From: Umbilicaria muhlenbergii | Taxonomy: Eukaryota; Ascomycota; Lecanoromycetes; Umbilicariales; Umbilicariaceae | Length of the DNA: 64,000 nt | Assembly (NCBI GenBank): GCA_000611775.1 | Contig: KK106982.1 | Coordinates: 6,690,495-6,754,494 of the forward strand | Direction: 5' to 3' | Shown: piece after piece, positions 1-64,000 of the stretch | Layout of the letters: every line of letters begins with the position of its first letter | Numbering within the stretch: position 1 is the stretch's first letter | The notes under the pieces: generated by a model | What the model was told of the DNA's origin: nothing | The model's database searches: none | What the model saw: only the letters and a program-made list of their open reading frames with translations | Translations under genes and position numbers: made by a program

Positions 1-187
1 TGTATTGCAGCTTTTGCTGAAGTGATTTTAAAATCTTTGCTGCAAAAAAAATGTCCTCTGCTGTATTTAATTTAAGACTTGTGTATCTTTGAACTTTAAT
101 GTGATCAGCGCTTCTTAAGCTCCTGCACTATAGAAGGAAGTCAGATCACATTCAAGCAGAATACTCAACAGCATCATGTACAATGAC

Positions 188-754
188 ATGAAAAGACATA
201 AGGACAGACTGAGGAGAAGAAAGAATGTCTTGTTTAAGAAGACTCATGAGCTCAGAAAGTTATGTAATGCTGATGTCATGATAATTATGTATGAAAGCGG
301 TCACTTCTATATGTATTGATCAACAGATCATAAGACTTGATCATTACTTATGAAGCAGATCATGAGTTCTTTACTTGTAAAAACTTTACAATACACTGAC
401 AAGAAATAGGAGATAACATATTCATTATCAGAATTGATGCTTTCAGAGCACCTTGAGCGTCAATCCTTCAAGCTCAAGGTATGAAAATTCAGGTGTAGAG
501 GTCTGAAAGTGTTCACTACAATGAGGTTGACTCTGGCAGAGAAACCTATGAACATGAGTGAGGAAGATATGAGCAAGACTGAGTCAACTTCAGGAGAGGA
601 TAATATGAACATTAATGCAGAAGATGTGCATGTGCAATCTCAGAACAAGATGCTGAACTCAGATCTGAAGCTGAATGAAGAACAATGTTACTTGATGCAA
701 TTAATGACAGCAGCAGGTTCAGAAGTGATCACAGAAGAAGTACAGAAGAAGTAG
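188..754 (+). pseudogene. MADS-box (SRF-type) small protein, relic
   Basis: The frame from ATG 188 gives a basic MADS core: RRRKNVLFKKTHELRKLCNA followed by DVMIIMYESGHFYMY. This matches the DNA-binding helix and first beta strand of the short SRF-type MADS proteins of filamentous ascomycetes, which bind DNA as dimers in the nucleus. The frame is interrupted by TGA at 317-319 (codon 44; probably a former Arg), by a second TGA at a probable former Trp in the following T-D-H-K-T-x-S segment, and by TAG at 407-409. The same frame reopens at 509-754 as an acidic, Met/Ser-rich tail ending in TAG-adjacent stop sequence. An intron between the halves is possible but not shown. Family call is good; function is very unlikely given the stops. 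Confidence 0.68.
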
Positions 755-779
755 TAATGTGCAACAAAGATCATTTATG

Positions 780-2129
780 TTGAAACTTGTCACTATATAT
801 TACAGAAGATATATAACAGACTGAAACTTAATTCTTCAACTTCCTCACTGTAGCTTCCTTGCTGAACATTGACTTTGACATAGAATCAGTGAGGAGTGAC
901 TTGAAGACTGAATCAATCATGCTGAAAGAAAGTATGATGTGCAAAATTATACAGAACTCAGCTCAGAACATTTAAAAAGATGTTGATCACAACACAATTG
1001 AGACTGTTGAAAGCTGAGAGAAACTTCAGCCCTCAAAGAGCTTATGAGAGTCATCATGATGTTGACTGTATCAGTACAACTTGCAGCTGCTGAGTTAAGT
1101 GTAATTCAGCTACATCAGTTACAGAAGAGCAGGATTTAAATCTTGCAGAGTGCTTTATTAAATGATTCCTGTTCACAAGACTTCCTGAATTTTAAATGCT
1201 AGCATTGATCTATCAGATTTACCTAAGTAGCTCATACACCACGGCGCTACATTCAAGGCGCGGCTGATACAATGAAGTCAGCTTATCAAGTTGCTTCATG
1301 TGAGCCTGATATTGAGATAGTGATGAGTTTGATTGAAGATCAGGAGCGTTGATTGTTTCATCACTTGTGTGAACATTGAGTGTATATAATTGCGGGCTTG
1401 CACTTAATATTGAGCCGCACCAATCTGATCACCATGATGGTAAGCAAAATCGTGGCTACAGATTCCTCAACAATTATTGACAACATTTATCTGTGAAAGC
1501 CCTCTGCAAGTGTTGATCAAAGTTCACTTGATGATGTGTTCTTATGCAATAAGATTCTGCATGCTTTGCTTCAATGAAGAAGCTCACTCTTAATGAGTGA
1601 GACACTTTAATCACTGCTTGATGAAGCCATAAGTAGACCATCTACAGTAAATAAATATCACTTTAAAGGTCAATGAATATTCCTCACTTCATTCTCATTG
1701 CGTGGAGTGAGGGATGAGTAACAGAATGTCTCAGAGAGAGCTTTATTCTGATTATCAGTCAGCAAGTAAGAACAGGGCTGAGAATATTGAAGAGTGTTTA
1801 TCAACTTGCCTTGACCTGATAATCATCAGTGTAGTGCTCACTGAACTGTTTCTGAAAGACAGGCTCAGTGAAATGAGTGCTCAAGAAGATGATATTGTCA
1901 TAGATGTATTCAACTCAATCTTAAAATGTGAGACTTAAGTATCTGAGTCACATCTTAATTAAATTTAAGTTAAGAAAGTAAACATTTTATTTTAACATCA
2001 GTAGTGAGTGTTCCTGTAATCAGGTCAATTGATAATAATTAGTCATGATTAACTTGATAGAACATTATGACAGATAACAAAGACACTGTAATGACTGAAA
2101 ACAGGACTGAGGACTCTTGATCACTAGAG
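780..2129. other. No recognisable gene; hypermutated intergenic or unrecognised relic
   Basis: AT-rich, TGA/TCA-rich sequence with no family match by eye. A 74-codon frame at 1714-1938 (plus) is open but resembles nothing I recognise. A short GC-richer patch near 1238-1270 is the only compositional break. Confidence 0.4.
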
Positions 2130-2189
2130 CTTTCAACTGTTTCATAAGTCTCTCTCATGTTGTTCATTCAGGACTATCCCTTGATTGCT

Positions 2190-2470
2190 TAAAGAAGCTT
2201 CTAAGAGTACTTCCTCAGCAAGTAACTCTCAGTGAATGCTTTTTACAGAGCAGGTGCAGTTTTTGAACTTCTTTTAAAAAATGATGATAATGTCAATGCA
2301 TATTGCGTCAGCAGCATGTATGGATATGCAATTGAGGCTGCAGCACATTATGAAAGTGAGAAAGTGATACAAATGCTGTTAAATGCTGTTGAATGCTGAG
2401 GTGAACATTCATGCTTAAGATGAATATCATGAGAACACCTTGCAAGCAGCGGCTAACTCTGTCAGATTAA
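2190..2470 (+). pseudogene. Ankyrin-repeat protein fragment, relic
   Basis: Plus-strand translation shows an ankyrin-like unit: YGYAIEAAAHYESEKVIQML followed by LNA, matching the G-N-A-L-Q-A-A-A...G-H-E-K-V-V-Q-M-L-L-D-A pattern of fungal ankyrin arrays, with a probable second unit (E-N-T-L-Q-A-A) further on. The second unit needs a frame change. Ankyrin arrays mediate protein-protein contact; in filamentous ascomycetes they often sit C-terminal to kinase or NACHT domains. No such domain is visible upstream, so this is a fragment. A tandem array of 34-codon units begins immediately downstream and may be a further-decayed continuation of the repeat protein. Confidence 0.55.
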
Positions 2471-2499
2471 AGCTTGTACAGCAAGAATTTGAATAGTTT

Positions 2500-2870
2500 T
2501 TATGTGTAAATACCTTTAGCGTGTAAAAAGGTAGTAACTCTGAAAAGTTTTTATCTCTGAGCACTAAAAGTATCTGAAGAATTTTAATATTTAGAGAATT
2601 TCTGTAAATAAGCATCTTTAGTGCGTAAAAAAGTAGTACCTTTGAAAACTTTTTATCTTTAAGCACTAAAAGTATCTGAAGAATTTTGATATGTAGAGAG
2701 TTTTTGTAAATAAGCATCTTTAATGCATAAAAAAGTAGTAGCTTTGAAAACTTTTTATCTTTAAGCACTAAAAGTATCTGGGAAATTTTGATATGTAGAG
2801 AGTTTTTCTAAATAAGCATCTTTAGAGTGTAAAAAAGTTGTATCTTTAAACATTTGTAGTATCTAGTGAG
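2500..2870. repeat. Tandem repeat, ~102-bp unit, about 3.5 copies
   Basis: The string gcactaaaagtatctg recurs at about 2561, 2663 and 2765, giving a 102-bp period (34 codons). Between copies the differences are mainly transitions. The minus strand stays open through the array (2427-2768) as a 34-residue repeat, while the plus strand is broken by TGA and TAA. A period that is a multiple of three, right after an ankyrin relic, suggests a coding origin, but the encoded repeat family is not identified. Confidence 0.75.
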
Positions 2871-3107
2871 TTTTGATATCTGAGGACTTGTAGAATTTGA
2901 AACAGTGAAGATTTTGAAGACTCTTTATAAACAGATGCAAGAAAGTAAAGACTTTAAAGAACTTTTATCTTTAAGAACTTATGCTCTCTGAGGTTGATCT
3001 GCATCTCAGATCACATCAGAGAGATTTTTAAGTTTATCTTCTATTTGAGGTCCTAAATGTTTTGAGACACTCACTGTTCAGGTTAAGTTGTAGTAATTGA
3101 TATTAAT

Positions 3108-3524
3108 TTATATTACAACAAGATCCTCTTCATCTTTACCCTCAGATCTTATTCCTCAGTACTTAAGCAGATTGCTCTCATTTAATGTAATTCTTTAAGA
3201 CAGTTCCTGTAAGGCCTGCTTTAGTGTTTTGAATGACTTCATTGCTTGATTGTGAAAATTCATCATTGCATTTTGAGATTCCTGGTAATATACAATCTCT
3301 TGTTGAAGATAATCATTCTCTTAAGTTAAAGTCTTCAGCTTCTTCGTCACACTATGAGCGCTGTCATTCTTCAGGTTTTGAAGGTGATGCGGCAATGTCT
3401 TAAGTGTGAATGTTGTTCCCTCAGTGCAGGTAATGCAGGCATCAAGAGGTGTGACTTTCTGCAGTTGACCCTCAAATCTTTTAATACACTTCATTGAATG
3501 ATATAGGTCTTGTAGATTTGTCAC
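3108..3524 (-). pseudogene. Coiled-coil hypothetical protein, C-terminal relic
   Basis: One minus-strand frame runs 139 codons from about 3524 to a TAA at 3108-3110. It is helical and heptad-like: it includes ENDYLQQEIVYYQESQNAMM and then LKQALQELS, ending in a short acidic tail. This resembles the C-terminal coiled coil of small hypothetical proteins common in Leotiomycetes and relatives; I know of no function. The frame is broken by TAA at 3321-3323, probably a former Gln, and by at least one TGA. The true start lies upstream and was not found. Confidence 0.42.
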
Positions 3525-4109
3525 TGAGTATGCTCAATGATAATTCACTGATAGATCCCACTGTGAAATAATGCAAAGCAGGGCAGCTTTTTAGTAGAAT
3601 GAATGACAAGAATGTACAACTGTCATTTAAAAGAACTCATGAGTGATGAAATAAATGTGATTCTCAAAAAGATCAATAAATAAATCACCTCTCAGTGTTA
3701 AAAGATATCTGAAAATTATCTGTGACAAAGTTAGAGAACTAATTTAACTTTACAATTTTATCACTGAGTGTGTCTCTTCATCTGTTGATGTCATAAACTT
3801 ATAAAGCCTTTGAGCTACATGTGAATTCAGTTTTTTTTTGTCATCTGCAAGGGGGTGCAAAACACCTATATTAATGACATTAAATTATAATGTTTTACGG
3901 CCAGAAGCTGAGGGGGTGAGAGAAGATAATTTTATCATCAATTTTGATCAACAGAATATTAAGGAAAGGAAGTTAATGAGAAATGACTTATTTTAAAGTA
4001 AGAATTTTCCATCATCAATTTCTGTCAGCAATATAATCTGAAGATCAAAATCAGGAACAAAGAGCTCTTCTTTTAAAAGTCATCACTTTACATGTGTACC
4101 TTCTCAATG
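3525..4109. other. No recognisable feature
   Basis: Hypermutated AT-rich sequence between the coiled-coil relic and the kinase relic. A small less-mutated patch with runs of G near 3848-3920 is the only distinctive point. Confidence 0.4.
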
Positions 4110-5090
4110 ACTTTTCCCTCACTTGAAAAGCGGGTCACAAAGTTTTCTGAAAATTCAGGCGTTCAGGTTCTTGCAGAAAAAAGAAATGCTCAACAGCTTA
4201 TGTCTGATCTGTCAATTGTCTCTAGAACTCTTCAGAGGTCATAAAAGCTTTTTAAGTCATCAGCACTTCTCATATCTGTTAATCTTAATTCTCATAGTTT
4301 CTCTTTAACTTCTGTGAATAAGAGATGAGTTACTTCACCTGCACGCTGAGGCAGTCCTTGAGAGAACTATGAGTTTTTTCTTACTGAGGATCAAGTCAGC
4401 CCTGTGACAGTAACATATCAAAAGGAGCTGAACTTCTCAGTTGTTATAATCAAGAGATGTAGACCATCTAATACAAATTCATTAAAGATCATTATCAGAA
4501 TGTCTCATTAAAATGTTGTTTATTTCATGAAGGCTTTCCTGGTCAACAGTGAACTTTTCACAGTGTATGAGTCAATGGCTGTGTCTTTAGCAGAAGTTCA
4601 ATCAAGCTCATGCAGGATTTTTTATGCATATGAGATTACTGCTCTCTGCAAGAAGATTTGTGCTTCTTTCATATAAATAACTCTGTGCTGACTATTGAAC
4701 AGGTGCTTCAGGGATTAAATTATATTCATTAAAAGCTTCACATTAATTATAATCATTTAAATGTGAACAACGTTCTACTCTCTGCAGATGAAAATGTTAA
4801 ACTTGATAACTGTTCACTATTTAAGCTCTTGCACACGTACTAAGAGAGAAGCAGCAAATATTGCAGACAGTATGCTGCAAGATAACAAGAATGAAGAGGC
4901 TCATCAGAAAGATGCTCAAGCACTCAGTCTTCTTATGATTAAAATGATGAAATTGAGCACAAGCTTAAAGGATTCAGTAACTTTGAGATTAAAGAAGCTG
5001 CAGCACTGAAAGAAACTGAAGAAAAAGTTTCTTGAGAAGTCAGCTGTTCTATCAGTGACAAAGCTTCTTAAGATCAGTACTTGCACCGCT
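4110..5090 (+). pseudogene. Serine/threonine protein kinase-like gene, relic
   Basis: Plus-strand translation carries kinase blocks in order: a V-V-I-I-K-R beta-3 strand with Lys (about 4440-4470); S-E-L-F-T-V-Y-E-S-M hinge (about 4545-4575); VLQGLNYIH (about 4700-4730); a catalytic-loop equivalent N-V-N-N-V-L-L with D-E-N-V-K-L (about 4760-4800); and DAQALSLLMIKMM (about 4910-4950). It matches a fungal pseudokinase-like family in which the HRD loop is already non-canonical. Blocks fall in more than one frame, with several TGA codons, so it cannot give one product as it stands. The N-terminal part from about 4110 is weakly conserved and its start is unknown. Confidence 0.62.
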
Positions 5091-5933
5091 TTAATACCTT
5101 ATATTTTATTGAAATGTACTCTCTTTAGAATTCTTTTCTTAACATTTCATCAAGCTGTAACTGCTTGAAGCTCAAGGTTTTGATCACACAAAGAAGTGTT
5201 CAGAAGGAATGACAGTTGTGTGTAAAATAAGAGTTATTACAAATTAATGTTTACTGCTGTCATTGTAACATTGTATTTAGTACATTCTGTACTTTACTTT
5301 TCTATACTTTTATTATCTCATACCTTTTAAATCTTCCTCTGTCTTAAGTGCATTGATTACATTGAAAAGGATCAGTGATGCTATACTGACATGTTTCATG
5401 AATTACATTGATAACTTAGATGAATGAACAACAGTACTACCTCAACATCAACTGATAACATCACAGAAGAAAAGAGAAAACAAAAGATAAAGCTAAAAGG
5501 AAAAACAGTACATGAAACTGCACACAAGAGTAATAGTCAAATGAATGATGAGAAGATTATGCAGTGCTGAAACTTTAACAGAACTTGTCTTGACCAAGGA
5601 CTGAGTTGAAGAGAGTGAAGAGAATGAAGTTCATGCAACAGATGAGAGGTTGAATGCACAAGAAGTGACAGCTGAAAATATAACATCAGTGCTCATGACT
5701 GTTCCTGTAATCCCTCCTTCAACATACCTGGTGTAGAAAACACTGCGGGGTGCAATTGCAGATTATGTTAATGACAGCCTGACTTCACTTCCTGTGAGGA
5801 GACAGTTTTTAAAATCTGATGTTTATGTTTCATGAACATTAGTGATGAACTGACTCATGTGATCTGACGGGTTCAGCTCAAAAATCATTTCAGCTCTGCA
5901 ATGAAAATTTGACACAACTTGATGACAGTAAAA
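5091..5933. other. No recognisable gene
   Basis: Nothing identifiable on either strand; hypermutated composition, with scattered short Lys/Glu-rich frames. Confidence 0.35.
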
Positions 5934-6434
5934 TCATCTGAGTGATGCATCATTGATCATGAAAGAGATGATATTGTCAGTATTATTAATTAAGTTGAAT
6001 TGATTGAACCTGGTGTCAAATTCACTCTTAGGGGTGCATGAATGCTTCAGGGTTGACTCAGTTAGTGTGTGATTCAGACTCAGGAATTCAAATTTCACTG
6101 TATCTTCAACAGATGCGCTGAGATTGTTGAGTTGAAAGATAAGATCCCCTTGATTGTCAGTCATCACTGTGTGAGTACATGGTGATGATAATGCAGTGGT
6201 TGCAATAACTGCTTTCATCACAGTAGTGATTATAGTGAGGAAGGAGACACCTGAAGTTGAGTGATGATTTAAATCTGACAGGGCAGCAACTGCTGTAATT
6301 AATGTGATTAATGTTGCAGTGACTTCAGCGGTGACTGCAGTTAAGTCAATTTTGATATCAAGAGGTAACTCATTTGCTTGTGACTTGATGTCAATCAATA
6401 TGACGCTATGAGTCATGTTAAATGAAGGTCTCAT
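5934..6434 (-). CDS. Unrecognised 166-codon open frame
   Basis: A minus-strand frame from ATG 6434 to a TGA at 5934-5936 has no internal stop, unusual in a window where TGA is so common. The product is Thr/Leu/Ser-rich with a hydrophobic stretch around residues 35-75 (TAVTAEVTATLITLITAVAA) and a polar C-terminal half. It resembles no family I know. It could be a real gene fragment or a chance frame. The frame after the TGA stays partly open, so the natural end is also unclear. Confidence 0.22.
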   Translation of the reverse strand: MRPSFNMTHSVILIDIKSQANELPLDIKIDLTAVTAEVTATLITLITAVAALSDLNHHSTSGVSFLTIITTVMKAVIATTALSSPCTHTVMTDNQGDLIFQLNNLSASVEDTVKFEFLSLNHTLTESTLKHSCTPKSEFDTRFNQFNLINNTDNIISFMINDASLR

Positions 6435-6870
6435 ATCTTGTGTAGATTAAGAATTCTTATGATTGAACTGCTTGTAAAAGTACATCACACTGCGTAAAAG
6501 ACACACACAGAAGTGTAATAATGATCAGCATTATTTTATGATGTTGTTGAACTGCAGAAGAAGGGTTACAGAGAATATAACTTTAAAAAAATAACTTGAA
6601 GAACAGGTCATTTGACATGAAAAAAGCACATTGAGATTTAATCTTTAAACACATGTATCTAAATAGATTGATTCATTTTTGTGTTGAAACACAATGAAAC
6701 AAGCACGCAATATCTATTTTTGAATAACTGATTCAGCGCAAAAAAAAGGTATAAACAGCTTGACAAATAATACACTTTAATGCAGTATAGCAAATTTCTT
6801 GTTTCTTAACAATTGTAACTGCAGATTCAAAGAGGTTGAGTTCAGCAGACCTACATGTTATCCTAAAAAA

Positions 6871-8604
6871 ATGTCAACTTCAAAAAATGACTTATACACC
6901 CCTGAGAGTACACCAGGTTCAGATACTGATTGAATCAAGGCTGACAGCACACAAAAGATGACTGAGCTTACTGTAAAATCACAAGCTGCAACAAAAAGCA
7001 GTAAAAAGATCATCAGAAAGGAAAAAACTGACTCTGATCACAACTTCAACCTGAAAACTGAACATTGATTCAGCAAAAGCGGTCAGGGTTAAAAGCCAGG
7101 TGAGATGATGCTTGATGAATTAAACACAGAGATGATGAAAGCATCAGCAGCAGCACATGAGACCCTGAAAGTCATATACAGTGAAGCTTGTGAGCCTTTC
7201 AACAAGCTGACACAGAACTGCAGTGATGATGAAGCCTGAGGAACATTAAAGTGTTTGAACAAAAAGATTAAAGAGCAGAACTGCAAGGATGATGTTGCAG
7301 AAGACTTCTTTGCAATCAAGATTATAATCTTCAAGACTCATTTTGATACTGACGCGTGATTGCTTCAGGAAACCAAGTCTAAGGAAGACAAAACAGAGTA
7401 TGACAAGACAATTACATTAATGAAACTGCACAACAATACAGTTAAACAGTTCATTGAACATGAGAGATACTCTATGAACTGATTTCACTCTATCATGTCA
7501 ACATTATCACCAAGAGGTCAGAATGTGAATGATGAGTATGTAAACTCAGACAGAATTATGAACAGTGAGTCAGGTACCTTAAAACTTATTGAAACATTCA
7601 CAGAGTCAAAGCCTGCTCAGACAGGAAATCACAAAGAGCCTGTGTTATCAGAGTTTGTCAAGAGTGCATGTCAGCCTGAGTGAGTTGTCAAGAAGAGTGT
7701 TAAGAAGCAGATTATGACATATAAAAAAGCACGTCAATGAGGATTTCAATTTTTACTGAAGGTAGAAGGGTTCAGGGGTTGTTCATTGTATGAACTGATT
7801 ATGATCAGTACTTTTAAAAAAGGGGCTCTGAAGTCCTATATGACAATGACTGAGCATTCACAGCTTCAATCAGGAAATGACAAGCTGCTTAAGAACAAAC
7901 TTCTTGAAAATCTTGTCATAAGAGGAGTCACTTTCATCTGAAGAAATCTGAACAATCAACTGTGACATGACTGACAGAGAGAACTGATAACCTTTGTGCT
8001 CACTGATTTTAATGAAGATTCAACCAAAGTGACCTGATTCAGTAGAACACAGCTAGGAAATAAATTTAAATTGAAGGCTGTTGATGAGGAGATTTATGCA
8101 TTTAAAAAATTTATCAGACAGAAACCTCTTAAAGGTCACTCTTTAAAATATGACTCTGATGATCAGGACAGCGAGGATGAGGATTATGATGAAGAGGAAG
8201 ATGAAAATGACATGACAGAGAAAAAGCAGAAGAAGAAGAAGAAGAAGAAAAAGCAGAAGCAGAAGAAAAAGAACAGTGATGAAAAGATTAATTATAAAGT
8301 TACTGAAGAGATTGAAGAGTCTGAGGCAGAAGAAGATGATGCAGAGGATGTAAAACTCATCAGAAAAGTGAAGTCATCAAGACAGCAAATTCAAGATTTT
8401 CAAGCATGACAGGTGATGAGGAAAGGTCAAATCATTAAAAGAGAGAAGATGACTAAGTTGAAAGAAACTCTTCAATCAAAGAAGGCATCAAAGATGAAGA
8501 CAAAGAAAACTAGAAGAGTGACAGAGACAGGCAGTAAAAGAAGTGTTTCATTTAAAAACTGAGTATGACAGGTACATTATGAAGACAAATTATTAAAAGT
8601 GTAA
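6871..8604 (+). pseudogene. Unrecognised long charged protein, TGA-interrupted relic
   Basis: One frame runs 578 codons from ATG 6871 (in AAAAAATGTC) to TAA 8602-8604. By eye it contains about fourteen TGA codons and a single other stop (TAA 7090-7092), with no frameshift needed. The N-terminal third is polar and Lys/Thr/Ser-rich; residues ~270-390 form a mixed alpha/beta-like region; residues ~425-460 are very acidic (DSEDEDYDEEEDENDM), followed by a poly-Lys/Gln tract (residues ~450-470) and a basic C-terminus. Such acidic-then-basic tails are common in nuclear or nucleolar proteins, but I assign no function. No in-frame TGG and no CGN codons were seen, as expected if TGG and CGA became TGA. 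Two shorter clean frames (7495-7683, 8071-8409) are pieces of it. Confidence 0.6.
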
Positions 8605-8859
8605 TTCATGCTCATCACTTTTGAAGCCTGTTGCGCTTTCACAATTACAACATTCTTGATGATTCATTTTCCTCTCTCAATATTATAACTGTGCAGCTGT
8701 TTTGTTGACTTAATTTGTTGTTTCTGTCATTCCTCTGCTTCTCTGTCTTAGACTGCTGTGCGGCCTGTAGCGTCTGTTATCAAATTCAAGAAAAAGGAAA
8801 TACACAGGTATGCTTCACTTTCAAATACTGTGAGAACTGCCTGTTGTAAGACTGAGAGC
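8605..8859. other. No feature
   Basis: Short non-coding stretch between the long relic and the MITE; pyrimidine-rich near 8690-8760. Confidence 0.4.
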
Positions 8860-9113
8860 CACTTGCAAAAGAGGTGACACACTCAAAACAATGTCAACTT
8901 AACTTGCCGTCAGTGCAACTCCTGCAGCACTGCACAACTGTGTTTTGAAGACATCAAACTTTTACAGATAAAATTTCAGCATATAATCTACATGTTCCTC
9001 AAGTTGTGAAGAAATAAAAAAATAATTTTTGTGTAAATGCTGTTACGCACATGTGCTTATTTTCAAAGATTTCTCAGTTCTTAAAAGTGAGTGTGTCACC
9101 TCTTTTGCAAGTG
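8860..9113. mobile_element. MITE with 26-bp terminal inverted repeats (pogo/Fot-like)
   Basis: The left end starts CACTTGCAAAAGAGGTGACA and the right end is its reverse complement, ending at 9113; the inverted match extends about 26 bases through CACACTCA. The enclosed ~200 bp are AT-rich with no ORF. Length, TIR style and lack of coding capacity fit a non-autonomous DNA transposon; the G-G-T-G-A-C-A-C core recalls pogo/Fot1-type termini of ascomycetes. A TA target duplication is not visible at the flanks, perhaps because of later mutation. Confidence 0.72.
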
Positions 9114-9452
9114 ATCCTTAAACTTGCAAGTGTCTTCTCTGTTCAATATGAAACATGCTTTATTCACTTCAGCAGCAGTCACGTGGCTTATGCAGGCTCA
9201 TGAAGCATGCTATTAAGTGCTCTCAGCTCAACATATATGAGCTCAATAATTGACAAAGCTCATAAAGTTGTGACTGTCTTTTTTATACAGTAGCAGTAGT
9301 TTAATAATACATTCATTTTAACCTTTACTCACTTGTTCTGCCTACTCACTCTATTCCATTATCAACATTCTTCAAAAAAAAGGTTGAGCTTAATGGTCAC
9401 TACTCTCACCGCAATCTAAGCTCCACCAAAAGGGTTTGATACATACGCAAGC

Positions 9453-9806
9453 AGGGATGCTAATATTTTAATAGTCAGTTCAAAAGCCCTTGAACTGAAC
9501 TGACCATGAAACTAGTGTGCGTGGACTGAATTGACTAATTAAAGTGAACTGAAGTGATCATTTCAGATAGAGCTGATGCTGCTTGAAGGACCTTCTCTCA
9601 GCCTCATACATTTGTTAATTTATGTTTCTCAGCTGTACTTGACGCTTCAAAGCCTTCTAGAGTTGCGTCACATGGCTATAGTAGACTAGTTAGACTTCAC
9701 TCTGAATTGATTGACTACATGTAATCAGTCTCAAAACCTCTCAGACTGAACTGACCGGCCATTTAACTCATATAGTCAGTCAGTCAGTCAGACTATTGGC
9801 AACTCT
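9453..9806. mobile_element. Probable second MITE with imperfect TIRs and internal GACTGAACTGAC repeats
   Basis: Ends are related in inverted orientation: left AGGGATGCTAAT, right (reverse complement) AGAGTTGCCAAT, followed on both sides by A-G-T-C/A-G-T-T-C-A rich subterminal sequence. The interior carries clustered GAACTGAACTGAC-type motifs in both orientations and a (GTCA)n stretch near 9775. No coding capacity. Ends are inferred from the inverted match; no target duplication was confirmed. Confidence 0.5.
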
Positions 9807-10080
9807 GAACCTAGAAGCATTATGCCAGTGATACACAACACTGCAGACTCATACTCTTAAGCATCAAGACATCTTTTTACAAAGACATTTAATACTCTTC
9901 AGTTCTCAGTCTTAAGTTCTACCAGATGATTGATTTACTTCTGCAAGACACTTTTTATGACCTTTCTGTACATCACTGCTTCTTTATCACTTGTCACCTC
10001 ATCCTCAACAGCTTCTCAGTTCACTTGTTTCAAGATCACTTCAGAAACCCTCATTAACTCAATAGCAGACAAAACAAAAG

Positions 10081-11196
10081 ATGAGCATGACTGATGTTTA
10101 TAAAGAATGAAGAAACTTTGAAATTGAATTACAGTGAAACAGAGATATTTTTAACCTGATGCTAAAGGGCCTTCTTGTGTTGCTTGAAGGTGACTCTTCA
10201 GTCAAGATAAATCACTTGATGCCTCATGAAGGAGTCTGATTTGATGTGAGTGACATACAGGCGCAGTTCATGTTGTTAAAGGGAACAACAATTCTGAGTA
10301 AAGTGATTGAAGTAGCTGAGCTGCAAGAATGTATAACTTTCATTGTAGATTCACATATCACTTAACAAGTGGTGATCTGAAGAGTCAGACAATGCCTCAT
10401 TGTGAATAAAGAGAGGTGATGTAACTCTTCATTGTTATGATCACCATTGCCTTGTCAAGATGTGATGAGAGGTTTTAAGATGAAAAGGTCTTTGATGGCA
10501 GCTGTCAGAGTTGTTTTCATCAAGTTGATACTGAGTCTACTCTGAAGTTCAGAGTCAGATTCAGTGAATTGTCAAGAATGTTGCTCTGTTGAAGTCATGT
10601 TGAAGCCAAGCATGTTGCTCCGTTGAAGTTTGCAAAGAGCACTGACACTGAGGTTAATATGAGGATGTGCTAAGCAAAGTGTAGACAGTGATGATGTTGA
10701 TCACAGATGTGTATGCCAGAGTGAATGTCTTGAGGTTCACAGAATCTCAGTTTTGTGCGCTGATAAGAAAGTTTCAAGCGGGGCACCTCAGCAGTTCAAG
10801 GGTGAGGGGGCAGGCTGATGCACTGAATGAGGCAACACAGTGTTCATGTGTTGAAACCTCATGGCTTGAGAGCATATCAGTCTCTCAGTCCTGAAACTTC
10901 TTCAGCTCTACGTGGTGCCTGCGCATGATGTTGGTGGTGTCGAAGGCGGCAGGGAATATAACAAGGTAGATTGCAAGATGCACTGAGGGCTGCGTAGTGA
11001 AGATGTCAGCAGACAGGCAGACAGAGTCTCAAGTGATGCAGCATTCATGTGTTGCAGAATTGAATTGCCTGTTGTTATTGATGAGGGATGTTTCAAGAGT
11101 TTGATCAGGTTCAGAATGATGCAGTGTTCATGCATTGAGCAGTTGCCGCCTTGCCTGCTCATCAACACTGTCTCAACACTTATCCCCCTGACGTAA
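10081..11196 (+). pseudogene. Unrecognised 372-codon gene, TGA-interrupted relic
   Basis: A single frame from ATG 10081 to TAA 11194-11196 is interrupted mainly by TGA and once by TAA (in H-I-T-stop-Q-V-V-I). The N-terminal ~150 residues look like a folded alpha/beta domain: GLLVLLEGDSSVKINHLMPH, then TTILSKVIEVAELQECITFI. I do not recognise the family. The C-terminal half holds three loosely repeated units centred on tgttcatg-containing segments (about 10,839, 11,046 and 11,119) and keeps some TGG. The last ~290 bases overlap the SET-domain relic in antisense, so the two genes converge tail-to-tail or one C-terminus is spurious. Confidence 0.42.
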
Positions 11197-12074
11197 GGCC
11201 TGCGCTCAATCTCAGTCACGTCAAGAACAGTTGAGTCATAGGAGTGATTGATGAAGTGAGTGAGTTCACCTCTGTGTTGACTGTTGACAATCAAGATCTG
11301 CTCTTCAGTGTGATTGCGCTCTTCAGCAAAGTCATCAAGGGAGTAAAGGTAGGAATGCTTAGCAGAACTGATGACAGCCTCACAGACATTAACTTCATTG
11401 TGAGTAATGACTTCATCATGATAGGTGTCTATGAACTGGCCCTCTTTCAGATCAACAGAACAACAAAGGCCTAGAATGCTGATTAGTCTCAATTTTGAAT
11501 CTAGAGAGGTTGCATTAACTCAGCTGTGATAATCTGTCTTGAAGATCTTCAGAAGAACTTTGTGATCATGCTGAATTAAATGATTCTTGCAATTCACTCC
11601 ACAACTGCATTTCTCATTGTATTCAAGGATGTCATTGCGTGTGTTGAGGAACTGCTTGTGAAGACACTCTTTCTGATTGCTGCTTGCTGTGTACAGCTTC
11701 TTCCCACTGACAGTCACTGTCACATCATTTAAACATTCTCATTCAGCACTTCTCCTGTTGCAACAACTGCATTTCCCGTCACATTCAAGGAGGTGGTTGC
11801 ACGTGTCAAGGAACTGCTTGCAAAGACATCCTTTCTGATTGTCATGTGCTGTGTATGAGAACATCTTCTTCCCACTGACAGTTGCTGCAGCAGTCACTGC
11901 AGTGTCATCAAGACAGCTGCAGTAGAGGTACTTGCATCTGAGGTTTCTCTCATTCTTCAGGGTGCAATCACAGCTGTGGTTGAATTCTTCAGACATCAGA
12001 GTAGTTCCTGATGTACAGACATGATTGATGATGAATTTTAACCTGAAGTGGTGACCTGTCATTGTTGATATCAT
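10908..12074 (-). pseudogene. H3K9 methyltransferase-like (pre-SET/SET, DIM-5/Clr4 type), relic
   Basis: Three open stretches (12074-11739, 11723-11520, 11492-10908) share one frame separated only by TGA codons. The first has a Cys-rich pre-SET pattern (SCDCTL, LRCKYLYCSCLDD). A zinc-binding segment is present twice: C-D-G-K-C-S-C-C near 11,770 and NEKCSCGVNCKNH near 11,600, each preceded by V-S-G-K-K, so about 160 bp is internally duplicated. SET blocks follow: EGQFIDTYHDEVITHNE, then S-Y-L-Y-S-L-D-D-F and THFINHSYDS (normally R-F-I-N-H-S-C-D-P; the Cys is Tyr here). After this the sequence departs from the SET fold, so the catalytic C-terminus and post-SET are missing. Intact homologues methylate histone H3 Lys9 in heterochromatin. 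The family call is strong; the gene is broken. Confidence 0.78.
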
Positions 12075-12611
12075 TGTAGATGATTCAAGCTGATCTCCTT
12101 ACTCCTGTGATGAGGCAACAGCAGATCTGATATTTGGCTGCTAGAGCTGTCAATCATCTAGCAGGGGTTGTTATGGCGGCGGGCAACATTTACTTATCAG
12201 AACCCTTCATTATTGTGAATTTTGCCCTTGAGGCAGTCTGACGTTCTGCTGTCAATCAGCAAGATTCTCATAGAAGTCATGAAATGTATGTATAAAAAGT
12301 TTGAGTCTAAACACCTGAGGTTGCTTCTAAAGATGCCAGATAGAAGAATTCAGCATGCTGTTTCCTGACCTTTCTGAATCTCAAGCTCTTTTCTTTTCAG
12401 TCAGTTTCACCGTCATCACTGCTGTTCTTGAACTTTACAGGTGATTGTCACTAGATCCTCAGCTCCTTGCCTCAAAGAGCTGCAGACAACCTCATAATGA
12501 AGGAAAGAACCTTAAGTCACTTCTTTCAGATGAGTCTTTCCCTGAAGAGTCAAACTGAAAGTGACATGACTGCTGAGAGCATAATCTTGTGCTCTAGGTC
12601 TCTGTTGTCCC
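12075..12611. other. Spacer between divergent SET relics
   Basis: About 540 bp with no recognised gene, including a less-mutated GC patch near 12,165-12,190. It separates two oppositely oriented SET-domain relics that point away from each other. Confidence 0.4.
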
Positions 12612-13010
12612 GTTGAGGGCCAATTCATTGACACTTACCATGATGAGGTCATCACCCACAATGAAGTCAACACTCATGAGGCCGTCATCAGATCTGGCAA
12701 GGCTTCATACCTTGATCATCAACGGCCAATAAATAAGTGGATTGACTCACTTCATCAATCACTGCATCAACCACTCCTGTGATCTGAACTGTGAGCAATC
12801 CACTGCCTCCCTGAATGACACTGATGACTGAATTTATGAACTGGCTTTCTTCGCGTTGGAGGACATTTCAGAAGCGGGGACAGAACTGAGGTTCAATGAT
12901 ATCAATAACAAAGTCAACGAGCCGGCTACAGATGAGGAGGGGTGAAAGTGAGTGAACAAAGTGAGAAAAGACCTGATGAGGTGTTTGTGTGAGGCAGAGG
13001 TGATTGTGAC
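12612..13010 (+). pseudogene. Second H3K9 methyltransferase-like SET fragment, relic
   Basis: Plus-strand EGQFIDTYHDEVITHNEV is nearly identical to the minus-strand copy near 11,430. After a frame change near 12,720 come INHSCDLNCE, YELAFFALEDISEAGTELRF and, further on, RKDLMRCLCEAE, the expected order for the second half of a SET domain and the post-SET Cys motif of DIM-5-like enzymes. It therefore holds the part missing from the minus-strand copy, while its own pre-SET is absent. TGA replaces residues including a probable Arg before I-Y-E-L. Each copy is partial, so neither makes a working enzyme alone. Confidence 0.75.
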
Positions 13011-13029
13011 TTTGACTCACTGTCAGTGC

Positions 13030-13420
13030 AATGACTTCTTGTGAAAACTAAGGGCAGCAGGTTCAAATTATGTCATCCTGACCACAGAGCAGAAGGTGTT
13101 GAAACTTTGCAATGAAAATAATTTCTTTGAAAGGTGATCTCAGGTGTTCCTGTCAAATACAAGCATTCAGGTCAGCTTCACGTGGAGCTGAAGTTCACAA
13201 CTCAGAGCTGCTCAGATTGATAATTCCTCAGAACAACCTGCATTGCTTTGCTGCGTGAGAGGTCACACAATCTCTCACTGTTCAGCTAAGTGCATTCACC
13301 TACGTACAGCACAGCTTCAGGAAATGAGACAGCTCAAGAACAGTGAGGCATCTGTGTCAGTAGTGATGATCACACAGGCAGCAGTGCCTGATACTGCATA
13401 AATATACAGTGTAGTCCTGT
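13030..13420 (+). pseudogene. Unrecognised relic with a CCHC-like Cys/His cluster
   Basis: The frame shows SNYVILTTEQKVLKLCNENN and later LLCCVRGHTISHCSAKCIH then RTAQLQEMRQLKN. The C-x(n)-G-H-x(4)-C spacing resembles a zinc knuckle, as in nucleic-acid-binding proteins or element Gag proteins. TGA codons interrupt it. The similarity is short and the family uncertain. Confidence 0.3.
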
Positions 13421-13499
13421 AAGGCCTCAAGGCACTCTTTCTCACAATCTTCAAATCACACAGGGAAAATGGTTGACGTGGTGTACCAGCGCAGTATGC

Positions 13500-13975
13500 A
13501 GGAGGTTGCATGACTGAAAGATGTTAAAAGTGAACAGCAGAGCCATGAGAGGAAATGTGTGAGGAAAAACAGAGAGATGAGTGAAGAGTGAAGGGACAGA
13601 GTAGTGACAAAAGCAGCTCATCAATCTCATCTGAAAGCAAGAAAACATTGAATATCACAGGCATGAGAACAATCACGGCAGCCTGATGAATGAATGTGAT
13701 CATGAGCCAGATTGAAGACAAGCTGAGGGAGAAAAAATTTGTGATGATCAAGCTGAGGAGGGTTCACGGATGGTAGAAGTTCAGCACATTGAATCAGAAA
13801 TGAAAAGGAGGGAGGAAGAGGTCAGTTTAAGAACATTAAAAGTCAGGATTAATGAGGTGATGTGATGAGTGAGTGAGCACAAGAAAAGAGAGGTGTGAGG
13901 GAGAGGATGAAGGATAAAAAGAAAGTAGTGACAAGAGAAGTATTCATATAAGAGGTGAAAGTGGCAAGGCACACA
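13500..13975 (+). other. Purine-rich, Lys/Glu-coding tract
   Basis: Strongly purine-biased on the plus strand, with TGA-interrupted frames rich in Glu, Lys and Arg, as in a decayed coiled coil. The overlapping minus-strand open frames (13317-13972) are pyrimidine-rich shadows with Phe/Leu/Ser/His composition. No family is identified. Confidence 0.35.
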
Positions 13976-14990
13976 TTACCTTAATGTAAAGAGCACTAAA
14001 CTCACTGATAAGTAAATTAAACACCTCTAGAAACTCAGGCAGAGATGAACTGTGTGTGCACATCAGTGTATTTCACTAAACCGCTTAAAGTTAAGAGAGA
14101 GGTCATGATTAAATCACTTCAGCCTCAGCTGCACCTCACTTTACTGTCAAGTACTCTTTGATCACATTTAAGTCATGGCGTCCTTGATAGCCCTGAACTT
14201 TTAAGCAAGTCAACTTGAGGACACTGCAGAGATCTGTCTCTATCAGCAGTAGCCTGTGTTTAAGGTTCACTCATTTCTTTCTTTGACTGCCTTTCTTATT
14301 CAAGGTTCTTGATCACCTCCATGAGTGAGTTTCTCCTTAAGAGAGTCACTCACGTGAAGCTTTTCAACTGGAAGTACGCAACAGATGTATGAGGGGATGT
14401 GAATAAGAATGAGGTTCAGAATCTGATGATGAAAGAAGGTGATGAAACTTGAAAGAAACTTGAATGACCTCAAGGCCTGAAGTTTGCACAACTGCGTGAG
14501 AGACTTGATGCAGTGTGTAACACTTCTTCAGATTTATATTTAGTCATCTTTCTGACTGTTAGCAGAACTTGAATAAATGTTTTAACCTTCTTGAAAAGAG
14601 AGTCTTGAAGTCACAACTAGTTGAGGAACAGCTCACTCTTTTCTCAAGAACAAAACCAAACAGCAAAAGTTGATGTTCACAAGAGCATATGCAGTTGATG
14701 TGAATTTGAGTCTCACTAATTGAAGTCTCCCCTGCAACAGGTTAATGTATCATATATCAGAGCTTTCATCATCATACTGCTGATACATCAATCAATAATG
14801 CAGTTCAACCTGAAAACATCCTCCTCTTTGATGAACACGTCTGAAGAGAGTGACTTGTGAAAGGAGGTGATGTAGTCCTTATGAGGGGATACAAGGTAAA
14901 GCTGAAATAGAAGTTTAAGAAACAACAGACAATACTTTTCTGTGACATTAGCATTTTCATCTGTGCAGAGTTGATCTGGTGACTTCTGCT
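13976..14990. other. No recognisable gene
   Basis: Hypermutated sequence; a 63-codon minus frame at 14300-14491 shows no similarity I recognise. Confidence 0.35.
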
Positions 14991-15290
14991 TTAAATTGTA
15001 AGCATTGTGAGGTTGATGGTTTCAGTGTCAAGGAGCTTATCAGTGTCAATGTATTCTTCACTCATCAGATCATCATAGGCAACATTTACTGTTCTGAACA
15101 TATGTTCAGAAATGAGTGTATCAGGATGATAAAGCATGTCTGTGTCAATGAAGTCTTCATTCATGAGGTCATCATAGAAGTACTTCTGTGTTTCACACAT
15201 GAATTCAGAAGTGATTGTATTCAGATGATAATGCTTGTCTTCCTGCCTACAAGATGTCTCTTTTAAATCATTCATGACAGGTATCACCAC
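14991..15290 (-). CDS. Open frame built of 33-residue repeats
   Basis: A 99-codon minus-strand frame without internal stops contains about two and a half units of 33 residues (99 bp): YDDLMNEDFIDTDML and YDDLMSEEYIDTDKL, preceded by a diverged unit around TSEFMCETQKYFYDDLM. The repeat is acidic and Tyr/Met-rich. The regular 99-bp period supports a coding origin on this strand. I do not recognise the repeat; it is not an obvious ankyrin, TPR or EF-hand. The gene boundaries are unknown. Confidence 0.35.
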   Translation of the reverse strand: MVIPVMNDLKETSCRQEDKHYHLNTITSEFMCETQKYFYDDLMNEDFIDTDMLYHPDTLISEHMFRTVNVAYDDLMSEEYIDTDKLLDTETINLTMLTI

Positions 15291-15645
15291 TGAGATGACT
15301 CTTGCTGAATATGTTGATTCTGAGCGGTAACTGAGAGCCTCATCAATCTCAATATGCTTATACTGTTAGCATGTTTCCAGGCACATGTCAGTTTTGCTGA
15401 ATTTACATTAAAGCGTTACACAGCAGAGAGCTCAGGAGAGAGGGTATGAAAAGAAATGATCAATGAAGTTGCTCAAGAAAGCCTTTCATGTACTCTGATC
15501 ATGCTAGATGATCAACAAAGTAAGGAGTGCTTTGCTCTTCAGTGTCAGTAAATTTATCATACTGAGTGACATCATGACCCTCTGCATAGTTTAGTACTTG
15601 CAGCAAGCTGTGATAAATGAGATGACTTACAGATGATGAAGAGCT

Positions 15646-15769
15646 CTGTTGCATGAAAATCTCAATCATGCATAAATAACTTATTTCTGTTGCATGAAAA
15701 CCTCAATCATGCATAGATAACTTATTTCTGTTGCATGAAAACCTCAACCATGCATAGATAACTTATTTA
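15646..15769. repeat. Tandem repeat, 41-bp unit, 3 copies
   Basis: Units begin ctgttgcatgaaaa at 15646, 15687 and 15728 and continue through c-a-t-g-c-a-t-a to a-a-c-t-t-a-t-t-t. Copies differ at a few positions, all transitions. No spacers, so not a CRISPR array. Confidence 0.85.
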
Positions 15770-18700
15770 TCAATTGATTCACTCAAGTTGCTTCATAACA
15801 CAAGCGCTGAAGGTTCTTTGAGTTAGAATCACTTATTCAAATCATCATCACTTTATTAACATCTTTCTCAGAGATCTCACGACGTAGCAAAACAACACAC
15901 AAAGATACAAACAAGAGACCCTGAAATTGTGCTGTAATGACTGAAGATTTAACTTCATGAGCGTATGCTGTCGTGATATCAAGAAGCGCAGCTTTTTGGC
16001 ATTGTTCATTTTTGTCTGAGTGAGTGATATCAGAACAAGCCGTATCTGTCAGCACCTTGAATGATACTTGATTACTCAACAGTTTATCACTTGTGACAAC
16101 TGGTTTGAGCATCCTCATGCTCTCTCACCACTTATCTGAATATGAGACTTCTTTCATCAACAACACTGCCTTTTGCCTTCATCTAACCTCTCACTTCTTG
16201 GGTCTCAGATTCTCCTTGCAAACCTTTTTTCAATGAGGCTCAGACTTGTATTGTATGACTTGAAGCAGGGGTCCGCCATTAGGTGATTTTGCAGGCAAAG
16301 CGTGCCTTGAAGTTGAGTTGAAGTCATCATGATTCTCAGTCAATGCCCTTTGAGGTGATGGTGAAGAGTATAAATTGCTCAATGTGCTTAAAGGTAAAGG
16401 TGGGTGGTGTGTCAGAGATAAAAGTATGTGACAAGATGAGCACCTCTGAACAGGATTTCTCAAACACCTGACTTCTGACTTCAAGTAAGCAGTCTACTCC
16501 TTCAGGCTCCTCTTAAATTTGTTGAGGTGATGCTGATTCATGATTAATGAAAGCTTTCTGATAAGACATACCTCTAGAAGAGGATGTCTCAGTCACTTGA
16601 TATTAATGTCTATGTGTTCACTTTAGGCACCCCTCATGAGGGTTACTCACTTTGAAATAACTTACTCTTGGTTACAAGCTGCGCTGCATTATTGAATGAC
16701 AACTTTTCAATGTAAGCATCTTCACCCCTGAGGAGACTCTCTCCTGAGATTAAACAGCACTGCCTGAGAGCACACTGCTGACAGGTTCACTGTCTCCCTT
16801 CTTACTTAAATCATGAACACTGATATGAACTCTTACATGATGCAAGTGTGGAGTACAGGTTCATTGAAGATATCAGCTGAGAAAGGGTTCTTCAATTGAT
16901 TAGAAGCCTGATTTCAATCTGAGCTACTTTTATCTACAATTTTCAATATCAAGCATCATGATCTTTAGTCATTCATTGTGTTCTGACCCTGTATGTTCTG
17001 TTGGCGCTTACTTTATCAGACTCAGAGAGAATAACTGCAATTCAGAACACTTTCTGTCAAAGGGAATTTCAGTTGCTTATCTACTAACCCTTGCAAGATT
17101 GTTTGTCACATAATGAGTCAGGAAATAGTGTTTTTGAGTGATTTAAAATTCTCAATATCATATGTTTGCCTCATTGCATTGTTGTGAAATTTCAGCCCTT
17201 CTCATGACGGTCTCAATTCCTGCGCGTCTTAGTATTCTTATGACAAATTTACTACTTTCTTTGCTGCTTTTCACGGCAGAGCATTGTACTCAGGTGAAAA
17301 ACTCATACTGATTGTTGCAAGAGGCCCCTTATATCCTCATACTGACATCAGATGTTATTCTTGTGATGTTAAGCACTGTTACAGCAGTTGAGGGTAAGCG
17401 TGATGCTGTTGTGAAGGATTCAAGCAACTGATCAAAGTCAGGAAACTGATTGAACTTAATTACTGATTTATCACTTCACTGATTCATATCATGTATGAAC
17501 TGAGTTGAGGTAATTCTTTGTTATCAACTTGTCTCCTGAGAATCTAATGATTGATAGGTCATGTGAACACTATGATTAAGTGCAAGAAAGGATCATGATC
17601 ATATAAGCTGAGTCATCTCAGTCATGCTTCTTTCATTCTCAAGTTTAGCATTTCTTGCTGAGTAAGTCCTCTCTGATTCAAGAGTGAAGGTTACTTTTAC
17701 TGATACTCAGCTGTAGCAGGCGTCAAATTGACTTTGCATTTAAAAGTGTTCTTGTTGTGTGCTGTCTCAAGTATTCTTTAATCATAGTATGATATCTCTT
17801 CTTTGAATTCTCATCATTTGCTTAAAAGCAACAAGATCTCTCTGTGAGATCCTCATCACTTAACAGCAGGTGACAAGTGCTTATAAAGTGTTTACTCTTT
17901 TACTTTACAACTGTGTGCTTGAGGTTCATCTTTCTCCTGTTGAGATCATCTGATGAAATCAATCAGTGTTTACTTTTGAAGGTAAGAAAGCTGCTCTTCA
18001 TTGAAACATGCACAGTTGCTAACAGCATTACTGGCAGACATTTGTATTACTCAATATCATATTTCATCTTGTATTTTGAACCAGATCTATACCTCAGCTC
18101 TTAAAAAAGCAGCAGAAGGATGAATTTTCAAATGATTACTTCAAATAACCCTCAACTACACAAAGCATGATGGTACATCTTAAGTCTGCAGAAGACTTTC
18201 ACAACTTTCTGCAAGAAACTAATGAGTGAATGATGACATGTTCAAAGTCAGAAGCAGCGCAAGATGAGTCAAGTAACATGATTGAGCAGAAAAAAATCAT
18301 GATGAAGTCTGATGAGTTGTCATTACTGACAAGACAAAGAAATTTTGAGATGTTCTAATTATGTGTGCAGTGTCACACAGTCTTTTTTCCTGTCAGGACA
18401 ACAAGTTCATCATCTTCTTTCTTCTTACTTTGAGTTTAAGATCTTCCCTTTAATATCATACTTTGAATCTTTTTCTGTCACGCACATCCCTGTATTTTCA
18501 TGAGTGAGAAATCTGATACAGTTTATCTGTAGAAACAAATCACACTCCTTTTTCTCAGGGTCACTTCATTATAGTTAAAGGGAATTCCTAAATTTCACTC
18601 ATAGGACGTACTCACCTCAAAGTTATATGCACATTTTCATTTAACTTGTGCCTGTAGCCGCTGTTAGAGTAGTGATAGCATCATTTCATCATCAAGCAAT

Positions 18701-19800
18701 GCTTATGACCGCATTTGTAGTGTATCTCTTTGTAGTTGCACATCATGATTCTTGTTGAGGGTGTGAGGAGTAATCTGTTATAAAATAAAGGAAGAGAACC
18801 TGTCTTTTTGTTTATATCTCAATCATAATCAGAAGACAGTAGGACACCCTTTCACTGTATGCATGCTGCAAAAGTAAACTGCAGTTTATCATAAGATGAT
18901 TCATTGACAACATACTGAGTGTTCTATGTTCTCTTTATTATCTGTCTAAGATCTTCCTCATTCAATGACATCATTGTCCCTGTCACTCTTGCTAAACTCA
19001 ATAAATGTTATCTTGACAGGTTACCTGTCATCTTTCTTGTTCTCTCTGATCATATCAACCTCCTCTCTCTCTACATTTGCATGATACACTGTCAGGGCAG
19101 CAACCTCATTAAAACATGCTCTGCATGAGATATCTCTACGCTAAAGCCTTAAGCAGCTGTTGGCATAAAGTAATGTCACAATGACAGAGGCATCTGCATG
19201 ACCTCATTCAATGTTGATGACAATGTTGTTAGGAATGTTCTTCAAGATGAACACAATAAAGGGATGAAGTAGTCAGATAGCAGTCACTGAAGGCATGCTC
19301 AAAGTTAACAGCAGTGCAGCTGATCAACTCCTCATTGAAATCATGAAAGTCAATTGTAGTAATAGTGAGGACCATTGAGGTCTACAGAAACACTTATTAA
19401 CTATTAATATAACTACTGATCACTTCACATTCTGATCAATGAAAAAGCACTCATGTTACACTGAACCCTGATTCAAAAGCATTCTTATAAATCTAAATCT
19501 CCTTGTATGCTTGATCATCAACTTGATCATTGAGTTCTTCAAGTCAATAATAGCAGACTATAAAGCAGAGCAGAAGATGATTCTCAACTTTAATAAAATG
19601 ATGTGAGTGAAGTAAAGACATGTAACACCTGACTTCAGTGACCTTAATAGAGAGGAGACAGATGAAGATAACAGTGAGAGCTGTGAGTAGATCACACCTT
19701 TACAGCTTTAAAGAGACAGATGTTCATGCTACAAGAGATCATCAGTGACATGATTGTCTCTTGAACAGAAGATATAATACCTTCTTTGTGCTTAAAACAC
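15770..19800. other. Long stretch without a recognisable gene
   Basis: Four kilobases of hypermutated sequence. Short open frames (15837-16118 minus, 16230-16484 minus, 17877-18104 plus, 18919-19128 plus) match nothing I know. Partly open, TGA-broken plus-strand frames at about 17,040-17,400, 18,170-18,360 (SAEDFHNFLQETNE) and 19,170-19,380 (SSAADQLLIEIMKVN) may be gene relics too decayed to name. Confidence 0.4.
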
Positions 19801-21237
19801 TTAGAAATCAAACATATCTTGATACTCTCAGTTGAACTCCTGTGCCTCCTTAATACTGACTTGCAATATAAGTCTCTCAAGCTTATTCACAGGTCGTGGA
19901 GTATCTCTGAGTTTGCAGCTTAATTCATAATCTTGATCTTGAGCCTTTCAATGTTCATTCAGCATTCAGTGTGTCAGCAATACATAGTCAGTCTGATTCT
20001 TCACTTTATTTTTCAATAAACTTTCATTGAATCAGAATAGTTTCTGATTGTTATTGTGATGATGATCACCAGTTCAGCCTCTTCTGACATGCTCAACTGA
20101 ATAGCTACACACCTCACTCTCAGGTGAATTGAAGAGCCAGCTCACTGAAACTGCATAATATGACTTAAAGCTGTATGAAATGTTGCTTAGTTCAAGGTCA
20201 AACCAATAGCTCTCCTTATCCCCGTAGGTGTATTTATATGTGTAGTCATTGCACACTGTAAATGTATTCTGCCAGCAGATGTGAAGAAGCGTCATGAGGA
20301 CTATTAATCAACTCTTGTTAAATGCAATGACTTCAGAATCCCCTTCTTCTGCAAAGTCATCAGAGTGAACATGAGAGTGCAGCAGTGTTGAGCTGAGTGA
20401 TTGAAATCTTATTTCATGTCATCATCATTCATGCTGAGCCTGGTATTGGCCTTGATACAGGAGGTGATTGTGAAATAGCAGAGTGCTTATGTTAACAAAA
20501 TTGCTATCCTGAAAGATGACTTCTGGTTTTTGCAGAAAGACAGCATCAGCATTAAGAAGTATAACTTGTTCATAAGTGCTGATGAGTATTGCAAAGGGCT
20601 TGACTGCAAAGCCTGAATGAGCCAGTTGCAGTGTTGAGTCATCAAGCACAGCAAGAATGTCTAGCATCTTAATGCTGACACTCTGTAAGGCAAGGGCTGT
20701 TTGATAATGAGAGGGTAAATTGACCTCCTCAGCATATGCAATCTGAATTGGTAGTTTGAAGTGAAGGACAGTTCATAGATTATGAATTAAATGACCTGCA
20801 TATCAAGCAGTCTTCTTCTCAGTGCTAATGACAATGCCTTTTGATTCAGGAATGCTTTGTTTTCAAAGAGCAGCAAAAGGTGCTGTGTTGTTTAACATTG
20901 ATGATGATTGAATGAAAGGGAAATATGAATATGTGACAGCCTCTATTAAATCAGACAAGGTTTTCAGTGACTTTGCATCAAGGCTGAATACATGATTGTT
21001 TCTGATCTGTTCTCAGTGTGTAATATGCTGCACATGCTGACTCATCCTCTCAAACTCTGAGTCATTGAGCTTATAATTGACAAAATCTTTCACAGTTCAT
21101 TTGATGATTCCTGTCATATCTTGAACTGAATCAACATGACCTCTCTGCTCAACCTGTTGATGATGACCTAGAAAAAGGATGTATGTAAATGCAAAAGAGG
21201 CAAGTAGAGGGAGGAGAGGGCGTTGCCTCAATATCAT
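19801..21237 (-). pseudogene. MNN1-family alpha-mannosyltransferase (GT71-like), full-length relic
   Basis: A single minus-strand frame of 479 codons from ATG 21237 to TAA 19801-19803. The N-terminus is a type II signal anchor: R-Q-R-P then L-L-P-L-L-A-S-F-A-F-T-Y-I-L-F-L. The catalytic region has FAVKPFAILISTYEQVILL, N-A-D-A-V-F-L-Q-K-P-E-V-I-F-Q (usual D-A-D metal motif, first Asp now Asn), T-L-L-F-H-N and EEGDSEVIAFNKS; the C-terminus includes YGDKESYWFDLEL and L-F-W-F-N-E-S-L-L-K-N-K. Homologues are Golgi enzymes adding terminal mannose to glycoprotein glycans. The gene is one exon with no frameshift; breaks are in-frame stops, mainly TGA at former Trp or Arg. A fragment of the same gene recurs at 33,505-33,790. 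Confidence 0.82.
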
Positions 21238-21587
21238 TGCATGAAAGATGAAGTATATCAAAGAGAGTTGAGCTGGTTTACAGAGAAGGAAAGACTGAGA
21301 AACTGCTTAAAGACTTCAATGATGAGTGCCACCACGCCTTTCTGAAATTCTAACAACTTCATTGATTATCAACTGTTGTTGCAGGGAAATCAAAGCCTGT
21401 GACTGAGAGAGTATCAACTGCAGCTCATCACATCACAGGTCAGTACTGATCAATATGTAGAATAATACAAAGTGAAAGATGAAGCTGAGGAGACTGTAAT
21501 TAAGATTTTTCATCAGACATGATCATCTACTTGATCTTAAAAGGGCTTATGATCAAGGACAAGTTAACCTCTGTGCACAGACTCAGA

Positions 21588-21719
21588 GTTACTGTGGTCT
21601 TCCTGTAATAAATGTTAGTACCAAACTCTCAGCAGGGGCTTTGTTATATGTACTCATCAATCAAAACACCTGTCATTGTTGCTCATACTAACATTTATTA
21701 CGCTGAAGACCACAGTAAG
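21588..21719. mobile_element. Short fold-back element (~33-bp inverted repeats)
   Basis: The left arm gttactgtggtcttcctgta then ataaatgttagta is mirrored by the right arm tactaacatttattacgctg then aagaccacagtaag, with about 65 bp between. The arms differ slightly at the centre of the stem. It looks like a tiny MITE or hairpin; no coding capacity. Confidence 0.65.
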
Positions 21720-22436
21720 TGCAAGTGTACAAGTGATGACAGTGTCCTCAGCAAGTCTTAAAATAAAAACAGCATTGAAGCTAGGGCAACCTGAGAACTT
21801 GTTGACGTGATTAGTTAAATATTTACACTTAGCAATGCCATCCTGATTATCCTCCTACAAATGAATGCTCTGTTTCATGAATCTGTAAGTGGCTCATTCA
21901 CCTCAATAATTAACAGTGACAGCTTGATTCAGCCAGTCCTTCTGCAAAGCTGATGAGTGCCTCACAACTTCACTATCCTTACAGATATAAAGTTATCCCA
22001 CAACTTAAAGCTGAAGCATTTCATCTTTCTGACAGATGACAACACTTCATCACCTGCAGCTCATCTCAGCACAATGATATGTAACCTTGAGAGCTCCTTC
22101 TTCACTGTCTGAAAGATGAAGTTCCTCATTACAGCTCAGTTGTTGAGGGCTTGTCATATCTTCAATCATGTGGCGTGGAGGCTTTCGTCAGGGGGTGAGG
22201 CGGAGAGGGAGAAGAGTGCAGACATCATGATTAATGTTTAACAGTGCTTCATGATGTCTGAGGGCCACGGGGGATGATTTTAACAGTGGCAGCAATGAGC
22301 CTGCTGTTGTTGAGGAGGGAGCAGCGGCGGTGAGAACAAGAGCAAGATAATTCATATTTTAACTTACTGAGGAATTAAATTCATTATTTAGCTTTTGTAA
22401 GGTTATATTTCAGAATGGTGACTTGTGTGCTCAGTG
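21720..22436. other. No recognisable gene; partly GC-rich
   Basis: Includes a G-rich, less-mutated patch at about 22,165-22,340 with TGG and CGG intact. No ORF or family recognised. Confidence 0.35.
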
Positions 22437-23545
22437 AGAATAATAAAAAGCTGTAGCAGTGCTTGATTTAAGTCTCAGGTAAATTTTCTGATTTCCTCAC
22501 TTTATGAATTTGCGCGTGAGAAGTGTGATGGAAATGAACTTGATCTGAGGAATCACCTTGTGTCAAGCATCTGCTAGAATGCATAAGCTTTGTTGACTTA
22601 AAATTTTTCTCTTTTTCATCTGTATCATAAACATGTCACTCACGGCCTGTCTCAGGGCTGTCAGACGTGGGTATTCACATCAAAGTGAACTCAGCTACTC
22701 AGCACATCATCAGGGTGAACCAGCTGACTTACAAACTAATTTATTAGCAAAACATTAGACTTTATCAGGCAGCTGATGTCACTACACAGCCTTAAATTTT
22801 CAACCTGTTTTGATTTTCAGCCAGATTTTTAATCATTCAGAGCGTCTCATTTCAAATGTTCAATATGTACCTAAGGTATAACAGTTTAACTAACATGCCT
22901 ATGAAGATCTTCACCTCACTGCTGCTGACCTCATCCTCATCACCGCTGCCGCTGCTGCCCTCACGCGGCCCTCAAACGTAACAGTGGACTCATCAACGCT
23001 GTCATCATCACCGCCATTGCGCCCCCCCTGCCACCTCAAAAATCTGAGCAGGCCTCAGCTAATGAAGTGCTAGCAAACTTTCCCTATTTAAAATCAGGCA
23101 GTGCTGAACGCCGCGGCCACTATCACATCAGATTAGATCAGTGCTCAAAAGTGAATTCAGCTACTCAGCGCCTCCATGAGGTGATTCAGCCGGCTCACAT
23201 GCTAAATTACTGATAACTTTGCTAGGCAGCTGATGTCATCACATCACCTCAAATTTTTGAGCTGAGTTTTCAAATTTTTTTTAAGCCATATGGAAAGCGC
23301 TTCTTGGATGTTGTAAGGTACAAGTAAGTGAATGGCATACATATAATTAATAACTTATAGAGATGTTCACTCTGCTGCTGTCACCCTTGCTGCTGCTTAT
23401 CCCTCACACCTACATAACAGCTGGCTCATCAACGCTGCTGTCACCAATTACCATGCCTCACCCTCAACACCCCAAAAATCTGAGTATGCCTCAGCTAATG
23501 AAGTGCTGCTCAAATTCAGCTCAGCTTACTCAAAGTCAGAGGCCT
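22437..23545. repeat. Dispersed repeat family R1, two adjacent copies
   Basis: Copy A (about 22,437-23,085) aligns with 33,800-34,500; both share aagtctcaggtaaatt, tcatcagggtgaaccag, ttttcaacctgtttt and a (CTGCTG)/(CATCAT)-rich section, ending near aatgaagtgct. A shorter copy C (about 23,140-23,545) repeats the distal half. No coding capacity is evident. The family could be non-autonomous DNA elements or LTR-like; termini are not defined. The GC-rich core of copy A (22,940-23,030) keeps CpG. Confidence 0.6.
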
Positions 23546-23559
23546 TGATCTGAGAGATC

Positions 23560-24250
23560 TGCTCCTTTCAGCCTGCCTTCTCAAGACCTCATCAGTGTTG
23601 ATAAGTGCTTTTTGCCTGTTTTTTCATCTTTTTCTCACTCTCTTTCATCTGCTTCTTTCACTGCTGCTTCTTCTTCTTTGTCTGCTTCTGTGTCTGCCTG
23701 CTTTTCTTCCTCTCTTCTTCCTCAAGCGCGTCCTTCATGTGATGAAGCTCATGAAACTTCTGTGACATGAGCTTCCTGTCTGATTTCTTTGCCCTAGAGG
23801 ACTGTCTTATGAAGGGGGTGACTCCTCTGACTCATCATCACTAGAGGAAGAGGTAGGGCTCAGAAGAATTTAAAGAAAGGGTGAAGAAGCTCCTGCTCAT
23901 TGTCAGAGAGCTCAGCAGACTTCAGAGGAGAGCAGAGAGGCTCAGAGGAAGAAAAGAAGCCCTGCTCAGCTAAAGAAAGAGAAGTGAACAGGGTGAAGAG
24001 GTTGTTGAGGAGTGAGAAGAAGAGCTGCCTGAGAATGTAAAGAGAAGAAGGTCCCTCAGGGAAGGAAGAGAAGGGTTGATTGAGAGTGAAAGTCTCATTA
24101 ATGTTCATCAAGGAGAGGTTTGAGAAGCTGTCCTCATCATCATCCTCATCACTGACCTCACTGTTTTCATTGTCTCTGTTATCTTCTTCCTTGACATCCT
24201 GTCCCTAGCTCTGCCCTGCTGCTGAGAGTACACTCACTGTCAGGGAGACA
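23560..24250 (-). pseudogene. Charged coiled-coil protein, unrecognised relic
   Basis: Minus-strand frames give a Leu/Phe/Ser-rich segment (SLMNINETFTLNQPFSSFPE, about 24,115-24,055), then ELSDNEQELLHPFFKFF, then a Lys/Arg/Gln/Glu-rich helix (SDRKLMSQKFHELHHMKDAL then KSRQTQKQTKKKKQQ). TGA codons separate the pieces. The layout recalls the basic coiled-coil tail of some pogo-type transposases, but no catalytic domain is seen upstream. Confidence 0.3.
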
Positions 24251-24359
24251 GTGAAAGAGATCAATCACTGTCACTGTTGAACCTGATAACTGTTCTTCAT
24301 GTAGCTCATGCTGTTTTAGAAAAGTGAGAACAGCGCTGTATTGTGATTTAACTGATAAG

Positions 24360-24883
24360 CCTCAGGTCAGGACATTGTGAAGTGAAGTAAAGTAATAACA
24401 CTTCTCAATCAGATTATCTTTGACCTGACACATCAAGAATTGCGCAGTGTCAGCGTCTAGAACCTCAAAGGTTATATTTAATGTGATGAAGCTTCTCAAT
24501 CCTCTGAGAATGATGTTGCTCAGTGATTCTTCAGACATTGCCTTGACCTCATCAATCACACTTCTGTGTAGTCTTGATCAAGTTGAAATGATGCTGCTTA
24601 GCATATTCATGAGGTCACTTGTTAGGCATGGCTTCTCAGTTTTTCTTGTCAGATGAGAGTGAGTGAGAGTGAGGTTTGATCATCTTGTGAAGTTGAAACT
24701 GACTTGAGATTGAACAGTGCATTGTTGATTTTGATCAGGTGAGCAACCCGCTAATGATGCTGTTATTACAGGTCTCACTTGATAAGGCTGTTGAAGGGAC
24801 CTTGATTGTATTGCAGGAAAAGAAAGTGTCACAAGTTTCATGAGATGTTGTCTGCTGAGTTGATGCAGTGTTGTAGATCTCAT
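24360..24883 (-). pseudogene. Unrecognised relic with a possible mitochondrial presequence
   Basis: The frame from ATG 24883 begins MRSTTLHQLSRQHLMKLVTL, then F-P-A-I-Q-S-R-S-L-Q-Q-P: basic, Ser/Thr-rich and free of acidic residues, as in fungal mitochondrial targeting peptides. It continues past TGA codons into a helical segment (SEESLSNIILRGLRSF) and D-A-D-T-A-Q-F-L-M. The mature protein is not recognised. The plus-strand frame at 24447-24656 is its shadow. Confidence 0.32.
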
Positions 24884-25631
24884 GATGTGTGATCAGTGTT
24901 GCTCATCAAGTTGCTTTGACAGTTGAACAGGTGAATGAAGTGTTGCAGTATCTGAAGACTTTTTAAGAAACATGTCTCTGAAGAAGATCATCAAGCCTTC
25001 TGCACACAAGCTTCACACAGAGCACACTGAGAGAAAATGCTTCTCTGTTGATTGATGTCAAAGAAGGTGTCTCTGTGACTTGCATGTACATAATTTATGA
25101 TGAGGTGATTTGTGATGATCTGTGAATGAAGGATGAGAAGAGGAGGAACAATGTGTCTCATATCACATTTATACTGAAATGCACTTTTCTAAAGCGCTTA
25201 GGATATATTTATTTTTGGTCAAGTACTTATGTGCTTGAGTAGAAATTTAATGCTGATCACTAAGGATTCAGAAATAAGTAAATAGAAACATTAATCACTG
25301 AGGTTTTGTCATCCTGATTTTTCATACAGAACAAAGCCGGGCACAATAAAAGTCAAGCGTGGTTACAGAAATAATAGGATGTGAAGCTCAAATATCACTG
25401 AGTGCAGAAATCATGTTGAATATGAAACATACTCAGTAACACAGAATCAGTGTCATCAGACACAGAATGTAGAAGTTATGACATCCCTCTTGTTCCTCTT
25501 AACAATTTGAAGCATGATCACAGATTTTCATATTATCTATACTCTTTGACTTGACATCATTGTCAGCTTAATTATCATTAGGTATTTGTTGTTGTTGTGT
25601 TTTCTCATCATCAGTGTTCAAGTCTTGCATC
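24884..25631. other. No recognisable gene
   Basis: Hypermutated; nothing found on either strand. Confidence 0.4.
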
Positions 25632-27250
25632 ATGAACAGTCATCATGTCATTCTTACACTTTATTCATTCAATGAAGAAGCTCAGAAGGTGCTTCAGAAC
25701 CTGAGAAACAGAGACTTCATTTGTGAAGCAGGTTCAGATGATCAACATGAATTTAACTCATCTGTCCTCTGTCTGGCACTTGATTGAGCTCTGAAAGGAA
25801 AACGTCAGCATTATGTGATCAGATGTGAAATAGATGCGGACATCATTCTGAAGTGCAAATTCAGTAGTCTCTGTCATTGCTTTATTTTAATCTGCGTTAA
25901 ATGCTACGTCCTCATGCTACATGAGCAGTCAACAAATGGCACACTGATTGACAGTCAACACAGCAATAATCAGGTAATGAAGATTTAAGACAACATGAAA
26001 ATTAACATTGCTGACATCCTGTTCAAGATTCAGATCTCATGATGAGGTCAGCATCAGAAGGATTATGAATATGAGGTGAGAAGAGTTAAAAAGTTCAAGA
26101 CTTAAACTTCTTTTAACATTCTTTCTCAGCAGGCTGATCTGCATGACCTGTAACCTCTCACAGCTGTGATGAAAATGATTGAATTCTACATGTTGACTGA
26201 TCTCCCTGTTTATAGTGTTCTGTTGTCAGGGATGACAGAATAAAGAAAGATTGTGATACTCTGCAGAAGTATCTTCTTTTTTGCAGAGAAGTGATTCAAC
26301 TCTCTTCATGCAAGTCAGTGAGAGCTCTGAGCCCTCAAGACAATAATGAGTGCTGAAACACAGCATGTAAGTTTTCTCACTCACAATTTTCATCTTGATT
26401 ACTGACTCAGAGAAAGTTCAACCTTATTAAAGTAATGAAGATCATTCAGCATGAAGGCACTTCAATTGTCATCACAGAGTTTCTGCCTTCTGAAAACCTT
26501 CATGAAGCATTATATTAGTGACAACTGTTGATATCAGGCATACCTGGCAACACTGCAGTCAATGTCATGAGACAACTGCTTGATGTGATTAGGTACCTGC
26601 ATGAGCTTGGCATAATGCATTGAGCAATCAAGCTGAACAATCTCCTTATTAGTTCTCAGGATTCACTGCACATCAAGCTCACAGGCTTTAAGTTGATTAC
26701 TTTCATCACTCTTCATTCCTCACTTTTTGTTATGTTAAGTCATATCACTCTGAAAGTTTGAGAGCATGACTTCAGGGACAGCAATGATCCTTAAGTCTGA
26801 GATGACATGCTTGAGAAGTGAGGTCATTTGATGACAAGGTCTCAACCTCACCCTGAAACATCTGTGAATATATGAAGTTGTGATGCTGTCTGTTGTGAAC
26901 TCACCTTGAAGATCACTCCTTGTTACTTGAATCACAGTCAATCATCAAATGAACAGGTCACTGTTTATGTTGATTATATTCTCACAATTGAGAAGGTTGC
27001 GCCTGCAAAGAGAGCAGAAGTCTGAGCTGAACAGCTGAAGTTATCACTTAACTTAATGTCCTCTTGACTGCAGATCTTTCTGCAGAAGCTGCTTCATCAT
27101 GATTCAAAGTGAAAAGTTATAATGAAGAATTGCTTGAAGAACTCCTGACTCACAAATGATTGAAAGGCAGAGGAACAGGGTAAAGAGGAGCAGAGCAAAG
27201 CATCATTCAAGTGCTGAAAACTTTAATGTAGTGAAAGCTGACTGATTTTG
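25632..27250 (+). pseudogene. FHA-domain serine/threonine kinase, relic
   Basis: From ATG 25632 the translation gives L-Y-S-F-N-E-E-A-Q-K-V-L-Q and then an FHA-like region ending L-H-E-Q-S-T-N-G-T-L-I-D (about 25,920-25,960; S-T-N-G-T is the FHA phosphothreonine-pocket signature). Kinase blocks follow: T-S-I-V-I-T-E-F-L-P (about 26,460), RQLLDVIRYLHELGIMH then a catalytic loop reading A-I-K-L-N-N-L-L-I (HRDIKPEN expected), and DSLHIKLTGFKL for the DFG strand (about 26,665-26,695). A C-terminal E-L-L-T-H-E-stop-L-K-G segment ends near 27,200. Catalytic Asp positions are altered, frames change at least once and TGA codons are frequent. The architecture matches FHA-CAMK-like kinases of filamentous ascomycetes. 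Confidence 0.68.
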
Positions 27251-28347
27251 ATGCAGGTCATTCAAAGAAGGTGTGAGTATCATTTCTGTTCAGAGTGTCA
27301 GACAGTTAAATCAACATCAGGCAGATCTTTTGCGTGAGTATAAGAAGCTCATTTTTCACTTCATAGAACACACACAATTCATTGTTATCAATCACATATG
27401 ATAACAATATTGTACAAGGAAGAATCAGGATTGCTGACAAGCAGTGATGCCTTCAAGCATTATTGCTTGTTCATATGTGATCAGAGATAGAAATCCTGAG
27501 CCTGAACAACAATTGAAATGTTGAACACTCATCTTACAACTGTTCTGACACTTCTGCAAGGAAGTGAAAACTTTTCCTGAGTCAGTGATAATATCATCAG
27601 TAATGATTGATAACCTTAGTGCGTCAGCTTCATCAGATATGCTGATAGTTAATGCTACACCTCTTGAGGATCATGAGGTACAGGAATTAGCACTATCTAC
27701 TGAGGTAAACTTTTAACTTCAGTTATGAGAATGCAGCCTGAGCATGATCTTGAGCCCCTTTCAGGCAACAAACCAATTATGATCAATCCTCAATTCCGCC
27801 GGCCGCAAAGATCAATAATAGGTGAAGAATATTAGTTGATGAGGCATGATTAAGCCTTCTACTGCAGGAACTGAATCCCGCAACAGCTCTGCTCTCAACC
27901 TCATCAACTCAAAGGTTATTATTTCCGCTGAGCCGCGCGCAGCAGTGCTAATTATAGTTTGTGAAAGCAGCCCGCCCTGCAAAGGTGAGATGAAGATGTA
28001 TCATCAGGTTTGAATCAGGCCAAAATCAAGCATTCTGAAATCAAGTCAGCTAAACCCCGCTCTCATTCATCACAGGCTGAAAGGCCTTAAGATGTTCAGC
28101 AGAAGTTTAGCACAACTGAACTACAACTGACTTGACTCAAACAGGCTGCCAGAAGATGAGTATATAAAGAAATGATTAATCAGGTTATCAATTCAAAAAG
28201 GTAAAGATTGACATTAAGTAAGATTTGAATCATAGTTGCTTAGATATTCACTGATTGATGTATTATTAAAAGCACAGCCACTTATTCCCTTGCCTGTCAC
28301 GCCACTTACACACTGCTCAGAAGTCAAGGGCTAACATTCTTTTCAAG
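27251..28347. other. Intergenic; contains a less-mutated GC patch
   Basis: No gene recognised. At about 27,790-27,990 CpG and GCCGGC-type words reappear, unlike the flanks. A ~50-bp segment at 27,346-27,398 (ttttcacttcatagaacaca) recurs at about 45,449-45,500. Confidence 0.4.
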
Positions 28348-29328
28348 ATGAGTGAGACTGTGCACAGTCTCCTTGATCACTCACAGCTTGAATCACTCTC
28401 AATAGCTGAAGACTTTCCTCTTGACAAGAATGTCAGTGCTGAATTTTCAACAGAGATGAAGGTTATCTCTGCAAATAGATCTGAAACTTCAGCTTGAACA
28501 ATCATCACTTAAATCATCATTGAGCTTCCTGATAAAACAACAGCACAATATTTCATCAAATGTGCAACTGAAGAAGGTGAGCAGGTGATGATGAAGAGTG
28601 AGTTCAACACCATGACTGAGCTGTATAGAATCATGCCAATTATGGTTTCAAAGCCTTACTCATTTGGAAAGTGCAGCATTGAGAGTTCAGAGACATGGTT
28701 TTTCCTTTCACAGTTTGTTAACATGAGTGATGAGATCCCTGATCTGAATCAATTGTGCTCAAAGTTGACTCAACTACAACACACAAGTATCTCACTCACT
28801 GGCAAGTTTGAATTTCATATAACAACATGCCAAGGTCAGATTTCACAATCTGTTGAATGAGAAAGTAGTTGAACTACACTTTTCATCAAGATGTTGCAGC
28901 ATGTGATCAACCTTGACTTCAAGATCAATGGTGACTGAGAAGAGCTCAACAAGATTGAAAAGAGAGTTGTCTCTCACATCATTTCAAGGCTAATCAGCAT
29001 TTTGAAGACTGACAGTTGAAGTGTTAAGCTCAGCTTATGTCATGCTGATTTATGAGAAAACAACACAGGCACCTCATCTGAGACTGAAGACATCTACATA
29101 TTTAATTTCAGCGCACTATATGCTCACAATGAGTTTGAAATTAGGGATTGATGTTGCAACTACAACAAGATTCACAAAAAAGTCTACACACAGACTTATC
29201 TGCAGAACTACAGCCTCAGTGAACCTCAAGAGGAATGAGATGACTGAAATCAAATGTATTGTGTTTACTTCAACATCATCTACTCAGTCAATCACATCAG
29301 TCAGGGTCAGGCTGTTTGACAGCAGTAA
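28348..29328 (+). pseudogene. Fructosamine-kinase-like protein (FN3K/APH fold), full-length relic
   Basis: One 327-codon frame from ATG 28348 to TAA 29326-29328 with no frameshift. Blocks match fungal FN3K-like proteins along the whole length: A-Q-Y-F-I-K-C-A-T with the ATP-binding Lys, KPYSFGKCSIESSETWFFLS, LTGKFEFHITTCQGQISQSV, a catalytic-loop equivalent H-A-D-L-stop-E-N-N (usually H-G-D-L-W-x-G-N), I-F-N-F-S-A-L-Y-A-H-N-E-F-E (usually F-D) and Y-C-V-Y-F-N-I-I-Y-S-V-N-H. Homologues phosphorylate fructosamines on glycated proteins. About ten in-frame TGAs occur, most at conserved Trp (S-A-W, V-E-W, S-S-W, D-L-W, E-E-W) and a few at Arg; one TAA (28510) also occurs. One Trp keeps TGG (E-T-W-F-F). 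Confidence 0.85.
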
Positions 29329-29399
29329 GTAAGTAAGCAGTGTGATGTGTCAGATGCATCTGCTTACTTCTATCTCAGAGTGTATGATGACATGTTCTA

Positions 29400-29640
29400 C
29401 CTCATTGACAAGTATGCACTGTTTTCAGACAGTGATGCGCCCTCAAGGCTTGATGATGCCTGTCAAGTGTCTTTGTCAGCAGAGCGTGACCATATGAGAG
29501 TTTAGCTTCAGAAGATTGTTTGAAGGACTCATGACTCATGAACAGTTGAAAGGCAGAGAAACAAGGAGAAGAGGAACAGAATAATTCATCATTCAAGTGC
29601 TGAAAACTTTAATGTAGTGTAAGCTGACTGATCATGTTAT
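29400..29640 (+). pseudogene. Duplicate of the FHA-kinase C-terminal end
   Basis: About 29,515-29,640 repeats 27,120-27,250, sharing tgaaaggcagag and atcattcaagtgctgaaaac then tttaatgtagtg. It follows the fructosamine-kinase relic directly, so a kinase fragment has been duplicated about 2.4 kb downstream of the first copy. Differences are largely transitions with a few small length changes. Confidence 0.55.
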
Positions 29641-29970
29641 CAACAGCTGAAATGCTGAATCCTGAAGAGGTGAGATTAGTATGATAAACTAAATCAAAGG
29701 TTGAGAATTTCAAAATTGAAATCAAAAATCAAAACTCAGGTTCAATGCAGGCTGCAGTGAATAAAAATGACATTGTTTTAAATAAAGAGTGATTGTGCAA
29801 AATGATACTAACTGTAGTAGTGCTGAGTTTGAGTCTCAGATAAGTTATCAGTGCAAATCATCATTTTAGCATGACTAGAATGATGTTTTGAATTATTCAA
29901 GTTATCATGCTGAGTGTCTGCTGTAAACTTCTTTTTTGTCAAAATATTTCATCTTTATTGCATGATCAAC

Positions 29971-30296
29971 ATGCCTCATTCATGCATAGATCTTGATGCT
30001 CATAAAGAACAGATTCTGACACTGTGAAATTAAAATCAAACAGCTGTTCACATTGCAACTGTGCTTGATGCTCAGCACAGTCTTACTGTCACTGATCACA
30101 CAATTTGAACCTGTCTTCATCAGTGAGGTGTTTGAGTATAAATGAATCAAGACTCAAGATAGTCCTGAACTACAAGCTTGAATTTTAATCTTATATTTTG
30201 AGGCCTGTTTGACATGATGATGTGCAAAGGGAGAAGCAAAGTGTTGAAGGTGATCTGAGTGTTATTGTCAACAGCTTATCTGATAAGAAGACATCA
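29971..30296 (+). pseudogene. HTH N-terminus of a fungal transposase/integrase-like protein
   Basis: From ATG 29971: CIDLDAHKEQILTL, then a helix-turn-helix-like segment (N-Q-T-A-V-H-I-A-T-V-L, S-L-T-V-T-D-H-T-I) and a G-V motif. This order is seen at the N-terminus of fungal proteins pairing such a DNA-binding module with an integrase-like core. TGA codons interrupt it and the frame changes near 30,180 (KQSVEGDLSVIVNSLSDKK). The similarity ends where the palindromic element begins at about 30,297; no confident continuation was found beyond it. Confidence 0.4.
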
Positions 30297-31339
30297 GCAA
30301 TTTAGCAAGTTAACTCTGAGTTAGTTTTTAGCACTTTGAGCGCTCTGAGCTTCTGATCTCATGTCTCAGCTAACAGCCGCTCTTAGCATCCTCTGAGCGC
30401 TTTGAGCTCAACCTTAAATCTTGAGCGGAACATCAAAATTTTGCGATAAAAAAACAGTTATTAAAACAATTGTTTAAACAAGTACACACACAGTGTTATA
30501 ATAACAGTAAAACTTATAATAAGTAAACTTTTGCTAAAATTCACTTTTCTGCAATAAAAAATCATGATTTGTTGAGTCTGAAAGCACTGTATAAGTGTTG
30601 AGTTCTGAATATTTAAAGAACTTCAAGATTTTCATCACTTAAAAATCTACACACTTTAATAACTTTTGCACCTCAACAGATATGAAGAAACTTTCAATGC
30701 ATAAATTATAAAAAACAGTATTATCTATTAATGTTAAATTAAAAGTTTCTTCATAACTGCAGTTGTTGTTAAGTTATATTTAATTCAAGTTTTCAATAGT
30801 GAAAAATCTTTCAAAAAAAGTCACATACTTTGAATAACTATTGCGCTTTTATACTTATGATATAACTTTCAGTATATAAGTTATAGAGAAGAAGCTATTA
30901 AACAGTTCTATAACTTAAAGTTTTTTTATAACTGTTGTTGTTAAAAAGTTACATTGATTTCAAACTTTCAGTGACGAAAATCACAACATTAATAAACAGA
31001 CTATTAATGACTTTTTGAATAACTCAACAACAACAACACATAAAAAGAAACTTTGTATAAAAAAAACTCTTAAACAGCTTATTCTCTACAACTTATAAAC
31101 TAAAAGTTATATCATAAGTATAAAAGCGCAATAGTTATTCAAAGTATATGACTTTTTTTGAAAGATTTTTCGCTATTGAAAACTTGAATTAAAGATAACT
31201 TAACAACAACAGCAGTTATGAAGAAACTTTTAACTTAAAGTATAAGATTTGTATGAGCTCATTTACTGCTCAGAGAGTGCTCTGAGCGCATAAAGTACTA
31301 TTAACTAAAACCTTATTTTTGAGTGAGCTGCCAAGTTGC
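30297..31339. mobile_element. Palindromic (fold-back) DNA element, ~1.04 kb
   Basis: The outer ends are inverted copies: left gcaatttagcaagtta, right (reverse complement) gcaacttggcagctca, followed on both sides by a gagcgctctgagc-type block. The inner arms are longer: about 30,735-30,930 and 31,030-31,240 are reverse complements over roughly 200 bp, including ctttgaataactattgcgct. Within the left half a ~180-bp AT-rich unit is also repeated in tandem (shared tttcttcataactg / tttttttataactg). No coding capacity. A non-autonomous TIR or fold-back transposon is the best reading. Confidence 0.7.
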
Positions 31340-32024
31340 GGATGGACGCTCTGTTACAGTATGAATTGTAAAGCGCAGCGCCGATCAATGTTGTACACTA
31401 GGATAATTCACTCAGAGCATTTCATCAGTTTTTCATTACAGTAGATAAGCCCGCCATAACATTTCTCTGTGACTCAGAACCTCTTGAGTCTTGTTAAGGC
31501 TCTTCATGATCTACAACATCATATGACATCACATGAAATGAACTGTCATGCTTGTTGACTGAAGGGCTTGTGTAGCGTCTCTACAGATCTGTAGATGAGC
31601 TACAGGTGAGATCAATGATCCTTCAGAGAGTTGCCATCATGATACTTAAGAAGAGTGCCATTGATTGAGGCTGAATGCGCTGATGATGCTGATGGTCACA
31701 GTTTTTTCTCTACGTGTTGTTGGCTTTCACATATCTATTGGTTTGCATCATGCAGAGGGCGTGATGCCCCTGAGTGTTTCAACATGATTTTGTGTAAAAT
31801 GCTGCAATATTGAATGAGTTTGCAACCGGCACCTGTGGTATTTCTGCAGCAGTCATGATTGTAACACTCAGGTGTCAGTTCAGGTTCCTGTTAACCTGAA
31901 CCTCATAGATAAGAGCTGCATGAAAGTGCTCAGCTGAGTATGACCCTGCCCTGCCTCCTTGATCTGTCTCAGTCAACACATGACTGGGGTGTCTGAAACA
32001 GGTGGGGCGGCCAATCTACCTCAC
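31340..32024. other. No recognisable gene
   Basis: The flank after the palindromic element might hold the rest of the interrupted transposase, but no motif was recognised. CpG and TGG become more frequent from about 31,800. Confidence 0.35.
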
Positions 32025-32395
32025 ATTGAGTGGTGAAGCTCAGCCCGTTGGTCCCTCACTGACGCAACAGTCAGGTTCAGACCCCAATGATCAACACTCT
32101 CTCAAATGACCAACACTCGGATGATCAACACCCGGGGGCAGAGGGCACGGGCTTTCCCCCTTCTGGGAAAAGCGGGCGCCAACGCGAGGCGACAAGGTGG
32201 CAGAGACGTAGGGGCGCGTTGCATGATGAGGCGGGGGCTAACTGGACGGGGCAATTCACCGTGATGCAGAGTCAGCGGCTGATGGTTGTGAGAGGCTGTA
32301 CCCAGATCACTAAGCTGATTAGATTCAGTATGATGGCGCATGACAAGTGCGTCAAGCTGCATGAAGAGAGTTGTTGTGGTTGAAATTATCACTTA
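32025..32395 (+). mobile_element. Low-mutation GC-rich island, candidate tRNA-derived SINE
   Basis: The block is GC-rich with intact TGG, CCA and CpG, unlike its flanks. At its head, agctcagcccgttgg (32,037-32,051) resembles a tRNA box A (A-G-C-T-C-A-G...G-T-T-G-G) and ggttcagacccc (32,074-32,085) resembles box B, at a plausible spacing. The ~300-bp body has open frames on both strands (32087-32383 plus, 32102-32392 minus) that look incidental. No poly-A tail or target duplication was found, so the SINE call is tentative; a recent insertion of other origin is possible. Confidence 0.45.
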
Positions 32396-32750
32396 TATAC
32401 ACTGCTAGCAGATCAGTTGTCAGCAACTGATCTTGTTGACCTTTTATTAGGGTGATGTATGGTAATTAGTGATATCTACATTAACATTGTGGCTTCTTGA
32501 TATACTAGCTTCAACTGTTGAGGGTGAGTCTCTAGTAAATTTGATATCATGAGCTGAATACTTGTGTGAAGGTCCTTGAAAGCCTGCAAGATCAGACAAT
32601 ACATTAATCTGATAATATCTCAGAGAGATTGTTGTTCATCAACATCTTGAATAACTGATGTCATGATACTGATCACTTCTCCTTCCCTTCATGTTTGTGT
32701 GAAGAATATGAAATTCAAGTCTTCAAACAATCTTAAATAAAACAACATTC

Positions 32751-32810
32751 ATTAGTCATAACTTGATTCTGCACAGGTTCACGTCCGTGCAAAATCAAGT
32801 CATGACTAAT
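32751..32810. repeat. Perfectly spaced hairpin, 24-bp stem, 12-nt loop
   Basis: The left arm attagtcataacttgattct-gcac pairs with the right arm gtgc-aaaatcaagtcatgactaat; the only mismatches are two transitions. The loop is aggttcacgtcc. It could be the core of a tiny fold-back element or a structured RNA; nothing flanking decides. Confidence 0.75.
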
Positions 32811-33339
32811 CATTTTCAGCTTTATCTTAACAAACACGGGCCAATGTCCTGAATTCTAAGAGGAAGGATATCAGTGACATTGCATATGTCATGATGATAG
32901 CCTAGTTGAACCAAGCAAAGATGAATCAAGAAGTGAATGTAATGTTCAAAAACATAAGAGTCTTCACTAAATTAAAAGTCACAGATACAAGCATTATCAC
33001 TTATAATCACAGGCTTCTCAGGTGAAGAAACATGTGATGAACATTATCAAGAGTTATCAGTCTCATTATTTAAATTCCTATCTCACCTCTTCTTTCTTAA
33101 TGTGAATTTGATTTTAACCTGACTGTAGAACATTGCCCTGCTTCACAACTATATCAATGATTTGTTGTCATGCATGCGGCCTTGAGGCTCTGAGGACAAA
33201 AACAGCTTTGAAAGCTCACCTGATGCATTGAGAGTGACTTGTCTCTGAAACAGATCCCGTCACCATGAAAATGAGAAATCATATGACTTGTCAGCATCAC
33301 ATCACTAGTGTAATCCTGCTAAATCATTACTGATATCAT
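32811..33339. other. No recognisable gene
   Basis: Hypermutated sequence without identifiable frames. Confidence 0.35.
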
Positions 33340-33504
33340 GACAGCTGACTTCTCAACACTGCTGTCATCATCACCTCCTCATTCTCATTGAGCTTCTCAT
33401 TCTTCAATAATTTTGAGGTAACCTCAGGTAATGAAGTGCTGATCTCAATGCAGCTGTCAGCCCTCACACCTTACAAAAGCTGACTCATCAACACTGCTCT
33501 GCCA
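33340..33504. repeat. R1 repeat fragment upstream of the mannosyltransferase fragment
   Basis: Shares ggtaatgaagtgctg and actcatcaacactgct with the distal part of R1 copies at 22,437-23,545. It directly abuts the mannosyltransferase fragment. Confidence 0.5.
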
Positions 33505-33790
33505 ATTAGCTTCTGTTAAATGTAATAACTTCAGAATCCCCTTCTTCTGCAAAGTCATCAGAGTGAACATGAAAGTGCAGCAGTGTTGAGCTGAGTGATT
33601 GATATCTCATTTCATGTCATCATCATTTACACTGAGCTTGATATTGACCTCAATACAGTAGGTGATTGTGAAATAACAGAGTGCTTGCACTAATAAAATC
33701 ATTATTCTGAAAGATGACTTCTGCTTTTTGTGAAAAGACAGGATCAGCATCAAGAAGTATAACTCATTCATAAATGCTGATGAGTATTAA
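33505..33790 (-). pseudogene. Fragment duplicate of the MNN1-like mannosyltransferase
   Basis: About 285 bp align with 20,300-20,590, sharing cttcagaatccccttcttct, gcaaagtcatcagagtgaac and gatgacttctg. Read on the minus strand it covers the region from just before the E-E-G-D-S-E-V motif back to the metal-binding strand. Both ends break abruptly into R1 sequence, so a gene piece lies inside a repeat. Differences from the long copy are mainly transitions. Confidence 0.75.
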
Positions 33791-33799
33791 TTTAACTCA

Positions 33800-34500
33800 G
33801 TGAGCTTAAAAGCTGTAGCTGTGCCAGGTTCAAGTCTCAGGTAAATTATTCAATCCCTCATATTATGAAGTTGCATGTGGTAATTGCGTTTCAACCTAGG
33901 TGAAAGTGGAATTATTGTGTGCATCATTCATGATATGAGGAATTACTCAGTTTACTGTGTGAGGCATCTGCTAAAAAACTTTATTTTTGTTTATAACCTT
34001 CCTTTTTTTCATCTGTACAAGAAACATGCCACTCACAGCTTGTCTCAGGGCCGTTAAATGTGAGTATCACATCAAAGTGAATTCAGTTACTCAGTGCCAC
34101 ATCATCAGGGTGAACCAGTTGAATTTCATCCTAATTTACTAGCAAAAAATTACTAAGCAGCTGACGTCATCACATGACCTTGAATTTTCAACCTGTTTTA
34201 GATTTTCAGCCAAATTTCAGCCATTCAGAATGACTCATATTGAACATTCAATTCTTAGGTAATTTGTGATATGGCAGTCTAATTAACATGCTTATAAAGA
34301 TCTCAGCTTCACTGCTGCTATTGACTCATTCTTATCATCACTGTCACTGCTGCTTTCACCTTCCTCCCCCTCCCTCCCCTCCGGCCTCAAACATAACAGT
34401 GGATGCGTCAACATCATCATCATCATCATCATTGTGACCCTTCACCCTGAAAATATAAGTAGACCTCAGGTAATGAAGTGCTGCTCAATTTCAATCAACT
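33800..34500. repeat. R1 repeat, copy B
   Basis: Full-length counterpart of 22,437-23,085, with the same order of blocks: aagtctcaggtaaatt, ggcatctgctaa, tcatcagggtgaaccag, ttttcaacctgtttt, tgctgct-rich section, cctcaaacataacagtgga, aatgaagtgctgctca. Differences are mostly transitions. Confidence 0.65.
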
Positions 34501-36854
34501 CATCAGTCTGTGCATTATTGACTTGACAGCATGCCTCTGAGTCAAGATTTATTAACTGATGAGCTGAAATGAACCTGTCAGAGCCTTCAGTACCTCTTAA
34601 TAAAAAGAAGCACCTCAAGCTCATTGACTCTGCTGACCTCACTGAAAAGAATGCACAATTCACATTTCATCATCTGTTGCTGCTGACATTGCAAACTTCA
34701 GTAATACCTCATTCCTTCATCAGTTAATAATCTTAACATCATAATACTCTGATCTATCACTTTAAAATGTCTTCATCATTAAGACACACTTCTTGACTTT
34801 ACTCTGACATTGCAATGAACCTTCATTATAGTACCTCAAGCTGTGTTCATGCAGATGAATTTGTATTTAGCTTCATCAGCAAAGCTTTATGACATTCTCT
34901 TGATCAGTGAATTATCCTGAAGGCTGATAACACATCACAGCATGTCATCTATCATTTAACTTATTATGAATTCACTTCTTCCTTTCACTTTCATTAACTT
35001 ATCTTGAATACACTTTTTCCTTTCACTCTGAACTACAAAAGAAATTTTCAAGCTCTGAAATTCATCTTTCTTACACATCACTCATTTATACTGATAACAC
35101 CTCAGCCTCACTCATCTTCTTTTATACTTAAAGCTGTATAAGCTTTTCTTTTATCCTTGTCATCATTCATTCTTATATATTGTCAACATCAACACTTTAT
35201 ACTCATTTGTGTGTAGACACTGTTTTTAGTCTGTTCAGTGTTCTGCACTTAATTTATTAAAATCTTCTTAATCTCTTCTGTTTAAATGTGCATCTAAGTC
35301 TTAATCCTTCTGAGACTCAGCTTAAAACTGTTAATTCCCTTTACATGATTTGAATTACGCAGGATTCTGTGATCTCAGATTAAATTTTCAGAGCAAATAA
35401 TTGCACAAGCTGAGCTTTCAGCTTAAATAATACCTGGCAGCATCAGTCTTCATTTTCACAATATTCATATTTGAACATTCAGCGCAGTGATGACCTCTGA
35501 CTTGTGCTCTCAACTAGTCACAACCTTTTTTATAACCCTTAATATTATCTCTCAGCGCTTGAGTGTATTCAGTAATCAGTCTCTTACGCCGTCTATAAAG
35601 GCGCTGCAAGGTTCAATATTAACAATGTAATCATGAATGTCTGATCATGACTTGCCACAGGTAGTGATAAACCTGAGCATCAAGTGAAACAGCTGAAACT
35701 GATTTCAAGTGATACAGAAGTGATGAATTTGAACTCATTACAAAAAATCATTAAAATTAAAAATGAAAGTTTAAAATCTGTTATGACAGAATTCAGTGAT
35801 CCTGCTACTGAACTGAAAGAGCATGGCGATTTCACTGAGCTGCACAATCACAGTGATATCAATTATAACTTGCACAAGTGGTTGATTCTGAAGAGGTGAG
35901 AATAAGCCTTCACAGCAGAAATGCAAAAGCATACAACAGGATCTGAACTCAGGCACAAAAATTTAAATTAAGTCTTTCAGAATATTGTAAGATACACTTT
36001 ACTTCACTCACAGTCATCATTAATCATAAGGTCTCAGGGGAGTATAATGAAAACTTAACACATTTAACTCACAGAGACTTGATTCAAAATATGTATAAAA
36101 ATTTTAATATATATTAACAATCAACAAGATTGTGAGATTTGAATGAAATCAAATCTCTTGAGAAACACACTACAGAAGCAATGAGCTTCCTTTTCTTGTA
36201 ATTGAAGTTACAAGTTATCAAAGTCACTTTGAAGGAGAAGATTCTTCATAACAAAAGAATTTATGTTTTTATCAATAAAAAGAGAGGAAAACATTTCATA
36301 CTGAGATTCATCTGAACTTTACTGAATCTCCTCATCTTGATCACAAGGTCTTATCAAGACCTTCAAGGCATATATGAAATCTTGAGCAGCATTTTGCTTT
36401 ATGTTTATTCTCAAGTGATTCACACTAAGCTACTGTGATATTCAAAGTGTTTTCAATGCACATCATGCTTCAAGCATAAACAAGCAGAATCAGAGACACA
36501 AGATTAACTGAAACATTATCATTACACAACTATGACATGAAGGCTCAGGGTGAAGACAATGAGGTGTGAAGAAGCATGATGCTCAAGACAGAAATTGAAG
36601 ACCCTTACAGCAGTTATGAGAACACACTGATGAATCTTGAAATCACTGCAATTGAGACTAGGATTGTCCTGCTCAGAGGTTGCAAAGATAAATAAAAGAT
36701 TTTCACATGTTCTGAAAGCTGACAGTCATCAGAAGAGTGAAGAGATAATATCATTAAAAACACATTCACTTCCTCTGAATAAGCCTTCAGCATCATGTAC
36801 AGAATCATCAGATTTATCAGAACACTCAACACAGACATTAAGAAGCTTAATTAA
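34501..36854. other. Unrecognised; includes a small coiled-coil-like frame
   Basis: 34,501-35,660 is AT-rich with no named gene. A plus-strand frame at 35684-35899 (LQKIIKIKNESLKSVMTEFS) looks helical and is followed by TGA-broken frames to about 36,870 (one clean piece at 36637-36873). This may be a single decayed gene of unknown family. Confidence 0.35.
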
Positions 36855-37015
36855 TCACAACTTCATCAGATGACTCAATTGACACACTTAATTAAAGATT
36901 CATATCATCAGACCTTGGCTTCAGATTCTGAGATGATGTTAATCATGAATTGAACAGGTCTCATGATTTTCTTGCTGACACCTTTTTTAATTATAGCAGC
37001 AATATGTCCTCACCC
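36855..37015. repeat. Direct repeat partner of 44,785-44,935
   Basis: Both segments share gattcatatcatcagacctt and tctgagatgatgttaatca, then c-a-g-g and t-t-t-t-c-t-t-g-c-t-g-a. They lie just outside the two ends of the minus-strand LTR element but are too long and too far from the LTRs to be its target duplication. They are copies of an older repeat. Confidence 0.65.
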
Positions 37016-37269
37016 TCAGACTGAAGTCACTGAGTCTTTTGAGATCATATAAATATTCATCTTCAGTCTCTTCAAGAGCCTTCTGCTTACATATCAATTT
37101 AAGAAAGCCTTGCATCAGTTGTTACATCACAGACTATGATTGACAGCAAATCCTCACATCATCATCATTAATCTTCAGGTCATTTATCAAGATCAGATAT
37201 TTAAGCTACCTGATTTGTACTCAGCTGCAGCAGCCGTCAAGCAGCTCAGGCTCATGAGTGATGATTAAG

Positions 37270-37483
37270 TGTAAAATTATAACATCCCTTACTAGAAAGG
37301 GAAGTATAGTTGAGGTTCATGACAGCATGAGATATAAATATATAAAGGTTATATGATTTTAACTATATAGAACTAATAACTAAGGAGTAAAAGGGGGAGC
37401 AGTGAAGCAGTGCAGAGTTTTATTATGTGCATCATCAAGTCACTTAGAAAGCGCTAGCTCAGATGTGTTATTATATCATGACA
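37270..37483 (-). repeat. 3' LTR of element 1
   Basis: 214 bp, beginning tgtaaaattata on the plus strand and ending tcatgaca. Same length as its partner at 44,251-44,464. Confidence 0.9.
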
Positions 37484-37500
37484 ATTGCCTCCCCCCTTGT
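37484..37500 (-). promoter_or_regulatory. Polypurine tract of element 1
   Basis: On the minus strand aaggggggaggcaat lies immediately upstream of the 3' LTR, the expected place for the primer of plus-strand DNA synthesis. It fixes the element's orientation. Confidence 0.75.
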
Positions 37501-38141
37501 GCACTGACCCTTCAGCGCCATTTGGCCTATATCATAATATATGATGTAACAGTGGATAACTGTCATTTTGATAATGTGAAGTTGTCAACTCCTTGTGAAT
37601 GTCATGACCTTAACACAGGCCTGTGTCATTGATGATAAATAAAGTTGCTGACATGTGTGTTGTGAATGTTCAGCGCTAATTCAGGTCAGTGATAAACAGA
37701 TTTGCTGACATGAAGTTTTTCAACTTCAACAACTTTCATGTTTATCCCTTCAGGCTTTTCAACGACAGCATCTTATCATTGATAATATCTTAAATCATCA
37801 TTGTTAACTCTTCCCTGTGAATTCAAATATCCTGAGACGTTTTCAGTGTAGTTAATTCATTCAATGATGACATCACTTGTAAACTGCACCTGATGCTTAT
37901 CTGATGTTATTAACATGTTCATAGGCTCCTCCGCCCCTGATCATCAAGCACAGCACAGGTTCAGTGCTTCATCAGAAGAAATCATGATGTCTTTGTTATT
38001 TAAAGCAGATATTGAGTGAATCAGATTTAATTTATGATGTCAAGGAGAACTGATGTTGTTCATGTTGTTCTAAAAAATGAAAATATTATGAACCTGTACA
38101 TCACACACCTAGAAGCACTGAGTAAACACTGATGAGTTTAA

Positions 38142-38991
38142 ATGCCTGTGAAGTTTTTCTCTGAGGTAGTCAGCCTTCATGATTTGTCAATCTGCACTCA
38201 TAACCCTGAGCTTGATGATGAAACTCATCAAGTGAGCGCTGATGAGCTGATGAAGTGTCAGTGTGTGTACATAAAAGATGTAAAGGCTCACCTGAGGACT
38301 GCTGAGTGACACAGCTTACACAAAAAGTCAACATCAATGTTGAATGTCTCTCTGCTGATGTTAAAAGAATGATATTGCATTAATGAGATTTTAAAAAGTA
38401 TTTATGATGTGCTCTGTTATCAGGTATTTGTGTTGTCACTTTCCTGATGTTTCCTTAAGATATCAACTAACACTCAATTAGAACAGTTTGACCCCTGCAG
38501 CAGAGCTCATGATTGAATGACTGAATCATGTTGACATCCTGATGCTCAGTGACATTAAGAAAAGTGATGATGAAGTTCTTCTGAACACTCAGGATATTAA
38601 TGCTGCTGATAAGATCAACAAGCCTGCTGATCCTCATGATTAAATTGTTGAGGGAGGCCTGTCTCAGCACATGAAAGACATCATTAAGATGCTGAATCTT
38701 GCTGCACAGATTCAGGCACTTAAAGAGGTGTCATTCATGATTGAGACTCTTCTGAACCTCACCTCATGACAGTGCTGTCAAGCCTTAGTGCAAGTCAAGT
38801 CTGAGATCATCACCTTAAAGGTGAAGCATATATGACATGTGAGAGACAGAAAGAAGAAAATGATTATTTTTTCTAAACTGTCAAGCAAGAGCGTGATGCA
38901 GATTAACTTAACAAGCCTCTTAAATGTTGATGAAGATGATGACTGTGATCCTCACCTTGATACCTTCAGTGAGTCAGACATGAAGCTCTAG
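38142..38991 (+). pseudogene. Antisense spliced ORF inside element 1 (fossil)
   Basis: Between the end of pol and the 3' LTR, on the strand opposite to gag-pol, lies a gene-like frame of about 260 codons: exon 1 38142-38423 (94 codons), a 58-nt intron 38424-38481 with GT...AG ends and a perfect ctaac branch site 12 nt before its end, and exon 2 38482-38991. Recognisable stretches include QVSADELMKCQCVYIKDVKA, NHVDILMLSDIKKSDDEVLL and VDEDDDCDPHLDTFSESDMK; the C-terminus is acidic. I do not recognise the family. Being antisense, its intron would survive retrotransposition. It could be an accessory antisense ORF of the element or a captured host gene. It is decayed like the rest of the element. 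Confidence 0.5.
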
Positions 38992-39249
38992 TGAGGTGAA
39001 GAAGAATGATGATCAACATGTAAGATAAATATTCCTGATCCTTAAAATCATTTATGATAAATAGTTTGTAATGAAATTGCTTCTCTGATGCTTCTCAGTC
39101 ATCATGATCATGTTTCAGCTGTACTCATAAAGTGTGTCACAATGATAAGCGTGCTAGTTAAGCCTCAATAAAACCTGTAAAATCTCATGAGGAAAATCAG
39201 GAAAGAGTGTCTTTACTGCAGCTTTTTTTTAAACTTTCATTAATGTTTC

Positions 39250-42200
39250 CTCTGCTGTCCTTCTACAGAAGCTTCATATGTTAAGTGCATTTTATACACT
39301 TTGCTCATGTCTCACTCTGAAATTCACTGATCATACTCTTTTGATCATCTCTTTCACTTTACCTTATATCAAATCTCTTTCTTATATTTTCACTTGTTCA
39401 AGATTTCTTCAATCTCATACACCTCTTTGTTGTCAATCAACTCTGGTGGTTGCAAAGTCAGCATAAACTTGTCATCATATCAGCGCTCATACAGCTTTAA
39501 GTAGGATACATGAAAGACATTATGAATTTAATAATTTGATGATAGAGATAGTCAGTATGCCTGTTTCTCAATTAAATCTTGTACTTTAAATAATTTAATG
39601 AACTTGTAAAACAACTTTCTGCTTGAGCGTTTCTGTCATAAGTTCTTCATGAATAGCATTATCAATTCTCTCACATTATAAGTCTTCAGTTTATGTTTAA
39701 CATCATAATATTTGACCTGAGATTTAATTACATTTTCTCATCATTGTGACAGTGCTTTTTATATGTCATGAAATTGTTTCACTTGATTTTTTGCTGCAGG
39801 TACCTTTTCTTTTCTGAAGTCATCCTCAACTTTGAATCTCACTTCTGAATGATAAGCATACATGACATAAAAAGAGCTACACTCTATTGATGCCTGTGCT
39901 TCATTATTGTAAGCAAATTCTGTCAGAGGTAAAAGGCTCATTCAGTTGTCTTGTTCATCTGAGCAATAACAGTGAAGATAATGCTTTAAGGTTTAATTCT
40001 GCTGTTCTGTCTGTTCATTCATCTGCAGATGAAAGATGATGCTTAGCTGATGCTTCATTCTTAGATAGTAGCACATTTCTGATCAGAAAGCACTTGTGAA
40101 AACTGATCTCTAATCAGAGACAGCCCCTTTCAGTACACTGAATCAGCATATTATTTCCTCATAGAACAAGTCAGTCAACTCTGTTGCTGTAATCATTTTT
40201 ATGATTTGAATATATTGAGCCATTTTTGTATACTGATTCATAATCATTAAGATCACATCATAAACGCAATCCTTGCACTTACTTGACAGCAAGTCAGTGA
40301 TAAAATTCATCATGACTTGCTGTCATGATTCTTCTGACTGAGGCAACGCCTGTAGCTCATCATAGGGATGATGTTTAAGCACTTTCACCCTTTGACAGAT
40401 GTCACATGATGCAATATAATCTTTAACATCTTGGCTCATATCAATTTAATAATATTTGCAGTCAATTAATTCAAGAGTTCTTTCTACCCTGAAATGCTCT
40501 GTCAAGGCATCATCATGATGATGTTTCAAGATCTCTGCCCTTACTGACTTTTCTTTCAGAATGTATATTTGTTCCTCATGAAACAGAAGGCCTTCAGAGT
40601 CAAATCTTTAAAAACTTTCAGCTTTAATCTTGTGCTTCACTGATATATAATCAGCGTTGCGTGTCGCTTCTACAAATGAATCATCATTTTGTAGAGTTCA
40701 AATCAAATCCCTTAAGAGTAAACTCAGGCTTTCATCAGCTGTTTCATGAATGACAAGATCTCTTATCATCACATGTGAAATAAGTTGTTTGCAATCAACA
40801 ATTTCAGTGACAGGGTTAAGCTGTTTCACAGTTACATCACAGTCATCATGAGCAGATGATTTGTCATCACTCCTTCAGCATTTTTTTTGAAGTTTAAGAT
40901 CTTTAATCTTGATTATTCTTCTCACCCCTGTGAGCAACTGCCTCACAATAGAAGCATATCTGAGTGAGAATATGTTCACAAGAGTGATTAACTTTCTCTG
41001 AAGTGTTGAGAGTAATTTCTTCATGATTTCACTCACCTCTTTGACATCTCTGTAGTCTGGTCACCTCAACAGCACATCAGCAGGGTTGATTTTTTCAAAT
41101 TGATGCAAGATATTGAAATCAAAAGCAGTGAACTTCATTGCTCATCATGCTTGCCTGTCATTCAATTCCTTCACGTTCATAAATCCTCATAAATTGTTAT
41201 GATCAGTTAATACCTCTATGATATGACAACTGCCTTTGAGGTAGTGGCGTCAGTGTTTAAACATCATAATGATGACAAGAAGCTCCTGATCATGAGTTTT
41301 ATATTAAGTCTCTGAAGGAGACAGCTTTCTTAATTAAAATGCAATTGAATGTCACTTCCTGTTATTCAACAGCTGAGACAGGATGTCAGTGAGCTTAATG
41401 ATTGACACATCAATTTTCACCTGTATTCATAACTTCAGATCAAAGTGAACCAGGATAAATGCTGTCATAAAGATTTCACAAAGGTGGTCAAACACCTCCT
41501 TTGCATCATTTGAGAATTTAAAAGACTTAAACTTTTTTCCATCCTTGCTACCTTTCATAAGGTTTGTCAAGGGGGCCGCAACTTGTGAATAGCACTTAAT
41601 AAAGCATTTATAAAAGTTCACAAAGCTCAGGAAGACTTGTACTTACTGAAAAATACTTAATAATAATCAGTCCTGTATGATGTTCACTCATCATGAATTC
41701 ATCACTACGCCTTCAGTTGTGATAATAAACCCTAGGAATTTCATCTTGATAATGAAGAATTCACACTTCTTAGAGTTCATGTAAAGTTGAAATCAACAGA
41801 GTCAATTTAACACCTGCTTAACATGCTCTCAGTGTTGCACTGATGATTCTGAGTATATAAGGATGTTGTTTAAATAGACAACACAAAAGACATTCACAAG
41901 CTCTGTTAATGCTCAGTTGATGTAAGTCTGAAATATAACTGAAGTGTTGATCAATCTGAAAGACATGATCATATACTCAAAGTGACTGTAACACATGTGA
42001 AACACTGTTTTTCACTCATCACTCTCTTTTATGCAGATACAGTGATAAGTGTTCTTCAAATTTAGCTTCATAAATAGCTTGACTCCACTAAGCTGATTCA
42101 ATGTTTCACTTATAAGAGGTAACAGGTGCCTGTTCTTGATGATCATCTTATTTAACTCTTGATAATCAACACATAACTGCAGTCCTTCATCTTTCTTTGA

Positions 42201-44170
42201 AACAAAAAGGATGAGTGCCCCTGCAAGGCTCATAAAATGATGAATTCAACCTTTTATTAAGATGTCATTCAAGTATTCTCATAACACCTCTAATTCAGTA
42301 TTGAAGAGGTTATACAAAGAGTCATAAGATGAATCTGTGCTGTTCAGGTCAATTGCATGATCACTGATTTTATGAGGTGAAAGGAGGTCAGCATTCTCTG
42401 TTGAGAACACATTCACATAATCAGTGTACTCCTCAGGTAAAGCTTGTGTTATATCAGCACTTTGTATGTGCACCTTTGATGCAGCATCATCACTCAGACT
42501 GACTCATATCACAATGTAGACAGCAAGATGATCTTGAATCTTCTTTATGAATTCATCAGGTGACTGTAACTTGATAAACTGCTCCTCAATGTTGAAGTGT
42601 CACGCCTTCATTCTGCAGTTGATTCACACATGTTTAGTCTTCAAAGTGAGAAGTTCAAGGATAAGGGGTGATCCTGACTTGTTCAAAATATAAAACACAT
42701 GTTCACATTCTTGAGACTGTTCTCAACTGTTGATAAGCTGATAACACACATGATAAGCACTGAAGCAGTAAGCCTTCTGATCATTTAAGAATTAAGATTA
42801 CAGCAATGAGCCCTTCATCTGAGTCAATTGATGCTCAATAATGAAATGTTGAGAAATCACATTGACTTCAGCTCCTGTATTCAACAAGGCTTGCATGAGT
42901 ATGACATCATCATTGTGAAGGACTTGTTCATCAACAATTAAATTAAACTCTGAGGCTACTTTTGTTCAGCACTTCAGTGATGTGAAGCCTTCACTGAAGT
43001 GTTTTCATTTTTTGATGCTGAAACAGCTGCAACTGAGGTCTTATTCAGATCTGAGTTTTTCACAGGCTGTGAACAATCAGGGGAATAATGTCCCTTCTGA
43101 TTGCAATTTCAACAAGTCATGTGTGATAAGTTTTTTGTTTCAGGAGCTTTTGCTGATCTGCTTTCATATTTCTTATCTCACTTGCTCTTCATCTTGCCCT
43201 CATCAGGCTTATGATCCTTATTCTCAGCAGGCTTTGATGATGACTCAAGTTTACAGCTGAAGGTAACTGTCATATTAAAATTTGCTTTTGATTTCACAGC
43301 GCCTCTCAAACATAGATTATTCTTCAGGCATGCAGTCAAGGTGATGATTTTCTTTCAAATTATGAGTAAGTCTTGATAATTCATCAAGGCTGCATGAACC
43401 TCAAGCTTTAATTTTGTGAAGAAGTGAGTCCTCATGTGCTTTTCACTGTAAGGAGGTAATTGAGCTTTCAAGGTGCTTAAATAACTATTGAAAGCTTAAA
43501 CTGATTGATGAGGTAGTTGAACAGCATCATTATACAACTGAGTAATGTGAAGCTGATGATTCACAGGGTCCTCAATAATGTTGAGCAGGAATTTCATAAA
43601 ATCATCTCAGGTAACAGTGAAATAATCTTTAATCTCATCATCTCACAGTCACGCCTCCTTTGATTCACACTTTAAGTATTACATGACATAAATTACCTTA
43701 TCCTCCTCATGAGGGAAATCAGCTGAGTTAAAATGAAAGGTATTTCTTGCATCTCATATTTAATTCAGGTGCTCTTTCATGTTCTTGTCATGATATAGTG
43801 GCAACTCCTTTGCCTGAATCCTTGGTTGTAAATTTCATATTGACAGTGTTTCATCAGCGCAGTGCTTGCTCATTATGAACTCAGCATTCATAAAGTTAAG
43901 AAATCTCTCAGCTGAGGTATCAACATGAGTAGCAGGATCTTTGAGTAAGTTGATTTTCAGTGTTAAAACTTCTGTTCAGAGCTGCTGCAACTCTTTTTGC
44001 TTAAGAAGTTCATCTCACTGTCATCTCACTTGCATGATCTCATCATTAATGTTGCACATCATTTCACCTGAGGATCCTTCACTCATGAGGTTCACTTCAC
44101 TGATGTCAGAGGAAATGAGTGATGTTTCATGATCATTTTGTTGATTCTTCATCATCATGTCTTGTTCTGC
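39250..44170 (-). pseudogene. gag-pol region of element 1 (fossil)
   Basis: Identified by family blocks only: zinc knuckle (G-H-Y-S-P-D-C), a reverse transcriptase segment (LCVDYQELNKMIIKNRHLLP), an RNase H entry segment (NFYKCFIKCYSQVAAPLTNL), an integrase segment (PLTEFAYNNEAQASIE) and a C-terminal chromodomain-like part. Homologous elements encode a Gag that packages RNA and a polyprotein that copies and integrates it, the chromodomain directing insertion to methylated-H3K9 chromatin. The region is broken at many points. Confidence 0.85.
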
Positions 44171-44250
44171 TTCAGAAGTTTAATGTAGTTGGTTTTAAGT
44201 CTGCATCTTATCTCAGATCACCACTCTTTGAAAGGTAGAGTTATTAAAAC

Positions 44251-44464
44251 TGTAAGATTATAATGTCTCTTACTAGAAAGGGAAGTATAGTTGAGGTTCA
44301 TGACAGCATGAGATATAAATGTATAAAGGTTATATGATCCTAACTATATAGAACTAATAACTAAGGAGTGAAAGGGGGAGCAGTGAAGCAGCACAGAGTT
44401 TTATTATGTGCACTGTCAAGTCACTTAAAAAGCATTAGCCTAAATGTGTTATTATATCATGACA
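44251..44464 (-). repeat. 5' LTR of element 1
   Basis: 214 bp with tgtaagattata...atcatgaca ends. Shares agtatagttgaggttcatga and gaactaataactaaggag with the partner LTR. Confidence 0.9.
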
Positions 44465-45639
44465 TTAAACTTATTGTGAGAGATTCTGTTACAGTCTACT
44501 TCACAACAGTAAATGAGCTCAAAGATACTTTTCAAGTTTGATGAGTCAAGATCAAATCTATTATAGCGGGCTGTGAACAAGGCACAGAAGGTTTATGTAT
44601 ACAGGTTTATGAGAAGCTTACATTCATTGCAGTCAGCTTCAGGGTGACAACTGAGCCTGATGATACCTTTTAGGTGCAACAAGCTGTGATTCAATTTATC
44701 ATAACAGGCTGTGAAAAGGGCACTGAGGGTTTACATATGTTAATTCAGGAAAGGCAGCTTGATGGCATCACAGAAATTGAAGCAGTGACTCAGTTGACAC
44801 ACTGAACTACAGATTCATATCATCAGACCTTAATTCAAATTCTGAGATGATGTTAATCACAGATTAAACAGGCTTCATAATTTTCTTGCTGAAGTCTTCT
44901 TTAATTACAGCAGCAGTATCCCCTCATCACCTTTGATATTTAGTGCTTCATTTGTATCATTTAATTTTGCCTGACGCAGGCTTCCACAAACCTTTTTGAT
45001 TATTAAGGTCAGAGTATAAAATATTCTAACTGTAGTTTTAAAGAGGGTCCTCATCATTCAACTCATTTGTATTGACTCATCACTGAGTCAATATATTGTT
45101 CAATTGTTTTAGGGAACAATTGAAAAACTCTTTTTTATGCTTTACTTGTTAAAAAAGTTATAGGTGATAGCTCCTGTTTCCTTTACAAAATGTTAAAGTT
45201 ATGACATCATGAGCTGCTTACGTTTTGTGAGCTTGCTCTTTTGAAAGAGTGAGTCAACTGATGCTTCACAACAGCATTTTCAACTGATCATGAGCCTACA
45301 AGTGAGCAAGAGGCATGTGGTGAACATCATCTCTGATCATTGAGAGGCCTTGAAAAGGTCTTAGTCAGAGAGGATGTGATTTCACATGCTGTTCACATGC
45401 TCTCTGAATATAGTTAGCGTCATTCAGAGCAGTGAAAGCTTGTAAAGACAGATTTTTCACTTCATAAAACACACACAATTTATTCATTATCAATCACATT
45501 TCTCATCTGTAATTGTCTCAACATATTTCACAATTTTTGAGACTTGAACTTGTGAAGATGTCTCTGAAACACCTTCTTTTAAAGTCATTTAAAAAGTGTT
45601 TTAGTTCTTCTCAATCATGTGGCGTATTTATAGGGGGCT
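44465..45639. other. No clear gene; contains the repeat partner 44,785-44,935
   Basis: Includes a short internal duplication (gctgtgaacaaggcacagaa near 44,570 and gctgtgaaaagggcactgag near 44,710) and the direct repeat shared with 36,855-37,015. A small segment at 45,449-45,500 recurs at 27,346-27,398. No protein family recognised. Confidence 0.4.
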
Positions 45640-46020
45640 GTCTTCAGAGGATAATTAATTAATAATGAACATCTAAAGGTTCCTAGGCTTGAGACTGTGT
45701 TTAGAACCTTAATTAGATTTCATGAGATAATTCTCACTGCTTTAAAGGCCTGATGTATGTTCTGAGGAGTGAAAGCCTGATGTTGAGCATGATGAAATAT
45801 TCCTACAAATTGAGCCCTGATAACTTGAGCAATTTTAGCTGAACAAAGCTCTGAAACTCTGTCACCATAGGTCTTTACTAAAGGAGAAAAGCCTCACATT
45901 CAACAGCTGCATTATATGAGTTGTTTAAGATGATAGAATCATCACTGTAATGTGATGAATCATCTGCATGATCTGCAGGCATGTGATGATAATTTAAGAG
46001 AGTTTATGTCTCTCCTGAAT
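45640..46020 (-). pseudogene. pogo/Fot-like DDE transposase, C-terminal fragment
   Basis: Minus-strand frames show T-T-H-I-M-Q-L-L-N-V (normally H-x-L-Q-P-L-D-V), YGDRVSELC, then AQFVGIFHHAQHQAFTPQNI and Q-A-F-K-A-V-R-I-I, the order seen at the end of the DDE domain and following helix of ascomycete pogo-type transposases. The catalytic Asp cluster upstream was not found. The fragment needs a frame change and contains TGA. TIRs were not located. A plain DNA transposon relic, probably truncated. Confidence 0.55.
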
Positions 46021-46260
46021 TCTCTTTCCTCCTCACTCAGGTATTTAATCTCCTTCAGATGCAGGCAGTAATTGAAGTACTCTGTTCTTCACCTCTTCTC
46101 AATCCTCATGATCTCAGTTGAGCTTCAGATGCTGTCAACATGTGATTAATAAACTTTAAACTCAGCCGTGAAGAGGGTAACAGCCTCATTGAGGTAAAAC
46201 AGATGTTGATGAACCTCCCTCATATTAAAGGGGTAGTGGTGGAGGGCAGACATTGTCAAT
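46021..46260 (-). pseudogene. Unrecognised fragment with FAR1/MULE-like flavour
   Basis: Minus-strand segment with HLFYLNEAVTLFTAEFKVY and, after TGA codons, S-H-V-D-S-I. It vaguely resembles the N-terminal zinc-binding region of fungal FAR1/MULE-type transposase proteins. Too little survives for a firm call. Confidence 0.2.
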
Positions 46261-47259
46261 TGAGCAGTGATAATGACAGTGACAGCAGCAGCAGCAACAG
46301 GGTGTATGAAGCCTGCTACATGTTAACAGGACTGCTTTTCTAGTTTACTACTTACACATGAGCGCTTGAAGAGGCTTTAAAGATCAAGTTAAATTCAAGC
46401 TGATACACAAGATATCATGTCTGATTAGAAGAAAAAGACTGCCTGAGCACTCCTAGAAGACATCTGAAGTGAAAGAACTTCTACAGAGATATAAAAATGA
46501 TAATTCTTTAATGATGTCTGCTGATCTATATGTAGGAGAAAGCTGATCCTTTGTATTTTGTGTATCATAACATGAGTGATATGAGCAATGCTCAACCTTA
46601 ATGCTCATGCAAGGAGCTAACAGCTGGCATAGATAAGATATTTGTTGTAACAAGAAATGAGTTTAATCTTTATCATGAATTCAACACCTTCATATTCAGT
46701 GTACTATTTTTAGGCGCCGCACCAAGGACTGTCCTCAGTGACATATGTTTTTATTCTTTCATAATAAGCACCAGAGACCTTTCTGCTTTAATGTCAGTGT
46801 GCATGCAAAGGTCAGAATAGTCAGACATATGAAGATGATGATAAAAATTCAGAATTGTGATGACATAACTATGTGAGTCCCTTGAGTGATATCATCAGCG
46901 TCATTAAGCTGTGATTGAATAAGATTAAAGCTGAAGATAATCTGCTGCAGGTTATTATCTTGAGTGAGAGTGAAATTGAGGGTACATACTGCTGTAAGTG
47001 AGGTCAGGAGATAAATTGTAGTGACTGTGCTTAAAATTTTAAGAAGCTTTGAGTCATATTGTCTTTAACATGTTAAATCAACAGCTACCACACTAGCCTG
47101 CATGCTGTGAGTGAAGATTTCTCATAACAAGTTGAGCGTGTGATGCATCATGCTATTATTTTCAGAGAGTGTCACGTCACTGTGAAATTTGAAGATCTTG
47201 AACAGTTAATGCAGTCATGCACACAGGTCAATGAACTGATATTGTTATATTCTTGAGGA
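46261..47259. other. No recognisable gene
   Basis: Includes a 66-codon minus frame (46453-46653) without known similarity. Composition as in most of the window. Confidence 0.35.
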
Positions 47260-47655
47260 TTATAAAGGACTACTCATTAACTTGCTTATACTTAATGATT
47301 GCTTGATGATCTGTTGAATGCTACACTGATAGCTCTTAATTTGACAGGTATGAGCTGCAATCTCTGTTACAGCCTGCTCACTGAGCATGATCAGGTCAAG
47401 ATCAATGAGTGAGCAGCAGTGCTCAGCACATCTCTGTGCTGTATTTAAGCATGCATCAAGTGTGCTCAACATTTTAAGAAGCTTCTGATGGAGCAGTTGT
47501 AGCTGCTGACAATCCTCAAAGGTGATTAAGTAATTAGCAGGAGTGTTGCTTTTAACTTGTAAATAACATGCTTTTTCATCCTGATTATCATGAGCTTCAT
47601 ATGACCATGAAGAAGACCTCATAACACTTATCAACTTAATCAGCTGAGTGTGCAA
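47260..47655 (-). CDS. Helical hypothetical protein, 131-codon open frame
   Basis: A clean minus-strand frame (no internal TGA) from ATG 47655 to the stop at 47260, strongly alpha-helical: EDCQQLQLLHQKLLKMLSTL, NTAQRCAEHCCSLIDL, QIKSYQCSIQQIIKQSLSIS. Similar helices occur in the N-terminal or middle part of fungal HET-S/prion-inhibition-like and other signalling proteins, where they form a bundle; no specific family is claimed. It ends close to the 5' target site of the plus-strand LTR element, so it may have been separated from upstream exons. It is the best-preserved frame in this part of the window. Confidence 0.4.
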   Translation of the reverse strand: MHTQLIKLISVMRSSSWSYEAHDNQDEKACYLQVKSNTPANYLITFEDCQQLQLLHQKLLKMLSTLDACLNTAQRCAEHCCSLIDLDLIMLSEQAVTEIAAHTCQIKSYQCSIQQIIKQSLSISKLMSSPL

Positions 47656-47712
47656 GTATTTAAAATATCATGCTCAGTTGCTTGTCATAGTGAAAAGAAA
47701 GTTGATATGAAG

Positions 47713-47991
47713 TGTCAGAGTCATCATATAATAGTACAACAGTACAACAAGTACAACACTATAGTATGACACTATAGTATGACATTATATAGACATGATG
47801 ACTCAGCGCTTAATGCCTTGACATCAAGTAAAACTCTTCACAAGGAGGTTCAGAAACCTGCTTCCTCAGCAATCAGTTTTGATCACTAAATAGAAGATGT
47901 ATAACCACTGCATTAACTCTATCATGACTTTTGCCTATGACACTCCGTTCAAACACCATTATGATGACTGTCATACACTCAGCCTCTTACA
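47713..47991 (+). repeat. 5' LTR of element 2
   Basis: 279 bp starting tgtcagagtcatcatataat and ending agcctcttaca. It carries short tandem words around actatagtatgaca. The LTR continues into an open frame (F-A-Y-D-T-P-F-K-H-H-Y) conserved in both LTRs. Confidence 0.92.
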
Positions 47992-47999
47992 TATTGATC

Positions 48000-50900
48000 A
48001 CTCAGTACCTTCAGGTGAACGGTCATGTCAAAAGCATAAGACATGATGACATCAACATTTTGATCTCATCAGGTCAGTGAAACAGTTGACAATCAAGCTG
48101 AGGCAGGCTCTTCAATTAACAGGTTTACATTATCAGTCATTAATATTCCTACTTCTGACCTCCCTGATGATGATGAACATATCACTGCAGGCAACCTCAA
48201 TGACATCATTGAAGACCTTGAGGCAGTCACTGCTCATAATCAGGAGGTCATCAAGCGTCAGTGATTACAATTATGATGTGTATGACAAGAAATTGAGTTT
48301 GAGGACAATAAAAGAAAGCTTCAGAAGTTTAATCAACATCTGCAAGAAGATCCTTCAACTACAATTACAGTAAACTCAGGGAACAACACAGGTTCATCAC
48401 ATGAATTATGATGTTGAGTTATGACAGACATCACACCTCCCCCTTTTTAACACCTTGTAAAGCCATGAGAGCCTCACCTCTATGCAGGAGACGTCAAAGT
48501 CATGAGATGAAAACTTTAAAAATACCTGAATGAAATCAATCAGAATCAGGAGCTGATGTCAGAGCAATTTCTTATCAAATGAGATTTCATCATCTGAGCA
48601 GGCACTTATCTTGAGAAAACAGTCATGAGTGACTGACAGAAGCAAAAGGAGCAGCATGATCACATTTAAATCATTTACAACAACTTTTTAAAGATTTTAA
48701 AGAAGAACCTATCCCCTGATGAAGACATGAATGAATGAAATATCATTGCTTTCAATGCAGTTGAACTCTGTAATCATGATACAATCACCTCCTGATATGA
48801 CAGATTATCAGAACTCTATCACTTTCTTTCAGCTTCACATAAGGAAATCAGTGAGATGCTCATTTGAGACTGCTGATGATCAAGACTTTCTCATCATGTC
48901 TTGACTGAACTATGATGTTGAGATCTGACGCAGGTTGCAAGACAGTCAGTGCAGGAAATTTCAGCACATCTTGATGTCATCATCAATCATGAACCGTTTC
49001 AAAGCCGCTCAGACACCAAAAAGGATTGTTAAAGCAAAACTGACAACAACAACAAAAGTATGACACAGACGTCGTACTATGACAGAAAAGAATCCCTCAC
49101 TGAACAATAAACAACTCACACTCAATTCACTCAATTCAGTTGTGAAAGAGAGAACAACTCATGAGGTTTTTATCATGAAAGTGACTGCAATCAGAGTCAG
49201 AATCCCAAGGTTATCATTTCTAGTCAATGCAAACCTGAATCATGAATATGACATGAGGAAATTCCTATGGAAAAAGGTGAGGCATACCACAGCACACTGA
49301 GTATTCACTGTTAATGAGAAGAAGGCACTGAAGAACATTCTACATATGAATAACCTTTTCATTATGAAACACTTCATAGGACCGTCAGACCTAGTGATCA
49401 ATATGAAAGAATATACCCTTCAGATGAACTCATTACAGTATGAAAAAAATAGTGATGTATAAAACACACTACCTCCTGAATATCATGACTTCACAGACAT
49501 ATTTCAGATGACTGAGAAGCAGTCTTTGCCTGAGAGAGGTTCACATGATCATGTCATTGACTTGAAATCAGAGCAGCAACCTTCATTCAGAAAGTTATAC
49601 TCAATGTCTTCAGCTGAGCTTGATGTACTGAAGGTATATTTAGATGACATCATGAAGACAGACATAATTCACAAATTAATATCACCTGCAGCTTCACTCA
49701 TTATGTTTGTACTGAAATCAGACGGCAGCCTATGATTAGTCATTGATTATAAGCGCTTGAATGATATTACTATTAAGAATCATTACTCATTATCACTTAT
49801 ATCAGACATGTTGAATCATCTTCAAGGAGCTAAGAAGTTCACTAAGCTGAACTGCAAGGATGCATATAATCAAATATGAATCAAGGGTGAAGATGAGTGG
49901 AAAACAGCATTTTGAACATGATTCAGGCTGTTCAAATATTTTGTCATGTCTTTCAGTCTCATGAATGCTCCTGCTACATTTCAAGCCTTCATTGATAAAG
50001 CGCTTAGTGAGTTCCTAGACATCACATGCATAATCTACTTGAATGATATCTTGATCTTTAGCAAAGATGAGTTTAAGCACAGAGAGCATGTATGATAAGT
50101 ACTAGATGCACTATGACGTCATGATCTTCATCTTAAGATCAGTAAGTGCTCATTTAATGCAATGAAAGTGAACTTTCTAGGATTCAAGATCAACATGAAA
50201 GGCATGTACATGAACCTGAAGAGGATTTAAGCTGTTGAAGAATGACTGCTCTCAGAGAATGTTCATGAATTGCAGATTTTTCTAAGCTTCATCAACTTCT
50301 TCTGAAGGTTTATAAGAGATTATTCATGAATTGCAGCATCACTGTTAAACCTCCTGAAAACAGGAAGAAATAAAAAGAAGATTAAGATTGTATTAAGTTC
50401 TTTTTCAACTCACTGAACTGCTCCTCATCAAGACATTGAAGGAAAGCAGAGCAGCTCAATCTCATTGCAGAGATTTAACACAGGCTATTCAGCATGCAGC
50501 TCACAAGTCAGAGGAGAGTTATAACAAGAAAACATCATACCTGTCTCTTTTTCACTTTCAAGAGTTGCATTAAAAGCATTTAATGCTCTGAAGGAGACCT
50601 TCATGAGTGCTTCATTACTACATTACTTCAATGAAAACAAACTCATGAGGGTTGAAATGGACGCCTCTGAATTCACAATTGATGAAATCTTGATGCAACA
50701 CTTTGAGGTCAACAGTCAATTGCACTGATTATCAGTTACTTACTACAGCAAGAAGCTGCTAGATACTGAGACTTGATATGATACAGGTGAGCAAGAGCTC
50801 CTTGTCATCATGAAAGTCATGCATCATTGACAGCACTACTGTCAGGGTGTCAGACATCAAATTGTTATACTGACTGATCATGCAAACCTTGTTTGGTTCA

Positions 50901-53190
50901 TGACTACCTTAAACCTCACATGAAGGCAGCTCAAATGAGCTGAGAAGCTTGCTGAATATGACTTCAAAGTCACATAATAAAAAGGCAAGAAGAACCCTGC
51001 TGATGACTTATTAAGACAGCCTGATTATGAACTGCTGAAGACTGTCAGTACCTCAACTGCTGCTGAAATAGTGTGACAGTCCTTCCACTTGAGAAGTGAG
51101 GATTATAAGTTAATACAGGAGAAATTATACATGCTTGCTGTGATGACACTGCAGTCAAGGGCAGTACAACAAGAGCTACAATAAGAGAATGTTGTACCTG
51201 TCACAATGAATACTACCAGTATGATGAACACTGAAGACGGTGGTCTCATCAGAACATCAGCAGTGCAGAATTTATCTGCTCAAGAAGAAGCAAGTCATGA
51301 TGAATATATCAGTATGATGAATACTGAAGCTGATGATATGATTGAAACATCAGCAGTTCATGACCTACATGCTCAAGAAGCAAGCCGTGACTGAATAAGA
51401 GAGCTTAAATATGCAGAGTCTCAGCAGCACTCAATCAAGGATAGTTCAATAAACACTGCAGTTATGAATGATGATGCAAGTCACATTCTTATTAATCTTT
51501 AAATTGAGGATAGTGCTTCTGCTGACACTGTTGAAGCGCTTCAACTCATGTCTACTCACTCACCAATAAGTGAGGAGATAACAGCTTATACAAGAATGTT
51601 TATCAAACAACTTAAACATGCAATTCATACTGAGCAGTCAAAAGACAGTTTGATATGATGAGTATGACAGAGATTAACTACCCCTCTCAAGGATAAAAAC
51701 AACTTGACTGAGTTTAAGATGATAAATATGAATATAAACATGAACCCTGAGATGATCATGACATCAGAGATGCAGCCAAATATGACATCTATATTGTCAA
51801 ATATATGAAAATGTTGGCAAGAAATAAATGATGTTGTACATTATGATGATAAGATTTACATTTCACAGAACCCTGCCCTCTGCAATGCAGTGATCAGTTG
51901 ATTTCATGATGATGTTTTTGCAAGTCATTTCAGAAAGTCAAGAACTGCAGAATTAATGTGATGATCTTATGACTGACCTGATGCTGTCAGAGATGTACAA
52001 CATTACTGTCATGACTGTGTTGAATGCCAAAAGGTGAAGTCAGCTCATCACAAATCATACAAGTTATTGAACTCATTATCAGTCCTGAAAGTGCCATGAC
52101 ATATGATGACAATGAACTTCATTATGAACCTGCCACTGAGCAGCACATATGAAAGTATGACATGAGATTCAATCCTCATCATAATTAATAAGTTGATTAA
52201 AATGGCTCATTATATTCCTGTACAGAAGACAATGTCAGTTGCTGACTTCATTGAAGTGTTTATTCAGGACATTATCAAGCATCATGATGTGTCAGAAGTT
52301 TTAATCACAGACAGAGACAAGCTTTTTACATCTGAGCAATGAATCAACTTCTGCTTTCACATGTGATGCTGTCATAACATGTCAACAGCTTTTCACCCGC
52401 AAACTGATGATTAAACAGAGAGGCAGAATCAGTCTCTGAAGATGTATTTACACATATTCATTGATGAGCAGCAAGAGGACTGAGTCAAGCTTCTACTCTG
52501 CGCAGAGTTCTCATACAACAACTTCATACATGCTGCTACAGGAAAGAGCTCCTTTCAGCTTAACTTAAAATGAGATCCTCAGATGAGCCTAAGTAAGTCA
52601 TTTATACAGCACTCACATGAACAAATAAGACTCTATACAGATGCACAGCAGCTTCAAGATCAAATTGCAACAGCTCAAGAGCAGCTATGACAAGTCAACA
52701 AGATGTATGTAAATTATTATAATCAGTGCAGAACAGAGGTAACATTTAAAGAAGATGATTTAATACTGATCAATGAAAAGAATGTGTCAGTGAACAAGCA
52801 GATGAAGAAACTGCATTGAAAAAAGCTCAGCTCATTCATGATATGATGTGTGATAAATAAATCATAATATGAACTTGACCTCTCAGAGGATTGAAACATC
52901 TATAATGTATTCAACATTACTTTATTGAAGTCATTTTGAGACACATGTCATGTGTCCTCTGCATTGGCAGGAAAAGACCTACTACTCAACTGAGATGATG
53001 AGTGAGAAGTTGAGGCAATTGTGAATAACTGCATTCATGACAGCAGGCTTCAATACCTCATCAAATGAAAGCTGACAGATCAGGTGTGAGACAACACATG
53101 AGAGTCAACACACTTCATTCACAATGCAAAGGCAAAAATGTGAAAATTTCATGCTGACAACTCTGACAAACTGAAATTCAGGCAAGCTGT
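48000..53190 (+). pseudogene. gag-pol region of element 2 (fossil)
   Basis: Recognised by conserved blocks: reverse transcriptase I-K-N-H-Y-S-L-S-L-I-S and MNAPATFQAFIDKAL, RNase H LTDHANLVWFMTTLNL and GKKNPADDLLR, integrase STAFHPQTD and FSYNNFIHAATGKSSFQL, and a chromodomain-like end around V-E-A-I-V-N-N...L-Q-Y-L-I-K-W-K. The order RT, RNase H, integrase, chromodomain places it with fungal chromoviruses. It is broken at many points and coding is not expected. Confidence 0.88.
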
Positions 53191-53195
53191 ATGAT

Positions 53196-53356
53196 GTGAC
53201 TCTTCAAGATTGATTGAGAAGCTGTCACAAAAGTCATGAGCCTTAAGATGTGACTCTTCAAGATTGATTGAGAAGCTGTCACAAAAGTCATGAGCTTTAA
53301 AATGTAACTCTTCAAGGTTGATTGAGAAGCTGTTGCAATAGTCAGGAGTCTTAAGA
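53196..53356 (+). repeat. Tandem repeat, 54-bp unit, 3 copies
   Basis: Units start at 53,196, 53,250 and 53,304 and share actcttcaagattgattgag then a-a-g-c-t-g-t. The period is 18 codons, just downstream of the chromodomain in element 2. The minus strand is open through the array (53149-53373). Confidence 0.85.
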
Positions 53357-53674
53357 ATTGAAAACTTTATCAACTTTATTAACCTGATCTTCTATGATGA
53401 AGCCTGTGCTTTACAACAAGTATGACAGAGGCTATGATGCTATGATGTTATAATGAGATCTTTAATAAGATTACTGCATGAACTACATTATCACAGACGT
53501 GTCACATTGCAGAGAACACTTCAGTGCAGAAGCATTTCATTTCAGGTTTGAAGATCAAAATGAACCTGAGATCAACATCTTGCACTCAATTTCTCATCAG
53601 CATCATGTCAAATCATTCTCATTTATCTACTTGTCTTCTGCTGTCTTAAACTCTTCTTCATTACTGTTTGATGA

Positions 53675-55002
53675 ATACGCTGCACCATGGGTTGGGTTTT
53701 ACCCAGTGGGTTTGGGTTTGGGTTGGGTTTGGGTTGGGTTTTGGGGTGGGTTATACATGTTGAAACACAACACAGAAAAAACACAACCCATTTAACCCAA
53801 ACCCAGAAAATTCTGGGTTAACCCAGTACATACAAATAGTTATGATAGTCTTTATGGTAGTCAAAAAAGTCAGTTCAAAAGGCGCCTTCTCAAGTCATTT
53901 TCAAGGTCATGTTTTGAGGCCGTCATCAAAGCCATTTTGGAAGCCGTTTTGGAAGCCGTTTTNNNNNNNNNNNNNNNNNNNNNNNNNNNNNNNNNNNNNN
54001 NNNNNNNNNNNNNNNNNNNNNNNNNNNNNNNNNNNNNNNNNNNNNNNNNNNNNNNNNNNNNNNNNNNNNNNNNNNNNNNNNNNNNNNNNNNNNNNNNNNN
54101 NNNNNNNNNNNNNNNNNNNNNNNNNNNNNNNNNNNNNNNNNNNNNNNNNNNNNNNNNNNNNNNNNNNNNNNNNNNNNNNNNNNNNNNNNNNNNNNNNNNN
54201 NNNNNNNNNNNNNNNNNNNNNNNNNNNNNNNNNNNNNNNNNNNNNNNNNNNNNNNNNNNNNNNNNNNNNNNNNNNNNNNNNNNNNNNNNNNNNNNNNNNN
54301 NNNNNNNNNNNNNNNNNNNNNNNNNNNNNNNNNNNNNNNNNNNNNNNNNNNNNNNNNNNNNNNNNNNNNNNNNNNNNNNNNNNNNNNNNNNNNNNNNNNN
54401 NNNNNNNNNNNNNNNNNNNNNNNNNNNNNNNNNNNNNNNNNNNNNNNNNNNNNNNNNNNNNNNNNNNNNNNNNNNNNNNNNNNNNNNNNNNNNNNNNNNN
54501 NNNNNNNNNNNNNNNNNNNNNNNNNNNNNNNNNNNNNNNNNNNNNNNNNNNNNNNNNNNNNNNNNNNNNNNNNNNNNNNNNNNNNNNNNNNNNNNNNNNN
54601 NNNNNNNNNNNNNNNNNNNNNNNNNNNNNNNNNNNNNNNNNNNNNNNNNNNNNNNNNNNNNNNNNNNNNNNNNNGTTGAAGCCGTTTTGGAAGCTGTTTT
54701 TTGAGGCCGTTTTTAGGCCGTTTTGGAAGCCGTTTTTTGAGGCTGTCGTCGAAGCCGTTTTGGAAGCCGTTTTTCAAGGCCGTTTTTCAAGGCTGTTTTG
54801 GAAGCCGTTTTGGAAGCTGCTTTGAAAGCTGTTTGAATGAGTCATATACGTGAACTTGAACTGGGTTAACCCAGTGAAAAACCCAACCCAAACCCAAAAA
54901 AACCCAACCCAGTGTGACCCAACCCAAAAAAAACCCAACCCAGTCTGGGTTGGGTCACAATAGTCAAAACCCAACCCAAACCCAACCCATGGTGCAGCGT
55001 AT
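53675..55002. mobile_element. Inverted-repeat DNA element with G-rich ends and a 12-bp minisatellite core
   Basis: Left end atacgctgcaccatgggttg then ggttt; the right end is its reverse complement, ending at 55,002. A 6-bp direct duplication, tgatga, flanks it (53,669-53,674 and 55,003-55,008). Inside the TIRs are long runs of GGGTTGGG/GGGTTTGGG on the left and CCCAACCC on the right. The middle is a minisatellite of gaagccgttttg units (12 bp) with variants such as gaggccgtttt, interrupted by a 712-base assembly gap. No coding capacity; frames across the gap are artefacts. TGG, CCA and CpG are intact, so the element escaped the mutation seen around it. It lies inside LTR element 2. Confidence 0.82.
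53963..54674. other. Assembly gap (run of N)
   Basis: 712 unknown bases, flanked on both sides by the same 12-bp minisatellite, so the gap is probably unresolved repeat. The stated length may be nominal. Confidence 0.95.
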
Positions 55003-55406
55003 TGATGAAGCCTCTGATCTCATCTCCTCAACGCAGCGCTGCTCACAGAGTTTGATATACTCTTGATGATGATGAGATTGATGAGTGTTGAGGACATGAA
55101 GAGCATGAGCAGTGCCTTTCAGCAAGACAGCAAGAGCTTGAATGAGCTTCTCAGGATTACTGAATTAACATTAATCACCTCATTATGAATGCCGTGAGAC
55201 TCACGTTGAGGAGCAGCTGCAGGGGGCGTGAAGAGTGCTGATAATGACTGATAAAAAGCAGCAGTGTGAGGATCTGATGATCAGTTGTTGAACACTATGA
55301 CTAGTTAGCAATGCAAAAGTACGACATAAAGTACAACAAAAGTATGACATAAAGTATGACACTTTGTCATACTAAACAAAACAAAAGAGGATTAAGAAAG
55401 ACAGAC

Positions 55407-55940
55407 TTATGATGTGCTGTCACCCCTCTGATCACCATAAACACGTGTCAGGACAACAACATCAGAGCTCTCAGAGTCAAGAGTAATGATGATCAGAGGC
55501 TCTGCTGTGCATTGCTCATGAGAATTGCAGAGAGATATGCAACACGTGCAGGCTCTCCTGTCTGACATAAAGTAGTGATCAACTCTGACTCTTATACAAA
55601 AGTCACAGTGAGCAGTACCTGACAACATGTGACTGAGGTTCTCTTAAATCACACGCTCATGATGATGAGCCTGCTGCACATGAGCTGGCAGTGAGGTATC
55701 ATCATGACATCACACAGAGCAGGAACTGCTGTTGAAGACATCACTTAAAGATAAACACCTGACCCTCTTCAGGTGCTGAATAGTCAGTTTTATCACTCTG
55801 TTTCCCTGTCTCTTTCTGAAGGTGTTAATCATCACAGTTTCATTCACTGACTCTGACTCAGAGCTCTCCTCATCACACTGAGCCTGAAGCTCAATGAGCT
55901 TCCCTGGTGAAGATGAGTCTTCATCATTGTTCACAGCCAT
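55407..55940 (-). pseudogene. Antisense Cys-rich ORF inside element 2 (fossil)
   Basis: A 178-codon minus-strand frame from ATG 55940, opposite in strand to gag-pol, between pol and the 3' LTR. The N-terminus is acidic (NNDEDSSSPGKLIELQAQ), then comes T-V-M-I-N-T-F-R-K-R-Q-G-N-R, and the C-terminal half has a CDFCIRVRV...CTCCISL...C Cys cluster that could bind zinc, followed by LIIITLDSESSDVVVLTRVY. Similar Cys-pair domains occur in fungal hypothetical proteins. No relation to the antisense ORF of element 1 was seen. Accessory antisense ORF or captured gene are both possible; it shares the decay of the element. Confidence 0.5.
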
Positions 55941-56404
55941 GAGTTCAAGAGTTTGAGTATTGATTGCTTATATACCATGTTAGCATCCATATGAGGTATG
56001 ACAGGAAATATGACATTGCAAATGAGAGCATGAGCTGCAAGCTTCATGACACTCCCTTCATGAGGTGAACACCTCAGCAATGAGGGATGATGTCATGAAG
56101 TCATCAAGTCACTCAATGAGCTGTGAAAAAGTCATGAGATGTACAACAACATGTCATAAGACAAATGACTAAACAAATGATGAAGAATAAGCACAAAGGG
56201 AAGGGTGTTTTAAACTTACAATAAACATGATCTTGATGTTTATGTTATGAAGAAGAACTTACTGTCAGGTGTGATATCATCACAATTAAGTGAGAACACA
56301 TGATCAGCTTTACTTTAATGCAGTCTCATGTGACCACCCTACAACCTCAACTGTTATGACATCATAATGAGGTTTATGAGCATTCAGTTGGCCCCGGGGA
56401 CGGC

Positions 56405-56425
56405 GTCATGAGAAGGGGAATGCTG
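56405..56425 (+). promoter_or_regulatory. Polypurine tract of element 2
   Basis: agaaggggaatg lies just before the 3' LTR, where plus-strand priming occurs in these elements. It supports the LTR boundary. Confidence 0.7.
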
Positions 56426-56704
56426 TGTCAGGGCCATCATATAATAGTACAACAATATAACAAGTACAACACTATAGTATGACACTATAGTATGACATTA
56501 TATAGACATGATGACTCAGCGCTTAGCGCCTTGACATCAAGTAAAACTCTTCATAAGGAGGTTCAGAAACCTGCTTCCTCAGTGATCAGTTTTGACCACT
56601 GAATAAAAGATGTATAATCACTGCATTGACCTTATCATGACTTTTGCCTATGACACCCCGTTCAAACACCACTATGATGACCGTCATACACTCAGCCCCT
56701 TACA
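56426..56704 (+). repeat. 3' LTR of element 2
   Basis: 279 bp starting tgtcagggccatcatataat and ending agccccttaca; it differs from the 5' LTR only by transitions. The open frame at 56610-56792 is LTR sequence running into the flank, not a gene. Confidence 0.92.
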
Positions 56705-56709
56705 TGAAG

Positions 56710-58930
56710 ATGTACTGAATTCACTTCATCATGATGATTATGATACTTCTTGTCTGACAACGCCTGCTCAAGTTGTATGCGCATATCAGTAGTGATCTGC
56801 AGGATGATTCAGCATGATCAGTCATTTTTCTGATGAAACTGATGATATATCATGATCTGACAGAGGAATCATGAATCACCTGCACTGCACTCATTCTCTT
56901 TTATATATCAGAGGCTATAACAACATTCTGATAGAATCATTAGGTGTGAACAACAAAGATGTGATCTCAAAATGCACAAATCATACATAATATCCTCATT
57001 CTCAATGAATTGCTGTGTGAGTAGACTTGATTAAAAATCACTTTATGTATGCTGATCATCATGTGTCCTGAGGCCATAAATTGGCAGAAGGTCAAGAAAG
57101 GTGATGAAGACTTTATGTGATGCTAAAAGTGTCTGCAGAGCCAGTTGTGATATGTGAAATGAGCCTCAAGTAAATTGCTGTGAAATCAAGCTGAAAAATC
57201 TCAGGCGTGCATTCCTCTTAAAACATAATTAAGTTCATTAGAAACAGTTTCTGACGGAGCTTCAGTTGATCTGAATATTTACATGAGTTTAGGTCTGTAC
57301 CTTAAATTCTGAGTTCATGTTATACCTGAATATGCAAGTCAAGAGCGTTGATATCCTCTGAACAGTGAGTTTCAACCTTTAAACCTAGTCAGCAATATAT
57401 TTTAAAGGTGAAGCACAAATGCCTACAGATCTTCATTTGCTGATAGTGACTGAAACACATTCAACCTATTCTCATGACTAGAAAATAAGCGCCAGGAATC
57501 TTTCACAAGGCAATGATGATATCATTTCACATCCTCATGAATCAAGGCAAGTAAGTCATATTTTAATGAGTTGATATCATGCCTTGTCATTGTCAAGCAG
57601 TGATATTATTTAAATATGAAGTATGACACCCTCATCATCATTTGCAAGGTTAAGGTACTTGTACAATTAGAGCATTCTGCTGCAGCACTTACCTTATGTG
57701 GTCAGCAGGCTTAAATGAACATGACTGAGTTCATGTCACAGCATGTATTACAACTTGCATTGTAAGGATATAACATCAGGTCATTCAGGCAGGCTTGATC
57801 ACTGCACTCAATCTTCTGTAGACAGCATCTGACTTAGCAAGGCCTCACACCTGACTTTGACTCAGCCTCACAGCTCAGCCTCACCTCATGCTTGTTATAA
57901 AACTTAACCTGTCATCATCATCAGTCTCATATCACACCCTACAATATCAACTGCCGCGTCTCATGGTATAGCTCACATGAAGACTCAAGCTTTGAGGATG
58001 AAGTACTGCAACAAAGCAACATTGTCTGCGCTGCTGATCAAGCTTTTCAGGATGAACTTCTCAGTAGAGGTATATGAATTGATGACAGGACATAACATTA
58101 AATCAGGTTAAGTAAGCAACAAGATCAGAAAGAGTTCTTTTTACTCATCATCTCCTGTAAATTGACTGATGTGCATCAGCTCTGTCTTCAGCTCTAGTGA
58201 CTGAGAGTACTTATCACTGACATATAATAGGATGAGATCTTGAGGCTTCAAGCAAGATCAAGTTAAGCAGTCATGCTGCAGCTTGTCTCAAGACACCTTT
58301 CATCACTTATTAAAATTAAAGCAGTTTCAGTTAACTGATGTCTTCATGTCAGGGTGAGTCAGCCTGCTTACATACTAAATTACTAGTGAAAACTTAAACT
58401 TCACTAGGCAGGAGCAGACATAGTGATGATGATGTTTATATGTAAAACAAGTGTAATTTCTATCTAAGTAATAGTAGAAGAGTTCAATGAAGGCCTCTGA
58501 CTTTTATATGAAAAACCTCAATTTTCCTGCAATACTCATATGCCTGCTTTTTCACCCCTGAAACCGCCTGAAGATTCCACTTTTTCACAGCTTGATTAAA
58601 TCAGGTATAAGTGAGAGCCTTGTAAGAACCCCTTCACGCAGTTGACAAAATAAATGTGACATCAAGAATAGCGCTTTGATTATAAAAACTGCCACTCTCT
58701 GAGAAAAGTTATTCAACTTTCAGAAATTCATGAAATAAATATCTTGCATCTATAGTATCTATTTCTCAAGTTATAAGTTTGTAAGTTCACTTGTCATTGC
58801 CTGAACATTATTGTGAACTTGTAGGTCTATTCAATATGTTTGTTAATTTACTCAGGTGGTGTAGCATTTATTTTTTCAATCATGTGCTCTGTATATCAAA
58901 ATTTAATGAGCCTTGCAAGGCCCTCACTGA
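56710..58930. other. No recognised gene; one R1 fragment
   Basis: TGA-broken plus-strand frames around 56,860-57,200 (GYNNILIESLGVNNKDVISK) suggest a decayed gene of unknown family. At about 58,345-58,420 a short R1 fragment occurs (gtgagtcagcctgcttacat, then a-a-a-t-t-a-c-t-a-g). The rest is featureless. Confidence 0.4.
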
Positions 58931-58949
58931 TCACAAATTTGATTAATTT

Positions 58950-60300
58950 TAATAGGTGGTGAAAGGTGTCCTGAGACAAGCTGGTCACACTGTAACAATG
59001 AAGGTCATCATAGATCATATCAATGAGTTACATGTGAGTATTCTTAACATTCAACAGATGAATTATGACCTTCAGTCATTCATGTCACAGGATGCTTTAC
59101 ATCATCTTTTAATCTTACTGATGATGTTGTTCATGTTTAAAAGCAGTGGCTTGAATGTGACCTGACTCAATGAGCTTGCGCAGAGTGTTCATCAAGGAGC
59201 ATGAAAAGTATTTGTGATTCTGATCATCTTGAAGCAAATTCAGCGTACACCTGATTTCATTGTTCAGGATCAGTTTCAGGATATTAATCATCAATTATCA
59301 TTTGATTTAAATGAGCTCAAGAGAACAATCCCTCAGAGATTCATCATGAAGAAGTTTTACAATCAGCAGTGATAATTCCTGATCTCAGTCTTCTTGAAGA
59401 AGTTGTTGTCACATGAACTCATGACACAAGCCCCTCTGCTGATCACTGAGAGAGTTAAGATCAGTAGCAGTAGCTTTAAAACAGCTTATAAGATTAAAAT
59501 TCATCCCTCTCATCACAAGTTCAGTGTGAGCATGAAAGAATGTGTATGCTTTTCTTCTGATCAAGTGTGAATGTTACTAAGGTGATAATAATTTATTCAG
59601 AAGAGTTTCAGCGCGGCTAAGGGAATTCACAAAGATTATGAAAGTGAAGCTTATAATTTATTCATTTTAAGTCATTTAAAACACCTGCACATCATTGAGC
59701 TGCTCAGTGTTTTCACTCATCATGATCAGCATCACCTGATTTTTTCATGAGTGCTTGATGATGATCTCACAACACTTCTGCAGGGCTCAGTGTCAGAGTT
59801 TTAATCACATGAAGAGTGAATGATTGCTTTATGTCACCTCACGTCAGTGATTGAACAGGTGCATAACTTTACAGCTGAGTTAATATTAAATCTTCAATTA
59901 ATCAAATGTCATCATGATCTGAAGTCATGAAATATTTTAATAAAGAGCACAACCTTAATGTTGACTGACTTTGAACTTTTCAGATTTCAAGACTTATTTA
60001 AATCATCTGCAACATGTCACAGGATCAGCCAGGGGGACTATTTAGCATTGAAATGTGAAAAATTGAAGAATAAGTTTGTGAAGGAAATCATTCATCACTT
60101 AAGTGATATCTGATCCTTTGATTGCATCATCATGAAGATTCTCTCATACATGCTCAAGAGCACAGATGATGTTGAGGAGTTTAAAAAGTGATGATGATAT
60201 CATCTGCACAATTACTTGTTCTTCTACTTTCATCAGAGCTTGAGTGCACTCAACTTGAGCACAGCTGATTGACTATTGCGCCTGAAGAAGGAATCACAGG
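58950..60300 (+). pseudogene. Serine/threonine kinase relic A
   Basis: Blocks in order along the plus strand: DFIVQDQFQDINHQLSFDLN (about 59,245-59,310), M-K-K-F-Y-N-Q-Q, a glycine-loop equivalent ISSSSFKTAYKIKIHPSHH (about 59,460-59,520; normally I-G-x-G-x-F-G-x-V-Y-K-V-K-I-H-P), E-L-L-S-V-F-T-H-H-D (about 59,695), K-C-H-H-D-L-K-S catalytic loop (about 59,900), L-T-D-F with a DFG-like strand (about 59,965) and W-S-F-D-C-I-I-M-K-I-L-S-Y-M-L-K (about 60,110-60,160; subdomain IX). This is the layout of a common Pezizomycotina kinase with a non-catalytic N-terminal region. The pieces lie in more than one frame with many TGA codons. Gly residues of the ATP loop are mostly lost. Confidence 0.7.
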
Positions 60301-60509
60301 TGATAATATTAATACTTTTACTGCTGATCTGACAGATGCTGTCAATGAAACCTGCTCAGTGACTGAAAACAGCAGAGGTTCAGGCGCGCCTACAATTTAT
60401 AATTATACATTTAATCATGAAAGAGATCACCTGTCAGTATGAAGCAGCCTGTGAGCAAAACCTTTCAATGAGCACCTGAATTAAATGATGAAGATTTAAG
60501 AGCTGAAGT

Positions 60510-61853
60510 CATGCCTGTGAGATCACATGTGCTGTTGAGGCGCCTGATGCAGCCCTGATAAAGGAATTTAATCACAAGTTTCAGGTCACCTTGAACATCC
60601 TTTATTACATTCAGGAGCAGCTGAAGATGATCATGTTAACATATCAGAAGATGCAGGAATGAGCATTCTTTTTACTTCATTACTTTAATAACTGCTTCAC
60701 TGAGCTGCTGCCACCTATTGCACAGAAGGAGATGCAAGATGAGTTAAAACATCACATTTTAAATATCTCAGACACTGAGCGCATGAGAGATGTCAGACAG
60801 ACATTGCATGCACAAAACTTGAGAGAAAAGATGATCAAATTAATGATGATCAAGTGAATGAGCATTCTGATGAAGCAGCATTTATCTATGATGCACTTGA
60901 GACTGCAGATTCATTCAGAGAGAGTTCAGCCTGCTTAAAAGCCTGTCAAGCTTCAATCCTGAGAGATCATGATGATTGACAGGACTGAAGATGACGTGTT
61001 TATCCTCATTGAATGAGTGCAGCACAAGTCACATGTGATGAAAGAGATTGACTGTAAGTGCTTTTTAAATATTGATGCTCTCATAGCTCTGCTCAGCCTG
61101 AAGAATAAATCTGAAGAGTTTCATGTCCTTCATTGCTTCACATACTTTCATGATCAGAACAAAAATTGATATGAGATGATATTTGAACTCTCAGCTGCAT
61201 CTGTGATCAGAGAGTCATTAAAGCTGATATCATTTACTGTCATATTCACAACACAGGGCATGAGGAGATCATGATCAACATTGAGAGACAAGTTTAAACT
61301 GATGCACGCCTTCACTGCCTCAATCACTGAGTTTCACAAAGTAAAATGACTGAACAAAAACATCTCATTCTCAAATATCATCTTCTTCTCACCACAAGGA
61401 TCATCCTCTGAGAAGCATATTTTAAAGTTGTATGTAATCAGATTCAATCATAGCTAACTGATGTTTGAGAGAACTGACAGACCTTATGACATTAAGTTTA
61501 AGAATTATTAACATTCAAAGTACCTTAAAAATGAGTTATGATTTAATTTCAAGTTCAATTACTACAGTCTCAGCTTGATGTTGCTTGAGATTAAGTATTG
61601 AGCATCACTTCATGAGATGACACAGTGTTGGCGTGGTTCATCTGAAGAAGAATTTCGTGACTGACTTTTAAAGAAAAGAGTGCCACAATTGAAAGAAATG
61701 ATGAGTGATACGTATTTTAAAGCAGTGAATGTGTGTTTGAGAAGTGACTTTGAGGCTAATGATGAAAGTGAGGATGAAGTTGATGATACTACAATGTTGC
61801 ATCTTGAGTTTGAAAAGTTAGTCATGGCACAGCTTGCCAAGTGTTCAACTTAA
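60510..61853 (+). pseudogene. DUF7580/HET-S-associated kinase-like protein, relic B
   Basis: One frame from at least 60,543 to TAA 61,851-61,853 (about 437 codons) without frameshifts. Start: E-F-N-H-K-F-Q-V-T-L-N-I then QEQLKMIMLTYQKMQE (helical). Mid: TEDDVFILIE and KNKSEEFHVLHCFTYF. Kinase-like end: F-H-K-V-K-stop-L-N-K-N-I-S-F-S-N-I (normally H-K-V-x-W-L-H-K-N-I), FNYYSLSLMLLEIKY then S-L-H-E-M-T, KKRVPQLKEMMSDTYFKAVN. This matches the degenerate kinase fold found beside HET-S/prion-type signalling in ascomycetes. Interrupted by about ten TGAs and three TAAs; the TAAs fall at probable Gln or Arg-family sites such as Y-x-H-S-K-Y-L. One TGG survives (C-W-R-G). An acidic tail ends the protein. 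Confidence 0.75.
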
Positions 61854-62811
61854 TTAATTGAGATATCAATTGAAATGTTTGTCTCTGTGAAGCAAGAGTC
61901 TTGACAATTTAAGCTTTAATAGCTAAATGACATAAGGTAAGACTCTGATTTCACATATTATTAGAAATTTGATTTACCTCCTTAATAGACGCATCCTAAC
62001 TCAGTTGTGCAGAATTGTGCAGTGTTTCATCAATTCTCTTTTCTCAGTCAGCTCAGCCTCTACTAAAGCTTAAGTGTTGCACAGTTGCGCTTTAAGTGAA
62101 ATCAGGTAATTTTTTTCCTAACTGCTCAACTGTCATGCTCATTTTTGTCTCATGTGTCTCTAGTCTGATAATTAAGTGATGAGATGATTGCCCTAAGTGA
62201 ATGTTCACAATCAAGTTTGATTATAATATTCAATTGTGATGATTCTGATATAAATGTAACATTAAAAGAAGGCGGCCTGCCTTCAGTACATGCTGAGGAT
62301 TACACAAGTGATTTCTGAGGAATTGATTTCATGATGAGAGGTAATTTTATAATAGGAAGTAAGATGAGCATCTGAGTTGTGAAATTATATTGTAACACTA
62401 CGTGGCATTGAATCACACTCTTCAATGATTGTCATGCAAAATGCAATAAGCTGCACTTGTTACAATAAAACGTCTAGAGCGTGAATTCTCACACACAACT
62501 TAAGTGTAAATATGTGTATGCATGAATTAAACATACAAGGATCAGGTGCTGTTCAATTCACACAGAGTGAAAAGACACAGCTTCTCTATGTATGTGTTAT
62601 CATGACTAACTGTCTTTTTTCAAGCCTTCACCTTTTGAAACTGAATATTCTAGATCTTGATATATTAGTGATAAGTTTATACACTTTCACTATTATCAAG
62701 GTCAAAATGGCTGCCATTACACTCATAGAAGTCTCAACATCTCAGACTCATTCATTGTACAATTACATCAATTTGTGATGTCACTTTCACTTCTCTGCCT
62801 GTATCTCCGGC
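61854..62811. other. Intergenic; no gene recognised
   Basis: Short inverted words around ttgtgcag/ctgcaca-like motifs occur near 62,000-62,130. An 88-codon plus frame at 62512-62778 has no known similarity. Confidence 0.35.
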
Positions 62812-64000
62812 ATGACTACATCTATAAATTCAGAGCAGTATGATTTCATTGTATTTCTCAAAGTGTGTCAGAACCTAGAGATCAACTTTCTTTCAATCAC
62901 ATGACAGCTGACCCTTGATCATCTTGAGATAAGTGCACAGAGTGAGGTTCTTCAGTCACTGATAAATCTAAGCTTAAGCTTTGCCTTCAATCATGTGAAA
63001 GTCTCTAGGTATCTCTCATGAGAGGAGAAAGACACAATATATCAAGCTTTGATATCTCAGACCTCAGTCTTGAGACATTCTGAGATTCATGATCATTCAA
63101 ACATCAATAGTCTCATCAGTGTATGCTGGGATGTTAAACCGGGGGAAGATATTCAGAGTCAAGAATACATTCAGCCCTTAAGAGATGTTCTACCTCAAGA
63201 CAACTTTGAAGCACAGTAGAATACTTCATTCAGCAAGTGAAAAGTCTGACCTGTGTTAATATTTAAGAAATCAAAGCATGATGATTTAAACTGCTTCATG
63301 AGGTCAGCATCTGAATCAAACCTGAATATCACAGAAAGATTGAAGTTATGTGCAAATATCACAAGTGAAATTAAAAGCCTGCATGATAACTGTAAGGGGA
63401 GCAATACTACCTGGTATAAGCATTGAACTAAACTTGTGAATAAGCATCATACATGAAGATATCAAGCCTCAGAACATGATTGTCTTTGAGGAAAAATTAA
63501 GATTATATACTGCAAAATTATCTGACCTTGATCATTCTATCCTTTTCTGTAATGATGATAACTGTGCACTGATGACATGTACTAAACCCTGACAAGCTTC
63601 AGAACACAGTGACTGTAAGACATATCAATTATTTGATATGATCAGTATGAAAGTCTACTCCTTCAGCATGATATGCTTATGACTTTTATTTCATGAATGA
63701 CTATTTGAGCTGAGCATTACCTTCAATCTTCATGGTATGAAAGTGAAAGGCTTGAATCATCTAAATGCATTAAAGAATGAAGAGGGTATGTCTGAGATCA
63801 CTTAAAACTTGACATGAAAAGTGCAAGAGCTATCACTGAATCAAATCCTGAATTTAACCAGATTCTTTGACTTATGCTTAGCACTCAATAATGTACACTG
63901 AGGCTCTGATATGCGCAGTTTACTGCAACTTCTTAGTGATGAATTCATTACATCAACAGCCTTGATGGCTACTGCAACTGTTACAAGAACATCAAGCAAT
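62812..64000 (+). pseudogene. Ankyrin-type kinase relic C, runs off the window
   Basis: From ATG 62812: DFIVFLKVCQNLEINFLSIT then an L-I-N-L-S-L-S-F-A-F strand, S-V-L-R-H-S-E-I-H-D-H-S-N-I then SLISVCWDVKPGED (Trp kept as TGG), PVLIFKKSKHDDLNCFM hinge, catalytic loop IIHEDIKPQNMIVF (Asp and Asn retained), T-A-K-L-S-D-L-D (DFG altered) and V-Y-S-F-S-M-I-C-L. This is the widespread Pezizomycotina kinase found N-terminal to ankyrin or other repeats in Leotiomycetes and relatives. There is at least one frame change (about 63,160-63,250) and many TGA codons. Downstream domains would lie beyond 64,000. Confidence 0.75.

What the first reader, a model, noticed from the sequence alone, without database searches (positions are those of the whole stretch)
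1..64000. Hypermutation with an unusual context: TGG/CCA and CpG lost, CpA kept
By eye, the first 1,000 bases hold one TGG and no CCA, while TGA and TCA are everywhere; most of the window looks the same on both strands. Gene relics show CGA-to-TGA, TGG-to-TGA and GG-to-GA type changes. Classical ascomycete RIP targets CpA and raises TpA; here CpA is abundant, so the context seems to be CpG plus CpC (especially CCA). Known non-CpA variants exist in other fungi, but this combination looks distinctive and could mark an undescribed RIP-like process or a different DNA methyltransferase preference.
Basis: partly seen in the sequence, partly recalled or inferred. Interest (0 to 1): 0.75.

Follow-up and report, generated by a model that had tools for sequence, protein, structure and literature searches.

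The report
Repeat hypermutation reading two bases ahead
About two fifths of the sampled DNA of this fungus is scarred by cytosine-to-thymine hypermutation resembling the fungal defence called RIP, but the cytosines hit follow another rule than the textbook one, with the next base favoured in nearly the reverse order and an A two bases on read as well, so the usual RIP indices do not flag it.

Summary
Observation confirmed. In 63 of 64 one-kb bins the window is hypermutated: CGA/TCG 0.02, CCA/TGG 0.25, TGA/TCA 2.5 of expectation; CpA 1.50, TpA 0.58. Ten of 19 sampled stretches of the same 34.8-Mb fungal genome lack this; the species is not identified. Repeat-copy alignments show mostly C-to-T change, set by the two bases 3' of the C: +1 G>C>T>A (about 10:5:2:1), +2 A over T, C, G (1 to about 0.2). 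So the rule is C-[G>C>T>A]-A, not CpG plus CpC. It recurs against an unbroken paralogue, in young transposon ends and in stops of reverse-transcriptase relics (682 TGA, 106 TAA, 15 TAG; 150 of 877 candidates scored). Rates from pairs without the window predict its trinucleotides (r 0.96). CpA-based indices score it negative. RID-, DIM-2- and DNMT5-like genes are present. Best reading: a RIP-like process with changed target preference; enzyme unproven. Repeat-dependence is not shown: two short multi-copy families mostly escape, and one 4-kb piece gave no match elsewhere.

The parts
1..64000 (.). hypermutated compartment (63 of 64 1-kb bins), GC 37.5% against 52% in ten normal stretches
28402..29507 (+). 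relic of a fructosamine-kinase-like gene; relative with an unbroken 396-aa frame at C1:10380447. G>A 85 and C>T 73 against A>G 15 and T>C 17; CCA 34 of 47 and CGA 26 of 40 changed to T
19682..20853 (-). relic of a Mannosyl_trans3-like gene; relative with an unbroken 558-aa frame at C4:2145617, another low-GC copy at C1:6460327
33504..33796 (-). second fragment of the mannosyltransferase relic (two TGA stops)
10908..12483 (-). relic with a SET domain match; related DNA of normal GC at C4:963545 (whether that is an intact gene was not established, one search failed) and of low GC at C4:1274527
39400..44426 (.). mutated repeat also present in L008 (C1:4000001, 4.7 kb, 89.5% identity, 441 transitions, 40 transversions) and L015 (C3:2000001)
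47713..48878 (.). mutated repeat shared with L007 (84%, 144 transitions, 18 transversions)
30284..31248 (.). AT-rich repeat with inverted arms; 40 other places at 93-98% identity; little hypermutated
53676..55001 (.). little-mutated, probably young transposon-like island: 23-bp terminal inverted repeats, 8-bp target duplication TTGATGAA (53668-53675 and 55002-55009), inner 12-bp minisatellite and N run

Best explanation
The window lies in a compartment (79 of 188 sampled kb bins) of a filamentous fungus genome scarred by a RIP-like process: cytosines on both strands are converted to thymine, and the choice of cytosine is set by the two bases 3' of it, C-[G>C>T>A]-A. Shown: the compartment, the C-to-T direction, the two-base rule, its sufficiency to give the window's composition, and the same changes in ends of a probably young transposon. 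Inferred: that a C5-cytosine methyltransferase does it, because the context lies on the 3' side; most likely the RID-like enzyme (C4) with a changed target recognition, the DIM-2-like (C6) or DNMT5-like (C5) enzyme being alternatives; that it comes in bursts; and that duplication triggers it.
For: In 16 of 24 repeat pairs of 600 bp or more Ti/Tv is 4.8 to 72. Logistic fit on 17133 C sites (2793 C/T) in 52 pairs: +1 and +2 drops 997 and 1191, +3 83, -1 68, the other four positions below 12. With nine AT-rich-family pairs left out, +2 A raises the odds 5.3-, 5.7- and 7.9-fold after A, T and C and 29.6-fold (4.0-221) after G, as one process would. Polarised data agree: four-copy singletons, unbroken paralogue against relic, transposon ends with CCA 26 changes at 3 sites, CCC 0 at 2 sites. 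Forward simulation from normal DNA with rates from pairs without the window: r 0.956-0.961 over 64 trinucleotides.90-.97 for five other mutated stretches. Borders sharp on the 500-base scale in L006, L007, L018. 149 of 150 scored reverse-transcriptase matches (877 candidates) carry stops: TGA 682, TAA 106, TAG 15. RID-like, DIM-2-like and DNMT5-like genes.
Against: Repeat dependence is not shown: window 4000-8000 matched only itself (the tool warns that common words are skipped); in an AT-rich family with 40 further places at 93-98% the copies held differ by 245 transitions and 282 transversions, which makes 8 of the 24 long pairs fall at Ti/Tv 0.7-1.6; 64 of 100 listed transposon ends are unchanged. 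The relic's paralogue L035 is unbroken, whereas RIP usually hits both copies (recalled). In the four-copy set the reverse singletons are also many (A>G 195, T>C 194 against G>A 266, C>T 235); I read them as sites lost in the other three copies. The 16-cell table departs from a strict product (LR 61.6 on 9 df). CCG 0 of 25 does not fit. In the window-only pairs CGA is 5 of 8, below CCA and CGT. C/T and G/A changes alternate more than chance in 19 of 24 pairs (runs z up to 5.2), unexplained. No enzyme was linked to the mark; no mating or methylation data.
Confidence: 0.62

Rival explanations
1. Cytosine methylation of silent DNA (DIM-2 and/or DNMT5 placing 5mC at CpG and C-N-A sites) followed by slow spontaneous deamination over long times; no active mutagenesis.
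For: A DNMT5-like and a DIM-2-like gene are present (DNMT5 as CpG maintenance enzyme is recalled); CpG is the top dinucleotide. Deamination of 5mC is the explanation offered for CpG signatures in fungi (passage of PMC4352252).
Against: Copies 87-91% identical differ by 216 transitions to 3 transversions, 236 to 4, 70 to 1 and 582 to 11, which looks like fast change rather than slow decay; the +2 A effect holds at non-CpG sites too.
Confidence: 0.22
2. Two overlapping processes: CpG loss (methylation) plus a separate C-N-A mutator.
For: The additive model is worse than the 16-cell table (LR 61.6 on 9 df); CGT, CGC and CGG are hit without +2 A.
Against: +2 A raises the odds after all four +1 bases (5.3, 5.7, 7.9 and 29.6 with 4.0-221); a single product rule gives r 0.965.
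Confidence: 0.12
3. A cytosine deaminase, UV or other damage rather than a methyltransferase-linked mechanism.
For: C-to-T transitions on both strands.
Against: AID/APOBEC-type deaminases and UV read the 5' side (recalled); here -1 has a small effect (coefficients -0.38 to 0.28) and -2 none.
Confidence: 0.03
4. Ordinary base composition, codon usage or assembly error.
For: None found.
Against: Two-humped distribution, normal stretches in the same contigs, direction of change against an unbroken paralogue.
Confidence: 0.01

Closest known systems
RIP of Neurospora crassa (RID/DIM-2)
   Same: C-to-T on both strands in repeat-rich tracts, stop codons in transposon relics; RID-like and DIM-2-like genes present
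   Different: N. crassa order CpA>CpT>CpG>CpC (passage of PMC5496416); here CpG>CpC>CpT>CpA plus an A at +2. Window TpA/ApT 0.61 and composite index -1.04, on the non-RIP side of the thresholds
RIP of Trichoderma reesei
   Same: CpG among the preferred sites (CpA about equal to CpG; passage)
   Different: CpA is preferred there and CpC least; no +2 rule in the passages seen
TpCpG hypermutation of Microbotryum/Pucciniomycotina
   Same: CpG-centred trinucleotide target, transposons (passages of PMC5381629)
   Different: 5' T is part of the target and the product is TTG/CAA there; here the C of CGA changes (TGA/TCA), the 5' base is nearly neutral, and CCA and CTA are hit as well. A Masc2-type enzyme is the only Dnmt1 found there (passage of PMC4352252)
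CpG plus CpA signature of Tuber melanosporum; rise of CA and TG dinucleotides noted for Uncinocarpus reesii
   Same: ascomycetes with RID and DIM-2; a CpG signature (Tuber) or a CA/TG rise that CpG change would give (my inference for U. reesii) (passages)
   Different: no +2 dependence or CCA target mentioned in the passages seen
DIM-2-linked CpA mutation in Zymoseptoria tritici
   Same: methyltransferase-linked C-to-T; CGA and CGC preferred for 5mC in CG context (legend of a supplement figure)
   Different: mutations there fall at CpA, not CpG (passages)

Membership tests
RIP (repeat-induced point mutation) | C:G to T:A transitions greatly exceeding other changes, both strands | tested here: met
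   52 pairs: 13972 transitions to 1426 transversions with both strands counted, i.e. 6986 to 713; 16 of 24 long pairs at Ti/Tv 4.8-72, 8 of 24 (AT-rich family) at 0.7-1.6
RIP (repeat-induced point mutation) | CpA preferred, TpA product enriched, composite index above 0 | tested here: not met
   CpA least mutated; window TpA/ApT 0.61, substrate 1.66, composite -1.04; thresholds from a passage of PMC7882544
RIP (repeat-induced point mutation) | confined to duplicated sequence | tested here: inconclusive
   transposon and gene relics are mutated, but one 4-kb piece gave no match elsewhere and two short repeat families mostly escape
RIP (repeat-induced point mutation) | RID-type methyltransferase present | tested here: inconclusive
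   C4:3522938 has a PF00145 domain with PPCQ and GN motifs, EQT where ENV is usual (EQT as RID hallmark is recalled; source paper not held), no BAH match in the 662 aa held, a GTAAGT...TTTAG intron at the one in-frame stop. Its best solved relatives are weak and named DNMT1 (E 9e-11 over 70 residues). No RID sequence was at hand for a tree
RIP (repeat-induced point mutation) | occurs premeiotically in the sexual cycle | not testable with these tools
   needs crosses
TpCpG hypermutation (Pucciniomycotina) | 5' T dependence, TCG to TTG | tested here: not met
   -1 T coefficient 0.07; TGA/TCA at 2.5, TTG/CAA at 1.18 of expectation
CpG methylation decay with DNMT1/Masc2 | changes confined to CpG | tested here: not met
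   CCA 267 of 371 and CTA 374 of 870 variable
CpG methylation decay with DNMT1/Masc2 | Masc2-type enzyme present | tested here: inconclusive
   four PF00145 matches: one DIM-2-like, one DNMT5-like, one read as RID-like, one broken piece; none shown to be Masc2, none ruled out by a tree

The most novel reading that the evidence does not exclude
A RID- or DIM-2-type enzyme whose target recognition is shifted one base downstream: it reads A at +2 instead of +1 and disfavours CpA, giving a repeat defence whose commonest nonsense product is TGA (from TGG and CGA) and which CpA-based RIP indices cannot see.
Probability: 0.45. Interest if true: 0.78.

Novelty: new variant of a known kind. Interest (0 to 1): 0.62.

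Why it matters
RIP surveys that score TpA/ApT and CpA+TpG would put these tracts on the RIP-negative side although 79 of 188 sampled kb bins are hypermutated. A 2025 kingdom-wide survey concludes that RIP-like defences share a CpA preference (section 9 of PMC12543289 read); this genome looks like an exception. A natural variant with a clear, quantified two-base rule offers a way to find which part of RID or DIM-2 selects the cytosine, by comparing enzymes of fungi with different signatures.

Tried and rejected
Species: not identified. The nearest solved relative of the DIM-2-like protein is a 1456-residue DNA methyltransferase (that it is N. crassa DIM-2 is recalled); the PDB tool names no organism, and the 15 of 59 papers listed by a search on genome size did not hold the sizes asked for. 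The first four-copy alignment had one copy in reverse orientation (part C) and was replaced. Strand tracts: runs z positive in 19 of 24 pairs, so no long single-strand tracts. tRNA scan 0 (bacterial settings), Rfam 0 at gathering score. Simulated alternatives: classical CpA r -0.43, uniform C 0.48, C-N-A with equal N 0.56, +2 only 0.64, CpG only 0.76, CpG+CpC 0.78, +1 only 0.78, CpG+CCA 0.87; most of these use crude on/off rates, so the comparison favours the measured table. Structure prediction was not used.

Rows dropped before counts: pairs under 82% identity or 200 bp (85% and 250 bp), self-overlaps, sites with gaps, N, or unequal bases within two positions; L001, L004, L005 (overlapping loci); L034-L040 came later and are not in the pair set. 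Pairs share families and history, so they are not independent; the pair bootstrap ignores that. 150 of 877 reverse-transcriptase candidates were scored; 40 of 292 for the AT-rich family; 100 of 112 transposon ends were listed and used.

Papers: ten searches. Passages seen: PMC4352252, PMC5381629, PMC4014442, PMC10234303, PMC5496416, PMC8016269, PMC7882544, PMC7862722, PMC4595289, PMC5870242; PMC3203195 gave no hits for the terms; PMC12543289 abstract, passages and section 9. Clutterbuck 2011 seen only as a reference. Two papers asked for by DOI are not held.
Full report
What was checked. The window is G000:C2:6690495-6754494 of a 34,788,950-base, 7-contig genome. On both strands CGA/TCG stands at 0.019 of expectation, CCA/TGG at 0.25 and CTA/TAG at 0.36, while TGA/TCA stands at 2.5; CpA is 1.50 and TpA 0.58. 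Of 19 evenly placed 10-kb stretches ten are normal, six mutated and three mixed. The index (TGA+TCA)/(CGA+TCG+TGG+CCA+1) separates bins into two groups: 109 of 188 below 2, none from 2 to 3, 79 above 3. Borders are sharp on the 500-base scale (L006 near 2.0 kb, L007 at 4.0-4.5 kb, L018 near 6 kb).

What changes. In 52 repeat pairs at 82% identity or more, transitions outnumber transversions 6986 to 713 (13972 to 1426 with both strands counted). Of the 24 pairs of at least 600 bp, 16 have Ti/Tv of 4.8 to 72 (for example 216 to 3, 236 to 4, 582 to 11) and 8, from an AT-rich family, have 0.7 to 1.6. Taking each C shared by two copies, or C in one and T in the other, with two equal bases on each side, the share that varies is CGA 31 of 38, CCA 267 of 371, CGT 88 of 173, CTA 374 of 870, CGC 88 of 250, CGG 15 of 44, CCT 373 of 1394, CAA 460 of 2077, CCC 30 of 191, CTG 253 of 1976, CTT 328 of 2605, CTC 157 of 1533, CAT 193 of 2701, CAC 70 of 1061, CAG 66 of 1824, CCG 0 of 25. 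Leaving out the 12 pairs that include the window gives nearly the same order (CAT and CAC change places); in those 12 alone CCA is 28 of 34, CGT 13 of 17, CGA 5 of 8. In a logistic fit over eight flanking positions the drop in likelihood ratio is 1191 for +2, 997 for +1, 83 for +3, 68 for -1 and under 12 for the other four. Pair-bootstrap intervals: +1 G 1.04 to 1.64, A -1.51 to -1.18; +2 A 1.24 to 1.54. With nine AT-rich-family pairs left out, the +2 A odds ratio is 5.3, 5.7 and 7.9 after A, T and C, and 29.6 (4.0 to 221) after G.

Direction. Three polarised sets agree. (a) Four copies bearing a reverse-transcriptase match: single-copy C-to-T changes at CCA 12 of 16, CTA 25 of 54, CAA 36 of 145, CAG 4 of 143; CGA had no usable site. 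Over all singletons G>A 266 and C>T 235 stand against A>G 195 and T>C 194; I take the latter as sites already lost in three copies, which this set cannot prove. (b) The window's fructosamine-kinase relic against a relative with an unbroken frame (L035): CCA 34 of 47 and CGA 26 of 40 have become T, CAN 24 of 158, while T-to-C runs at 32 of 539. More distant relatives (L036, L039, L002) show the tendency more weakly; in L039 CGA is 9 of 30, below CGC 13 of 22. (c) A transposon end of 23 bases: of 100 listed ends (112 found) 64 are exact; of 44 changes in the others 42 are C>T or G>A: CCA 26 at 3 sites, CGT 6 and CGC 5 at 1 site each, CAT 4 at 2, CAA 1 at 1, none at the CCC (2 sites), CTG, CAG or CAC sites. 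CCA and CCC differ only at +2.

Sufficiency. Sixteen rates taken from pairs, applied to ten normal stretches until GC reached that of the window, reproduce its 64 trinucleotide ratios at r 0.965, 0.956-0.961 with window pairs left out, and r .90-.97 for five other mutated stretches. Alternatives do worse over trinucleotides: classical CpA -0.43, uniform 0.48, C-N-A with equal N 0.56, +2 alone 0.64, CpG only 0.76, CpG+CpC 0.78, +1 alone 0.78, CpG+CCA 0.87; over dinucleotides CpG+CpC (0.978) and +1 alone (0.980) come close to the measured table (0.990). A product of one +1 factor (G 10.3, C 5.5, T 2.4, A 1) and one +2 factor (A 1, T .23, C .18, G .14), CCG left out of its fit, gives 0.965. That explains why CpA looks kept: it is the poorest target and also the product of CpG change on the other strand.

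Genome-wide footprint. A six-frame search for reverse transcriptase found 877 candidates, 150 scored, 149 with internal stops: TGA 682, TAA 106, TAG 15. CpA-type RIP would be expected to give TAA and TAG (from CAA and CAG; reasoning). The usual indices give TpA/ApT 0.61, substrate 1.66 and composite -1.04 for the window, further from RIP than the normal stretches (0.67, 1.25, -0.57).

Enzymes. Pfam PF00145 matches four places: a DIM-2-like protein on C6 (methylase, DUF7893, BAH just below cut-off; best solved relative E 4e-173); a protein on C4 that I read as RID-like from its EQT motif and bare methylase domain, though its best solved relatives are weak and named DNMT1; a DNMT5-like protein on C5 (methylase, SNF2 and, in the next frame, a RING match below cut-off; nearest solved chain Rad8, 7r76, which I recall as a fungal DNMT5); and a broken piece on C1 that resembles the latter by eye. 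Which enzyme marks the cytosines is inference; the 3'-side context points to a methyltransferase rather than a deaminase.

What does not fit neatly. A 4-kb piece of the window (4000-8000) matched only itself (the tool warns that very common words are skipped), so it is an old repeat beyond detection, or masked, or not a repeat. A 965-base AT-rich repeat has 292 candidates, 40 scored, with 40 other places at 93-98% identity; nine pairs of held copies differ by 245 transitions and 282 transversions, though among its few sites CGA (6 of 12) and CCA (3 of 8) still vary more than most others. The element at 53676-55001 is barely touched. Short length could explain both (a length threshold is recalled for Neurospora), untested here. 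The process may be weak or rare today.

Known or new. Passages show CpA (most ascomycetes), CpA with CpT (Botrytis, Sclerotinia, Magnaporthe), CpG with CpA (Tuber), TpCpG (Microbotryum), CpA about equal to CpG (T. reesei), and more CA and TG in Uncinocarpus. Nothing in the listings of the ten paper searches or in the passages that I read states a rule with A at +2 and CpA least favoured; the 2011 ascomycete survey was not read, and preprints are not in the library. I therefore call it a new variant of a known kind.

Noticed in passing
window 53676-55001: Transposon-like element with 23-bp terminal inverted repeats and an 8-bp target duplication (hAT-like by that size, recalled), rich in GGGTT-type repeats and a 12-bp minisatellite; 112 ends genome-wide within 2 mismatches.
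   Followed up: partly
window 30284-31248: AT-rich repeat with 174-bp inverted arms, 40 other places at 93-98% identity, largely spared by the hypermutation.
   Followed up: partly
L028 (C1:6527376): Broken methyltransferase fragment that resembles the DNMT5-like gene by eye, beside a frame that looks like the N-terminus of NACHT-type proteins (recalled).
   Followed up: no
G000:C3:3998714-3999376 (-): The only one of 150 scored reverse-transcriptase matches without a stop, in a 544-aa frame; might be a domesticated single-copy gene.
   Followed up: no
window 10908-12483: SET-domain relic with related DNA of normal GC at C4:963545 and of low GC at C4:1274527; a chromatin-type gene seems to have been copied and mutated more than once.
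   Followed up: partly
L007 4501-5500: One-kb stretch of 12-19% GC at the border of a mutated tract, much lower than the mutated tracts themselves.
   Followed up: no
window 2281-2500: Remnant that reads like an ankyrin-repeat gene by eye.
   Followed up: no
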